The notes under the pieces were generated by a model. The model was given only the letters and a program-made list of their open reading frames with translations. It was not told the DNA's origin and did no database searches. DNA of 64,000 nucleotides from the NCBI GenBank assembly GCA_020283715.1, contig JAIQCW010000088.1, forward strand, positions 37,240 through 101,239, written 5' to 3'. The DNA comes from Cytauxzoon felis. Lineage: Eukaryota; Apicomplexa; Aconoidasida; Piroplasmida; Theileriidae. Position 1 is the first letter of the stretch; every line of letters begins with the position of its first letter. The translations under genes were made by a program, and so were the position numbers. Below are positions 1 to 64,000 of the stretch, piece after piece.

Positions 1-5
1 CATGT

Positions 6-2380
6 ATGTCTAATTTAAAGAGCTTTATAATATTGAATAAAAATCATACGAGTCAATATATAACATCCTGTTATAATAAAAAAGATGATGAATTGAATAT
101 GTATGTTGATATTTTATTGAATTTTAATTTGGATTTACCATTTGATATTGAAGTATGTGAAGGGTTTATTAATACTTCCATTGGTATTTCATCATTTTAC
201 ACAAGAAACTGTACCTACGATGACAAGAATTATGTAATGTATACAACGAATGAGGAGGCTTTAGCTAAGACTGTGAAGATACCAAAGGATGTGAATATTT
301 TATTGCTGTTAACCTTAACATCAAATTTTAAGTTTACAAGTAAACATTTTAGAGTAATAAGTGTATGTTTGAAATGGCAATTGAATAATATTACTGTATA
401 TTGTATATTACCATCATTAATGCTTTATCATTATGAGAGCAAATACAGTATTGAAGGTAAGATTGTTTTAACTGAAAATGTATTATCGTTGGGTTTTATT
501 AGTAGCTCTACTATAGAGGATGATATGATGTACAACTATGATAAGAGATTGGAATTTGATGATCGTATAATGTTGTTAATGTATAAGGCACTGGAGATGA
601 CATTAGATGAATATAATCTGACAAATGACAATATAAAGTTGTTTAAGATTATTAATAACCTAAATGTTAAAGTATATACAGATGATATAATCTGTAATGT
701 ATTGACACCAATTATATTTGTCATAACTTGTAATGATGAGCTGTTGGCACAATTTTACTCTGATTTTGATGTCATTATAGATGTGATTAATAGCAATAAT
801 GACTTGTATATACTGTCATATGAAAAGCAATTAATCAATTGTAATAAAATTATCTTCAACTTTGAAGAATCCATTCTATATAACGACAATATAAAACTAG
901 ATATTAAGTTAAGCACTGATGATACTAATACTACAACACCACTGCTATATAAATTCGATGAGATACCTTCGTGGTACAATGAATTACTCAGGGATGTATC
1001 CGAAGATTATAACTCGGTCTACCTCATTTTTGGACTACTCAAGGTCTACAAACCCGGAATCAACGACGATAAATTCAATATTTACTGCAAATTGAAAGAA
1101 AATACGAGGAATATGATACATAATGTTGAAGACGTTCGTCCTTCATCTTTTGAAATAACACCCTCATCATCTGACTACCATCATACACACTCTTTGGATG
1201 GAATTCGTCCTTCATCATATTCTGTGGATAAAATGTTGGTATCTACAAAGTTTATAGAATCCTACGCACATGAACAAATGAGTGTCTACCTGAGGTTTGT
1301 TGGAAATTTTCAAGCTTTATCTTATCCTTTAGCATCGAAGATGTCTATAACAATACAATCGGTAACAAATTTCAATTCCTCTCCATAAAGTGCTACAATA
1401 ATACACCAATAAAGTATAAAATAACAGAAGCCAATATATTTAACGACAATAATGTCATCGCAGGTTTGTTGAAGTGACGCTCATATGCTCACCATTATAT
1501 CACATCTTCACCATCATCATTTATCCGCAGATGAAAAGTCGTTATTGGGGTTTGTAACCAGCATGGGTGGATATGAGCATGTAAATTTCATGTATAAGCT
1601 ACAACCCAATACCAAAAAGGTATTTTGCTAGATGACGCTCTACCTGAAGTCCAATTCTATCTTCTATACTTCCTATCTCCCATTGCATGGACCTCTATTT
1701 GAAGAGATCTATTCAATGGGATAGAAGGATGTAGACATATCTGTGAAAACATTTCAGACTCATATATTTTCTTACTCTTATTTATCTTTAGATTATTGGA
1801 ATGTGTAGTGTAAAATTTGTACAATCGATTGATAAAGCATTTACTTATCCATTTAATTACATGACTGATTTCATTAAATCGATTGTTAATGTTAGTTTTC
1901 ATAATATTTACCCTCAATTTCCTCTAGGGTTACATAGATGTCGTGGATGAGTCTGGTGATATATATATTGACATCAAGCATGATAGTATAGTAAAATTGA
2001 ATGAGGAATTTGAATTTAATGTAACTTTATACAATAATACTGAACATAAACAGGTTGGTTGAAGTTGAAAACATGGCATTTTACACATGAACTCCCTCCC
2101 TCAGGAATGTAATGTTTGTCTGGACAAAGTGGATGGACTAGTGTTGTCTGAGCCGAACTCATTGGATGTATTAATGATGCCAAAGTCGTCAGACATGTTG
2201 CGATGGACTATAAAGTCTGAGAGGTAAATAATGTATTAGATAACAAAAATGGCAGTAATCTCATATAGGTGTGGATATTGTGATATACCGAGGGTGAATG
2301 TCGCTAAAAAAAACAACTTGCATCCTAGCGATGCCATAATTAGATCGCATCCCACTCGTGTATGCGTTACAGATCGCTAG
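6..2380 (+). CDS. TRAPPC13-like protein (tentative), six exons, 5' end may be incomplete
   Basis: The first exon runs to about 1361 and encodes some 450 residues. Five short exons follow at about 1391-1463, 1531-1619, 1928-2053, 2105-2223 and 2269-2380, all joined in phase by GT-AG introns. The C-terminal part contains the stretch GDIYIDIKHDSIV followed by LNEEFEFNVTLYNN, which resembles the Ig-like C-terminal segment of TRAPPC13 (DUF974), a subunit of the TRAPP tethering complex acting in Golgi traffic. The N-terminal 350 residues are not recognised. The ATG lies 6 bases from the window edge, so an upstream exon cannot be excluded. The third intron (about 308 nt) is far longer than its neighbours and carries an MHE remnant. 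The exon structure is well supported by phase; the family assignment is weak. Confidence 0.5.
1639..1715. repeat. Decayed MHE remnant in intron 3 of the first gene
   Basis: An A-like motif (CTACCTGAAGTCC) and the B-type hairpin CCATTGCATGG followed by CTCTATTTGAAGAG survive. Modules C and D are not recognisable, so orientation cannot be assigned with certainty. Confidence 0.4.
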
Positions 2381-2558
2381 TAATACTAATATAATTATAA
2401 ATTTAACTAATCTTGTATGATATATATAGCACTTATTGATGAAAACATCGTGCACAGAGTGCAAACAGCGGTATGTGCAATATGATTGTGTAGTTATTAA
2501 ATATTATAGGTTGATTTGTAAATAACAATAGGGATTTAATAGGAAATTAACATTTAAG

Positions 2559-3701
2559 ATGGTATTTTTTTCGAAAAAGAATGGAATATATAGTTCCAAA
2601 TTGGCGTTACATTGTTATGGTGTGGCCTTACAAGCTATGATAGGTATGAAGATGATATTATGCTCCCCAAATTCAACTGATTTCTCTTTATTGTTTAATG
2701 TGCGTTCATTAGATGGATTATCTAAATTAGGTTTCGATTTATTACAATATGGTGGCGTAATACATTTGTTGTTATCAGTGGTCACATTTGCCGGTGTATT
2801 ATTTACACATTTTGTTGCTAGTGTATTCAAATGGCCTATGATAATAATAACTATGGTCCAGGGTTCGTATTGCAGTAGTACGGCAATGGCATGTGCATAT
2901 TTCTTGCAACGTGGTTATACGAATGTAAACTCGATGGTCAGTTATTTGAGTACCAGTATATCAGTCCTAGGTTTCGACTTTGCAAATGAGAGTATATTAG
3001 TAGATAACAGAGAGGATGTATTTGTACTTGGTTTAATGGCTATAATGGCGTCATCATTATACAGCAGAGCTGGTGTAATTAAGGGTGACGAATCAGCACC
3101 AGAGGCAATGGTTGTAGCACCAAGTTTAACTCTAGGTTTAGCCATTTCATTCTGTCTTTGGGGACCATGCAGAGATTATAGGATATTGGTCTTGGGTATA
3201 TTTTGGTTTTTAATATGTCTAGCTGGTGAGGTTATATCAAGCGTATCAAGTTTTAGTTGTTTTAGATTTGTAAATGTAGCAATGGTCTTGGTTTATTTGC
3301 TTATGGTACTATTTTCTGTCATTACAATAGTACATTGTAGTAGTATTTATACTAATGGTAGACTAGATCATTCATCATATGTAGCCATAGTCAGAGGACA
3401 AGTTGGCGAATTCATTGCCAGAAATGGAGTTGATGATTATTTGAATAGATATGTCGATACAGATTCTGTTATGAGTTATATAAAAACATTATCAACAGAA
3501 CACACTGACGAACAAATCAATTTCTTCATGGGCAATGGTGATTTCTTAGTCGTTGTTATATTATTGTCCACTTTCAACCTGTACTTTAGCATCACAGCAA
3601 CTTTATTCACATTATTCCACTTTTTAGCCAAAGCTGCGGATAGTACACCATCTACCAATGAAGAATCTAAAGGTGTATGCATTGTGGTCGACCGTAAGTG
3701 A
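2559..3701 (+). CDS. Multipass membrane protein, unassigned
   Basis: This intronless ORF encodes 380 residues with about seven hydrophobic segments (near residues 20-35, 60-90, 92-112, 150-170, 190-235, 240-265 and 325-350). A hydrophilic tail ends in KGVCIVVDRK. A loop of about 60 residues (YTNGRLDHSS.. to ..QINFFMGNGD) between the last two membrane segments is polar. Hydrophobicity suggests a channel, transporter or piroplasm-specific membrane family, but I see no diagnostic motif. It precedes the helicase gene on the same strand by 226 bp. The start is the first ATG, preceded by an AT-rich leader. Confidence is high that it is coding and low for any function. Confidence 0.75.
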   Translation: MVFFSKKNGIYSSKLALHCYGVALQAMIGMKMILCSPNSTDFSLLFNVRSLDGLSKLGFDLLQYGGVIHLLLSVVTFAGVLFTHFVASVFKWPMIIITMVQGSYCSSTAMACAYFLQRGYTNVNSMVSYLSTSISVLGFDFANESILVDNREDVFVLGLMAIMASSLYSRAGVIKGDESAPEAMVVAPSLTLGLAISFCLWGPCRDYRILVLGIFWFLICLAGEVISSVSSFSCFRFVNVAMVLVYLLMVLFSVITIVHCSSIYTNGRLDHSSYVAIVRGQVGEFIARNGVDDYLNRYVDTDSVMSYIKTLSTEHTDEQINFFMGNGDFLVVVILLSTFNLYFSITATLFTLFHFLAKAADSTPSTNEESKGVCIVVDRK

Positions 3702-3927
3702 GGCGACGGCAATAGAACACTTGATTCCTAGGGTATAACATCTACATCCCATACTTTTCGCTTTATTCTACTCCATTCCTTTATCTCTATCTTAAATAAT
3801 CATCTTCATGGTGAGGAATCCTCATTTCATTCCGCGATTTAAAACCCAATTTTTTCATCACGATAAAAATGTAGCTTGAATTATTTACTTTTTTATATAC
3901 ATTTTTATATATATACTTTAATTTATA

Positions 3928-6501
3928 ATGTCGACCGATGGTGATTCATCCGATTGTATATTTACATTTGGTAAACACAAGGGTCGTACATTTATAGATG
4001 TGTACAATAACGATTTGAATTACGTCAATTGGATTAAATCATTGGAAGAACCAACCGGAAAATTATTAGAATTTTGTAATTTTATTAAAAATCATGAAAT
4101 GTGTAGGAAGGCTACCGATTTACATCCGCAAGGAAGGCCATTGGGTAAAGATGACCAATATATTCAACAACCGCCGGAAAAACGACAACATACACTACCA
4201 TACAGCAAAGTCACTTCTATTCACACAAACAAGGTACCTCTAGTAACCTCGCACGATCCAATATACAATGGATCGATCAATGGCGCGACACATTTGTCAG
4301 AAGTTCACGATGGAACTTCTGTTAATGGATTTATGAAAGATGGAGATAAACAACTTCGTATTGAGGTGAAGAATGGTCTAATGACAATAAGGAATAATAA
4401 TGATGTCCTTCCACCTTCTAGTGATTTTCCACCTCCAATGGAATATGATTTGGAGGACTTGAAGCGGATAGAAATGCATACGCCAGTGCGTACAAGGATA
4501 ACAGGTTACGATAGTAATGTATCTAGTAGAAAATCGAATGATATAATGGATGTGAATAATAAGCGTCCTAATTTATTGATAAATATACCATCGAATGATG
4601 GTAATGTAATAAATTCACGTAAGAGTGAATTGGAATCACCATGTATGATAGTAAATAAGGAGGAGGAGGAAAATAAGAGGATAGAATTGGATGGTATATT
4701 AGCATTGGTAATATATTCTGAGAATGAATTTTATTTAGAATATTGTAAGACGGTGAAGAATACTTTTAGTAGATGGACATGTTATATACCTTTGCAGGTA
4801 TATGAATATTTAAATGGGTTAGGATTTGAGTCGAATAGTAGATTATTAGGTAGAGAACGTTGTATAACATATAAATCGGATGATTATAAGCTGATATTAA
4901 AGAATTTATATAAATTTGTACAAGATAGACATATGTTAGAGCCGATACCGAATTTTATATTACGTACATTTCCAGAATTTAATAAATTTTCTAAAGAATA
5001 TGAAATGCCATCAAGGACTGCACAATCAATTTATGGTTTACAGACACCATTTGGTAAAAGTAATGTTAAAGATTTTAGTAATTATATTGGTGAAGAATTA
5101 TATAGAGAATTGAAACCATTTCAATACGAGGGTATACAATTTGGTATTATGAAGAATGGACGTGTATTAATTGGTGATGAAATGGGTTTAGGTAAAACAT
5201 TACAAGCATTAGGTATATCAGCATTTTATTCAATAGATTGGCCATTATTAATAGTATGTCCATCATCATTAAGATTTCAATGGCGTGATCAATGTAAAAG
5301 ATGGTTACCACATTTAATTATACATGATGATGATATATGTGTTATTAAGACTGGTAAACATAAAATACAAGATAATGTTAAAATTGTTATAATATCTTAT
5401 GATTTACTATCAAAAAATGAACATTTCCAAGATGATTATAAAATTATTATATGTGATGAATCACATTATCTAAAGAATAGAACTGCTAAAAGGACTAAAA
5501 CTATTGTACCATTATTAAAGAATGCTAAGAGAGTAATTCTACTTTCTGGTACACCAGCATTGAATATACCATCAGAATTATATGAACAATTATCATGTTT
5601 AATGCCATGTTTCTCATCTAATGCTGTTTTTGTTGAACGTTATTGTGAAAAAAGAATGAATTGGTATACAAAAAAAATGGAATATGTTGGATCAAAACAC
5701 ACACATGAATTACATTTATTCCTTGTACGTACTGTTATGATTAGAAGGCTAAAGGATAATGTATTGCATGAATTACCACCAAAAATACGAACAAAAATAC
5801 CTATTGAATTACCACCTGCATTCATTAAATCATATAAAAATTCAATTGAATTGAGGGAAAAAATTACAAATTCTAAAGATTTCGAAGAAGATTTCAAAAG
5901 CTTCCAAGAAATCTTCAAGTTGACTGGTGAAGCCAAATGTAAAGGAATCTGCGATTATATCCTCTATCTATTAGGAAATAATATTAAATTCCTAGTATTC
6001 GCACATCATCGATTTGTTATGGATGCTATTGAAGTTATTTTAAAAGATAAAAAAGTAAATTATATTAGAATCGATGGATCAACACCACAAGATAAACGAG
6101 AAAAATTCGTCAAGAGATTTCAAGAAAAAGAAGAATGTACCGTTGCTATACTCTCACTCACTGCATGTGGCACCGGACTTAATCTAACAGCATCTTCAAC
6201 CGTAGTATTCGCCGAATTATTCTGGGTACCAGGACAAATGATACAAGCCGAAGATCGAGCACATCGTCTAGGCACTAAACACACCGTCATCAATATTCAC
6301 TACCTTATAGCAGAAAATTCTGTAGAAGAAACTGTATGGAAAGTAATCAATCGGAAATGGGAAACCATCACTTCCACACTCAATGGAGAAACCTCCAATC
6401 TCGCACTCAAGGAAAAAATCAATAAAAACCAAAATGTCACCAAAATATTCCTCAATAAAGATACACACGATAATAGCAATATTGCAACACAAGTACATTG
6501 A
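3928..6501 (+). CDS. SNF2-family annealing helicase, SMARCAL1-like
   Basis: 857 residues, no intron. The two SNF2 lobes are clear: Walker A GDEMGLGKT near residue 415, DESH box near 510, LLSGTPALN motif III, and the C-lobe with GTGLNLT and QAEDRAHRLG near 773. The short linker and the ESNxxE-like region match the SMARCAL1/ZRANB3 branch, which rewinds DNA at stalled forks in the nucleus. The segment at about residues 250-350 may be a HARP-like domain. The extreme N terminus (residues 10-45, FGKHKGRTF then YVNWI) resembles the small FGKHKG domain found with some nucleases and helicases. Residues 60-240 are low-complexity. The ATPase call is firm; the subfamily is inferred. No MHE lies within it; a partial one lies just downstream. 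Confidence 0.9.
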   Translation: MSTDGDSSDCIFTFGKHKGRTFIDVYNNDLNYVNWIKSLEEPTGKLLEFCNFIKNHEMCRKATDLHPQGRPLGKDDQYIQQPPEKRQHTLPYSKVTSIHTNKVPLVTSHDPIYNGSINGATHLSEVHDGTSVNGFMKDGDKQLRIEVKNGLMTIRNNNDVLPPSSDFPPPMEYDLEDLKRIEMHTPVRTRITGYDSNVSSRKSNDIMDVNNKRPNLLINIPSNDGNVINSRKSELESPCMIVNKEEEENKRIELDGILALVIYSENEFYLEYCKTVKNTFSRWTCYIPLQVYEYLNGLGFESNSRLLGRERCITYKSDDYKLILKNLYKFVQDRHMLEPIPNFILRTFPEFNKFSKEYEMPSRTAQSIYGLQTPFGKSNVKDFSNYIGEELYRELKPFQYEGIQFGIMKNGRVLIGDEMGLGKTLQALGISAFYSIDWPLLIVCPSSLRFQWRDQCKRWLPHLIIHDDDICVIKTGKHKIQDNVKIVIISYDLLSKNEHFQDDYKIIICDESHYLKNRTAKRTKTIVPLLKNAKRVILLSGTPALNIPSELYEQLSCLMPCFSSNAVFVERYCEKRMNWYTKKMEYVGSKHTHELHLFLVRTVMIRRLKDNVLHELPPKIRTKIPIELPPAFIKSYKNSIELREKITNSKDFEEDFKSFQEIFKLTGEAKCKGICDYILYLLGNNIKFLVFAHHRFVMDAIEVILKDKKVNYIRIDGSTPQDKREKFVKRFQEKEECTVAILSLTACGTGLNLTASSTVVFAELFWVPGQMIQAEDRAHRLGTKHTVINIHYLIAENSVEETVWKVINRKWETITSTLNGETSNLALKEKINKNQNVTKIFLNKDTHDNSNIATQVH

Positions 6502-6832
6502 TCAAATAAAGTACTATATCAAGCTTTTGTTCATCCAAGATACTTCTATCCTTCCAACAAATGTGGAATCATACAACTCTCCACTTTAGATCCATCCTTC
6601 TTCCACCTGAGGTCTAATCCAACTCTTCTCCACTCGCCGTGGTGGCTTCCTCTATTTATCTATCTCTAAAGAGTAGAGCCACTCCCGGAGATCGTGGTAA
6701 GGGAAGATATGATTGGATATAGGGTTGAATGAGCAATGATTGTTAGATTGTTCACTTAGAGGTGGATGGGTATATTATGGCAATGTATAATATTTTAATT
6801 TAAGTAAAATTAAATTTACATGGTATTAATTT
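6502..6832. other. Intergenic region between convergent genes
   Basis: 331 bp between the helicase stop and the minus-strand S1-gene stop. It holds a partial MHE (6602-6698); the rest is AT-rich with no gene seen. Confidence 0.6.
6602..6698 (+). repeat. MHE copy 1 (partial, A-B-D only), intergenic
   Basis: Modules present are A (TCCACCTGAGGT), B hairpin (CCACTCGCCGTGGTGG) and D (CTCTAAAGAG stem, then GCCAC..GTGGT). Module C is missing. Confidence 0.85.
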
Positions 6833-9800
6833 TTAATTCTCGGATTGTTTCCCGAAGTCGGGATAATGCTCGTCATCGACTATAGGCCCATCAGTGTTTT
6901 CGATGATCTTCTTATAGGTTGGTATGCGTTCGTAGATGAATTTGGGTGGTAGTATGTCGAGTACATTATCGATATTAACATCATCAATATTAATATTTAA
7001 ACGTTTAAGCATCATTTGAAATCTACGATTACCTTTCAATAATCTCAATTTGATATTTAAATCCTTCAATTTATCATCTTGTGTCATTTCAACAACATTC
7101 GGTACATGTTTATCAATGCCCTCGGGATAATATGTATACTTTTTATTATTTAGAACCTTTGGTTTCGGTCTCAATAAATTTACATACCTCTCCATATTAG
7201 GATCATCACGTCCAACAATCCTACATAAATTTATATAATTCACACGTGAAATTACCTATCAATCTCCTCAAGCTCCTTCGCGGTCAAACATTTCTTTGCC
7301 ATTCTAACCAACTTCTTATAACCCCTATCCTTATGTCTAAAGAACTTCCTCAAATCATATCCAGATGAATCTTCCATCAAAAATTCTTCATCAAAGGAAG
7401 TATTATAATTGAGTTGTCCATCGTTATGTGCATCTCCTTTACCATTAAATTGATCTTCTCTACTCGAGGTCATCCACTCGCCGTGGTGGCTTCCCTTAAT
7501 TATCTCCCCCTCCGCTTCCCCGAGATCAGCTGCGGGTACCACTTGAGGTCCAATCACTAGACTTCTGCCACGATCTCTGGGAGTGGCTTTACTCTTTAGA
7601 GATAGGTAATTGGAAGAGCTCTCTGCAAGAGAATGCGAGGTGGATTGGACATCAAGTGGAGAGCTCTCTGCAAGAGGATGCGAGGTTGTAATCTTCGAGG
7701 TATCTTTTTTATTATTGGCTTCGATTAAATTCTTGTATTCATTTGGTTCGAATTTAGTGTATAGGTATGAGCCAGTGACATTATCAACGTATTTTTTTAT
7801 CCTGTTATAATTTGGTAAATATTGCCTGCGTATATTTTTAATTTTATCATTTTCATCGATATTTTCATTATTTTCCCCATTTTCATCGATGTCCCCACAT
7901 GATGTCATTGACTTTACTTCATTTAATATTTCTGACATGTTTATTATATCAACAGATGAGTTTCCAACTTCATCATCAACACTGATATTTTCCCCTTTTA
8001 AGTTGAAATTCAATAAATCGTCTTTTATACCCTCAACATCTCTACAAAATTTCTTGCAAATTTTATACATCTTCTCCTTATCAATCGGTTTCCCTACAGC
8101 ACCATTAATTGAAGGATTTTTACCCGACATTGAATGCCCAACATTAGACGTTTGTTGTTCATTGCCCGGTCGTCGTCTCCCGTCACCAATAATTGTTGGT
8201 GATGTGAACCCATTGTCATTGAATTCCATAGCCTTTAATACATGTAGTGGTATTGTACTGTAATTATAATAATAAAATTGAAAGATAAACATACGGTATC
8301 TCCTCATCTACTTGACTAGACTTCTTGTGCTGCAGAAGGTTCTCACCCGAGGTATTTCCACCGGGTGTTCCACCTGAGGTTGTCCTGCCGTCAGCTTTTT
8401 TATTTACTTCTCCCTCCGCTTCCCTGAGATCAGCTGCGGGTTCCACTCGAGGTCCAATCACTATACTTCCACCACGATCTCTGGGAGTGGCATTACTCTT
8501 TAGAGATAGGTAATTGGAAGAGGCCTCCACGGCGAGTGGAACAGTGGTTGTAACCTCAGGTGGAGAGCTTAGGGCAGGATTGACATCTAGTGAAGAGACC
8601 CTAAGTTCAGTGGAAAGTCCTTTAATATTCGACGACTCACTCACAATATTCTCTGAGTTAGATAATGAATTGATCGGTTTATTGACTGGATCATCTTCGT
8701 CTAAACCTGCTACCATTTTCTTGTGGTGATATATAGATCTTGGTCCGAATGTGCTAACATCCTCACCAAATAATGCAGAAGCACCTTTAGCATCATCTTC
8801 ATCTGTTCCGATGATTTTGTTGGAGTATTCAAATGGGTTAAAATGACGTGTTTCCCTAATCATATGAGCCAACTCTACAACTTCAGGGTCTTTATCCTCT
8901 TCAAATCTTTTAATCATTGAATCAACATATTCAGAATGTTCTTTGGATGTTGTGTCAATTTCTGGTGTAGAATACAAATCTGTTACATTTTTTATAGCTG
9001 ACGTAGTATATTTTTTCTTATTCTCAGATAAGTTACTAGGAGGTGGATTGAATGCCTCCCATAATGCATTGACAAGATTATGACGATTGTCTATAGTATT
9101 CTCTCTTGTATCCTCAGATAATGATTTATAATTTACAGTTTCACCTTGAATATCCCTTAATGCTGATGTCATTTCATCTGTCACAATGTTGAAATATTCA
9201 TTCGTTTTATTCTCATTGAAAGGTGTATATATGTTATCATCCCATACACCACTAACGCCATATTTATATATCGACCTCTCATTCGGTTTAGGTTCTATGG
9301 CTGTATCAGCCAAATCACCAATCTCAAATGCCAACCTATATTAATGAAATGGTATATTAAAGATAAAAACATACTTATTGAACTTATGTTTCTCCCTATT
9401 CAATTCTTGTTTAGTCATTTTGTCAGGATTCTTAAATAAACTTGCTTGCTGTTCTTTCAACTCCTTCTGACGCTGAAGATTCTCCAAATATAATAAATGC
9501 TCAACCGTTGAATTACGAAAACCACCAACCTCCTTTAAATACTCATCATAACCACCCAATAATTTCATTTGCTCAATCTCACGAACACGAAGTTCTTTCA
9601 TCATATCACGCTTATAATCTCCCAAATATGCGGCTTGTTTTTCCAATGTCTCCTCACCTGTCATTACACGATTGTCTAAATCCTCACTCAATGAATTTTC
9701 AGATAATCGAATCCTATATTATAATTATGTACCCAGTGAATGAAATAGCAAATCGTCATAAAGTAAACTTCCTTCCAGTAGATGTGGAGCCTATCTGCAA

Positions 9801-11046
9801 GACAAAGGAAGTATCGAGGGAACGTCAATGGATGACGACTGCTCAAAGCTAGTTTATGGTATATATTGGATATTTACCTATTTCGGATTAGATCAATGGA
9901 TTTAATATATAATCTGGGTATAGTCGCACCCACATAAATCGGTTGTCTTTTGATTCCAGTGATGTGTTTGGGTAGTTTGCGATCGCGTACGTGTAAAAAT
10001 GCATCGACACTGGCACCTATGTCTATATAAAAACCTAATGGGCATGCACGTTTGACCTTCCCAGAGACACATTCTTCAACCTATAGTGTATTGACAAAAA
10101 TATAAAATTCTAGGTGATACCTTATACGAGTGTATTGGTCGGCGTAATCTCTCTTCATGATAATCAACTTCAAGTAATGACAACCTTAAACTTCTACCAC
10201 GTGGTTCAATGTGTTTTACATAAACAGCTATATCTTCACCAGATTTTAAACTTAAATCTACACGATCTATCCAACCTTCACTCATATCACGCGCGTGTAA
10301 TATACCATAACAAGTAGATCCAACGTCGATCAACGCATATGTAGGATATGCCACTGCAACTCTACCCACTATCTTCTCACCAATACTATAAAACTGAGGA
10401 CTCAAACGCTTAGGATTCTTCGTTATACGCCACCTCTATATATATCAATGTAATTAAAGAATACAATGAAGGTTGTTGTACGGGTAGAGTCATCCAATTA
10501 TATCCAATCCTCATTATCGCCACGATCTCTGGGAGTGGCTATACCGTTTACGGGGAGATAATCAGAAGAGCTGACGGCAGGAAAGACCTCAAGTGGAGAA
10601 GCCTCCACGGCGAGTGTAAAAGAAGATTGACTAAGTATACAACACTTAAATTACATGATATTTCCGTGATATACCTGTGTAAGATGAGCTGGTTTTCCAT
10701 CTGGGAATAGTGGTTTTCTTAATAGTAAATCCATATCATGTTCTAGGATGGCTTTAACTAGCCTTTTACTTATGTATCTGTAAGGTTGATGTAGATATAA
10801 AAAGTAAACAAACTGAAGCTTTATATTACATTTGGGAGTGCTTTTGGTGGCCTCAAAACCTTTGACATCATTTTCCGGTTGTAAGAGATTGAACTTAATT
10901 TTTTTGAAAGTAGCTGTTTCTTTGACTGGTAAAGTGTTTAATTTATACTTGAATGATGATAAATGTGTATTGTTGTTTATGTAGAATGGTATTACAAATG
11001 TCATTAAATGGCAGAATATAATAGGAATTGATGTGTAAAGCAGCAT
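6833..11046 (-). CDS. S1-domain protein with signal peptide, probably plastid-targeted; eight exons
   Basis: The exons join in phase (about 11046-10830, 10777-10675, 10435-10121, 10080-9878, 9713-9375, 9335-8295, 8257-7256, 7220-6833) into roughly 1,200 residues. The start MLLYTSIPIIFCHLM is a signal-peptide-like segment followed by a Lys-rich stretch, as in apicoplast-targeted proteins. Exons 3 and 4 hold two S1 RNA-binding domains (GEKIVGRVAVAYPTYALIDVG; CVSGKVKRACPLGFYIDIG), as in ribosomal protein S1. The long acidic C-terminal half is unrecognised and carries two in-frame MHE copies. The 164-nt intron 9714-9877 is the least certain join: without it the S1 part would stop at a TAA just past 9878, and the rest, which has no obvious own start, would be a separate gene. 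The ATG overlaps the upstream FAS1 stop codon by one base. Confidence 0.65.
7460..7690 (-). repeat. MHE copy 2, in exon of the S1 gene
   Basis: Sense orientation, frame open across all modules ([14 protein letters not shown] and ADLGEAEGEI). B cassettes are CTCTCTGCAAGAG (twice) and the CCACTCGCCGTGGTGG hairpin. Confidence 0.9.
8343..8567 (-). repeat. MHE copy 3, in exon of the S1 gene
   Basis: Complete element in sense orientation, open in the canonical frame ([27 protein letters not shown]). Flanked by A modules in inverse orientation. Confidence 0.9.
10519..10618 (-). repeat. MHE copy 4 (partial, D plus B), intron of the S1 gene
   Basis: Sense orientation inside the 239-nt intron 10436-10674. 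The D stem is the variant CCGTTTACGG (10544-10553). Confidence 0.85.
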
Positions 11047-11716
11047 TAAATCAAAGGTCGTTCAATTAAATGTATGACACCATTATGACATTTAAGATTC
11101 CATCGTAATACCTTGACGTTGTTGATTTCTATTGAATTGTTATTTATACTAATGAGTAATTTCTTATTATTTAAACTTGATAGATATTCTGGCGACTTTC
11201 TACTGGTGTTGTACAAGAGCCATGGCTGGGTATCCGATCCTATAATATCACGATATAGCCATTTATCCATTGTAAAATGTGTCTTTATAAAGTCAATGAC
11301 GTCTATACCATTCGCATCATATGACTTCATACCATCATCGACCGGTATAAAACCCGTATATGGACCAGCAGTTGATAACTCATGCGATAAACCGTAACCT
11401 GAACGACATATTTAATGCGGATATAAGATTTTTTCAAAAATGAGGATTATATGCGTAAAAACGCCAAATTTCCACAGACATTAAATATATCACTTCACAT
11501 ACCTTTAACGGTCGTAGGATCCAAGAGCTTGGAGAATATTTTAGTGAATTTGTTATTATTACATAGCGATAATATAGTCCTTCTAGTATACCTATGCTCT
11601 GAAGACCAGTATACCTTGTGGTTAATCACTTCTGGATCCCTCGTCGGTCTCCCAATCTTCTTCAATCCACCAAATGAAGGTCGAAATAATCTGATTGAAG
11701 AAATGTTCATGCCATG
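11046..11716 (-). CDS. Fasciclin (FAS1) domain protein
   Basis: Two exons, about 11716-11503 and 11398-11046, joined in phase. The start MNISSIRLFRPSFGGLKK is basic and could be an organellar presequence. The rest has the FAS1 layout: a segment reading GPYTGFIPVDDGMKSY (the usual aPtdeAF region), then NNKKLLISINNNSIEINNVKV, and an ending NGVIHLIERPL, the hallmark of FAS1 H2. FAS1 domains usually mediate adhesion, but single-domain organellar members of unknown role exist in apicomplexans. The stop TAA shares one base with the ATG of the next gene on the same strand. The single-domain size (about 188 residues) fits the family. Confidence 0.7.
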
Positions 11717-11866
11717 AAGAACTATCTGCACATAATTAAAGTAGTATATTTAGTCTGTCTACCCATGGGGAGTGGAAGTACTAAAGCGTCGGATGTGTAG
11801 GTATAATTAGGGATGTAAGTGTAGAAAATTATTGAAATTTAGGTTTTTTAGAGAGAAAACAAAGTT

Positions 11867-12524
11867 TTAAATCAGTAAGCGCTCGATGTGATCCTTGGCT
11901 TCGACGATTTGTTGATTGAGTGGTGAGCCTTCTCTTGTGGTAATTGCACATGATATGACCGGCCTAGACACACCACATGCTCTCCCCAAAGCTATTTTGC
12001 TGCGTATGAATATATATGGAACATTCTGAATGTTTAAGATGAAAGGCAATGAAAATTTATAACGTACCTTATCCTCACATACAAGCGGCAGGTGTAGTAT
12101 AATCTCCAACGGCTCAGCGTCAGCAGCCAATACCACTATCTCAGCCAAACCCCGATTCAATGCCTTTGTAGCTGTATGATGAATTGAATAATATAGAGAA
12201 AATTGAAGAGAATGGACGTCGTGAATGAGTAAAAGAAGTTCATGCTCTAGGCATAGAGAAGGTTCAGTATCTACTTGTGATAGATTCCTAAGGATACATC
12301 ATTATCGTGTTTTATCATAGCACGTTTAGGAATCCAAAATTATCAACTCATATACGACATAGTAAAAGTCATTAATCATGACGTGGCTTCTACATACCTT
12401 CATTGGCACCTTTCTTGAGTTGCTTGTAGTTGCTGGCTTGCTGAATGAGGTCTAGAAGTATACCGTTCATCTCATCAGTAGCTAGAGGAAAAGCTTTGGA
12501 GAGATTATCATCATTGTTGGACAT
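11867..12524 (-). CDS. SNU13: SNU13/NHP2L1 (15.5K) L7Ae-family RNP protein
   Basis: Three exons (12524-12398, 12171-12068, 12025-11867) encode about 127 residues, the normal size. Motifs are [20 protein letters not shown], then [22 protein letters not shown] and [18 protein letters not shown], the L7Ae kink-turn binding core. The protein binds the 5' stem-loop of U4 snRNA and box C/D snoRNAs, acting in splicing and rRNA modification in the nucleus. The first intron (226 nt) is long for this genome but has no MHE. It is divergent from the S-adenosylmethionine synthetase gene across a 357-bp shared upstream region. Confidence 0.93.
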
Positions 12525-12881
12525 TTTTATACTGGGATATATACTCTATACGATATTATGATTGGTGGTAGAAGGACTGAAGCTTAATATCAGCATTCGA
12601 CCCCCTCAATAGATCAGCCTTTAGCTGCCTCTAAATATAAGTTATATATATAATAAAAAGATTTATAATTAATATGTTAAATATGTTCTCCAATTGTCAT
12701 CAATTCTCTATGATCTTTAGACTCTGGGGCCATACGTCACATCACGTCACGCAATGTTATCAATTATAGACATTGATGTCATTTTAAACTATATGTATCC
12801 ATTAGATATAAAGGAATATTGTTATTAATTATAAATTCATTATATACACTATATAAGTTATAAATTTAAATTTATAATCAA
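12525..12881. promoter_or_regulatory. Shared upstream region of SNU13 and S-adenosylmethionine synthetase
   Basis: 357 bp between divergent starts. It holds two direct copies of CGTCAC exactly 10 bp apart (12735-12740 and 12745-12750), the most GC-rich island in an AT-rich stretch. A regulatory role is inferred from position and spacing only. Confidence 0.35.
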
Positions 12882-14620
12882 ATGCAGTTACCCAAATACA
12901 TCGAACAGAATCCTAATCGCTTCCTGTTCACCTCTGAATCTGTCAATGAAGGTCATCCAGATAAAATCTGTGATCAAATTTCAGATGGTATTCTTGATGC
13001 ATGTCTATTAAAGGTATTTTTCAATAATTTTAATTTTTCTATACATTTCATCTTCATTACTACAGGATCCAGAAAGTAAAGTCGCATGTGAAGCCTGTGC
13101 TACGAAAGATTTTATACTCATTTTTGGTGAAATTTCTACACTCGCCAATATTAATTATGAACAAGTCGCCAGAGATGTCATTAGGAATATTGGATACACA
13201 TCCGATAAATATGGACTGGACGCGGATACCGTCGAAATCGCCATCAAAATTAACCAACAAGCACCAGAAATCGCTAACGCTGTACATATTGGTAAAAATG
13301 TCGACGAAATTGGAGCCGGTATGTTAATATCCAAACATAAAGGAATAACACAATCGAGCTATCATGCACCTTATCATTCTCTTGTGGAGGACCCTTCACC
13401 TGAGGTTACAACCTTATATTCCACTAGGCATAGTAACTCATCAATTGAGGTCAATCATGCCGTCAGCTCCTTCATTTACTTCCCCGTAAACGGTAATGCC
13501 ACTCCCAGAGATCGTGGCGGTTAGAAGGTATGGATTGGACCTCAAGTGGAACCCGCAGCTGATCTCTGGGAAGCGGAGGGAGAAGTAAATAAAAGAGGCG
13601 CCACGCCCAGTGGAAAGAAACTACATCAGGTTGTGTCGAGTGAAAATAAATGGCTCTGAGTGTAAGATTTGCTGATAGATTATGATTTATTCATTGTTTT
13701 TTCTTGATTGTATATGTATTCTTATAGGTGATCAGGGTATAATGTTTGGTTATGCTACTAATGAGACACCGGAATTTATGCCATTATCGCATATATTGGC
13801 TACAAAATTGGGTGAGCGTTTAGCTAAAGTTCGGAAATCTAATATAATTCCTTATTTATGTCCGGATGGTAAGACTCAGATAACTGTGGAATATTCTAGG
13901 ACACCGGATGGTAATTTAGAGCCTAAAAGAGTTCATACTATAGTTATATCTACACAACATGAAGAAAATGTGAGTATTAATTAATAATATATCCCTCATT
14001 TTTATATATTTTAGATTAATATTGATCAATTAAAATCGGATTTGATGGAACATGTTATTAAAAAGGTTATACCACATGATTTTTTAGATGATAATACAGA
14101 TTATTTATTAAATCCATCAGGTTCATTTGTTAATGGTGGACCAGGTTCAGATGCTGGTTTAACTGGACGTAAAATTGTAGTTGATACATATGGTGGTTGG
14201 GGTGCTCATGGTGGTGGATCGTTTTCTGGTAAAGATTGTACAAAAGTTGATAGATCTGGTGCATATTATGCAAGATGGGTAGCAAAATCATTAGTATATA
14301 ATGGTTTTTGTAAAAGAGTATTAGTACAAATATCATATTCTATTGGTATTGTAGAACCATTATCATTACATATAAATTGTTATGGTACATGTGCTAATGG
14401 TTATACAGAAAAAGATCTTGAACGTATTGTTGTCAGAAATTTTGATTTTAGAGTAGGTTATATTATCGAACAATTACAACTTAAAAGACCAATCTTTAAA
14501 AAAACCTCAGTATATGGACACTTTGGTAAAAATGATCCCGACTTTTTATGGGAAATTCCTAAAGATCTTTCTCATGAAAAAAATAATCATATCCAACTAT
14601 GTAATCATGTCAAACATTAA
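12882..14620 (+). CDS. S-adenosylmethionine synthetase
   Basis: Four exons (12882-13013, 13066-13318, 13728-13969, 14015-14620) give about 410 residues. The enzyme makes S-adenosylmethionine from methionine and ATP in the cytosol. Diagnostic segments are [18 protein letters not shown] near the N terminus, [13 protein letters not shown] split by intron 2, [21 protein letters not shown], and [24 protein letters not shown]. All are intact, so the enzyme should be active. Intron 2 (409 nt) cuts exactly between GAG and DQG and contains MHE copy 5; the other introns are about 45-52 nt. Confidence 0.96.
13396..13616 (+). repeat. MHE copy 5, intron 2 of S-adenosylmethionine synthetase
   Basis: Sense orientation but the frame is broken right after ATPRDRGG by a TAG, unlike exonic copies. 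The D stem is the variant CCGTAAACGG. Confidence 0.9.
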
Positions 14621-14635
14621 TTATTAAAACTCTTC

Positions 14636-15096
14636 TTCCACTCGAAGTTACCTCTACCAACGGTCTAACATCTATTCGTCCTGCAGACAGCTCTTCCAAT
14701 TACCTATCTCTAAAGAGTAATGCCACTCCCGGAGATCGTGGCAATGATGGAGGTGATGAGGAAAAACAGCAAATATCAACCCGGAAGAACGTAGATGTTC
14801 AACCCGTAAGAACAGGAAATCTACCCGGAGGAACAAAAGATGTCAACCCGGAAGAACAGACATTGAACGTAGTTAATGGACCTCAAGTAGATGTGGAGAA
14901 CCCGGAGCTGATCTCAGGGAAGCGAAGGGGGAAGTAAATTGAGAAGGCCTCCACGGCGAGTGGAACGACCTCATGTGGAACCCGTAGCTGATCTCAGGGA
15001 AGCGGAGGGGGATGTAAATAGAAAAGCTGTCTGCAAGACGACCTTGAGTGGTACGGCGAGTGGAAAGTACAGTAGGATTGTAACCTCAGGCGGAGA
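14636..15096 (+). repeat. MHE copy 6, composite with two C modules, intergenic
   Basis: Lies in the 813-bp gap between S-adenosylmethionine synthetase and GatA, plus orientation. It has one D, a spacer with repeated ACCCGGAAGAAC-like units (shared with copies 11 and 14), and two C modules in tandem. The remainder of the gap (15097-15433) is AT-rich with no gene seen. Confidence 0.9.
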
Positions 15097-15433
15097 AGCT
15101 GGCGGCCTGAATATAATTTTAGATGTAGATATCAGGGCAATGTGAAAGAGAGTATGATTGAGTTCTGTTTAGTGGAAGACTGGATGTGATGCTTTATAAT
15201 TTTATTGGAACTGAAAACAAGATTTAATGTTTGATACATGTTATAGATGTTGGATATATTTATTATATTTATTAATTGATTGTTAAAAAGATTGTTGTTC
15301 TGGTTTATATTTTTTAATTGTTTGATCATTGTATTGTTGTTATGGGTATAACTCTCGTTATATACCTCATTACAATTTTATATTTTAAAATAATTATAAC
15401 TAGTAAATTAATCTTTAATAATTTAATTTATAA

Positions 15434-17930
15434 ATGTATATTATAATAATTTTATATTTGTTATTTATTGATGTTATTAGTTTCAAGTGTTTATGCACTG
15501 ATGTATCCTATTTGAAATCAAATTTTTATATAGGAAGAAATAAATATTATAATGATCCATTAGGTTTTATAAAATCTGATTATTATAGATTTAATAATAA
15601 AAATAAAGTTTATGATAATATAAATTATTTTTTTAATAAATTTGATGAATTAAATGATGATGTTATAAAAAATGAAGTTTATAATACTATTGGATGGGAA
15701 TATATTAAGAAGTCTTTAAATTCATTAATAAATAATGATGATAATGAAGATACTTGTGACATTAATAAATATTTTAGTTTTAAAACTATACTTAATAAAT
15801 ATGAAATTTATAATCAAGTATTAAATATAGTTAATTATAGTAAAAATGGTAATGATGATAAATTGAAATTATTTGGTATACCAATTGCTATAAAAGATAA
15901 TATGGCATTAAAAGGTATTAAATTTACTGATGGTATGTTAATTATATTTATACATCAAGCATCTTACTTCTAGGTAATGATTTTATTAATGATTTTAAAT
16001 CAACTTATACATGTACGGCTGTTGATATTCTAATAAAATCCGGTGCTATTATCATTGGTAAAACTAATTTAGATGAATTTGGTGTAGGTGCTGAAACTTT
16101 ACATACTATAAATCCAAATTGTATCGGAAAAGCAACTGGTGGTTCATCCGGTGGATCAGCAAATGCTGTAGCCGGTAATATTGTTATTGCAGCACTAGCC
16201 ACTGATACAGGTGGATCAGGAAGATTACCAACAGCCTATTGTGGATGCGTAGGTTATAGACCATCCTATGGACTCGTTAGTAGATATGGAATGAGCGAAT
16301 TGTCAGCTAATTTCGATTGTATCAGTATTGCCGCATCAAATATAAACAATGCAAAACTCATACTCAAACAAGTCGCACAATTCGATCCCAAAGATATGTA
16401 CAGTATCAAATCTACACATGTCATACAAGAACTCAATAATAACTGTAAGTCAATAACAAACATAATAACATGATGGTTGTCTACCTGAAGTCCAATCCTA
16501 CCATCCATTCCACTCGCCGTTCCATCTGAGGTTACATCCACCTTCCTTCGTCTTGCAGACAGCTTTCTCTATTTACTTCCCCCTCCGCTTCCCGGAGATC
16601 AGCTACGGGTTCTCCACCTGAGGTCCAGTAGTACTCTTCATTCCACTCGCCGTGGTGGCCTCTCTATTTACCTCACCTCGACTCCCATGGATCGTCTCGG
16701 ATTCTTCGCCACGATCTCCGGGAGTGGCTTTACTCTTTAGAGATAGGTAATTGGAAGAGACCTCCACGGCGAGTGGAAGACAAGGTTGTAACTTCAGGTG
16801 GAGTTGGATGGAAGAGAGGTTGGACTTATTGTAGGTGTAACTTCAAGAGAAGAGAGTATGATTTATTTATTCTTTACTTTCATTACTTTAGTTGTGCCAT
16901 CTATTGAGAATATTAGGGTTGGTATTTTTGATAAGGATAAGTTACTTGAATCACGTCTCATTGACGAATACATTTATAACGAGTTGAATTATGTCGAGGA
17001 GTTATTAAAGAGATTGGGCATTGAAACACATATAGTTGAATATATCAACCTCGATGATGACGCTAAAGTATACCATACATTTGTAGCTACACAAATCGTC
17101 TCGAATATACAACGATTTAAAAATAAAATTTACACCAATAGCAATGCTCAACTCGAAGATATCATCAAACCCAAAACATTACACAGATACAAAATGGGTA
17201 CGTTTATACAATAATACATCTATATCCAACCATCTCTACCAAATACCAATCCACCTCCCTAGTCCTGCAGACAGCTCTTCTCCACATGAGGTCCATCCTG
17301 CCGTCAGCTCTTCTAATTACCTATCTCTAAAGAGTATAGCCACTCCCAGAGATCGTGGCAATGAAGAAGGTAGTGATGTAACCTCAAGTAGAAAATCCGT
17401 AGCTGATCTCAGGGAAGCGGAGGGGAAGTAAATAGAGAAGCTCCATGCAATGGAAAAGATGAACCTCAGGTGGAGGAGCTGTCTGCAAGACGAAGAGAGT
17501 TGGATTGGACCTAGGTGTAAGATCTGCTAGTAGACTATGATTCATAATATTATCATAGGTATGGATGCGATACGTGAAATTGATTATGAAAAGTTGTTAT
17601 CTGATGAGCTCGTTCTATTGAAGAATTGGATAGAACGAAATGGTATATTTACGCGCTTGGATTATGTGATCATGCCAGTATCGGCTATAGAGACTCCACC
17701 AAAAAGTTACAAGAGCAGTACATTATCAGAGGTAATGTGATTTATAGTCTATATGATACATGAATATACAGGGTGAACGTTTTACTACTGTATCAGCTAT
17801 GTTAGGCTTGTGTTCGATATCTATACCATTAAAGAATAAGAATAAGACTTCAGCTATACAAATTATGGGTGCATATATGCAAGATTCGAAATTATTAGAA
17901 TTTTCTTCAATATTGGAGAAGGTATTATAA
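15434..17930 (+). CDS. gatA: Glutamyl-tRNA(Gln) amidotransferase subunit A, apicoplast type
   Basis: Five exons (15434-15932, 15974-16444, 16892-17197, 17559-17731, 17772-17930) give about 535 residues. GatA is the amidase subunit that releases ammonia from glutamine so that GatB can convert Glu-tRNA(Gln) to Gln-tRNA(Gln). The amidase signature is intact: Lys in IAIKDNMAL, GKATGGSSGGSANAVAG, and the nucleophile region ATDTGGSGRLPTAYCG. The N terminus MYIIIILYLLFIDVIS is a signal peptide followed by an Asn/Lys/Tyr-rich segment, typical of apicoplast import. Introns 2 and 3 (447 and 361 nt) each contain an MHE, in opposite orientations; introns 1 and 4 are about 40 nt. A further 3' exon after 17930 is possible but not needed. 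Confidence 0.93.
16482..16803 (-). repeat. MHE copy 7, GatA intron 2, antisense
   Basis: Composite with two C-type modules, the second being the rare TCGACTCCCATGGATCGTC version shared with copy 27. It is antisense to the host gene. Confidence 0.9.
17263..17516 (+). repeat. MHE copy 8, GatA intron 3, sense
   Basis: Complete D and C modules. The right-hand B cassette reads TCCATGCAATGGA, a hairpin that differs from the usual ones yet keeps complementarity. Confidence 0.9.
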
Positions 17931-18156
17931 ATTGGTGTCGATTTATGTGGTAGTGCCATGATGACCGCAAAATTTTTAAAAATTCCATAGAAAATAATAA
18001 AGAAGACAATGTTATAAATTTAAAATTATAATTTTTTCCAATAAAAATTTATATTTAATTTAATTTTATTCCCAAATAGATTAAGAGATGTTCAGTCATG
18101 TTTTACCTCTGTAACCCTCATGCGGTTAATTTAAATTATTAATTTATGGTTATAGA

Positions 18157-19132
18157 ATGATGAATAATGATAAATTCGAATGTAATATCTGTTTTGATGA
18201 TGTTAAAGAGCCCGTTGTTACTGTATGCGGTCATTTGTTCTGTTGGAATTGTATACTCACATGGATGAATCGCGATAATTACCAATGCCCAGTTTGTCAA
18301 GCTGCAATTACTAGAGATAACGTCATACCATTATATGGTCACGGACGAGAAAATACAGATCCAAGGTAAGGTGATCTCATCTACTAATTCATCTCCCGCA
18401 TTAGGAATAAACCCACTGAACCTAGACCCAAGCCTAAAAGGCCAACAACCTCTACACCATTTAGTCGTCAATCCAATGTAAGTTGAAGTGTCAACCTACT
18501 TTTATCCATTGGCTATGATATGCCCACCAAATCATCTTCAATGGATGATTGTATGATATTTATATTAAATATTCAGCTTTTTGGTGGTTATAGTAATAGA
18601 ATATCAATATCGATCGGAACATTCCCATTCTCACTAATGCTACCCATGGGATTCAATGCCGGATCAATCGGACTACTCAACATGTTCACCAGCCAAGCCG
18701 ATACATCTCAAATGACAGATGGTACGTTTACTAACATTTCTACTCTAACAGTTGTCTTCCGCCTGAGGTCAGTCCTGCCGTCAGCTCTTCTATTTACCTC
18801 CCCCTCCGCTTCCCTGAGATCAGCTACGGGTTCTCCACCTGAGGTCCAGTAACTATTTTCATTGCCGCCACGATCTCCGGGAGTGGCTCTATTCTTTAGA
18901 GATAGGTAAATAGAAGAGCTGTCTGCAAGACGAAGACAAGGTTGTAACCTCGAGTGGAACGGCGAGTGATAGGACACCTAAGTGGAATTGGATAGGAAAG
19001 GGTGTATTATATGGATCTCATTAGATAAAATTTCATGATACATTTATAGAGCAGAGAAGGCTTCATACTAATTCGATGTTTTTGATGTTTACGGGGATAT
19101 TGATAATAACGTATATATTGTTTTGTATGTAA
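18157..19132 (+). CDS. RING-finger E3 ubiquitin ligase, RNF5/RNF185 type
   Basis: Four exons (18157-18365, 18405-18477, 18577-18721, 19050-19132) give about 169 residues. A C3HC4 RING lies at residues 8-50 ([23 protein letters not shown]). A basic Pro-rich linker follows, then a Gly/Ser region with [12 protein letters not shown], and a C-terminal membrane segment ([16 protein letters not shown]). This is the layout of RNF5/RNF185, ER-membrane ligases in ERAD. The tail-anchor exon is reached only by splicing out the 328-nt intron that holds MHE copy 9. Confidence 0.9.
18757..18969 (-). repeat. MHE copy 9, RING-gene intron 3, antisense
   Basis: Complete D and C modules with B cassettes CTGTCTGCAAGACG and CCTGCCGTCAGCT; orientation is opposite to the host gene. 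Confidence 0.9.
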
Positions 19133-19215
19133 ATTAGGGCATAAATCAACTCACATAAATCGGTACACTATAATTTAATAACTTGTCAGTGTGTATGCGT
19201 TAATATAAATTTAAA

Positions 19216-19857
19216 ATGGCTAATGATATTGCAAGTTTAGAAAAATTATTTCCATCATATTCTGTATGTTATTTCTAATTTATTAATAAATTTTCCAGGG
19301 TGGTAAGGAATATGTCCAGACAAGTATAATCAATGAACTTGTTAGAGAATTGGTATAATCATTAGACAAACTATAAATTTCATAGTCTTTTTAGGGTTAT
19401 GCTCCATCAATTAAAGAATTGAATGAGTTTAAAAAGAAATTGAATGGTCAATGTGACTTGCAAACACTAAAAGAATTCCTATCGACGATACAACATCCTG
19501 AAGATACACATCATAATTTATTAGAGTTGTTTAAATTCTATGATCAAAATGTATATTTTTACACTACCATATATGAAATATTTAATTACTTTCATAGAAT
19601 ACTGGTAAAATCAATAAAAAATTACTAGAAAGATTACTAACAAATGTTGGTGAAGTCTTAAATGAAGATGAACTCAAAAAATTCTTCGAGTAAATTTACA
19701 TTTTTAATTCAAAAAAAACAATTTTATAAATTATTTTCAGAACTCTCTGTAATGATGCTGACGGTAACGATGAGATACCATATGAACCACTTGTTGATAA
19801 GTATGTCTTACACATTTTACACATTATTTATTTTTATATAGGCTACTACTAAAATGA
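19216..19857 (+). CDS. Calmodulin-like protein, probably a myosin essential light chain
   Basis: Six small exons (19216-19263, 19299-19352, 19395-19550, 19598-19689, 19741-19800, 19842-19857) give about 141 residues. The pattern is four degenerate EF-hand helix pairs: GYAPSIKELNEFKKKL, FLSTIQHPEDTHHNLLELFKFYDQN, KINKKLLERLLTNVGE, and DADGNDEIPYEPLVDKLL. Loops lack most calcium ligands, as in apicomplexan glideosome light chains (MTIP or ELC). Partnership with a class XIV myosin is inferred from family only. The stop lies 3 bp from the stop of the convergent coiled-coil gene. Confidence 0.75.
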
Positions 19858-19860
19858 GTC

Positions 19861-21330
19861 TTAATTCAATAATCTTTCAATATTCTTTTGTCTTTTTGGT
19901 AGTTTTCTACGTTTACTTCCAGGTATAGGTTCATCTTCATCGTCATCATCGTCGTCATCTTCATCCTCTTCTTTTTTGGTAGCAGGGGGATCTTCTACCT
20001 TCACACCTTTCCCTTTAGCCAGTTTATCTTCCTCTGGTACGAGGTTCTTCAGTCTCTCTGCTTCCTTCTCATCCTCTTGCTGTTTCAACTTTCTTAGTCT
20101 TTCAGCTTCTTGTTCTTTTTCTTGTTGCTTTTTAATTTGACTCTGTCTTTCAACCTCAGCATCTTCTTGTTGTTTTTGAAGTAGCCTCTGCCTTTCAGCC
20201 TCAGCATCTTCTTGTTGTTTTTGAAGTAGCCTCTGCCTTTCAGCCTCAGCATCTTCTTGTTGTTTTTGAAGTAGCCTCTGTTTTTCAGCTTCCTGTTCTT
20301 CCTGTAGTTTCTTGGCTGCTTTATCTCTCTCCAGTTGCTGCTGAGTTTCCTCCAATTTCTTATCTTTTTCAGCTTGTGCAGCTTGTGCTTGTTTATTACG
20401 TAATTCTTCAGCTGCTTTATCTTTGTCTATCTGATCTTGAGCTTCCTTTAATTTTTGAGCTTGTTTAGCCTCTTCGTCTTCCTGTAATTTCTTGGCCTTT
20501 CTGGCATCTTCATCCCTTTGTAGTTGTGCTGCTTGTTCATCTATTTTAGCTTGAGCTTTAATTGCAAGTTTTTTAAGGCCTTGAGCTCTTCTTTCAGCAT
20601 CTTTTACTGCTTGATCTTCATCCTCTTTTTTATCTTTAGGAATTTTTTGATCTGGTACAGCCTTAACAATAGGGTCACCCTTGATTACGGCCTTTGCATT
20701 TACCCTTTGTTGAGGTATTTGATGCTCCTTCACACCATGTTTTATTTCAACTTTGGGTGGAGTAGCTACAGGTTCCCTTGCTGGTGTAATTACATTAATC
20801 CTCGCTACGGTTGGTTTTTGTAAAACCTCTTTAGGCTCTTTATCCTTTAAATTTTGTACTTGCACTATAGTTCTTTTAACTCCACCTATATGATATTGAT
20901 GTTAATATAAATAAGCGGTGTAATGAAAGTTATAATATCCTCATTCATGCACTCTACTTTTTTTCATATAAAAATAAAATGATATTTCCATTATATTAAT
21001 AAATGATTCAAATTATCATTTAATAATAAAATGGCTATAATAGGTATAAATTTTATGAAATATACCTTAGATAGCCTTTTCAGTTGTTTCAACTGGTTTA
21101 CTCTCCTCCACCACTTTTTTGGATTTACCCTTACGTAGTGGTTTATATATAAGGGACTTATCAGCAGGCAACAAATACCCACCTGGATATACTCTTTCAG
21201 ATTGAACAGATGAACCATCATGTGCTTTAACAATATTCGATGTCTCGTATATACACCATAATAACATTGCTATTAATAGTAAGCATTGAATATATACGAT
21301 ACGACCGGGCTTATCTATCCTAAGCTTCAT
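19861..21330 (-). CDS. Signal-anchored coiled-coil protein with acidic tail
   Basis: Exon 1 starts MKLRIDKPGRIVYIQ with one hydrophobic segment (residues 10-28), a signal anchor. The large second exon has no methionine at all, so it must be joined upstream. A GT at about 21101 gives ..VEES|GVKRTIVQVQN in phase with the acceptor at 20886. The next-best donor (AAG|GTATAT near 21065) would leave a TAA in frame. The body is about 200 residues of KXEE/QRL coiled coil, including three near-identical 15-residue repeats, then a run of Asp/Glu and a basic end GSKRRKLPKRQKN. Function is unknown; a secreted or surface scaffold is possible. Confidence 0.7.
20154..20288 (-). repeat. 45-bp tandem repeat, three units, within the coiled-coil gene
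   Basis: Three near-perfect 45-bp units encode AEAERQRLLQKQQED repeats. The high nucleotide identity suggests recent expansion. Confidence 0.9.
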
Positions 21331-22198
21331 ATTTATATCATTTACAATTGTAATTTATCAATAAAATAATTACTTTACATTTATAAACATAGAAATTTTA
21401 ATTTATACAACATCAATACAGTACAATGGTATCGATACTAATGTCATGTATCTATACATAAAGGACTATAAAAATACAGTTTATATATTAAAATAACAAA
21501 TATTTATCAAATACCACCTGGTATTTATAATTTTATATCTATTAAATTGTATATTAGATTCTGATGGCATTTTACATTTCCTGTACACCAACCACAAAAT
21601 TGCGGGGATTCAAGATACAAGTTACTAAAGTATCAATGAGAATAATACGAATGAAACTGTAATAAAATACAAACAAGGTGAAATAATGACAACTGTATAG
21701 ATCATCTGACAAAGTGAGTGAATAAAAGATGGAAATGAGAATAACATATACATGTAAATATAAAGGTAATGTAAATTATAGTATAAAGTAAACTTTGTCT
21801 TATCACAACTCTCATTCACTTTTATTATACCCTCATAGATGTCTACTTGAGGTCCAATCCACCTGAGGTTACAACCTTATGTTCCACTCGCCGTGGTGGC
21901 CTTCTCTATTTAGTTGTCCCTTCGCTTCCCTGAGATCAGCTTCGGGTTCTCCACTTGAGGTCCAATACAACACATCCTTAGCACCATCTTCCATCATTCC
22001 CATGATGGATGATCCATCACTACCTTCGCCACGATCTCTGGGAGTGGCTATACTCTTTAGAGATAGGTAATTGGAAGAGGCCACCACGCCTAGTGGAACA
22101 GTGGTTGTAACCTCAAGTGGAGTCAACATCGTGTAAAATTCATTCATCTTTTTCTTCAGTTGATGTTCTTCTTTAGTTTCATGTAATATTTAAATTTA
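21331..22198. other. Intergenic region with one MHE
   Basis: 868 bp between the coiled-coil gene start and the phospholipase stop, both minus strand. The stretch 21331-21842 is AT-rich with no gene seen; MHE copy 10 fills 21843-22122. Confidence 0.6.
21843..22122 (-). repeat. MHE copy 10, intergenic
   Basis: Complete element in the orientation of the phospholipase gene. An open frame of 92 codons (22147-21869) spans it. The spacer carries the extra hairpin CCATCATTCCCATGATGG, shared with the SART3-gene copies 22 and 23. Confidence 0.9.
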
Positions 22199-24916
22199 CT
22201 AGTAATCTTTTTTCCAAAAGTGTGAGTGTGTGAGTATGTGTGAAAAGTAAGGGTGTATGCAGTTGCAGACGATGGCTCTTTTGATGGCATAGTGTTGAAC
22301 ATGGAAGAATGATTTTGGTTGTAGATTATCATTTGATGGTATGGAATGGAATGATGTATTTGAGTTTACATTTCTATCGATGTGTACATCATGGAATCCG
22401 ATATGATTATTGACTTTATCGATATCGAGTGTATTTATTACATCATTTAGATAATTAGTTTGTAGTTTATGTGGTTGTATATTTCCGTCATTATTGCTTG
22501 TATCTTTTTTGATTCCTTTAGCTTTGATTAATTTGGATTGTAGAAAGATCCAATTTTCGAATGAGATATATTCTTGTAGTATCCATCTGTATGCATCGCA
22601 TTTTCCCCAGTCATGTATGAATTTAATATTATCATTTGTGGTAGAATGTAGTGAGATATTGAAGAGTTGTTTAAGTGTAATATTACTTTTAAGTAGTTTA
22701 TCTGTATTAACATATCTTAATATTAATTTCATAGGTGGTGTAATACAATGTAATAATTCATCTAATGCTCTTACTTTATTCATTAACATTACATCAGTAA
22801 CTTGATAATGTAATGAGATTTCATTATGTAACCAATCTAATAATGTTATTGGTGATGCTAAGAATCCACCTCTAAATTTAAATCTACTATTACCTAATTT
22901 ATTTATTATATCATAATTATATAAATTAGTTTTTATACCCCTTGATGATATATTTAATATATTTATATTAGATTCAAAATCTATTGCTAATTTAAATAAT
23001 TTGAGTATCCTACTGTTAGCACCCCATATTATATTTATTTTATTATCGGATGTATTTTTATTTTTTTTATATTCATTATAGAAATTGATATAATCTTTAA
23101 TTTCATTAATCCAAGAATCATAAGTAGTATTTAATTTTTTATCCCATAATATAGAAATAATACCTTTTAATCTAATATAATGTATAAAATAATTATCTTT
23201 AAAATGTAATTTAGGTAATATATAATCATTATATAATAATTGTTTAGATACATGTGATATAGCTAATGGATAAGGAGCGATTTTAATAGTACGTATAGAA
23301 TTAGTAATAAGATCTTTAAATGGATAAATCATAGATAAAAATCCATCATATACTTTACTACCTTTATATATAATAGATTTTTTAGTAGATATAAATGGTA
23401 CATTACAACTAGCTCTAATACATGTTTTTAAATCATTATTATTATCAAATTTTGTTTGTGATATACCTTTAAAATATAAATAATTAAATTTAGAATATGA
23501 TATTTTTAATTCACCAATACGTTTATTAATAAGTTTATATGTATTATTAGTAAATGTTTCATCACATATATTAGAAACTATATCATCTAATCTATTTTTA
23601 GATCCATATACAAATACATTTAATGATATACGTTCAATTATATTCATAATATTAGAAAAACCATTCATAATAATAGATGATACTATAGTTAATGAACCAG
23701 ATGATGAACCAGATAATGGTGTTGTTATATTAATTATATTTAATTCTGTTAATAATTCTATAATACCAATATAATATGATATCATAAAACCAGATGGAAA
23801 AAATGAAAATCCTATATTATTATAATTTATATTTGTATTTGTTAATCTAGTACAATCTAATATAATAGAATCTTTCATTTTACGTTCTATATCATATCTA
23901 TGATTTAATTTAGATATTGCACCAATCTCTTCATAATATTCTAATAATTCACTTACAAGTAATTTACTATAACCAATCTCTTTAAATATTATATCAATAT
24001 TCAAACAACATTTATTATAATTAATTAAATTATTATCATCACCAAGTAATATTCTATTAACAGAATCTATTAATGATAAATATAAATTATAATAACCAGG
24101 AAGATTAACATGATTATAATTATCATTATCATTATGTACTCTATATATCAATTTAAAACCAGATGAATATAAATCATATACAACATCATCATTAATTAAA
24201 CCAGGCTTCATCAAATACATCAATAATTGAATACCATTCTCCATCTCTAATGATAAATCAAATTCAGAAGATACCTTATCAATTACATGATCTTCAACTA
24301 TTCCACTGACACTGACTTCGTCTTGAAGTACATCTTTTCCATTGCATGGAGCTTCTACACTTGAGGTCGTCCTGCCGTCAGCTTCCTTATTTACTTCCCC
24401 CTCCAGCTCCCGTAGATCGCTTCCAGGTTTTCCACTTGAGGTCTCTACCTGAGGTCTAATCACTACATTCGAGGTCTGTTCTTCCGGGTTGACATCTTTT
24501 GTTCCTCCGGGTAGAATTCCTGCTCTTACGGGTTGATTATATACGTTCTTCCGGGTTGTCATCTTTTGTTCTTCCTCATTACCTTCGCCACGATCTCCGG
24601 GAGTGGCATCACCCTTTAGGGATAGGTAAATAGAAGAGCTGTCTGCAAGACCAACGGTGGAGGTGGATTGGACCTCAAGTGGAGAGCTCTCTGCAAGAGT
24701 TACATTGGAGTGGGTAGTAGAGGGTAATGTTGTAACCTCGAGTGGAGTAGATGTATCGGACTTGTGGGTAGAAGCTGATTCATTTGCATTGTTTGTTCGA
24801 GTAGAAATATTTTTTCGGAAGAAATGATGTAAATTTGAAGGGATTTTTTTGAAAATGGTATCATTCTGATAAATGTTGATATCTTTGAGATAGACTGGTA
24901 GTTTATGATTAGCCAT
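22199..24916 (-). CDS. Patatin-like phospholipase
   Basis: 905 residues, one exon. The catalytic Ser lies in GSSSG at residues 403-407 and the Asp in YDGF near 524, forming the Ser-Asp dyad of patatin lipases; CIRASCNVPF near 499-508 is the conserved helix before it. The enzyme would hydrolyse phospholipid or acylglycerol esters. Long flanks on both sides resemble lipid-droplet or SDP1-type patatins. Residues of about 57-193 come from MHE copy 11, inserted between the N-terminal 50 residues and the conserved region. The distal C terminus is Asn/His-rich. No membrane segment is obvious. Confidence 0.85.
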   Translation of the reverse strand: MANHKLPVYLKDINIYQNDTIFKKIPSNLHHFFRKNISTRTNNANESASTHKSDTSTPLEVTTLPSTTHSNVTLAESSPLEVQSTSTVGLADSSSIYLSLKGDATPGDRGEGNEEEQKMTTRKNVYNQPVRAGILPGGTKDVNPEEQTSNVVIRPQVETSSGKPGSDLRELEGEVNKEADGRTTSSVEAPCNGKDVLQDEVSVSGIVEDHVIDKVSSEFDLSLEMENGIQLLMYLMKPGLINDDVVYDLYSSGFKLIYRVHNDNDNYNHVNLPGYYNLYLSLIDSVNRILLGDDNNLINYNKCCLNIDIIFKEIGYSKLLVSELLEYYEEIGAISKLNHRYDIERKMKDSIILDCTRLTNTNINYNNIGFSFFPSGFMISYYIGIIELLTELNIINITTPLSGSSSGSLTIVSSIIMNGFSNIMNIIERISLNVFVYGSKNRLDDIVSNICDETFTNNTYKLINKRIGELKISYSKFNYLYFKGISQTKFDNNNDLKTCIRASCNVPFISTKKSIIYKGSKVYDGFLSMIYPFKDLITNSIRTIKIAPYPLAISHVSKQLLYNDYILPKLHFKDNYFIHYIRLKGIISILWDKKLNTTYDSWINEIKDYINFYNEYKKNKNTSDNKINIIWGANSRILKLFKLAIDFESNINILNISSRGIKTNLYNYDIINKLGNSRFKFRGGFLASPITLLDWLHNEISLHYQVTDVMLMNKVRALDELLHCITPPMKLILRYVNTDKLLKSNITLKQLFNISLHSTTNDNIKFIHDWGKCDAYRWILQEYISFENWIFLQSKLIKAKGIKKDTSNNDGNIQPHKLQTNYLNDVINTLDIDKVNNHIGFHDVHIDRNVNSNTSFHSIPSNDNLQPKSFFHVQHYAIKRAIVCNCIHPYFSHILTHSHFWKKDY
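24337..24747 (-). repeat. MHE copy 11, in exon of the phospholipase gene
   Basis: Sense orientation and open throughout. The D stem is the variant CCCTTTAGGG (24612-24621), C is the [10 protein letters not shown] version, and the spacer has GTTCTTCCGGGTTGA-type repeats shared with copies 6 and 14. Confidence 0.92.
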
Positions 24917-25008
24917 TATTATTTAAACTTCCATTGATTAGGATAATATATAGATTTAATATACATATTTAATCAACTAAATTTTCTATTATACATTTGA
25001 AATTAATA

Positions 25009-28000
25009 TTATTTTTTATAAAAGTATTTTATGAATTGTTTAATATGGGATGATGTGACCTGTAGTGATTTGAAATTATGTATGGTGTAAATTAATAATT
25101 CTTTACAAAATAAAGCAATCTTTGAACATTTTTTAATGTCTAATGTTATTAATTCATCTACAATATCATCCAATGATGATAAATTATCACATCGACCCTT
25201 CAAGTACAATTGGAGACATTCTGATACTTCATTGCGATGTTCTAATCCATTAGGCATTGTAATTACTTCAGTAAATATAGTCTTCTATATTGATTTTAAT
25301 ATATAGAATTCAATTTACCTTAAGATTCTTGGGTAATTTAGATACATCTTCTATTGTCGTCACAAATAGTACAGAATTATCAGATAACCATATAGATCTA
25401 TCCATAAAAGATTCCAATTCAATACATATTGAATGAAGCATCCTCCTTATATAGTATTCATCTCCATTCAATACATGCAAATCGTCCAAGACAACAATAC
25501 ATTTCACGCTCTCACGTCTCGTCTCTATAGTAATGATGTCATTCTAACAACCACCTTAAAAGACTGGTATCTACAATACCTTTATTTCAACCAGCTTCTC
25601 CACCTAAGGTCGTATCCACCATGTCTTGCACTTCACCCGAGGTCTTTCCACTCGCCGTGGAGGCTCTTCTATTTACTTCCCCTTCCAGCTCCCGTAGATC
25701 GCTTCCAGGTATTCCACTTGAGGTCTCCACTTGAGGTCCAATCACTAACCTCAACACTGCCACGATCTCTGGGAGTGGCTATACTCTATAGAGATGAATA
25801 AATAGAGAAGGCTCCACGCCTAGTGGAATGACCTCGAGTGGAGAGCTGACGGCAGGACAACCTCAAGTGGAGCTGAGTGGAAATTTGTGTATAATTAATT
25901 TATAGTATGTATATAGAATTAACTTACTATTGATCATTATTTGATTGAATTGGTGTTTGATGGTGTTGAAAAATGTATGTATGATCTTTTCGGACAGGCC
26001 GACTTGCGGTTTAATAAATGATGTGATTGTAGCATTAATGAGGATACAATCGAGTTCATGTGCGATATTTGTAGCGAGTAATGATTTACCAGAGCCAGGT
26101 GTACCTTCAATAATTAGACCAATCGATTTATCATTAGTATTGGAATCGAAGTATTTATTCAATTTATTAATGATATCATCAGCCAAAATCATTGATTTAT
26201 ACCCAAATAATCTGAAATATTCACCATTCTTAATTTCCAATGGTACTATATCCATATTTCTACAATACTTTAATGATGTATGAATTATACAATTCGTAGG
26301 CATATTATACAAAAAATTCAATGGTCTGATCAATTCTATAGACCTCTCATAACAAGAAACCAATAAATCATACGATACATTTTCCAAACAGCATAAATTA
26401 TTTTCATCCCTCAAGGAAACACTCTGATCAAACATTTGTCTACCTTCAGATCTTCCATTCACCCCTCCTTCGTCCTGCAGACAGCTCTCCACCTGAGGTC
26501 CAGTCCTGCCGTCAGCTCCTTTATTTACTTCCCCCTTCGCTTCCCTGAGATCAGCTGCGGGTATTCCACTTGAGGTTACATCCTCACTTCCGCCACGATC
26601 TCCGGGAGTGGCATTACCGTTTACGGGGAGGTAATTAGGAGAGCTGTCTGCAAGACCAACAGTGGAGGCGAGTGGAACAGAGTTGGATTGGACATCAAGT
26701 GGGGAAGAGTTATTTTTTTGTTTGGTCTTTTTGATGATATCGCATTTGGTATACTGTATTAGTGTATGGACATCATCTAGTGTATATCCTTGTGATAATT
26801 TCATTAGAGGTCTATAAGATAATGATATGAATAGGATATACTTACGTTGTTGCTGTATAATTACCGATCAATTCTAAAGAGAGGTTCGATAAAAGTTTAT
26901 ATTTTAAATATTCATCGATTAATGTTACATTATTTAAATTGATTTTATATTTAATAATCTTTAATTTATTAATAATTAATGATAAATCCAATTGTAATTT
27001 CTTGTCTAAACTATCATCAACAATAATTCTTCCAGATTCTTGAAAATTTTCCTCAATATTATCCAGAAAAAATATATAAATCGGTAAATCCAATAATAAC
27101 CATACATTAATATACTCATCCAATAAATCAATCATCAATGATTTCAAATTCAATACATCATTCATCATACCACTCTTATAAAACACATCCATATCCCTCA
27201 TCAATATGTATATACACAAATCAACACGATGATATAACAATTGTCTACCTTCAGATGTTACATCACGTCTTCCATTGCATGGAGCTTCTCCACCTGAGGT
27301 CCTGCCGTCAGCTTCCTTATTTACTTCCCCCTCCGCTTCCCTGAGATCAGCTGCGGGTTCCACTTGAGGTCCATTTACTACATTCGAGGTCTGTTCTTCC
27401 GGGTTGACATCTTTTGTTCCTCCGGGTAGAATTCCTGTTATTAGGGGTTGAACATCTACGTTCTTCCGGGTTGACGTTTGCTGTTTTTCCTCATCACCTC
27501 CATCATTGCCACGATCTCTGGGAGTGGCTCTACTCTTTAGAGATAGGTAATTGGAAGAGCTGTCTGCAAGACGACCTACGGTGGATTGGACCTCGACTGG
27601 AGACGATAAAAGATATGCTTGTACTGTGATTGTTAGTAAAACTAATTCGAATGTGGGAGATTTATGATTATGATGGATGAATGTTTGTAGTTTTTTGGAA
27701 TTGAACTTGATTAAATTTTGTAAAATTTCACTTGACAATGTATCTTTATGATGATTATAGAGCTGATTGACGATGGATATGCATGTACTACAAGAACATG
27801 TAGCATTATAACACCTATTAATATAACAAAAATTCTGTGATGATGTATAATCCATCAAATTCAATGTGTATATTAAACCGAGATCTGATGATTTACAAAA
27901 GTTTAAACACCAGTCATATAATGGCAAATCTAAAAGTAATAATATAAAAATTGATAATTTTTATACTTACTATTATTAGATTTAATATAAAAACCTATTG

Positions 28001-28619
28001 GTAATTCATTTTTTATTATCCTGTGGTTGGATTGTATAGAAAATCTGTTATATATAGAACCCTTTATACTATTTATAATATTCAATTGAACTCTATTCAA
28101 TTCCAATGATATGTTCATAGAATCCACCCTCCTTAACCAATTGTCAAATAAAACCTCCAAGTAGTCATCTATAGTAGAAATTCTATTGTCATGAGGAAGG
28201 ATTCCATCTGAGGTCCATCCATCTTTCACATTATATGGAACTTCTACAGTTGAGGTCGTCTTGCAGACAGCTCTTCTATTTAGTTCCCCCTCCGCTTCCC
28301 TGAGATCAGCTGCGGGTACCACTTGAGGTCCAATCACTACACTTCTGCCACGATCTCCGGGAGTGGCATTACTCTTTAGAGATAGGTAATTGGAAGAGCT
28401 GTCTGCAAGACCAACGGTGGTTGTAACCTCAGGTGGAGGAGACCTATCGTTATATATATTCTTTCGAGTTGTGGATAATCCTGTTCCATTACTCTTCTCC
28501 CAGCGGAACTTCAATACGCTGGATTCATCTTTATCATCACTACAGTTTATTAAACGCCAATACTCGTCTGTATATGACGAATTGATTTGTAATCCTACGA
28601 TATTCATCTGAGATTCCAT
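25009..28619 (-). CDS. AAA-family ATPase with a single recognisable C-terminal AAA module
   Basis: Five exons (28619-27971, 27929-26846, 26811-25928, 25524-25319, 25284-25009) give about 1,030 residues. The AAA core is near the C terminus: Walker A EGTPGSGKSLLA, then VGLSEKII, Walker B CIVVLDDLH (Asp-Asp), sensor-1 VLFVTTIEDVSKLP, and an arginine-finger-region segment LEHRNEV. The Walker A is not the usual GPPGTGKT. The arrangement recalls PEX1/PEX6 or NSF-like proteins but I cannot choose. The N-terminal 600 residues are otherwise unrecognised and host three in-frame MHE copies; a fourth lies in the intron 25525-25927. All exon joins are in phase. Confidence 0.75.
25600..25872 (-). repeat. 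MHE copy 12, intron of the AAA gene, sense
   Basis: Complete element. The D stem is CTCTATAGAG (25784-25793), a perfect palindrome different from the common version. The C module is the [10 protein letters not shown] type. Confidence 0.9.
26469..26705 (-). repeat. MHE copy 13, in exon of the AAA gene
   Basis: Sense and open ([27 protein letters not shown]). The D stem is the variant CCGTTTACGG (26617-26626), which changes the peptide from LSLKS to LPVNG. Confidence 0.92.
27270..27602 (-). repeat. MHE copy 14, in exon of the AAA gene
   Basis: Sense and open. The long spacer contains the ILPGGTKDVNPEEQTSN block shared with copy 11; one end cassette is the CCATTGCATGG hairpin. Confidence 0.92.
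28202..28438 (-). repeat. MHE copy 15, in exon of the AAA gene
   Basis: Sense and open ([26 protein letters not shown]). Ends in inverted A modules. Confidence 0.92.
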
Positions 28620-28922
28620 AGAAATTCAACTTCTATACTTGTCTAGTAGATGGAAGACATCTAACAACCTCAATACTACTCCTGTAACATCAAAGGGAAA
28701 CTCAATGTTCTCAAGCAATTTTTAAACAAAACATGAAATCAATTTCAAGATTCATTCATGTATTTCTAGAGCTGTAACTTTCCATAGTCTTCCAGTGGAT
28801 GTGGTTCTTGTCAGTATCCTCCTTCCTACATGATATCAACTCATCCTTCAATGCACCACCTAATTAAAATTAGAATAAAATAATATAATAAAGATTCTGT
28901 AATTTAAAATTAATAATTAATA
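28620..28922. other. Upstream region between divergent AAA ATPase and SEC14 genes
   Basis: 303 bp, AT-rich. No gene or MHE module is seen; it presumably holds both promoters. Confidence 0.5.
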
Positions 28923-30991
28923 ATGTCAGAATCTAAATGTGTAGAATTATTATCGCAAAAAATACACTATGGACGTATAGATATACCACACGATCATATA
29001 AATCCATATGCCATAGATGAATCGGTACTGTTATATGAACCACTACTACCTGATGTTATAAATCTTCATACACATCAACGATTGATATTTAATAACGCAG
29101 TCATTACTCAAGAAGAAGAAGACCACGTTATAAAATTCAATGAATACATACATGAAGGTCACATAGAATGGGATAAGTTAAATCTTAATATTGATAAAGG
29201 AGATGAAGATCAGTTTAAAGATCACCTCATCTCCATGAGGCAAGAATATCTACGATTTCTACATTCAGCAAAGTTCAATTATGACAGTGCCATACAATTA
29301 ATCATCAATAATTACAAATTCAGACATTCTAATCTACTACCAGCCACTCTAGATGAGATTAAATTCGAATTGGAAAATGGATACATTTACTGGTTTGGTA
29401 GAGATCTCAAGTGCAGACCCATACTCTATGTCGACCCTTTTAAACTAGAAACACTCGAAATCAATAAAATCATAAAGCTTGTAGTCTTCTGCTTCGAATT
29501 CTTCCTCAGGTTTGTACATTTAGCGAATGCAATCCGCGAACCTATATCTACTCCGCTCGAGGTCTAATCCACCCGAGGTCGTCCTGCAGACAGCTTCTCT
29601 ATTTACTTCCCCCTCCGCTTCCCTGAGATCAGCTACGGGTATTCCACTTGAGGTTACATCCTCTACACATCCAACATCGCCACGATCTCTGGGAGTGGCT
29701 TTACTCTTTAGAGATGACTAAATGAAGGAAGCTGTCTGCAGGACGACCTCAGGTGGAACGGCGAGTGAAAGGGATGGTGGAGTGGACAACACAAGGTTAT
29801 AATATTTCATTATGTATGATGTTATATTATAGGTATTTGAATGTTGGTGGTCGTGCTGAGAATTATATTGTGGTGATTGATTGTTGTGATAAGAGTGTTG
29901 TACAGGTACCATTGCAGACGATAGTACAATTGAGTGAGATAATGTCATCTAAATATCGTGGTAGATTGTATAAGATGTATTTTATTAATACACCAAAGTT
30001 ATTTAATATGATGATGAAACCTATAATTTCAATATTACCAGAAACTACATCACAAAAAATTATTATACTTGGCTCTAATTATTTACAAACATTTAAACAA
30101 CTTTTCAATCCCAATCAACTACAAGAAAAATATGGAGGTATACAACCCAATATCAATTGCTATTATCCATTCAAATTCTTTCCTAATTCAACTAATCCAA
30201 ATATATCTGACATAAACAATCCACAACCATCAAAAACTGATGATACATCCACATCTCCCATTGATACTGTTCCACATGAGGTCCAATCCAACTCTCTTCC
30301 ACTCGCCATGGTGGCTTCACCTGAGGTCAATCCTGCCGTCAGCTCTTCTAATTCACTCCCCGTAAACGGTAATGCCACTCCCGGAGATCGTGGCGATGTT
30401 GAAGGTAATAAGGATGTAACCTCAAGTGGAAGCGGAATACCTGGAAGCGATCTACGGGAGCTGGAAGGGGAGATAAATAGAGAAGGCACCACGCCTAGTG
30501 GAAGACCTCAGGTGGAGAGCTGTCTGCAAGACAAGACTACAACCTCCGATGGAGACGTCACGACGACTTCAGATATAACTCCTACTGGAAATAGATTTGT
30601 GGTAAATAATTCATCACCTATAGATGATCCATGGGTATTTTCTGAACATTCTAATAAAGGTGTTATTACACCTAGTGGTGATGATACATCTCCTATTGAA
30701 TATATTAATTATTATACTCTTACAGATGATACATCATCTATACCTATTCCATTTTTAATTATACCAGAACATGTATTATTTGGTTCATGTTTAATATTAC
30801 GTGGTCATAGGAATAGAAATGAGAATAGATATATGACAATGATGGAAAGTTGGTTACCATTACTTGGACATTATATGTTGACGAATCAAACGGGTAAATA
30901 TATAATGACAAAGAGACCAGACTTACAACATGAAGTTAGAATAGTTCGTAAAAGTATAGAATTATATAATTATATTAGCGATATTAATTAG
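28923..30991 (+). CDS. SEC14/CRAL-TRIO lipid-transfer domain protein
   Basis: Two exons (28923-29509, 29833-30991), about 581 residues. The N-terminal helical lobe has FLHSAKFNYDSAIQLIINNYKFR, the CRAL-TRIO-N pattern. The lipid-binding lobe follows with CRPILYVDPFKLE, ENYIVVIDCCDKSV, YKMYFINTPKLFNMM and YGGIQPN. Such proteins shuttle phosphatidylinositol or other lipids between membranes. After the domain comes an in-frame MHE (copy 17), then about 130 residues with FLIIPEHVLFGSCLILRGHRN that may be a GOLD-like end. The 323-nt intron also has an MHE. The stop overlaps the convergent YIP1-family gene by 8 bp. Confidence 0.88.
29553..29770 (-). repeat. MHE copy 16, SEC14-gene intron, antisense
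   Basis: Complete D and C modules, B cassettes CTGTCTGCAGGACG and the GGCGAGTG hairpin half. Opposite to the host gene. Confidence 0.9.
30270..30555 (+). repeat. MHE copy 17, in exon of the SEC14 gene
   Basis: The only exonic copy on the plus strand, again sense and open ([27 protein letters not shown]). The D stem is CCGTAAACGG. Together with the minus-strand exonic copies it shows that orientation follows the gene, not the chromosome. Confidence 0.92.
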
Positions 30992-31934
30992 TATATGATT
31001 GTAATATCATAAGAAAAATAACTTGTATAATATATGATGATAAGATGCTTATAGTTTTGAATGATTTAATATTATGCGATGGTATAATATCAGGTAGAGT
31101 AATTAATAATGTAGATGATGTAGATATACAAAGATAAAAATAAATTAATAAATTTAATATATATGATAAATGTTTAAAAAATGGTATATATGCCATAACT
31201 AATGTTGTCCATACAATAATTTTACATAAGAATGCTAATGGTATCTGAGTATAACCACATATTGATATATATAAAACAAGATTATATGTATTAAAATTAT
31301 TTGTATAATAATAATTAATTATAAATATAATTGAACCCATTAAAATTGAACAAGATAAACATAATAATATTAATTTAAATAATACTATTAATGATACAAA
31401 TCTTATTAATTCTATATTATGAAATACAACATGTAAACTATATATTGAAAATATAGATCCAGCAGTTAAAATATTTATCCATAATGGACCAAATAAATCC
31501 GGTTTATTACTTAAATTCGTCAATGATATATATAATTTATCAGATTTATTTATCCTCATACCCATTATTGGCTCCACATATATATCTACATTACTTACTC
31601 TATTATCTTCTATTAAAACCCTTCTACAACTATTATAAATATATTTCATAAATCTAACTATACCAACATCAAAACATAAATATGGACATAAAGATCCTTT
31701 ACAACGATCAAAATATTCATATTGAGTAATATTAAACCAGTTTCTTATATATTCTAAACTACTCAATACAACCAATGAATCACCTCCTATCTCAATATCC
31801 TTCATCACACCCTTAATGTCACCAACACCTTGTCCAACTTTATTAGAGGACACACCCAAATCCCCAAAAGTATTTTCAAGATATTTAGAAGAAGATTTTA
31901 CATCTTTAGATTCACTCGGTGATTCAATATCCAT
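30984..31934 (-). CDS. YIP1/YIPF family membrane protein
   Basis: 316 residues, no intron. A hydrophilic N-terminal half contains RNWFNITQYEYFD and is followed by SNKPDLFGPLWINILTAG, the conserved DLYGPFWI motif of YIPF1/YIPF2-type proteins, then five membrane segments to the C terminus. These proteins sit in Golgi and ER-exit membranes and bind Rab GTPases. The C-terminal codons overlap the convergent SEC14-gene stop by 8 bp, so the two mRNAs must overlap. Confidence 0.85.
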   Translation of the reverse strand: MDIESPSESKDVKSSSKYLENTFGDLGVSSNKVGQGVGDIKGVMKDIEIGGDSLVVLSSLEYIRNWFNITQYEYFDRCKGSLCPYLCFDVGIVRFMKYIYNSCRRVLIEDNRVSNVDIYVEPIMGMRINKSDKLYISLTNLSNKPDLFGPLWINILTAGSIFSIYSLHVVFHNIELIRFVSLIVLFKLILLCLSCSILMGSIIFIINYYYTNNFNTYNLVLYISICGYTQIPLAFLCKIIVWTTLVMAYIPFFKHLSYILNLLIYFYLCISTSSTLLITLPDIIPSHNIKSFKTISILSSYIIQVIFLMILQSYTN

Positions 31935-32023
31935 ATTTCAAGAAGTTCATCAGTGTGAGACCCTATCACTCTTGGAATAGGCAGAGTTCAAAACTCCAGT
32001 CAAAACCTTAAAAATGTAGTAAA

Positions 32024-35000
32024 ATGTGCTTAAATAATCCAGCAGTAAAATTAAAATTAATTTGTAACCGAAAAATTAGTGAATTAAATGATAATGAATT
32101 GTTAAAGTTATTAGAGTCATTAGAATGGCCAGCCAAGACATCTGCCTTTCTAAGTAAAAATGAAAGACTGCCACTATGGATTTTGAATAAATTATTATCG
32201 CATATTAAAAAAATTAAGCAAAATGATGTAAAAAATTTTAAATTTAGTACTGTATACATACAACTGGTAGATTATCTAATTACACACGTACCACAGAAGA
32301 ATCTACTCTCAAACAACGGTAACGCACTTAATAAGATCATCAAACTTCAATGTGTACCAACTGATGTCAACAATGGTATGCTCGAGGCATATCTCAATCA
32401 TGTTATCGCAATCAACAATTTGTTGAAGAATATAGGGGGATTGGAAGTGAGAGAGGGATATGAAGAACGGTGTAAAGATGAAAGTAAAGACAAATCACCT
32501 ATTCATGGGAGGATGGATGATGTTGGTGTATGGGAGGATTCAGACAACATCATATTATTGAGAAACAGACCTTCAGTCAAGTTAATTATGTCATTAAATC
32601 AGGACGATTTGGTAAATTTACTACTGCATAGCGTAAATTTGTACAAAATTTGGGTAGAATTAGGCATTGAAATGGAAGTTATTGATAGTGTATTACAGGA
32701 GATTATACAGCACGTTGTTATATTAATAGACATGTTGTATATAGTCTTAAGCTGTAATGGGAATCATAAAAGTGTACATGACGTCATTGTTAATGTGTTA
32801 ATGGAGCCTTTAGTTAAAATGAGATGGTATTTAGATGATTGCATATCAATGATTAAAGAATATACAAATGCCTGTTGTAAAATACTAAACTTGATAATGG
32901 GTAAGAGGTACATTAATAATTTTATTGAATTTATTAATAAAAAAATATATAATGAATCGAAAAATAAAAATAAATTACCCCATAATTCCAAATTTATTTT
33001 GAGTGTTATGGGGTACTTGGAATGTAAAGATGGGGATATATTAAGGGGTATATCATTGATGTTGCCGGAAATTTTTAAGGTACTAATTTGTAATTTGAGG
33101 GAACATAGACGTTGTATTGTATCATATTCCCATATATTTGTACAAAAAATATTGAAGTTGTCTAGTGTTGATTCTACAAATTACTTCATACAATGTCTAT
33201 ACGCCATTGTTTCATCCTTGAAAGAGCACAATATACTGACGTATACAGATGAGGGGAAGGAGCTCATTAACGAAGTCATTCATGATGTAATCAAATTCTC
33301 CATCAAAGTGCTTGGGAGCATTTACGCTGATGGTGAGGTGATGAGTCACACGAATCATCTATGGGATACCCTGCGTTTGACACTACCACTTAAACTCGAC
33401 GAATATATTGAAGATGTACTGAAGGTGCTATATATTTCATTAGAAGTAAGAGGAAGAAGGGGTGGCAGAGATGGAGGAGGTGTGGATGGCGACTTCACTT
33501 CACATGATACACTGTTAAGTGACATTGTACTCGCATATGCATCTTCAAATGATTTGTCATCCCTATTACTCAGTATATGCAAGTTGTCAGAGGACAACTT
33601 TAGTAATACATCCATTCTGTTGACTGCGGGTGTATCAGAATCCCTCAAACACTCATCGAACTACATGTCTACCAATCAAATACCCTTAATTCTATCCACC
33701 TTCACCGATTGCTGCACGAATGTTAATGATAAAGTCCTTCAATTCATGACCAACGCGCTCTTACCGTTTTTAAAAGGGTTAAATTTCAATAAATTTGTCA
33801 TTGTCAATAGGGTCATTAGAGAATTTGTTAAACTCTTTGACGTCATTTCCAATCATTTAGAACCTCAATTAGCCTTGGAAATCACCATTACATGCAGAAA
33901 ATTACTATCATGGATTAGTATCAATCATGGTGATATCCAGATCATCAACATACTAAACTCTATATACAAAAAATTTGTTGTTGGGTATAATGGGGGGTTT
34001 TCACACCACATTTTCTTCAATATTTGCTATCACTTTCAGATGGTACTCAATGAACGACATTATCTAAATGATGAATGTAATGATATTATATCTACATGGG
34101 GTGAAGAATATATAAATATGGGGTGGATGCAAGAGGATAGAATTAAGTATGAATTGATCAATGGAGATGTACAATTTTCTCAATATATAAAAGTATTTAA
34201 TTCATTTATAGTAGACGATTATATAAATTATGTGGTGAAAAATAAATATTCTTATACGTTTATAATTTTGTTTATAAATGAGGGTAATATTAAAAATTTA
34301 TTTGATTATCTAATGGATTCCTTTAATTTTGATATTTGTATAGAGGTTATAAATTATTACAAGATGTTAAATGATGTTGAATTCCAATTATTATTGAAAA
34401 AAATTGAAAATTATGGGGATTTAAAAACATCAATTGATATGTTTATCTATATTTTACAATATGAACTTCGTATCAATCAATCGAGATGTTTTAAACATCT
34501 TTTTGATACCATCTCATCTGAGCGTGGAATTTTCCACGAACACCATAATGATTTGAACCTATTAAAATCACTTTATATTTTCTATTCATTAATTATAAAT
34601 AAAGTAATTGGCGAAGATAAAAGAAAAGTCCAAGAAATTCTATTCAAAATTACACATATATCATCAATTGACGAAATTTTAAATTTCAACCCAGAATCTC
34701 TATTTAAATCATCACTACTTTCGGGTATCGTAGAGAATCTAAATATAACTAGTTTAAACTTTTGTTTCAACCTACCCCAAGTCATTAAATTCATAAATGG
34801 GGTAAATAAACCCCCACCTGAAAGAAGTTTTAACCTGAATTTATTGAGATTGGTACTAAAATCTGATTTAAAATTCAATAATTCGATACTAGTAGAAATT
34901 TATAACCTATTTCCCAATGAATATACACCCTCTATTTTATTAAATACCCCACATTATTTTCCCCCATTTGAAGTAATAAATTTATTAGCCAAGTGTATAA

Positions 35001-35152
35001 CTGATGAAGATGAAATAAATGCGGATTTGGTATTTAATATATTTTATAAATTGATGTATATAAAGTTAATTGATGACGACAATTTTTCAAAAGAGTATGT
35101 TTACTTTGATGTAATAAATTCCATATTTCAGTCTTTTATTGATAATTTATAA
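32024..35152 (+). CDS. Large alpha-helical protein, unassigned
   Basis: 1,042 residues in one exon. It is rich in Leu/Ile/Asn helices throughout, starting LKLICNRKISELNDNELLKLLESLEWP, which resembles the helical repeats of organellar RNA-binding (FAST-kinase/RAP-like) or HEAT/ARM proteins. I see no RAP end or catalytic motif. One Gly/Arg-rich insert lies near residues 475-490 (EVRGRRGGRDGGG). No MHE is present within it, notable for so large an ORF. The start is the first ATG after an in-frame stop, and the next gene follows after only 53 bp on the same strand. Coding status is certain; function is unknown. Confidence 0.75.
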   Translation: MCLNNPAVKLKLICNRKISELNDNELLKLLESLEWPAKTSAFLSKNERLPLWILNKLLSHIKKIKQNDVKNFKFSTVYIQLVDYLITHVPQKNLLSNNGNALNKIIKLQCVPTDVNNGMLEAYLNHVIAINNLLKNIGGLEVREGYEERCKDESKDKSPIHGRMDDVGVWEDSDNIILLRNRPSVKLIMSLNQDDLVNLLLHSVNLYKIWVELGIEMEVIDSVLQEIIQHVVILIDMLYIVLSCNGNHKSVHDVIVNVLMEPLVKMRWYLDDCISMIKEYTNACCKILNLIMGKRYINNFIEFINKKIYNESKNKNKLPHNSKFILSVMGYLECKDGDILRGISLMLPEIFKVLICNLREHRRCIVSYSHIFVQKILKLSSVDSTNYFIQCLYAIVSSLKEHNILTYTDEGKELINEVIHDVIKFSIKVLGSIYADGEVMSHTNHLWDTLRLTLPLKLDEYIEDVLKVLYISLEVRGRRGGRDGGGVDGDFTSHDTLLSDIVLAYASSNDLSSLLLSICKLSEDNFSNTSILLTAGVSESLKHSSNYMSTNQIPLILSTFTDCCTNVNDKVLQFMTNALLPFLKGLNFNKFVIVNRVIREFVKLFDVISNHLEPQLALEITITCRKLLSWISINHGDIQIINILNSIYKKFVVGYNGGFSHHIFFNICYHFQMVLNERHYLNDECNDIISTWGEEYINMGWMQEDRIKYELINGDVQFSQYIKVFNSFIVDDYINYVVKNKYSYTFIILFINEGNIKNLFDYLMDSFNFDICIEVINYYKMLNDVEFQLLLKKIENYGDLKTSIDMFIYILQYELRINQSRCFKHLFDTISSERGIFHEHHNDLNLLKSLYIFYSLIINKVIGEDKRKVQEILFKITHISSIDEILNFNPESLFKSSLLSGIVENLNITSLNFCFNLPQVIKFINGVNKPPPERSFNLNLLRLVLKSDLKFNNSILVEIYNLFPNEYTPSILLNTPHYFPPFEVINLLAKCITDEDEINADLVFNIFYKLMYIKLIDDDNFSKEYVYFDVINSIFQSFIDNL

Positions 35153-35205
35153 TAAATTTAAATTGGGTTTTTTAACTTTTTTATGGGGACAGTATAAATC
35201 ATTAG

Positions 35206-36352
35206 ATGATTGGTGAGTATTTAAAGAGTCACTCAATTTATTTAATGTATAGGCATAATCGCTTGACATGTATAGAATTGCTACATGTCGATAAGAGTTT
35301 TAATGACTTCGCACCTGTCATGAGATTATTACTCGCACATTTAAACGATCTTCGACACACAAACCATAACAAACCCGAAATTCTAATTCGAAATTATAAA
35401 AAAAACTGCAACACTTTAATTAAACTCTACAACATCACCAAGACACGTACGTTGAAATCAAGTTTCATAAACAATCCACAGTACACGATATTCAGTTCCA
35501 AGTCAACGAACTCTTACACATGGCAATCAACATCGGATTCATATTAGCAAACAGGTATTTGAACCCAATTAATTTCCATTACATATCAGAACAAATAATA
35601 ACAAACATCTAGAACAAATCAGCAACGTCATTTACAATCTCATACATAACCAAATCAAACATAGTATGTTTCAAGGAACATAATGAACACTCCACCTGAG
35701 GTTACCACCACCGTTGCCACTAGGCGTGGAGCCTCTCCTAATTACCTATCTCTAAAGAGTAGAGCCACTCCCGGAGATCGTGGTGAAGGTACTGATTGGA
35801 CCTCAAGTGGAACCCGTAGCTGATCTCAGGGAAGCGGAGGGGGAAGTAAATAAAGGAGCTGACGGCAGGATAAACCTCAGGTGGAAGTGGAAGCTGTGAT
35901 TGCACTTCAGGTGTATTCTCCTTCATGTTCATATATATTCTACAGATGAGGGTATGGCATATGGTGAATTAAATGTTTGTGTGAATAGATGGATAGGTAG
36001 GGCTCATTGTGTAACTGGAATGATGAATAATTATGTTGAGATGATATCGGGTGTATATAGTTTGGATATGTATGAGAATTTATTGAATATAATGGATATG
36101 ATATCCAATAGGCGGATAATATCAAAGACTAAATGGTATATCCCTCATTTGTTGGTGCCTATTATAAATTTAAGTTTTAAAATGGATGAAGTGAATCTAG
36201 ATGATGAAAATTTCATAAATTGTAAGAAGATTATTAAGAATTGTATAAGAAATTCAATAAAGAGATGTGACACCAAGACGAGACAGAATTTATTTCTACA
36301 ATTGAAGAATGATGCAAGAGTATACATCAAAGATGTTATTTTGAAGACGTGA
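35206..36352 (+). CDS. Hypothetical helical protein, four exons
   Basis: Exons 35206-35446, 35482-35554, 35590-35663 and 35946-36352 join in phase to about 264 residues. The sequence is helical (HNRLTCIELLHVDKSFNDF, VMRLLLAHLNDLRH, GMAYGELNVCVNRWIGRAH) with no motif I recognise. The last intron, 282 nt, contains MHE copy 18; the first two are about 35 nt. The stop lies 16 bp from the convergent LSM gene stop. Confidence 0.6.
35690..35887 (+). repeat. MHE copy 18, intron of the 35.2-kb gene, sense
   Basis: Compact copy with D and C separated by a short spacer; B cassettes are the GCCACTAGGCGTGGAG type and CTGACGGCAGG. Confidence 0.9.
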
Positions 36353-36368
36353 TATCAAGAGGTGATGA

Positions 36369-37123
36369 TCAATTTGTAGGACTAATTGATACGATAGAGT
36401 TGGCGCTAAGGTATAGGATGAGAGATGTAAAGGTAACGATTAAACATACTTAATGTATAAAAATGGGCATGAAATTCCATCATTTGTACATGCATTCAGC
36501 AATAAAATGTTACAATCTCTATCAAATAATGATAATTTACCATAATATTCTTGAAAATTTTTATTTACTATACATTTTACTCTTATTTTTAATCCATAAA
36601 TCCTCTTGAGATATTTATAACATAAATTATTTGATTTTAAATAACCACTCAATCTAAGCTCTAGTAATGCTCTAGTCAATTCAGCTTCAGATTTTATACG
36701 CGATATATACTTCTCAAGGGCTGAAGGAATTATATTCGGCGATTAGCATAATCTAGACTTACACTTTTTCAATTTTATTGATTTCGTACTAATACTTCTT
36801 ATGGTCCTGGAACGACTCTCCAACTCCTCATTCTTAGGCTGAACAGACCATGGAAGTAAATATACAGCGTGAGAGATGTTACCCAGGGATAATCTAGTCT
36901 GCTTCAAATTAGCAATTGCATCACGAAGATTCTACAAGTAATTGATGTGAGAAATGTATTAAATGTCAACACAAAATAAGATATATCATTAACATACATC
37001 ATTATCAATGTCATTTAACAATGTCTTGTAGAATAAATCATCATTTGATGGATTATTCAGCTCAGGATCCAATAATAGACTCGGATCAAACTCTGACGAT
37101 AGTATAGAATGCACATTTGACAT
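36369..37123 (-). CDS. LSM-domain protein with N-terminal extension (possibly LSM11-like)
   Basis: Four exons (about 37123-36997, 36932-36763, 36720-36450, 36405-36369), roughly 200 residues. The N-terminal 120 residues are unrecognised (NLRDAIANLKQTRLSLGNISH, SRSRTIRSIS). The C-terminal part has an Sm1-like segment, KIRVKCIVNKNFQEYYGKLSLFDRDCNILLLNAC split as read here, and a short Sm2-like end NANSIVSIS. The layout recalls LSM11 or other extended Sm-like proteins that bind RNA in the nucleus. The Sm2 exon depends on an inferred splice; without it the ORF ends after YIKYV. My exon lengths leave a one-base uncertainty. Confidence 0.5.
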
Positions 37124-37821
37124 TCAGCGATGTTAAATGTTATTTGAAAAGTTATTAAATTAAATTATAATGCGATTTTTATCAGTTTAAATTAATTTAC
37201 ATTCTTATGTATCCAAATGTATACACTTGGACACCATTCGCTTACACATTTCAAAATAGTAAGACTATACCTTGTAGAATTGATTCTATTAATAATATCA
37301 TTCAATCAATATAGTATTATATTCATATAACTCCGTTTGGTGATGTCTTTTGCGTATTTTCCCCCTTTGGAAAATATACACATTAATCCTCAACGAGACG
37401 ATCTAACAACTTCGAGTCTACTTCAAACTTGCAATTATCCATAAATCCAACTATATTCGACCAAAATTCCGTAGCTATACTGCACGTATGCTACACATAT
37501 AACTCGATTTAATCCTATACTCTCCCTCGTATATATCCACTTGATAATTTTTACAACTCGACGACGAAATCTTGATTTGTAGATCCATAAACATCAATAT
37601 AATCATAGATGAGTCTGAACTTGCAATTTACAATTAAAGTTTAGTATAGATTGAAAATTTATTCATATCCTGAATGTAATCTTAATATACATGGCTATTA
37701 ATGTAGCAGTATTTTGTATAGCATACCTTGATCAATTATGCTTTAGATATACATGTATATATAGTTGACAAATAGTATTTCCTGAAACCGTATAAAACGT
37801 CATCTTGATTTTCATGTAATA
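37124..37821. other. Intergenic region, nothing recognised
   Basis: 698 bp between divergent genes, AT-rich. No ORF of note, no MHE and no RNA gene that I can recognise; presumably two promoters. Confidence 0.5.
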
Positions 37822-39732
37822 ATGGATGAACATACTGATGGCAATGAGTATGACTCATTAAAGAATAATAACTACAACAATAGAATATGTACTGTAAATT
37901 ATAAAGAACTTAAAAGTTCATGTAATATTGATAAATACGCTGCAGAATTAGATAATAAAGTAGTTGATAATGATAAACAGGTAGATGATTTATTAGAATT
38001 ATACAAGGATGAATCTATATTTCCTATATCTTGTAATAGGGTATCTGCATATTTTAACAAGAAAATGAATGCTATAGAGCATTATTTAATGCATTTTAAA
38101 AGTATTATACCATATATGAAGTGTGAACATTGCGAAATGCTAAAGAGGCATTTGAATGTAAATGGTGTGATGAATCCAAATAATAAACTATTATACGAAG
38201 ATGAGGACGATTTCAATCACTGTCTCGATGATAAAATTACAAATTTACACGTTTCAAATGGTGATGACTACATTTCCATAGGTCAGATATCAGATATTAA
38301 CAAGTTGGACGTCAATGATGAACTTGAATATAAAGACGTTAAAATTGCACTCGCCAAAGGAGATGATGCATTATTGAAGGGTGAATTAATGAAGAATGAA
38401 GACATTGTAAGTTTTATATCCCTTTTATCAATGACACTTATCTAGGTACAAGTTGAAGAATCTGTAATTCAAGAAAATATCACAAAGCCTGATACAGAAT
38501 CTGATCAATCACCAAAGGAGGAGGAAGTTATAGAAACGGTAGATGTCTCGAATGATGAATTAAACTCCAATGTGGATGAATCTGGATTTAACTGTGTTCT
38601 GCAACATCCACTGGATACGGAGATCAAGAATGACGAGATTACATGTTGTAGCGTCTCGAGAAACAAGTCATGCCTAGTTACAGGTACAAGGAATGGTTTT
38701 ATAAATTTATGGGTCTTTCATAAAGATGACACTGAAACTAACAGTGAAGTTGATGGTAAAAGTTACAAGATGAAGATAATAACTTGGAGATTGTTAAACA
38801 CGAAGCCAAATATATGCGTCAAGGGTCATGATAACGGTGTAACTTCAATATATGTGAATGATAGTGATGAATGCAACTACATTATAACTTCAATCGGAGG
38901 TGATTTGTATGTTAAACTCTGGAGATTTGACGGTGTGAAGTTGACGTCGTTGGCTGAAACAATGGTGAGTAATAATCCACCAATTCATGGAGCATACATC
39001 AATGATATGCTAATAACCTCATCGAATGGTAAAATTGAGACATGGGAGATTGTTGACAGAGAGTTGAAGAAGACATCAAAATCAACAAAGACATGCAAGT
39101 CATTATCTCACGTATCAACATCACCTAGTGGTAAACACATCGCTGTAGGTGGTAAAGACGGAATAGTAATGTTATATAGAGTAAATAAATTAAAACAAAT
39201 TGGTACAATAGAGTGTAAAACTGGAGATGTTGAGGATTCTATAACTGGTATAGCGTGGAATAAATCAGAAACAGCAATGTGTATAACAAATTCGAAGATA
39301 AGATTGGTGATATTGGATGGTAAGAAATCAAAGTGTATAGAGGAATTTAAATGTAATGAGGACAAAAACTGTAGACCATGTGGATTTTATGGTACTGAAA
39401 ATAATTATTTGATGTGTATATCTAAATCGAGTGCTATATATACATGGAAGTGTACGAGTACATCAAAGGGATCAAATGAAGTAATAAAAATTAATAAAAA
39501 TTTTACAAAATTCAAGTCAAATATGAAATCATCGCAATTTATTGATATTTATAATATGAAAGAATGGGATTATATATTGAAATTAATTAGACAATTGGGT
39601 GCTGATGTTGTTATACAGGAGGGTTGTCTGGGTTGTGGAAAGAGATCGATGAAATTGAATGGAAATAAAGATTTATTATTATTAACATCCAATAATGGCC
39701 ATGAAATTTATTTTTCTACGATAAGACAATGA
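37822..39732 (+). CDS. WD40-repeat protein, unassigned
   Basis: Two exons (37822-38406, 38446-39732) give about 624 residues. The first 220 residues are acidic and unrecognised, with one CEHCEML pair of cysteines. The rest is a WD40 propeller: LVTGTRNGFINLWVF, VTSIYVNDS..LYVKLWRFDG, MLITSSNGKIETWEI, IAVGGKDGIVMLYRV, and ITGIAWNKSETAMCI. The last 40 residues contain a CLGCGK motif. WD40 propellers are protein-binding scaffolds, so no pathway can be assigned. Confidence 0.75.
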
Positions 39733-39757
39733 TTTTATATCATATTTTAATATATAA

Positions 39758-40293
39758 ATGGCTAACATCGCTAGAGAATTGCTCAAGAGGCAATATTTAG
39801 GTAAGATTTAAGGTATAAATATATATAATATATAATAATAGAAATTATTAAAGATGGTAACTGTATGTTCTCTGTAGGTTTAGAAGATGATGATTACTTT
39901 AAATGGCGTGTTTGTTTTGAAGGTCCACCGGATACACCTTATGAAGGTGGTATATTTACTGTAATTATAACATTCCCAGATACATTCCCAAATAATCCAC
40001 CATCAATGGTATTTGAACAGGAAATGTGGCATCCAAATATATACCCTGGTGGTAAAGTATGTATAAGTATATTACATCCACCTGGTATGGATTACTATAA
40101 TGAACAAGAACGACCAGAAGAACGTTGGAGACCAATTTTAGGCGTAGAATCAATACTAGTTAGTGTAATTTCAATGCTAGGCGAACCTAATCTTGAATCA
40201 CCAGCCAATGTCGATGCCGCTATACATCTCAAAAACAATCCAATCGACTATCGTAAACATGTAATGAAATTAACCAGAAAAACATTAGAATAA
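39758..40293 (+). CDS. Ubiquitin-conjugating enzyme E2, UBE2G/UBC7 type
   Basis: Two exons (39758-39800, 39842-40293) give about 164 residues, the family size. The catalytic cysteine is in HPNIYPGGKVCISILH, followed by the 13-residue acidic insertion GMDYYNEQERPEERW that marks the UBC7/UBE2G/CDC34 class. FPNNPPSMVFE is the usual HPN-preceding strand. It transfers ubiquitin from E1 to an E3. UBC7-class E2s act in ERAD, which would fit with the RING ligase at 18.2 kb; the link is inference only. Confidence 0.95.
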
Positions 40294-40379
40294 TATTATA
40301 CTACATTACTTAATATCATATATAACTCTTTAACCATTATAATTAAACATAATCTTTATTCCATTGTCTTGAAGACTTT

Positions 40380-40587
40380 CCACCGAGGTCCAATATCTTC
40401 AACTCTTCCACTAGGCGTGGTGGCCTCCTCTATTTATCTCCCCTTCCAGCTCCCGTAGATCGCTTCCAGGTTCCACTCGAGGTCCAATATCTTCACCTCT
40501 TCCACTAGGCGTGGTGCCTCTTCTATTTATTTCCCCTTCCAGCTCCCATAGATCGCTTCCAGGTAGTCCACTTGAGGTCCAATCACT
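40380..40587 (-). repeat. MHE copy 19, two C modules without D, intergenic
   Basis: Two tandem A-B-C units of the DLRELEGE type. The D module expected next is found about 245 bp away (copy 20), so this may be one element split by an insertion. Confidence 0.85.
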
Positions 40588-40831
40588 AACATCTTTTTAC
40601 CTCTGAATTTTGAAGGAAATCCTGAATTTCTGTGGAAACTCATGAAGATATCTCAATGATTAATAGATGAAATTTAAATCTCAATACTTCATTCAAGGGG
40701 ATTTTGATGATTCTATATGATTCACATATCCTCATCTCATTCCATTTTATATTCATTGAGATATCTGAACAAACATTGATTCCGTCACTTTATCCTTATC
40801 TCGCCGAGATTAGATTTATAACCTCAACCTC

Positions 40832-40928
40832 CGCCACGATCTCCGGGAGTGGCAATACTCTTTAGAGATAGGTAAATAGAAGGGCCTCCACGGCGAGTGG
40901 AACGGAGGTTGATTGGACCTCAAGTAGA
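40832..40928 (-). repeat. MHE copy 20 (D plus B), at the 3' end of the SART3-like gene
   Basis: D stem CTCTTTAGAG with the CCACGGCGAGTGG cassette. A one-base loss in GGCCCTTC (elsewhere GGCCTCTTC) shifts the frame, and the SART3-like ORF then ends at a TAA inside the D module. Confidence 0.85.
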
Positions 40929-43900
40929 GAATATGAAAAAGACAAATTTGATTGACAATAATGTAAGGATAATTTATATTTTGGTAAAGTTGATTTTTTT
41001 TTAATTTTGGTATAGTTTTTGGGTATAGGTTTGTTGATGTTATCATATGATTGTATGGGTATAGGTTTATTAGATTTAGAGATGATAATTTCTCTACCAT
41101 TGAATTTAGTAGATGATAATAATAATGAATCGATAGCACTACGTTCATTATCGAATTCGACATAACCATAACCTTTAGATTTATTAAATTTATTACGGCA
41201 TATAAAACATTTATTAGGTTGACATTTATTAATAATAAAAAAATTATATAATTCATCTTCAGTAGTATCAAATGATAAATTAGTAATATAAACAGTTTTA
41301 TTAATATTATTTAAATTAAAATTAATAGATTTATTTTTATTAATAATAGGTATAGAAGGTTTAATTTGAAATTTAATATTATTAAATATACAATTTATAT
41401 AATTATTATTAAAATTATAATTTAAATCTAATAATTTTTTTATAATAATTTTTGATGAATTATTAAAATTAAATTGTACATAACAATAATTATCATTAGG
41501 ATTATTAAATCGTACATCATTTGGTGTATAACCTATTGATTGAAAAAATTCTTTAATTGTTATTATTATAGATTTATTATTTTTTATATTATCAATAAAT
41601 TTTATAAATAATATATTATCTTCAAATAATAATTTTGTAGGTTTTGATATCAAACATTTAAATAATTTATTTTTTTATTACATTCTAATGCATATTTAGC
41701 ATTATTTGAATTATCATATTCAATATAACATATATTCCTATTCTTTATATAACGTACCTCTCTATAACCATCATATTTTGAAAATATCTCAATTATACCC
41801 AATTCATCTATACCATCCATACCATATATATATATTATATTATCCTCACCTATACCATATAACCAATCATATATCACAGATCCTCTAGATAATAAATAAT
41901 GACCACCCTCCATTCCACTTGAGGTTATATCACTACCTTCATCTCCACCTTTTTTCGTCCTGCCGTCAGCTTCTCTATTTACTTCCCCCTCCGCTTCCCT
42001 GAGATCAGCTGCGGGTAGTCCACTTGAGGTTACATTACTATCATTATCTTCACGTTCTTCTGGGTTGATATTATTAGATCCGGTTGATGAATTATGGGGA
42101 CTATCATGGGGTTTATTATCTGAATTATGGGGTATATTCTTTTTGTGAGGTTTTTTATCCCCAGAATACCCCATTCCACTTGAGGTTATATCACTATCTT
42201 CAACACTTCCACTAGGCGTGGTGCCTCCTCTATTTACTTCCCCCTCCGCTTCCCTGAGATCAGCTACGGGTTCCACTCGAGGTCTAGTACTACTCTTCCT
42301 TCCACTTGAGGTTACATCCAACACATCCTTAGAACCATCTTCCATCATTCCCATGATGGATGATCCATCACAACCTTCCTCACCGCCACGATCTCTGGGA
42401 GTGGCTTTACCCTTCAGGGATAGGTAATTGGAAGAGCTGTCTGCAAGACCAACGGTGGTTGTAACCTCAGGTGTAGAGCCTCGACGGCGAGTGGAAGTAG
42501 AAGTGGATTGAACTTCGAGTGGAGAGCTCTCTGCAGGAGAAAGCGAGGTGATTGTAACTTCAGGTGTAGAGCTGACGGCAGGACGACCTACGGTGGATGT
42601 AACCTCATGTGGAGTTGTTGTATAACTTTCATTTGTATATTCATGTATATTTGGTAATGAAGTTGATGATGAGTTTTCGGTATGTATAAAATCGGTTGAG
42701 AGTCCTTCTGTAGATGAAGCTTCGCTATTATCGATATGTTTACATGTATGTTGTATTTTGAGTGGTGGTTCATCATGTATATTATCATAATCACCAATAA
42801 TATTTAAAGGTGGTATATTTGTATAATTATGTTTAAATTTTAAATTAGGTGAGCATTCAGGTGTAGTAAATGTACTAGAATTACTAAAATAATTAGATAA
42901 TATTATAGATGGTACAGGTGATGATGGTGGTGGCATAGGTATATTATTAGGTGGTACAGCAGGTGCTATAGAAGGTTCAGCAGATTCTATACCATACCAA
43001 GTAGCTCTAGTAATAACTTCTAAATCTTTTAATGTTAATATAGATGATTTTTTATTATATATATTTTTAATTAATATACCAGAATCTGATGATGTTTCTG
43101 ATATAGTTTCAAATTTTCTACGTCTTTTATCCCTTTTTAATATAATATTATTTAAACTTAATGTATTATTATTATTTATATTTGTATTATATGATGATAT
43201 TATCATATGTGCTTTCTTTATATCATCAACATTACCATATGTTTGTACATAATCTATATATTCTTCTGATAATTCACATGATAATATTAATGATAAACCA
43301 ATTTCATATAACCATATTATTAAATTATGATTATTATAACCATTTATATCTATATCTATCATAATATATTTCTTTATACCATTATATATACATCTTATCA
43401 TAGATTCATCCATATTATTTAATGATTTTATACCATCTATTATATTCAACCAACATATACTCTCATTCTTATATAATGTTAATAAACAACCAATCACATC
43501 TATATATTTACTCTCTATACCACGTATCATTAAACGTAATTCATACTTACTCCAATATATCAATAATCTATATATACCCTTACACCAATCCTTCAACATA
43601 CAATCTACAGACAAGCCACTTGAGGTTATATCCATATCTTCAACACTTCCACCTGAAGTTGTCCTGCCGTCTCCACCTGAGGTTACATTCCTGCCGTCAG
43701 CTCTTTTAATTACTTCCCCCTCCGCTTCCCTGAGATCAGCTGCGGGTTCCACTTGAGGTCCAGTACTACCCTTCATTCCACTCGAGGTTACATCACTAAC
43801 ATCCTTAGAACCATCTTCCATCATTCCCATGATGGATGATCCATCTCTAACTTCATCACTACCTTCACCTTGTAATACATGTGAATCATGGGGTTTATTA

Positions 43901-45704
43901 TCATTATGAGGTTTATTATCCCCATAATCCTCTTTTGCCCCATATTCTCCACTTGAGGTCGTTTTTTCCACTCGCCTCCACCTGAGGTCGTCCTGCCGTC
44001 AGCTTCTCTATTTATATCCCCTTCCAGCTCCCGTGGATCGCTTCCAGGTTCCACTCGAGGTCCAGTACTACCCTTCGTACCAATCGCAGTTCTACCTGAT
44101 GTCTTGCCGTTGCCACTCGCCGTGGTGGCTCTTCTATTTACTTCCCCCTCAAGTTCCCGTAGATCACTTTCGGGTTTTCCACCTGAGGTTACATCTTCCG
44201 GTTTAATATTATTTGTACCAGTTGATAAATTATGGGGATCATTATGGTGTTTTTTATCTGATATTGTGGGATTATTGTGTTTTTTACCCCCATCTTCCCC
44301 ACTTTTCCCCATATTGCCACGATCTCTGGGAGTGGCTTTACCCATTTGGGATAACAAATTAGAAGAGCTGTCTGCAAGACCAACCTCAGGTGGAGAGCTG
44401 TCTGCAGGACGACCTACGGTAGAGGTAACCTCGTGTGGATAGTATTGTTTTGGAGGTATGAGTAGTTTACTTTCAGTGATTGAGAGTGAGTGTTGTAGAT
44501 TACATGTATTATTATCATCATCATCTTCATCTTCATGGATATAATGTATATTGATTAATTTATTAATGAAATGAAATGTATGATTATATTTATTACAGGT
44601 ATTGATACCATTTTGTAATATATTTCTAAATTCTTGTATAGAATTAGGGAATATTCTACGTATACAATCAGCAGTAGTAATATGTAAATTAATAAGATTA
44701 TTTAAATCATTAGTAGAAGTAATAGAATGTTTAAATAATAATAGAAATTGTTTAATATTATGACAAGTAGTAGAATGTAATAATAAATAATTAATCCAAA
44801 TATTAATACAATTTGGTATATATTTTGTAGCTCTTTTATATATATTTAATGACTTATATGGATAATATTTTAATATAAAATTAGCATAATTTATCCATAA
44901 ATCAGATCTTTCATAACCTAAATGATCTAATGCTCTTTTATATATAATATTTATATTATTATAATTACCATTATTTAATTCATATTCTATATATTCATTC
45001 CATAATTCATTAATATTATTTGTTTTTATTACATTATTAAATTCATCTTGTATTTTTAATTCAAAACATTTTCTATTTTCCCATAATTCATAACCTAATT
45101 TATGATAATTTATACCTTCTTTTATTGATTTTTTATATTGTAATTTTAATTCATTTTCCCATACTATATATTCATCTAATAAATCACTTAAACCACCTAA
45201 TGGTAATGATAATTGACGATAAAATAAATTTCTAATATGATTTATTTTTATATCATCTTCATTATTATTTATATTCTCTATAAATTTTCTATATTCTGAC
45301 CATAATAATGGACCATCTAATGCATGTAAACCAAATTCATCTATACTCTTCTCATATAATTTATATAATCTTATATAATCTTTATTATTTATATATTCAT
45401 AATTCAAATATGATAACCATAATTCTACTGATGGCTCATTCTCTAATGCTATCTTATATATTAATATAACATCATCATATATATTATATCTCTTTATATC
45501 ATTTATATAATATAACCAATATCTATCATCTATTAAACAATATTTTATACATTCTTTCATAAATTTATATAAATATATTATATCATTCAATTCTATAGAC
45601 ATACTCATACCCAAATTATATAACTCTTGATTCCATACATCATCCTTTATACTCTCCAATAATCTATCCAATGATAATCTACATACTTCCATATTATTAT
45701 ACAT
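40862..45704 (-). CDS. SART3/Prp24-like splicing factor, disrupted by two apparent one-base frameshifts
   Basis: Three overlapping ORFs make one gene. 45704-44450 encodes HAT repeats (ELWLSYLNYEYINN, ELWNEYIEYELNNGNYNN, DLWINYANFILKYYP). 43600-42650 continues with HAT-like helices and a linker. 42000-40940 encodes RRMs (IYIYGMDGIDELGIIEIFSKY; TVYITNLSFDTTEDELYNFF, GYGYVEFDNERSA). This is the order in SART3, which recycles U4/U6 snRNPs. The frame changes at an A6 run (43962-43967) and an A7 run (41670-41676); one extra A in each would restore a single ORF. MHE-derived sequence fills about 1.5 kb, between HAT blocks and before the RRMs. The last residues also come from an MHE, so the usual SART3 C-terminal motif is not visible. 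Confidence 0.8.
41914..42036 (-). repeat. MHE copy 21 (C module), in exon of the SART3-like gene
   Basis: Sense and open ([20 protein letters not shown]). Follows copy 22 after a spacer with NNINPEE and Asp/His/Pro-rich repeats. Confidence 0.9.
42174..42614 (-). repeat. MHE copy 22, in exon of the SART3-like gene
   Basis: Complete element with several A and B modules at its 5' side. The D stem is the variant CCCTTCAGGG (42410-42419). The spacer holds the CCATCATTCCCATGATGG hairpin (GSSIMGMMEDG). Confidence 0.92.
43615..43846 (-). repeat. MHE copy 23 (C module and GSSIMGMMEDG spacer), in exon of the SART3-like gene
   Basis: Sense and open; [17 protein letters not shown] followed by two B/A units. 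No own D module; probably part of a composite with copy 24. Confidence 0.9.
43947..44438 (-). repeat. MHE copy 24, composite with one D and two C modules, in exon of the SART3-like gene
   Basis: The D stem is CCCATTTGGG (44341-44350), giving [15 protein letters not shown] modules read [13 protein letters not shown] and SDPRELEGDINRE. The A6 frameshift lies inside this copy. Confidence 0.92.
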
Positions 45705-45750
45705 TATTTTATAACTATCATATATTATACAATCTTATTTCATAATTATA

Positions 45751-48640
45751 TTAAAAATGAAATCCACCATCCGGGATCGTTGTATTAAACTTATCACTCA
45801 CCACCATCTCCTCTATGTCACAATCATCCGGAAAAAATCTCTGTAATATACCCTTTGCTTTCTTATAAATCAATGATACCTTACTCTCCTGTAATAACTC
45901 CAACATACGCAAACCATCAGCCTATAATATAATGTGTGAATATAATAATGAAACCCTCATCTTAATAAAAATCATCAATAGTTATAATAAAAATAATATC
46001 AATTATAATATAATATATATAAAATATACAAGAATATATCAAAAAGATACACACACATGATAAAGAGTGTAACAACTAAATCATCATCTACTACACAAAA
46101 TGTACATCAAATATAACTTGTCTAACAACCGAAATATAATCACTATCTTCTATACTTCCACCGAAGACCATCTTTTTCATTGAAGACAGCTTCTCTACTT
46201 GAGGTCCAATCCAACTCTTTTCCACTCGCCGTGGAGGCCTCTTATATTTACTTCCCCCTCCGCTTCCCTGAGATCAGCTGCGGGTAGTCCACCTCCACTT
46301 GAGGTTACATCCTCATTACCCTTTCCATCTTCGCCACGATCTCTGGGAGTGGCTATACTCTTTAGAGATAGGTAATTGGAAGAGGCCTCCACGCCTAGTG
46401 GAAAAGAGTTGGATTGGACCTCAGGTGGAAAGGAGAGTAGGATATGACATCGGGTGGAGAAGAGTGTGATATAATTGGTATGGAATGGATATGAAACGTA
46501 CTTCTTCGATAGCGCTGGTGTATGGATTATTGGTGAGGTTATTGATTTCCATGATATGTTGTCCTACAGTGAGGATATTTTCGAGTGCTCTAAGTGCTAC
46601 ACCGATGAGTTTAGTATCGGTAGTTGAGAGTATATTACATATAGATTTAATACATCCTCTTGAAGCGAGATTTTCAGCTTGTTTCATATCACCACCAGAT
46701 GCAGCATTACATATAGCCCAACTAGCCTCACGTTGGATATCAAAATCATTACATGACATTAATTCTAATAAATTTTCGACAACATCAGATTGTAAAAATG
46801 ATTCAATTTGATCACGTGTACCAGCTGCTATATTCGATAATGTCCAACATGCCTCTTTTTTTATTGTCTTCTTCTCAGAAAATAATAATTTATATAATAT
46901 TGGTATACAACCATAATCAACAATTACTTGTGTTTGCTTATCATTACCAGTCGCTATATTACCAACCGTCCTTAATGATGGTGTCTGTATTACAGGTAAT
47001 ACATGATCCATCAATTGTATTAATCTTGGACATGCACCAGAATCTATTACAGCCTGTATATGCTCCTCAGAACCATCTGATATATATGATAAAGCCCAAC
47101 ATGCATCCGTCAATACCTATAATATAAATATATATAATACAACCGAAGTTCAATCACTATCTTCTCGCCGTTCCACCCGAGGTCCAATCCACCTCTTTTC
47201 GTCTTGCAGACAGCCTTCTCTATTTAGTTATCCCTTCGCTTCCCTGAGATCAGCTACGGGTAGTCCACTCGAGGTTACATCACTACCTTCACCACGATCT
47301 CTGGGAGTGGCTTTACTCTTTAGAGATAGGTAAATGGAAGAGGCCCCACGCCTAGTGGAAGACAAGGTGGAAGTATAGTGATGTAACCTCAGGTGGAACA
47401 GCTAGTGGAAGAAGAGTTGGATTGGACCTCAGGTGGAGAAGAGTGTGTTATTATTTGATATAGAATGTTTATGAAACATACTTCGGAATCTGGGTGTTCG
47501 ATAAGTTTAGCTAGGTATGGTATAGCGGGTTTGATATCTTCGAAATAGGGTTTAGGTTTTCCTCTACATAAATTTGAAATGGTCCAAGTAGCATTACGTA
47601 ATACACTATCCTTTTTGGAATTTGAAATTAAAAATAATAACGATTTCAATGCACCAAGCCCTAATACTAAATCACGACATTCAGCCGAATCACCTGCAAT
47701 ATTACCCAATGCCCATATCGCCTGCTCTCTAACATCCTCCTTAGGAGCCTCCAATAACGCAATCAACTTTGGCACAGCACTATAATATTAATATATAAAT
47801 ATCATACAAATACTCCACTTGAGGTCCATCTTTTCCCATTGCATGGAGCTCTTCTATTTACTTCCCCCTCCGCTTCCCTGAGATCAGCTACGGGTTCCAC
47901 CTGAGGTCCAGTACTACTCTTCATTCCACTCGCCGTGGTGGCCTCTCTATTTACCTCACCTCGACTCCCATGGATCGTCTCGGATTCATCGCCACGATCT
48001 CCGGGAGTGGCATTACTCTTTAGAGATAGGTAATTAAAAGAGCTGACGGCAGGACGACCTCAGGTGGAAAAGAGGATAGAGTGAGAAGAGTTGGATTGGA
48101 CTTCAGGTGGATGAGTGTTAATATGGGTATTTAAACGTACCCGTTATCGGTGGCGACTTTGGTTTGTTGTTGATTACCGGATGCAATATTGGTGATGGCC
48201 CATGCGGCTTCGAATTGTAGTTCTGGTGCATCATATCTGGATAGGAATTCTACAAAGATAGGGACGACACCGGTATTAACAACTTGTTCGATGGGTGGAT
48301 CGAGTTCAAGAGAGAGTAATTTACGAAAATGTTTAGTACACATTAATTGTGTATTATAATCCGATGATTTAAGGCCATTGACATAAGGTAATAATGCGGA
48401 TGGTGACCAATTATTATCATTAAGTAATGATTCTTTATCTAAATCTTTAATTTCATTTTGTTGAGATTCTATACCAAATAAATTTTCATTAGATTCAACA
48501 TCTAATCCTTGTGATCTTCTTTTTTGTAAATTCTTATCACGTATTTGTTTACGTATTTGTGATTGTATATCCTCACGTTTACGTCTAGGATCATCAAATA
48601 TTTTCTTATACTCCTTCTTACGCTCTTCAGTTCTAAACAT
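45751..48640 (-). CDS. Importin alpha (karyopherin alpha)
   Basis: Four exons (48640-48141, 47779-47482, 47116-46502, 45921-45751) give about 527 residues. The N-terminal IBB domain is basic ([23 protein letters not shown]). ARM repeats follow with the NLS-groove Trp/Asn pattern: [93 protein letters not shown]. The C terminus [14 protein letters not shown] ends the last repeat. It carries NLS cargo to importin beta. All three introns (361, 365 and 580 nt) contain one MHE each, all in sense orientation, while the exons contain none. Confidence 0.97.
46155..46431 (-). repeat. MHE copy 25, importin alpha intron 3, sense
   Basis: Complete D and C, ending in inverted A modules. Confidence 0.9.
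47164..47437 (-). repeat. MHE copy 26, importin alpha intron 2, sense
   Basis: Complete D and C, with the common CTCTTTAGAG stem; B cassettes include CCCCACGCCTAGTGG. Confidence 0.9.
47814..48111 (-). repeat. MHE copy 27, importin alpha intron 1, sense
   Basis: Composite with two C-type modules, the one nearer D of the rare TCGACTCCCATGGATCGTC version also present in copy 7. Copies 7 and 27 share this long arrangement, implying a common source. Confidence 0.9.
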
Positions 48641-49313
48641 TTTTATACTCAATTCTCATTTACTTTTATCAAGCAATATATAATCAGTTCCACACCTGCA
48701 TACTCTCTCTATATATATGTATATGTATAAACCTCCCCTACATTAACATCAACTACAACTAATATTAAATATTACAATCTTACTCAACTATCTTATTAAA
48801 TGAAAATATCTTTAAATCAATTTTTATTTTAATCCAATATCAATTTCTAATAAACTCAATATTATATATCAGTCAAATAAAATATTAACCTGTCATTGTC
48901 TATCTCACAGATTACTACCCATGAACAATCCACATTAGGTTCAATCCAACTCTCTACATCCTGACGTCAGCTCTTCCACTAGGCGTGGTGCCTCTTCTAT
49001 TTACTTCCCCTTCCAGCTCCCGTAGATCGCTTCCAGGTATTCTACTTCCACTTGAGGTCTCCACTCGAGGTCCAGTACTACTTCCACTTATGCCACGATC
49101 TCTGGGAGTGGCATTACTCTTTAGAGATAGGTAATTGGAAGAGGCCACCACGGCGAGTGGAAGACAAGGTTGTAACCTCAAGTGGAAAAGCTGTCTGAAA
49201 GACGACCTCAGGTGGAACGGCTAGTGGAAGAAGAGTAAGTAAATGTGAATAAATTATGAACAAAATTAATGGTTAGGATGAATGTATGTAAAGGTAAATG
49301 ATTTGTTTCAAAT
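48641..49313. other. Intergenic region with one MHE
   Basis: 673 bp between importin alpha and the next minus-strand gene. 48641-48929 is AT-rich with nothing recognised. Confidence 0.5.
48930..49230 (-). repeat. MHE copy 28, intergenic
   Basis: Complete element, C of the [10 protein letters not shown] type, with a CTGACGTCAG cassette (perfect palindrome) at one end. Confidence 0.9.
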
Positions 49314-50271
49314 CTATTTCTTTCCCTTTTGCTTACGCTTAGAAGCGGGTTCTTCATCTTCAGATTCTTCTTCCTCTTCTTCTTCCTCCTCGTCAACTAA
49401 TTCATCATCTTCATCTTCACTATCTGATACAAAACTATCCTCTTCTGGTTCAAAATATCCAACCAAATGTACCTCATTCTTACCACCCTTTGTAGTCAAT
49501 TTCAAACCACCCAAAGTAGAAAAGAATACATCAACAGTTGCCTATACAATAATTAAAATTAATCAAAATATATACAACACTCAATACAATAGACAATTAT
49601 CCACCTCTCTTTGTCTTGCAGACAGCTTCTCCACCTGAGGTCCATCCTGCCGTCAGCTCTTCTATTTACTTCCCCTTCCAGCTCCCGTAGATCGCTTCCA
49701 GGTAGTCCACTTGAGGTTACATCCATACCTTCTCATCGCCACGATCTCCGGGAGTGGCTATACCGTTTACGGGGAGATAAATAGAAGAGCCAACACGGCG
49801 AGTGGGAAGAGTTGGATTGTAACCTAAGGTGGAACTACAAGGAAAGGACTTAAGGTTAATATCTGTCTACAAAATCAAAGGAAGGTTGTAGGTAGACAGA
49901 ACACGTTGGGAATTATTATGTAGGGTAGGATCCGAGGATGTATGAGGAGGAACAAATGTTGATAAAGCAGGGAGAAGGATGGTGATATATCGTGGATCGT
50001 ATATAAATAAATTGAATAAAGTAAAAGATTGGTGAATACGATAATGAATGTCTAGTCTAGAGGATAGAAATAAATTTCAACTTACATGTTCATGTACACC
50101 TTTTTGGAGTGTGCAGATATTGTATGCTTTATCACCATCTACAAGTTGTACATATGTTCTTTCATTACTAGTAGGTTCATTGAGACATATTTGTGACAAA
50201 TGGACAATATTAGCGAGATCATTCTTGGGGGTAACGGAACTGCCAGGTGCAATAACAGCTCCAAACAACAT
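49314..50271 (-). CDS. Nucleoplasmin-like (NPL) histone chaperone
   Basis: Two exons (50271-50086, 49541-49314), about 138 residues. [12 protein letters not shown] begins the NPL beta-sandwich, with [19 protein letters not shown] and [14 protein letters not shown], the conserved end of the FKBP-NPL/HD2 fold. A long Asp/Glu tract and a basic C terminus (SKRKQKGKK) follow, typical of histone-binding chaperones in the nucleolus. No FKBP domain is present. The intron is 544 nt and contains MHE copy 29. Confidence 0.85.
49610..49834 (-). repeat. MHE copy 29, intron of the NPL gene, sense
   Basis: Complete; D stem variant CCGTTTACGG (49763-49772); C of the [10 protein letters not shown] type. Confidence 0.9.
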
Positions 50272-51281
50272 CTTTATCAAACTTTCAAGAAGGAATAAAT
50301 TAATCAGTAAAAATTAAATATGATTTGATAATGAATCTAATAAAATTTTTTTTGTTTGTTGATCTTTTATTGGGTAAACAACAGCAACAATAACTCGGTC
50401 CAATAATGTGGATCACATCTATATATTATATGTATCACAAGCTATAGTAAAAAAATCAATATTTAGTCATCATATAATTATAATAAATATAAATCAAATA
50501 GATTTTGAATCAAATTTTATCTTCTTCTAAAAATTTTTCAATTCCTACAAAGTCTTGTCATGAAAATTCATGTCTACAGCCACACCCTATGATCAATACT
50601 TTGTCATCCAACGCCTATAGTCATATGATTCCATCGTTCATATGTCAGGTTTAACTTTATATAATTTACTCTAATTTATTCCCGGCATTGTCATCATCCA
50701 TTAGTCCCATCGAACATACTCGAACTAGACCTTAAGATCATACTATGAACTCACTAACCGCTCTACTCTATTCATTGTTCAATGCAGGTCTCCATTTTTG
50801 ATAATATATCTAACCCGAAGTTATAATCGTCTCGCTTTCTCCTGCAGAGAGCTCTTCCAATTACCTATCTCTAAAGAGTAGAGCCACTCCCGGAGATCGT
50901 GGCTGAGAGAAGTCAATGATTGGACCTCAGGTGGAATACCCGCAGCTGATCTACGGGAAGCGGAGGGGGAACTAAATAAAGAAGCTGACGGCAGGACGGA
51001 CCTCAGGTAGAGGCGAGTGGGAACAGAAGGTGTAGAGAAGACAGTGATTGAACCTTAAGTGGAATACCCGAAAGTGATCTACGGGAACTTGAGGGGGAGG
51101 TAAATAGAAGAGCTCTCTGCAAGAGGAACAATGGCTGTAACTAGAGGTAGAGGTGTCATACTAGACTGGATCTAATATTAAAGACCTATCGGGTAGACAA
51201 TGTTTTAGTTATTATGCTTCTTCTCGTATATTATAGTTGAGTTGTATAATATATATATGATTGTTTAATATATTATTGTAT
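50272..51281. other. Intergenic region with one MHE
   Basis: About 1 kb. 50272-50837 is AT-rich with no ORF or RNA gene that I recognise; MHE copy 30 follows. Confidence 0.5.
50838..51151 (+). repeat. MHE copy 30, composite, intergenic
   Basis: Plus orientation: D, then C of the DLREAEGE type with a variant base (GATCTACGGG), then a second C of the Leu-Glu type, with B cassettes CTGACGGCAGG and CTCTCTGCAAGAG. Confidence 0.9.
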
Positions 51282-51437
51282 TTATGGTAGTTTAATAGCT
51301 TCTGGCATATCTAATAGGTCTCCATAGAAGTAGATACCTAATGATACGATAACAAATCCTATACTTCTGAGATACATTCTTACATCTTCTGATATTAATG
51401 GCTCAGGGGCCTGATCCATCATACCTGGGAACATCAT
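51282..51437 (-). CDS. Small one-membrane-segment protein, possibly TOM7-like
   Basis: 51 residues, too short for a usual ORF cutoff. It starts MMFPGMMDQAPEPLISEDVR, followed by one membrane segment (SIGFVIVSLGIYFYGDLL) and ending DMPEAIKLP. The Gly-Phe, Leu-Gly-Ile-Tyr and MPE signals are placed as in TOM7 of the mitochondrial outer-membrane translocase. The match is short, so this is tentative; another small organellar membrane subunit is possible. Confidence 0.45.
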   Translation of the reverse strand: MMFPGMMDQAPEPLISEDVRMYLRSIGFVIVSLGIYFYGDLLDMPEAIKLP

Positions 51438-51740
51438 CTTTAATATATTTCTTTTAAATGATGAAGTTAAATAAACCTTTTTGCACTATGATCTTCTATA
51501 CCACTTTTAAACATAAAAGTAGTGTCCCTAATATCTTTAAATAAAATTTTGTGCAAATGGGAATTCCTAAATATAAATTAAGGTATTCTGAATCATAGGC
51601 CTCTATGATATATATATGGTTCCATTATTGGGTAATAAATTTTAACGCGCACCCATCTACATGGAATACGACATCTTGAAGATGACACATTAAAGGATGA
51701 TTTTAAAGACAAAAATTTATAGACATTGGCATTATAAAGA

Positions 51741-52171
51741 ATGGCAAAGATATACAGCAGGATATTTAAGGACATGTAAGATATCATTAAATTATAATTT
51801 CATATATTTATACTTTAGTTGTAAAAAATAATCTACCAAATAATGAATTAATAGGTTATGTTATCAATGATAAACACCCGAAATCTATTAGAGTTGCTTG
51901 TGATCGGTATGTTTCCTTTATTCTACCATTGCACAGTTATAACCTCAGATACATGTACGTCGTTCGCTATAAAAAAGTCTTCAGAATGACAAAGAAAGTC
52001 TGGGCACATGATGAATATAATGAAGCAAAACTAGGAGATATCGTCAGGATACAACCACTAGGATATCGCATCGGACCATGGAAGACATATGTACTACATC
52101 GCATTCTACACGTACAAAATAAAGGAATCTACAATGGACCAGAAGATAAATTAATGCTCTCCGACACTTGA
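51741..52171 (+). CDS. Mitochondrial ribosomal protein uS17
   Basis: Three exons (51741-51775, 51819-51906, 51949-52171) give about 114 residues. The OB-fold S17 pattern is clear: [36 protein letters not shown] and [12 protein letters not shown]. The SRIFKD N terminus and lack of the cytosolic extension point to the mitochondrial or plastid ribosome; no signal peptide is seen, so mitochondrial is more likely. Introns are about 42 nt and contain no MHE. Confidence 0.85.
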
Positions 52172-52627
52172 AAATTATTTAACATAGTAAATTTAATGAA
52201 GGAATATTCAATGAATAATCTATAATCACCTATGGGTCACATAATTTCTGCTTTATACTCTACCTCCACCATTAGTCTGAGTCACCTTGTTTTTCATTGC
52301 ATGAATCTCTCCACCTGAGGTTACAACCAATGTTCCACTCGGCGTGGAGCCCCCTCTATTTACCTATCTCTAAAGAGTAGAGCCACTCCCTGAGATCGTG
52401 GCAGTGAGAAGGTATGGATTGGACCTCGAGTGGAACCCGCAGCTGATCTCAGGGAAGCGGAGGGGGAGGTAATTAGAGAAGCTGACGGCAGGAATGTGAC
52501 CTCAGGTGGAAAAACAGTGGAATGAGGAGTAGGACTGGGCATCAGGTGTATGCTGACGGCAGGATGAAGAAGGATTTGTAGTTATCTTTGATGGATAGCT
52601 TCAAAAATATTAAACTTATGTTTGATG
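52172..52627. other. Intergenic region between convergent genes
   Basis: 456 bp between the uS17 and NSRP1-like stops, mostly occupied by MHE copy 31. Confidence 0.6.
52303..52565 (+). repeat. MHE copy 31, intergenic
   Basis: Plus orientation, complete D and C; one end carries a GCATGAATCTC degenerate cassette, the other CTGACGGCAGG. Confidence 0.9.
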
Positions 52628-53299
52628 TCACTTGACATTGCTCCTTTTTGCGATACCGGCATTGAGCATGTATGAATGTAGTCTTGATACGTTGCTTTTA
52701 CTGTGTACTGCGTCATATTCCTCTTGTTTCTGTTGTTCTAATTCATATTGTTTCCTCTCTTCGAGCTTCCTCTTATAAGCACCTGTGATGAAGGCTTCAC
52801 TGACCTCATTATTATTACTCTCAATGTCTTCCTTGAGTAATTGTTTCTCGAGCGCGATGTCTCTATCAATCTGCCTGTACTTGGCAGTAGATATAAGTTT
52901 CTTCATATATTGCGATTCTTTAGTATTAATTTTGATATTCTTATTATCAATCTTGGCATGTTTAACATCATCAGATATAAATCCCAAGTATTGTAAGCTC
53001 TTCTTGTCATTTTGAACGCGCTCATCATCAACGAATTCATCATACTGATAAAGCTCCGGAGCTAATCCATCAGTTGATAAATCAAGTTTCTTATCAAATG
53101 TTGGTTTATTTAATGCTGATTTATCTTCAGTTGCCGGGGTTGTACTCCGTTTTTTGGCCAAGAGGTGTTTACCCACTGATGTGTCGTCTTCATTGTTGCC
53201 ATCTTCATCATTGCCGAAGATATTGTTCAATTTTACTTTATCATTCTTTTTAATATTATCACTGTCTTCTTTGACACTCGTCTTTAATGTTATTTTCAT
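52628..53299 (-). CDS. NSRP1-like nuclear speckle splicing regulator
   Basis: About 223 residues, one exon, starting MKITLKTSVKED. The conserved DUF2040 core lies at residues 85-205: ELYQYDEFVDDE, then SQYMKKLISTAKYRQIDRDIALEKQLLKED and EAFITGAYKRKLEERKQYE. Human NSRP1 has this core before an RS-rich tail that is lacking here. It acts in alternative splicing in nuclear speckles. It is divergent from RPB5 across only 117 bp, implying a shared promoter. Confidence 0.85.
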   Translation of the reverse strand: MKITLKTSVKEDSDNIKKNDKVKLNNIFGNDEDGNNEDDTSVGKHLLAKKRSTTPATEDKSALNKPTFDKKLDLSTDGLAPELYQYDEFVDDERVQNDKKSLQYLGFISDDVKHAKIDNKNIKINTKESQYMKKLISTAKYRQIDRDIALEKQLLKEDIESNNNEVSEAFITGAYKRKLEERKQYELEQQKQEEYDAVHSKSNVSRLHSYMLNAGIAKRSNVK

Positions 53300-53416
53300 T
53301 TCTATAAATTGATTCAACAGATCGCGTTCCCAATATTTGAAGACCTTAGGTGCGGGTAGATTATATTTATAACACGTAATTTTAATTTTTGTTAGTGTTG
53401 AAACACTTTTATTTAA

Positions 53417-54559
53417 ATGATGGATGACGAAGAAGGTCGTTTATTTAGATGTCGTAGGACATGTTGCGAGATGTTGGAAGATCGCGGCTACTTTATACCC
53501 AGCCAGGAGAAATTGGAAACATTTGCTGAGTTTAAGGCTAGATATGAACTTTATGATAGAACGTATGTTTTTTATTATATAATTTACTGGATATTCAATA
53601 TAGGCGTTCAAAAATGTTATTGGTGGCATCACAAAGAGCTGCTTCAGAAAATAAATTACTAGTATACTTCGCTGATGAGACTAAAAAGACCGGTGTTAAG
53701 CCTATAAGAGAGTAAATTCCTTATGTAAAACTAAATATTCGTTATATTAGATTAACTGAACGTATGGAAGACCATGATATTCATCGCGCAATTTTAGTAA
53801 CACAAAATGTATTAACACCATTCGCTAAAGATGTAAGTAGAATACTTCTACATCTATTCACTTAATATCTCCTACCTCCAGGCCATAATGGAAGCGTCAC
53901 CCAGGAATATTATTGAGAATTTTATGGAGACTGAATTACTAGTATGTAAGATCATATGAAATTTTAAAATCTATAGGTCAATATAACAAGACATGAATTA
54001 GTACCCAAACATATACCACTCACAATGGAAGAGAAACAAAATCTTCTACAAAGATATAAAGTATGCTTTTACATCAAAAATAAATATTATATCATAGGTC
54101 AAAGAAAGCCAAATACCCAGAATACAATCCGCAGATCCCGTCGCACGATATTTTGGACTATCCAAAGGACAGGTTTGTTTCTAAAAATGAAATAAACAAG
54201 TCATTATCTATCCTATGGACTTCCACCTGAGGTTACAATCCTACTCTCCTTCCCACTCGCCGTTCCACCTGAGGTTAGTCTTGCAGACAGCCCTTCCAAT
54301 TACCTATCTCTAAAGAGTATAGCCACTCCCGGAGATCGTGGCGATAATAAGGATTGGACCTCGAGTGAAACCCGCAGCTGATCTCAGGGAAGCGGAGGGG
54401 GAGGTAAATAGAGAAGGCACCACGCCTAATGGGAAAGAAAGTTGGATTAGACCTAATTTTAAACTCCTTCGTGTTTGATATAAATATGTATAGGTTGTGA
54501 AGATAATTCGTCCGAGTGAGACAGCGGGTAGATATGTGACATTTCGTTTGGTGGTGTAG
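53417..54559 (+). CDS. RPB5: RNA polymerase subunit RPB5 (RPABC1), shared by Pol I, II and III
   Basis: Seven exons, all but one intron about 35-48 nt. The N-terminal jaw domain starts [19 protein letters not shown] with [15 protein letters not shown]; the C-terminal assembly domain has [20 protein letters not shown], then [19 protein letters not shown] and the final exon [21 protein letters not shown]. The last intron (54173-54493) holds an MHE and interrupts the most conserved motif ([19 protein letters not shown]), so splicing must be exact. About 210 residues, the normal size. Confidence 0.96.
54219..54455 (+). repeat. MHE copy 32, last RPB5 intron, sense
   Basis: Complete D and C; B cassettes CTTGCAGACAGCC and GCACCACGCCTAATGG. 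Confidence 0.9.
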
Positions 54560-54584
54560 CATGTATGGTATAATCGCAATAGAT

Positions 54585-56171
54585 TTAAGGATATTTAATA
54601 TCCCAAATGTAAGAATTGCCATCATTAGATGTAGTGATTAGGTGATTACAGTTGAAATTAAATTTGACATCGATAATATTGGCCGAGTGATCATTCATTA
54701 TATGTTTAATATTAAGAGTTTTAGTTTCTAATAATTTTATACATCGATCCCATGAGCTTAAAGCCAATAACGCACCATCATTTGAGATGTCCATATATGA
54801 TATACCAGATAATGTAGTGATTGATTTCAGAACATCAAATTTATTACCTGACAGATAGAGCATTGTAACTACACCCTTAGTATCACCGATTATTAAGATA
54901 TTCTTCCATATAGCAAGGCCTGGTATACTTTCCAACGTATCCATAACGTATACTACGCAAGGTTTTTTTATGTTCCTCAAGTCATGTATAGCGATAGTTG
55001 CCGATTCATATGTTGAAATAATATAATTAGGACCAAGCTGAGGGTAAAATCTACAATGATGTAATATACCCAACTCCTTCTTAACTGAATGTACAACGTC
55101 AAATGGCTCTAACATATGCGTCACGTTATAATCTATAATTAAAATGTAGTAAATACTATTTTGTCTATCAGAATGAATCGCTATCCTACTTAATATTCCA
55201 CTAGGCCTTCTCACCTGAGGTTACAAACTTCTCTTCCACTCGCCGTGGTGGCTTCTTCCAATTACTCCCCGTAAACGGTATAGCCACTCCCAGAGATTGT
55301 GGCGAAAGTAATGATTGGACCTCAGGTGGAACCCGCAGCTGATCTCAGGGAAGCGGAGGGGGAGATAAATAGAGAAGGCCTACACGGCGAGTGGAAGACA
55401 AGGATTGGACCTCAAGTGGACAATTAATGGAATGGAAAATATAATCATCGATAGAATAAGAATTACCTTTGGTATTGATTCTAAAGTCTATGGTTTTGAT
55501 GATATTTTCCTTTTCTGGTACGAGTACGAGTGGATTGACATTATCTTCGACGGAAATTCTGGCAAATGATGTCATTTTATTATCAAATTTACAATAAATC
55601 TTATCATTATTTACATCATACAATGATACATACAAGTCATTCTGGATCACCAAATGGTCATCTGAAATTTAAAAAAAATAATTCCACATAAGACAATCAC
55701 TCTCTTCTTCCCATGCGCTGTCCCTTTGTCTTGCAGACAGCTCTTCTATTTACCTATCTCTAAAGAGTAAAGCCACTCCCAGAGATCGTGGCGTAGGTGA
55801 AGGTAGGGATTGGACCTCGAGTGGAACCCGTAGCTAATCTCAGGGAAGCGGAGGGAGAAGTAAATAGAGAAGGCCTCCACGGCGAGTGGAAGACCTCGGG
55901 TGGAGAGCTATCAGCAAGAAAAGGAAGTTCAATGGATAATAATTCATGGTATGGTTAATACTTTTGCACATGTAGACATACCTATTGGATGATAAGGTAC
56001 AACAAACCTTAATAGTTCATCGACTGCATTTGTTTTCAAGATATTACCTACTTGGATATCCCATTTGGAGATAATACCGTTGGCTGAAGTGGTTAGCAAC
56101 TGATCATGGTATTCTCTAGCTGATGTGAATCCATTTATACTTCTTATACACATCAAAGTCTTGACCTTCAT
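54585..56171 (-). CDS. WD40-repeat protein, possibly GNB1L/ASTRA-associated type
   Basis: Three exons (56171-55982, 55661-55467, 55132-54585), about 310 residues. WD40 motifs are YHDQLLTTSANGIISKWDI near the N terminus and ISYMDISNDGALLALSSWDRCIKL, IIDVKFNFNCNHLITTSNDG and NSYIWDI at the C-terminal end. The short two-ended propeller, with Trp-Asp near an end of similar length, recalls GNB1L/ASA1. Both introns (320 and 334 nt) carry one MHE each, antisense. An ATG at 56214 is out of frame with 56171, so I chose 56171. The stop is 25 bp from the convergent RPB5 stop. Confidence 0.7.
55196..55423 (+). repeat. MHE copy 33, WD40-gene intron 2, antisense
   Basis: D stem variant CCGTAAACGG (55269-55278); the GCCAC..GTGGC stem has a one-base change in the loop. 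Confidence 0.9.
55706..55918 (+). repeat. MHE copy 34, WD40-gene intron 1, antisense
   Basis: Common D stem, complete C, B cassettes CTTGCAGACAGC and CCACGGCGAGTGG. Confidence 0.9.
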
Positions 56172-56373
56172 TTAATATTAGAATATTGAAGTTGATAATG
56201 TTATTGTTCGACATTTTTATTTAGGTGCCCTAAAGTGGCCTATTGATGGAATAAGGTGTTTTGGGAGTATTAAAGTTAACCCCCGACATGGGCAAGGGTG
56301 AATGATATGTATACATTGTCAAATACTATAATTATTACTAAATTAATAATGTCGTCAATAAAATATTTTAAAA

Positions 56374-57762
56374 ATGAGTAAATTGTATTATATATTGACG
56401 ATACGTAGGAATTTCGCTGGTACACTTCATCATGGGTTGAAGCAATCCATTAGAATGCCAGCGGCGAGTGAAAGACCACTATTTAGAAATGTATTTGATA
56501 GAGCGGATCATCCAAAATTGTGGTTAAAGGATACAAATAAATATGATCGTGATCATCCAGCTAAAACATTGAGTGATTTAGTTGTACCACATGGTCATGG
56601 TCACGCGTTTGGTAATAGTAGTACTTGGAGATATGGACATTATGTTAATGTATGGGAGCCAATATTCCCTAGAACACCAGATTTATCTAAAGGTGAATTA
56701 ATATCTGGTGCTAATTTCACACGTACCAGCGGTTGGCATTCACCATTTGAACCCGCTGTTGTATCAGTAGGTAAACTTACACCGGATCATCAAAGACCAG
56801 CTGGATATGCAGAAAATGCACCTGTACCAGACTCTATGAATCCAGAATTGTTCCCAGATTTTAGGGAATATAGAATACCTCCCAATATCGATCGCAGGCC
56901 CGCCATCTACCTCATCACCGCTTCCGCACTGTTCTTCTTCCTCGCATTTGCCAGATCATTCATCTGTAAACTCATTCACTACTTCTGGCTCGCTAAGGTA
57001 TGTTTAACTAATACAGTGTCTCGAATGAAGTATCTTCCACTAGATCTTCTACCTGAGGTCCTTTCCTTCCACTCGCCGTGGTGGCCTCTATTTACTTCCC
57101 CCTTCGCTTCCCTGAGATCAGCTACGGGTTCCACTTGAGGTCCAATCACTACACTTCCGCCACGATATCCGGGAGTGGCTCTACTCTTTAGAGATATATA
57201 AATAGAGGAAGCTGACGGCAGGACGGACCTCGGGTGGAGTAGACAACATTTTCATATAATTTTTGGTTATATATATTATTTTAGGACGTTGCAGCGAGTG
57301 GTTCTGTGGAGGTTAATGTTGGTAATATGTTACCGGGTGATCAGATTACTGTCAAATGGCGTTCTAAGCCGGTGTTTATAAAGCGTCGTACTGATGAGGA
57401 GATTGCTCGTGCAAAGTTAGTTGTGTATTGAAGTAGGGAAAATATTAATTATTTATAGGAAGGACGATACATTACTTGACAGTATGAAGGATCCGCAATT
57501 GGATTCAGAGCGTAATGCTAATCCTGAATGGCTTGTTAATATTGCAATTTGTACACATTTGGGTTGTATACCAACTAAAGGTGGTGATTATGGTGGTTTC
57601 TTTTGTCCATGCCATGGTTCACATTATGATGGATCAGGTTTGTTTATTATATTTAAATCGTATTAAACATTTATAGGGCGTATAAGACGTGGACCAGCAC
57701 CAGCTAATTTGGAGGTACCGCCTTATCAATTCATTGATGATAACACAATCAAACTTGGATAA
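56374..57762 (+). CDS. Rieske iron-sulfur subunit of cytochrome bc1 complex
   Basis: Four exons (56374-56997, 57285-57415, 57459-57637, 57677-57762) give about 339 residues. The N terminus ([14 protein letters not shown]) is a mitochondrial presequence. A membrane anchor lies near residues 180-205 ([18 protein letters not shown]). The 2Fe-2S ligands are in CTHLGC and CPCHGSH, with [12 protein letters not shown] after them. It moves electrons from ubiquinol to cytochrome c1 in the inner membrane. Intron 1 (287 nt) has an antisense MHE, placed exactly between the anchor and the soluble head. Confidence 0.96.
57035..57242 (-). repeat. MHE copy 35, Rieske intron 1, antisense; last copy in the window
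   Basis: Complete D and C. No MHE module is found from here to 64000. Confidence 0.9.
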
Positions 57763-57925
57763 TTTAAAGAGTACATAACTTGTTAATTTTTAATTTTATT
57801 ACTATATTGATAGTTCTATAGTTAAAACAAGAGAAGTTAGTGTGATGATTGTTATTTAGTCTAAGAAGGTGTTCCAACTCCAGCGACACCTCCTTCACCT
57901 GTGCTACTATTTGTTGTTGTTGATG

Positions 57926-58195
57926 TTAAGACGAACCAGATGTTGAAGTACTATCAGTTGTTGTTGTACTACCTTCAGTACTTGTGGGTGCTGAACTAGC
58001 CTCAGTGGATGTTGGTGATGATGAAGTAGCGTTTTGAGTTTGTTGACCATCTTGACCATGTGATGCAACCTGGCCATCAGTAGTACTATGAGTACCACTG
58101 CCACCACCCGATGCGGAAACATCAGTAGTCGATCCACCATTTTGAACTTGTCCCTCACCACCAGTGGCACCTATATTATCACTTGCAGTTTCTGA
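57926..58195 (-). other. In-frame extension after the FAINT-protein TAG stop
   Basis: 89 open codons in the same frame as the FAINT protein, Ser/Thr/Gly/Gln-rich (GATGGEGQVQNGG, SSSPTSTEASSAPTSTEG) like the tail before the TAG. It suggests a recent nonsense change, a base error, or read-through. Confidence 0.6.
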
Positions 58196-59347
58196 CTATG
58201 ATCCCGTACCTTGTGAAACGGCACCATTTGCTGATCCGGGTTGTGATTGACCCTGTCCTGCGCTGTTGCCTGTTTGGGGAGTACTACCAGCGCCTCCATC
58301 ACCCTCAGCTCCTCCCTCAGGATTACTGTCAACGGGTGGTAGTACCCAATCTAAGAGTGATTTACCGAAGCCTTTAGCGCCTTCTAAAACGGTTGGTACA
58401 GCTGTTGAAACTGCGCCTGATACCAACTCTACATTAGTTTGTCCTCTTAATGCTTGTCTAGCGGTTTGTTCCTCACGATATTTAGCATAAAAGAAATCGA
58501 ATAAACGTTGGGTATATTCCTTCTCATTGACCTTAGTCCAATTTCCCTCTTCCCATTTCATATAGAAATGGCCAGGAGTATTCTCAGCTGTTTTATTGGT
58601 ATGTAATCTTACACCTTTAAATCTAGGATGAGCATGTGCCCATAATAATAAACAACATTCACCTTCTAAACCAGTCCATACAACATGTCCACCAAATTTG
58701 ACAGAAGTTAATCTAACATGTTTAGGTTTTACAACAAGTGTCTTGAATTCTTCTGCATAATTATATTCTACACTGAATTTATTACGGTCAATATTCCTCT
58801 CAACATCGACCTCTTGTGTTGGCCAATCAGCACCTAAAGTAACATCACGTGGATTAGCATTGAATAGATCATATGTATATTCATATTCCCTAACACGAGT
58901 CCATACACCATCTTTAAGTTGATAATAATGATTTTCACAACCACCATCAGATAAAAATAATGATACACCATTAAATGTATTCGTTTGATGTGTCCATACT
59001 AATGTACAATTAATATTACTAGCTTCACCATCCCATAAAAGATGGTTGTTATAGTATACTCTTTGTAATCTACCATGCTTTGGTCTATACATTACTGATC
59101 TATAATGTTGATTATCTTTTTCTATAGCTTCAAATAGATCAAAATCTAATCTACCACCAAGACGCAATTCAACGGTATCTCTTACAACAGGTACCCTTGG
59201 ATGTCTTGGTACTTCATCCGCTACATTTGCTGGTACTTGTTCATCCTTCAAAAACTCCTCCTTAACAAATGGCACAACAAATACTACTGTTACAGCAACA
59301 CCACCTAATACTAATAAACTTAAGAATACTTTACCTACAAGTCTCAT
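58196..59347 (-). CDS. Secreted or signal-anchored protein with two FAINT (DUF529) domains
   Basis: 383 residues. MRLVGKVFLSLLVLGGVAVTVVFVV is cut here into a start (MRLVGKVFLSLLVLGG) and a hydrophobic signal segment. Two FAINT domains follow (about residues 55-165 and 190-300), recognised by YRPKHGRLQRVYYNNHLLWDG and WTRVREYEYTYDLF, then VKPKHVRLTSVKFGGHVVW and WTKVNEKEYTQRLFDFF. The family is secreted by Theileria into the infected host cell; the role of this one is unknown. A Gly/Ser/Gln-rich tail follows. The frame ends at a TAG, but the same frame stays open beyond it to a TAA at 57926 with the same composition. Confidence 0.8.
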   Translation of the reverse strand: MRLVGKVFLSLLVLGGVAVTVVFVVPFVKEEFLKDEQVPANVADEVPRHPRVPVVRDTVELRLGGRLDFDLFEAIEKDNQHYRSVMYRPKHGRLQRVYYNNHLLWDGEASNINCTLVWTHQTNTFNGVSLFLSDGGCENHYYQLKDGVWTRVREYEYTYDLFNANPRDVTLGADWPTQEVDVERNIDRNKFSVEYNYAEEFKTLVVKPKHVRLTSVKFGGHVVWTGLEGECCLLLWAHAHPRFKGVRLHTNKTAENTPGHFYMKWEEGNWTKVNEKEYTQRLFDFFYAKYREEQTARQALRGQTNVELVSGAVSTAVPTVLEGAKGFGKSLLDWVLPPVDSNPEGGAEGDGGAGSTPQTGNSAGQGQSQPGSANGAVSQGTGS

Positions 59348-60246
59348 TATAACAACAATTTAACAAAGTTAAGTAATTATACTCGTCAACAATATACACA
59401 CTAATACATGATACAATTAAAAAATAGGCTAACGGTAGTAGTTACTATATGTCTTTAGAATTTTATGGCCTTTAAAATTTATATCCTACGCTATATATAA
59501 CAATGGAGGATTAAATATAAGTCATGCATCTAAATCACATACACATTTCAACAATTACTCAAATTTGTCCATCGCGGTGCAATGCCAATAACATCAAATG
59601 CAACGACTTCATACTAATTCGGTGCACTTATACTCAATATAACCATGTAATCATTACATTTATCCGAAATATTACTCAATATTCCATGTCCAACTCCTAT
59701 CTCGCTCAATATTAACCACATGCATCTCTTTAAATTTATACTCAACGAATACATCAATTCAACACGTCCAAACTGGAAGATTATATCAAATACATTAATC
59801 TATTTATTATACATTGATTTCCATTGTTGGAATCTATTCGTTACTACTTCTTCCATGAAATTGTCTAGTGCACCAATACATGTTGACATTTCTAATATAC
59901 AGTAAATCTGAAATCTCATATTTACGTCATCCAAACTTCAAGAAGATTGTAGAATATTACTAATAATAGTCCATTGTCTACATGAAGTTTACATATCCCA
60001 TTACTACCTCCAGAGATGAGGAACATCGAGACGGAATATAAACTCCATCTCAATATCCTCAGTTATATAGATTATAAATCAAGTTATATAGATAAATCGT
60101 ATGTAATAAAGATTAAATTACAGGAATGTGTAGCCTAATACGTGAATTTTTCACATAAATAGCCGTGAAATCTATATAAAAATGCTAGCTTTAATTTCGA
60201 AATATAAATAGATTTCAATTGAATTATTAACTTAATGTAGTTTAAA
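59348..60246. other. Intergenic region, nothing recognised
   Basis: 899 bp between divergent FAINT genes, AT-rich, with only short unconvincing ORFs. Presumably holds their promoters. Confidence 0.5.
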
Positions 60247-60738
60247 ATGAAGTATTTTATTATAATTTATATAAATTTACATGGAATTTATAATGTTCTT
60301 TGTAATGGAGTTGATGTTGTACTAGACGTGTCTAGTCAGGATCTGGACCCTAATATACTCGTGGAAATCCCAGACAATAAATATTCACCCAGGAAATATA
60401 TAACTAAAATCGGCTATTATTTAGTTAAAATTGTCGATGGTGATAACATAATCTGGGAGAAGACAATTGGTGGACACTGTATGGTAGCCATTGTCTACAA
60501 TATAAACAATGAAGTTAAACATTTAAACCTAAATTTATTCAGTACTTGTAATGAAGATAACATGCTCCACTATCTCAAAACATCTGGAGGATGGGAAAGA
60601 GTATCAGCGAGCGTCTATTACGACTCTATACGTAACACTTATGACAAACTTATTCTATACAAGAAGGTTTCTCAACTATATAAAAGTAACACGTTGGCAA
60701 GAATTCTACTCAGACACATTAATGAATACATCCAGTAA
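60247..60738 (+). CDS. Small secreted protein with one FAINT-like (DUF529) domain
   Basis: 163 residues. A signal peptide is likely (MKYFIIIYINLHGIYNVLC, cleavage about residue 20). The body has the FAINT core: YSPRKYITKIGYYLVKIVDGDNIIWEK, then HLNLNLFSTC and GGWERVSASVYYDSI. It is shorter than most family members. It is a neighbour of the two-domain gene on the opposite strand, suggesting a small cluster of exported-protein genes. The function is unknown. Confidence 0.7.
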   Translation: MKYFIIIYINLHGIYNVLCNGVDVVLDVSSQDLDPNILVEIPDNKYSPRKYITKIGYYLVKIVDGDNIIWEKTIGGHCMVAIVYNINNEVKHLNLNLFSTCNEDNMLHYLKTSGGWERVSASVYYDSIRNTYDKLILYKKVSQLYKSNTLARILLRHINEYIQ

Positions 60739-60889
60739 AATTATAAGATTTCATCAATTAAGTACTATAAAAAATGAATGTATCGATGGGGTAGAATGGA
60801 AAATTATGCGGCAATTTATTGAATGTAGTGTTAATTAACCCCATTACATCTAATAAATATCATAATATACTATAAATTATGTTATATGT

Positions 60890-61900
60890 CTAGAGAATAC
60901 ATGTTATAGATGATAGAATTGAGGGTGTGATACAGAAGTTGTATGGGACAAAAGCTGCATGCGTAAGATGCCACCATATATGTTGAGCAGTTCTCGGCGG
61001 GAATGCTTTAGAATCAGCGTACCATTTACCACCTGGTCCTATCACAGAGGCACCAGTACCATAATCAATATCCAAAGTAGTAACCATGTCCTAAAACTGG
61101 TAACCCTATCAGTGAGACCATTGGATGTAGTAGTTCCATCACCATCAGTGCTTCCATCAAACTGATTTAGCGCGTGCTTTTTAATGTAATTTGCTACAAC
61201 AATGGCAATCAATACAGTAGTTACAACAACTAATCCAAAATAAATTGAAATATACCTTACCTTATCAACAGTCGTATCATCATTGAAGTCTACAGAAAAA
61301 CCCACATACATACCTGGAAATATACCGATGGATATCGCAATCACAATGAGAGCCAAGATGATTCATCTTGCCTTCATAAGCCAACCACCATCTTGAAGAT
61401 ATTCCGGAAGATTATTATTAACCTTTTGTTTAACCTTAGCAGTATTATAATCCTGATTAAGAGCAGTACTAGCATCATTGGCCCTACTAGTATTGTTAGC
61501 TTGGGTTTCGTTATTCGCGTCCTTCAACAAATTTTCAACCATCCGCATATAATCGACGCGACCCTCTTACAATTAGTTATAACAGCATCCTCCCGTTTAC
61601 CTGCAGCATAAGTACGATTATCATTACCACTACTAGTTCCATCATCAGGTTTAAGGAAAGCAAATGCTGATTTTGTAGCATCATCAGCATTAAAGTTCGG
61701 TGCTAGTTGTTCTTGTACATTTCGTACATGTGATAATTACAAACTCACTATAGACAACAATTGCGTCGGCGTTTTATTATAAAGCCAGCCAGAAACATGG
61801 CAATCTTACACAGAGCTTCATGTTTATGGTCTTTAGGTTGAGGAGGAGCTTCAGGAGCTTGAACTTCCGGCACTCAGTTCCATGGATCAATATCCAACAT
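60890..61900 (-). pseudogene. Decayed multipass membrane protein gene (Theileria Tpr-like, tentative)
   Basis: Coding-like pieces follow each other but do not stay in one frame. LDIDPWN is cut by a TGA, then VPEVQAPEAPPQPKDH; LAPNFNADDATKSAFAFLKP; LPEYLQDGGWLMKAR then TGA; in the same frame IILALIVIAISIGIFPGMYVGF and ISIYFGLVVVTTVLIAIVVA (membrane segments); finally WWHLTHAAFVPYNFCI in another frame. Composition and order resemble a repeat-family membrane protein such as Tpr/Tar of Theileria. I could not rescue the frame with GT-AG introns, so decay or base errors are more likely. Confidence 0.55.
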
Positions 61901-62228
61901 CACGACGACATCGATCAACAATAGGGGTTGGAGTGAAACTCGACACATTTATAATTAGAGATATTGGGGTATAAAAATTGATTATGAGGATAATTACAAG
62001 GGGGTTTCGAATGGATCTATGGCATTAAATTCAACGAGGGGACGGAAAATTAACAATTTTAAGTCGCAAAGTTGAATGGTAGTTAAATGATGAGAAATTT
62101 AGGAATTTTTTCCAAAATAACTATATTTTATAAGAAATAAAAATTTTTTGCATTATATATTTGAATATTGAAGCTTAATTTAAATGGATTCGGAACTATG
62201 TTAATAGTAGATATAGTAACGCGCGACA
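61901..62228. other. Intergenic region, nothing recognised
   Basis: 328 bp, AT-rich; no gene, MHE or RNA motif seen. Confidence 0.5.
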
Positions 62229-62648
62229 ATGGACCATGATAGAGTAACCCCCTATATAATGGATGATATAATGAAACGTCTATTCATGGGAGCATCTATT
62301 AATAAAAAAGACGTCATCACAAGATTAAATCCCGACATCATTAAACTCTACTGGTTGAAATATGGTCATTTCCCTCAATCAAATAGGGTTATTTATATCC
62401 AACTAGTCGTTTCATATATTGTTCGTTGGTATATTTCACCCCCCAGTACCATCCTTCATGTGTGTACTCTTCTCACCTCCTCCTCCCACTATCATCCCCC
62501 CTCTACACTCTCATCTCTCCCCTTGTCACATAATTGTGGTGGTACTATCATATTTCCATCACCTCATCCCCTATCTAATGGAGGGAACTTACTTATTCCA
62601 TATACATTATCCTTCATTGACATGGGGTTAAGCTCAACCCCTTTCTAA
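62229..62648 (+). CDS. Small hypothetical protein
   Basis: 139 codons. The first 55 residues look like a real helical protein (VTPYIMDDIMKRLFMGASINKKDV, NPDIIKLYWLKYGHFPQ). After NRV the sequence becomes Pro/Ser/Thr-rich and looks like translated non-coding DNA, so an intron beginning near 62389 (GTTATT) is possible. No family is recognised. Confidence 0.4.
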   Translation: MDHDRVTPYIMDDIMKRLFMGASINKKDVITRLNPDIIKLYWLKYGHFPQSNRVIYIQLVVSYIVRWYISPPSTILHVCTLLTSSSHYHPPSTLSSLPLSHNCGGTIIFPSPHPLSNGGNLLIPYTLSFIDMGLSSTPF

Positions 62649-62809
62649 TTACCATCATTAAAACTATAGACCACCCATTATCATCAATATTATATATTTA
62701 AAATTTTATATTTAATGATGGTAATTAAATTTCCATCATTTCCATGTATATTCCAATATACATGGTCATATAGTTTATCATTTGAAATGTAGTACTTGTA
62801 TATTAGAAA

Positions 62810-64000
62810 ATGGCAGTAGAATTTAGGAGTTCGACTAAATTGAACTCATATTTATCATTTTTTTTATTGGGTTTATGTTCTATGCTTATACATTCAGTTA
62901 TAAATTTGGAATCATTTATATTCTTGAGGTTATATGGCACGACTATACACGATGTACAGGGGACATGTTTCTTTTTAAGAAGATTCCATTATTTAATAGG
63001 GATTATTATATTTTGTATTTTTTTATTTGTAAATTTTAAGAATTGTTTTATAGTAAATTTATGTTTATTTTTATCGTACCTATATGGATGTATTCATTTG
63101 TATTATATAACAAGTGGTTGTATAACGTTCAGTAAGTCAACCATTGCGCATTTGGTATTTATATCAATTTTTTCTCATGCATTATTCGCGTCGTCTATAT
63201 TGTATATTTTAAATCCAGACATTAAGGATAATGATAATTCTTTAAGGTTGACCTCACTGGTCTGTGGTATGTTCTCATCAGGTCAGTTTATAAAGGTGTC
63301 CATGGGCCTTTCATTTGATCCATTTTCTCCATCAGATTATATAGATGAGACTTTACTTGTCTTCACTAAAGTATATACTTCTTCTTTGATCATTACAGGC
63401 CTCTCTTGTGTCACCATCTATTTTACTAAAAAGGAGATACATGACGAGTGTCAGAGGTTGAAGAGGAAGTGTAACATTAAGAGTTGGTATTTCAATGACG
63501 GATCATTTTTATATGACACGGACGAAGTTGATGACTCTCTTATTGATATATTCTACAAGAGTTATGGATATTTATTTGTTCTGGCATGCTTATCATTGAC
63601 TTATACTCCAACGTATAATAATTTCATGCATCTCATCAATAGATTTGATACTCCAGACTCTATTTCCCTTGGTTACCTTCATTATAATATATCCTTTGCT
63701 ATTGCAGTCATCTTTTTTTACATTATTTATAACGAGTATTGGGTTGTAGATGTCTATATTGATCCTGTATATCCACTCATGACTGTTAAAGAGTCTGGAT
63801 TTACGATAGCCTTGAATAATTCCGGTTTACCACCTGAGCAATTAACTACTATTGATGCCAATGATTTTATTAATAATTTGATCTGTAAAAGATTATTTCG
63901 TCCAAATCATCCTTGGACAATGTTACCATTTAATGAAATTTATTCAAGCTGGGAAGAATATGATAATCATGATAATCAGGTGATGATGAAATTGCTTTCA
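62810..64000 (+). CDS. Large multipass membrane protein, partial (runs off the window)
   Basis: Open for 397 codons from ATG 62810 to the window end without a stop. It starts MAVEFRSSTKLNSYLSFFLLGL. Hydrophobic segments lie near residues 15-30, 55-85, 95-110 and 120-140, then near 190-210, 255-270 and 295-315, separated by polar loops; one loop reads FTKKEIHDECQRLKRKCN. The transporter or channel class is not recognised. Organisation is similar to the 2.56-kb membrane protein but I see no clear sequence identity. Confidence 0.75.
   Translation, partial: MAVEFRSSTKLNSYLSFFLLGLCSMLIHSVINLESFIFLRLYGTTIHDVQGTCFFLRRFHYLIGIIIFCIFLFVNFKNCFIVNLCLFLSYLYGCIHLYYITSGCITFSKSTIAHLVFISIFSHALFASSILYILNPDIKDNDNSLRLTSLVCGMFSSGQFIKVSMGLSFDPFSPSDYIDETLLVFTKVYTSSLIITGLSCVTIYFTKKEIHDECQRLKRKCNIKSWYFNDGSFLYDTDEVDDSLIDIFYKSYGYLFVLACLSLTYTPTYNNFMHLINRFDTPDSISLGYLHYNISFAIAVIFFYIIYNEYWVVDVYIDPVYPLMTVKESGFTIALNNSGLPPEQLTTIDANDFINNLICKRLFRPNHPWTMLPFNEIYSSWEEYDNHDNQVMMKLLS

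What the first reader, a model, noticed from the sequence alone, without database searches (positions are those of the whole stretch)
6602..57242. A dispersed modular hairpin element (MHE), about 35 copies in 51 kb
The same set of short modules recurs in intergenic DNA, introns and exons: A (TCCACYTGAGGT), exchangeable B hairpins, D (CTCTAAAGAG plus GCCAC..GTGGC) and C (reads [11 protein letters not shown]). Outer A modules face each other as inverted repeats, and inner edges share TTCYAATTACC/TTCTATTTACTT as a second inverted pair, so the whole looks like a small non-autonomous mobile element with no coding capacity for its own movement. I know no named piroplasm or eukaryotic element with this build. 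The closest idea known to me is the Rickettsia palindromic element, which also inserts in frame in genes.
Basis: partly seen in the sequence, partly recalled or inferred. Interest (0 to 1): 0.97.

Follow-up and report, generated by a model that had tools for sequence, protein, structure and literature searches.

The report
Palindromic mosaic repeat invading parasite genes
The genome of the cat parasite Cytauxzoon felis is peppered with a small patchwork DNA element, in and between genes, that can sit inside protein-coding sequence because it can be read without a stop in one fixed frame; I found no description of anything like it in a cell nucleus.

Summary
The window (36 clusters of at least three modules, plus one in an intron) lies in an 8.62-Mb genome with 6,584 exact A words and 2,489 exact D words; reversed-word controls give 0. 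A primer from the Cytauxzoon felis genome paper matches once, so the organism is C. felis or very close. Its vaccine candidate cf76, cloned from cDNA, carries two copies. Copies lie between genes, in an intron and in exons. Of 67 D copies sampled, the 15 in stop-free frames of at least 200 codons all share one strand and frame. In phenylalanyl-tRNA synthetase beta a copy adds about 125 residues between conserved stretches. Stem words change on both sides together; the C word keeps its peptide (pN/pS 0.40 in that frame, 0.58-1.82 in the other five). No target-site duplication, no mobility enzyme (few families sought), no RNA-folding excess. Best reading: a non-autonomous, protein-coding palindromic mosaic element, working like Rickettsia palindromic elements but in a eukaryotic nucleus. 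How it moves is not shown.

The parts
54279..54291 (+). Worked example: left B cassette (B2 type, TCTTGCAGACAGC)
54292..54307 (+). Worked example: left inner edge CCTTCCAATTACCTAT
   Evidence: edge table
54308..54317 (+). Worked example: D1 dyad CTCT-AA-AGAG
54322..54342 (+). Worked example: D2 word GCCAC-TCCCGGAGATC-GTGGC
54358..54369 (+). Worked example: inner A word (degenerate, ACCTCGAGTGAA)
54371..54399 (+). Worked example: C word CCC GCA GCT-GATCTCAGGGA-AGC GGA GGG (reads [10 protein letters not shown])
54404..54416 (+). Worked example: right inner edge GTAAATAGAGAAG
6602..6699 (+). element copy, not in a long ORF
7473..7676 (-). element copy in stop-free ORF 7255-8307 (-), frame 0
8369..8564 (-). 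element copy in ORF 8267-9340 (-), frame 0
10518..10597 (-). element copy, partial (D, B, A)
13385..13625 (+). element copy inside the GT-AG intron (13319-13727) of the S-adenosylmethionine synthetase gene; ends set by eye
14637..15039 (+). element copy, two pieces (14637-14743 and 14915-15039) around a mini-repeat spacer
16550..16802 (-). element copy
17262..17491 (+). element copy
18772..18958 (-). element copy
21858..22121 (-). element copy with the optional F segment (core word 21973-22018)
24337..24746 (-). element copy (two clusters) in ORF 22202-24922 (-) with a sub-threshold patatin match, frame 0
25647..25871 (-). element copy
26472..26703 (-). element copy in ORF 25866-26867 (-) with an AAA match, frame 0
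27270..27571 (-). element copy in ORF 26845-27960 (-), frame 0
28258..28437 (-). element copy in ORF 27933-28625 (-), frame 0
29568..29757 (-). element copy
30330..30532 (+). element copy in CRAL_TRIO ORF 29726-30988 (+), frame 0
35691..35885 (+). element copy
40407..40579 (-). left arms (B-C-A twice) of a compound copy with the long (L-class) core
40590..40815 (+). 226-nt AT-rich L-class core; 394 first-look candidates genome-wide, 40 of them scored
40833..40900 (-). D-B right side of the same compound copy
41914..42031 (-). element piece in ORF 41653-43998 (-), frame 0
42175..42584 (-). element copy in ORF 41653-43998 (-), frame 0
43615..43789 (-). element piece in ORF 41653-43998 (-), frame 0
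43948..44410 (-). element copy (two clusters) in PRP39-like ORF 43824-45734 (-), frame 0
46221..46458 (-). element copy just downstream of an importin-alpha coding stretch, probably intronic
47172..47437 (-). element copy between coding runs of one strand, probably an intron
47814..48111 (-). element copy, same setting
48975..49216 (-). element copy, same setting
49613..49759 (-). element copy
50839..51125 (+). element copy
52310..52565 (+). element copy
54222..54403 (+). element copy (the worked example above runs on to about 54435)
55235..55420 (+). element copy
55728..55904 (+). element copy
57068..57238 (-). element copy

Best explanation
A non-autonomous interspersed element of the nuclear genome of Cytauxzoon felis, mostly 100-300 bp, with about 2,500 D-bearing copies. 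It is built from short dyad-symmetric words: arms of tandem A-B units, and a centre of D1-D2 and C. It lies between genes, in introns and in exons. The D-class is stop-free in one frame of one strand, so exonic copies survive in that strand and frame and add a hydrophilic peptide to the host protein. Shown: copy number, anatomy, exonic frame, one insert between conserved stretches of an old gene, one copy-bearing gene amplified from cDNA. Inferred: it inserted as a mobile element with an enzyme supplied in trans (not identified), and copies are then reshuffled by ectopic gene conversion and by slippage of A-B units, which gives independent B cassettes, fuzzy ends and mosaics.
For: Copy number with zero-count controls; the sample of 230,684 nt has the genome's density (exact D 67 seen, 66.6 expected; exact A 165 seen, 176 expected). 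Exonic frame: at >=200 codons 15 of 15 D copies are in sense frame 0 (67 D copies examined); in 20 of 22 ORFs >=150 aa holding D or C every copy is in frame 0 (one of the 20 is the S-adenosylmethionine synthetase frame that runs into its intron). Insert in an old gene: in PheRS beta 138 query residues stand against 13 of chain 7dpi_B. In cDNA: cf76 carries two copies, and its N-terminal fragment spans 720 bp in the genome, the size the paper gives for the product amplified from cDNA. Intron: S-adenosylmethionine synthetase, GT-AG, junction reads GAGDQG. Peptide constraint: pN/pS 0.40 in frame 0. Gene conversion: a pair in one gene identical over 322 nt, beginning 39 nt outside the first A word and ending at the end of C. 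Independent cassettes: matched B 8 of 37, shuffled mean 8.4.
Against: No target-site duplication (23 of 67 copies tested). No autonomous partner found; only five families were sought and one of these searches is uninformative. No empty site in a sister strain or species was seen; the one insert case is against distant orthologues, and the right-hand stretch of that alignment is weak on its own (i-Evalue 0.017, 0.17 and 0.12 in the three chains shown). The frame rule is partly a consequence of the element's own stops, and the class 'exonic' was defined by an open frame. At lower or other thresholds there are exceptions (see the full report).
Confidence: 0.7

Rival explanations
1. A conventional MITE: a deletion derivative of a DNA transposon, moved by cut and paste by a transposase, now extinct or not recognised.
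For: Inverted arms; a second class with a nearly constant core (the 40 scored of 394 candidates align over about 208-226 of 226 nt; 39 at 81-86%, one is the query itself) and A-B-C-A arms.
Against: No TSD signal; B cassettes of the two arms independent; no hits for Y1, DDE_3 or MULE families, whose controls rang; ends fuzzy.
Confidence: 0.3
2. A dispersed host-serving motif (protein-binding dyads, or RNA signals in pre-mRNA) that is kept by selection at many genes.
For: Stem words covary; non-exonic copies between same-strand coding runs lie in sense 18 of 24 (7 of 7 in gaps under 700 nt).
Against: RNA folding no better than shuffles, 8 of 8; copies lie inside exons, one between conserved stretches of a tRNA synthetase; two of the seventeen extra loci (L011, L024, 10 kb each) have no module hit at all, so it is not needed at every gene.
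Confidence: 0.12
3. Introner-like elements: the A words supply GT and AG splice sites (GAG|GT ... AG|TGGA) and the copies are spliced out of exons.
For: A words end in AGGT and begin ACCTCAAG in the other arm (sequence); introners with inverted repeats are known from the alveolate Amoebophrya (passages of PMC7789003).
Against: The cf76 fragment amplified from cDNA has, by the paper's figure, the unspliced size; the S-adenosylmethionine synthetase copy lies inside a larger GT-AG intron whose sites are outside the element; exonic copies keep a frame that non-exonic copies lose (D-C spacing a multiple of 3 in 14 of 14 against 23 of 44; partly built in by the definition of exonic).
Confidence: 0.08
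4. Palindromic words are made perfect by template switching in replication (quasi-palindrome correction) and carry no selected structure. This concerns the symmetry only and can hold together with a mobile element.
For: Short arms, D1 with only two central bases, no folding excess, both sides change together.
Against: The set of stems is small and recurrent (four common D1 stems), as for inherited subfamilies; this explains symmetry but not dispersal.
Confidence: 0.3

Closest known systems
Rickettsia palindromic elements (RPE) and the protein-coding palindromes of Wolbachia and Methanocaldococcus
   Same: Short palindromic repeats that sit in frame inside unrelated protein genes, with a conserved peptide (passages of PMC10969869, and of PMC2996958).
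   Different: Prokaryotic; RPEs about 150 bp and 44 insertions in R. conorii by PMC10969869. Here: eukaryotic nucleus with introns, about 2,500 D-bearing copies, a mosaic of exchangeable dyads, a second class with an AT-rich core. Sequence relation not tested.
PARCEL (palindromic amphipathic repeat coding elements, DUF285)
   Same: Coding sequence with dyad symmetry spread in microbial genomes, eukaryotic ones included (abstract and passages of PMC2996958).
   Different: 25-residue tandem amphipathic repeats; no DUF285 match was listed for any of the 31 proteins scanned with Pfam.
Volvox organelle palindromic repeats; double-hairpin and repetitive hairpin elements of mitochondria
   Same: Short palindromes nested in one another, spread through intergenic and intronic DNA (abstract and passages of PMC2670323; the others seen only in a search listing).
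   Different: Organelle genomes, almost wholly non-coding; nuclear copies in Volvox judged inert by that paper.
Introner elements of alveolates (Amoebophrya)
   Same: Inverted-repeat elements spread through an alveolate genome, general transposase mobilisation doubted (passages of PMC7789003).
   Different: They are introns with direct repeats at the splice sites; here the exonic copies appear to be kept in the message in cf76.

Membership tests
Rickettsia-type palindromic element (RPE) | interspersed palindromic repeat in frame in unrelated protein genes | tested here: met
Rickettsia-type palindromic element (RPE) | conserved peptide in the inserted frame | tested here: met
   pN/pS 0.40 in frame 0 against 0.58-1.82 in the five other frames, 62 unique of 88 C words; stem coupling may account for part
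Rickettsia-type palindromic element (RPE) | sequence homology to an RPE family, in Rickettsiales | not tested
   no RPE sequence was compared; the exact D word has one match in genome contigs, without A words nearby, taken as chance
MITE (non-autonomous TIR DNA transposon) | matched terminal inverted repeats | tested here: inconclusive
   A words face each other but B cassettes of the two arms are independent
MITE (non-autonomous TIR DNA transposon) | target-site duplication | tested here: not met
   23 of 67 copies, mean longest shared word 2.83 against 2.88 +- 0.18 shuffled; ends are fuzzy, so the test is weak
MITE (non-autonomous TIR DNA transposon) | autonomous partner with transposase | tested here: inconclusive
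   DDE_3, MULE, Y1: none, controls rang; Helitron search uninformative; other superfamilies not searched
Introner element | element boundaries are the splice sites and it is removed from mRNA | tested here: not met
   two genes only: cf76 and S-adenosylmethionine synthetase
PARCEL | DUF285 / 25-residue tandem amphipathic repeat | tested here: not met
SINE or other RT-moved element | reverse transcriptase source, polyA or Pol III boxes | tested here: inconclusive
   only RT locus found is telomerase; no Rfam match in the window; polyA and Pol III boxes not tested

The most novel reading that the evidence does not exclude
A new kind of eukaryotic nuclear mobile DNA: a mosaic of interchangeable dyad words that multiplies without a recognisable transposase (for example by hairpin-primed template switching and gene conversion), evolves under both dyad and peptide constraint, and has written hundreds of in-frame peptide inserts into the proteome of an apicomplexan. 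Extrapolating 16 of 67 D copies in long sense-0 frames to 2,489 gives about 600 such inserts.
Probability: 0.35. Interest if true: 0.92.

Novelty: new variant of a known kind. Interest (0 to 1): 0.82.

Why it matters
Protein-coding palindromes that insert in frame are described from Rickettsia, Wolbachia and an archaeon; for R. conorii the review gives 44 insertions. Here the same life style appears in a eukaryotic nucleus of about 9 Mb with thousands of copies. From my own knowledge, piroplasm genomes are usually held to be poor in mobile elements. It makes an old question testable: how proteins absorb selfish DNA. It also bears on practice: the cf76 antigen proposed as a vaccine candidate carries two copies, one of them in the C-terminal region that the paper calls immunogenic and in which it reports a 30-bp repeat polymorphism (passages of PMC3748084). 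Other C. felis proteins share the same peptide, which may cause cross-reaction in serology; that last point is inference.

Tried and rejected
Protein database search with the CRAL_TRIO ORF: 2,529 candidates, none at E <= 0.001; one query only, so orthologue empty sites could not be read there. Exact 18S word: 0 hits. RNA folding of eight cores: no excess stability, so a stable-RNA function was dropped. Whole-element hairpin by matched arms: rejected by B independence (30 of 67 D copies dropped because one arm could not be typed). TSD: none (44 of 67 dropped, ends not found or too near a locus end). Codon-flank classifier was too weak: 72 of the 94 elements that it classified showed no coding flank; replaced by stop-free frames. 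L-class core as gene or structured RNA: at least one stop in each of six frames in the 7 core matches of 150 nt or more, no Rfam match, weak covariation (2 of 32 pairs with a double change). My note says that no L-class copy is inside an ORF; that is wrong for one of the seven, which overlaps the end of a coding run. Prokaryotic or viral source: D word in 0 viral contigs, 1 bacterial hit. Results against the frame rule: at >=150 codons 4 of 20 D-spanning frames are not sense 0; at >=200 codons 3 of 25 C-spanning frames are not sense 0 (frames are counted, so one copy may count twice); 2 of 22 ORFs.
Full report
What was checked. Regular expressions give 78 A, 30 D, 31 C-type and 77 B-type hits in 39 clusters; with at least three modules per cluster there are 36. 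Over the 97 such clusters of the larger sample the length runs from 47 to 466 nt, median 186. The repeat finder sees the same thing without prior patterns. The window is contig 53, positions 37240-101239, of an assembly of 8,623,106 bases in 181 contigs. In it the exact A word occurs 6,584 times and the exact D word 2,489 times; the reversed words never occur. A sample of the window plus 17 other loci (230,684 nt) has the density of the whole genome (67 exact D, 66.6 expected; 165 exact A, 176 expected). Clusters of three or more modules cover 7.7% of the sample. The density is uneven: the 10-kb loci L011 and L024 hold no module hit, and L022 and L025 hold 17 and 16 A words.

Which organism. 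A weak FAINT match, below the curated cut-off, pointed to the Theileria group; that this domain marks the group is recalled. A text search for the A word in both strands listed 14 papers, one of them about a piroplasm: the Cytauxzoon felis genome paper PMC3748084. Two of its Table 1 primers for the antigen gene cf76 together cover an A word, a spacer and part of the D word (passages). A 27-nt primer from outside the element matches this genome once, on contig 114. Five further cf76 primers of the paper fall in the fetched gene; the outer forward primer lies outside the fetched stretch, and one primer (reverse fragment 2) was not looked up. The window is therefore from C. felis or something very close. 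The paper reports 9.1 Mb, 361 contigs and 31.8% GC; the assembly here is a different or trimmed one.

Anatomy. In the strand that reads [11 protein letters not shown] the order is: one or more A-B units; an edge such as TTCYAATTACC; D1, a dyad with two central bases; four bases; D2, GCCAC-TCCCRGAGATC-GTGGC; a spacer that usually holds an inverted A word and sometimes extra segments; C; an edge such as GTAAATAGAAGAG, the inverse of the first; and one or more B-A units. One copy is spelled out base by base (54279-54435). D2 and C share the same inner word in inverted form (TCCCnGAGATC and GATCTnnGGGA), so the centre too is a diverged inverted repeat. B cassettes were typed in six dyad types. Left and right B types are independent: 8 of 37 matched, 8.4 expected (30 of 67 D copies could not be typed on both sides). 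A second class has A-B-C-A arms around a 226-nt AT-rich core; the genome holds 394 first-look candidates, and the 40 that were scored align over nearly the whole core, 39 at 81-86% and one being the query itself. The seven core matches of 150 nt or more in the sample have a stop in each of six frames; six lie outside the coding runs called, and one (L023:9842-9999) overlaps the end of one.

Dyads. In the 67 D copies of the sample the D1 stem is Watson-Crick at the four pairs in 65, 67, 66 and 67 copies, with four recurrent stems that differ on both sides: CTCT/AGAG, CCGT/ACGG, CCCT/AGGG, CCCA/TGGG (41 of 44 cells paired in 11 unique words, shuffles 30.8 +- 2.2). In the first 100 D words listed genome-wide, 94 are fully Watson-Crick and 396 of 400 cells pair, against 352 +- 3.4 in shuffles (the search pattern forces the two outer pairs to be pyrimidine-purine, and a few places overlap the sample). 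The inner C stem shows GCT/AGC, AGC/GCT, AGT/ACT and AAC/GTT (27 of 30 cells in 10 unique types, shuffles 21.7 +- 1.7, maximum 27); the outer C stem shows no excess (11 of 12 cells, shuffles 11.0). Shuffles do not correct for relatedness. Folded as RNA, eight cores are no more stable than their shuffles. The symmetry is thus real but is not shown to be an RNA fold; DNA dyads or template-switch correction remain possible.

Genes. Copies lie in three settings. Intron: in the S-adenosylmethionine synthetase gene the first coding stretch aligns to solved chains up to the residues GAG, and joining position 13318 to 13728 reads on as [15 protein letters not shown], with GT and AG at the intron ends and an element copy at about 13385-13625. 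Exon: 22 stop-free ORFs of at least 150 aa hold a D or C word, and in 20 of them every copy is in the same frame; one of the 20 is the synthetase frame just named, which runs into its intron. For D, at 200 codons or more, 15 are in sense frame 0 and none in the other five frames; at 150 or more the counts are 16 in sense 0, and 1, 2 and 1 in sense 2, anti 1 and anti 2. For C, at 200 or more, 22 are in sense 0 and one each in sense 1, sense 2 and anti 2 (105 C words). Between genes: the rest. Of 67 D copies 16 are in long frames of the favoured kind, whereas the C. felis paper gives 66-69% of the genome as protein coding, so exons look under-occupied, although my ORF rule misses short exons.

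Insert in an old gene. In L009 an ORF of phenylalanyl-tRNA synthetase beta (Pfam tRNA_synthFbeta and, below its cut-off, B5) aligns to the solved chain 7dpi_B with query residues 7-83 on chain 357-430 and 222-267 on 444-489. The 138 residues between stand against 13 in the chain; they hold one D and two C words. The chains 7by6_B and 3l4g_B show the same break; the right-hand stretches are weak on their own (i-Evalues 0.017, 0.17, 0.12), and the fourth chain listed was not shown. I recall 7dpi and 7by6 as Plasmodium and 3l4g as human.

In the message. cf76 (L026) holds two element copies, with D words at 699 and 1818. The paper says that the single-exon ORF of 2,172 bp and fragments of 720, 828 and 675 bp were amplified from cDNA and expressed (passages); the genomic distance between the primers of the first fragment is 720. 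The gel itself was not seen. The second copy carries the B-A unit twice (EADGRNVTSGGEADGRNVTSGG, 33 nt each). The paper reports a tandem repeat of a 30-bp sequence in ten of eleven isolates and once in the other; this is probably the same unit, though 30 and 33 do not agree. It also reports 723 aa for the sequenced isolate and about 706 for most others. Figures and supplements were not seen.

Selection. Across 62 unique of 88 C words, pN/pS is 0.40 in the [11 protein letters not shown] frame and 1.37, 1.82, 1.05, 0.58 and 1.51 in the other five; copies outside long frames alone give 0.39 in frame 0 and copies inside 0.43. Since third positions partly pair with third positions, stem coupling may account for some of this. 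The distance from D to C is a multiple of three in 14 of 14 exonic copies that have both words and in 23 of 44 others (Fisher P 0.0009; 23 of 44 against one third P 0.010); the stretch from D1 to C is stop-free in frame 0 in 13 of 14 and 22 of 44. The exonic class was picked by its open frame, so the 14 of 14 is partly built in; the drift in the others is not. The simplest reading is that copies spread from sources kept open in that frame and decay once outside exons. Non-exonic D copies between coding runs of one strand lie in sense in 18 of 24 (P 0.023), 7 of 7 where the gap is under 700 nt (25 of 67 unassigned, 8 between opposite strands, 10 exonic all sense). This is a lead only.

How it moves. 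No TSD signal. The families Y1_Tnp, DDE_3 and MULE give nothing while their controls ring; Helitron gives nothing but its control is silent too. The only reverse transcriptase found is telomerase. One pair of copies in a Sec7 ORF is identical over 322 nt; the identity begins 39 nt outside the first A word, in what looks like host sequence, and stops at the end of the C word. This looks like gene conversion onto a resident copy rather than excision and insertion of a defined unit. I therefore hold insertion as inferred and its enzyme as unknown, and conversion as the likely cause of the mosaic.

Known or not. Ten paper searches listed no description of this repeat in C. felis or any piroplasm. 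In several of them only the top 10-20 of many papers were listed, the library lacks most subscription journals, and supplements were not opened. The nearest systems are the protein-coding palindromes of Rickettsia, Wolbachia and Methanocaldococcus. This works like them. Whether it is related to them was not tested, and kinship would not be expected.

Noticed in passing
window 40590-40815: A second interspersed family: 226-nt AT-rich core in A-B-C-A arms, 394 first-look candidates genome-wide, 40 scored (39 at 81-86%, one the query itself); no open frame through it, no Rfam match.
   Followed up: partly
window 21973-22018, 42324-42369, 43800-43845: An optional segment with its own palindrome (core word CATCCTTAG...GATGGATGATCCATC) in the spacer of three copies; possibly a nested insertion of about 51 nt, a multiple of three.
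   Followed up: no
window 14779-14855, 24479-24555, 27394-27470: Mini-repeats TTCYTCCGGGT, three per copy (reading NPEEQ), inside three element copies.
   Followed up: no
L026 (contig 114), about 540-840 and 1740-1990: The vaccine candidate cf76 carries two element copies, one in the C-terminal part; the published 30-bp repeat polymorphism is probably a B-A unit.
   Followed up: partly
L027 (contig 56, about 73.7 kb): Telomerase reverse transcriptase gene (Telomerase_RBD E 1.1e-25), the only RT locus found.
   Followed up: yes
L010:8109-8430 and 9342-9663: Two element copies 1,233 nt apart in one Sec7 ORF, identical over 322 nt including 39 nt outside the first A word.
   Followed up: partly
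window 58199-59359: ORF on the minus strand with a weak FAINT (DUF529) match, E 0.00098, below the curated cut-off.
   Followed up: no
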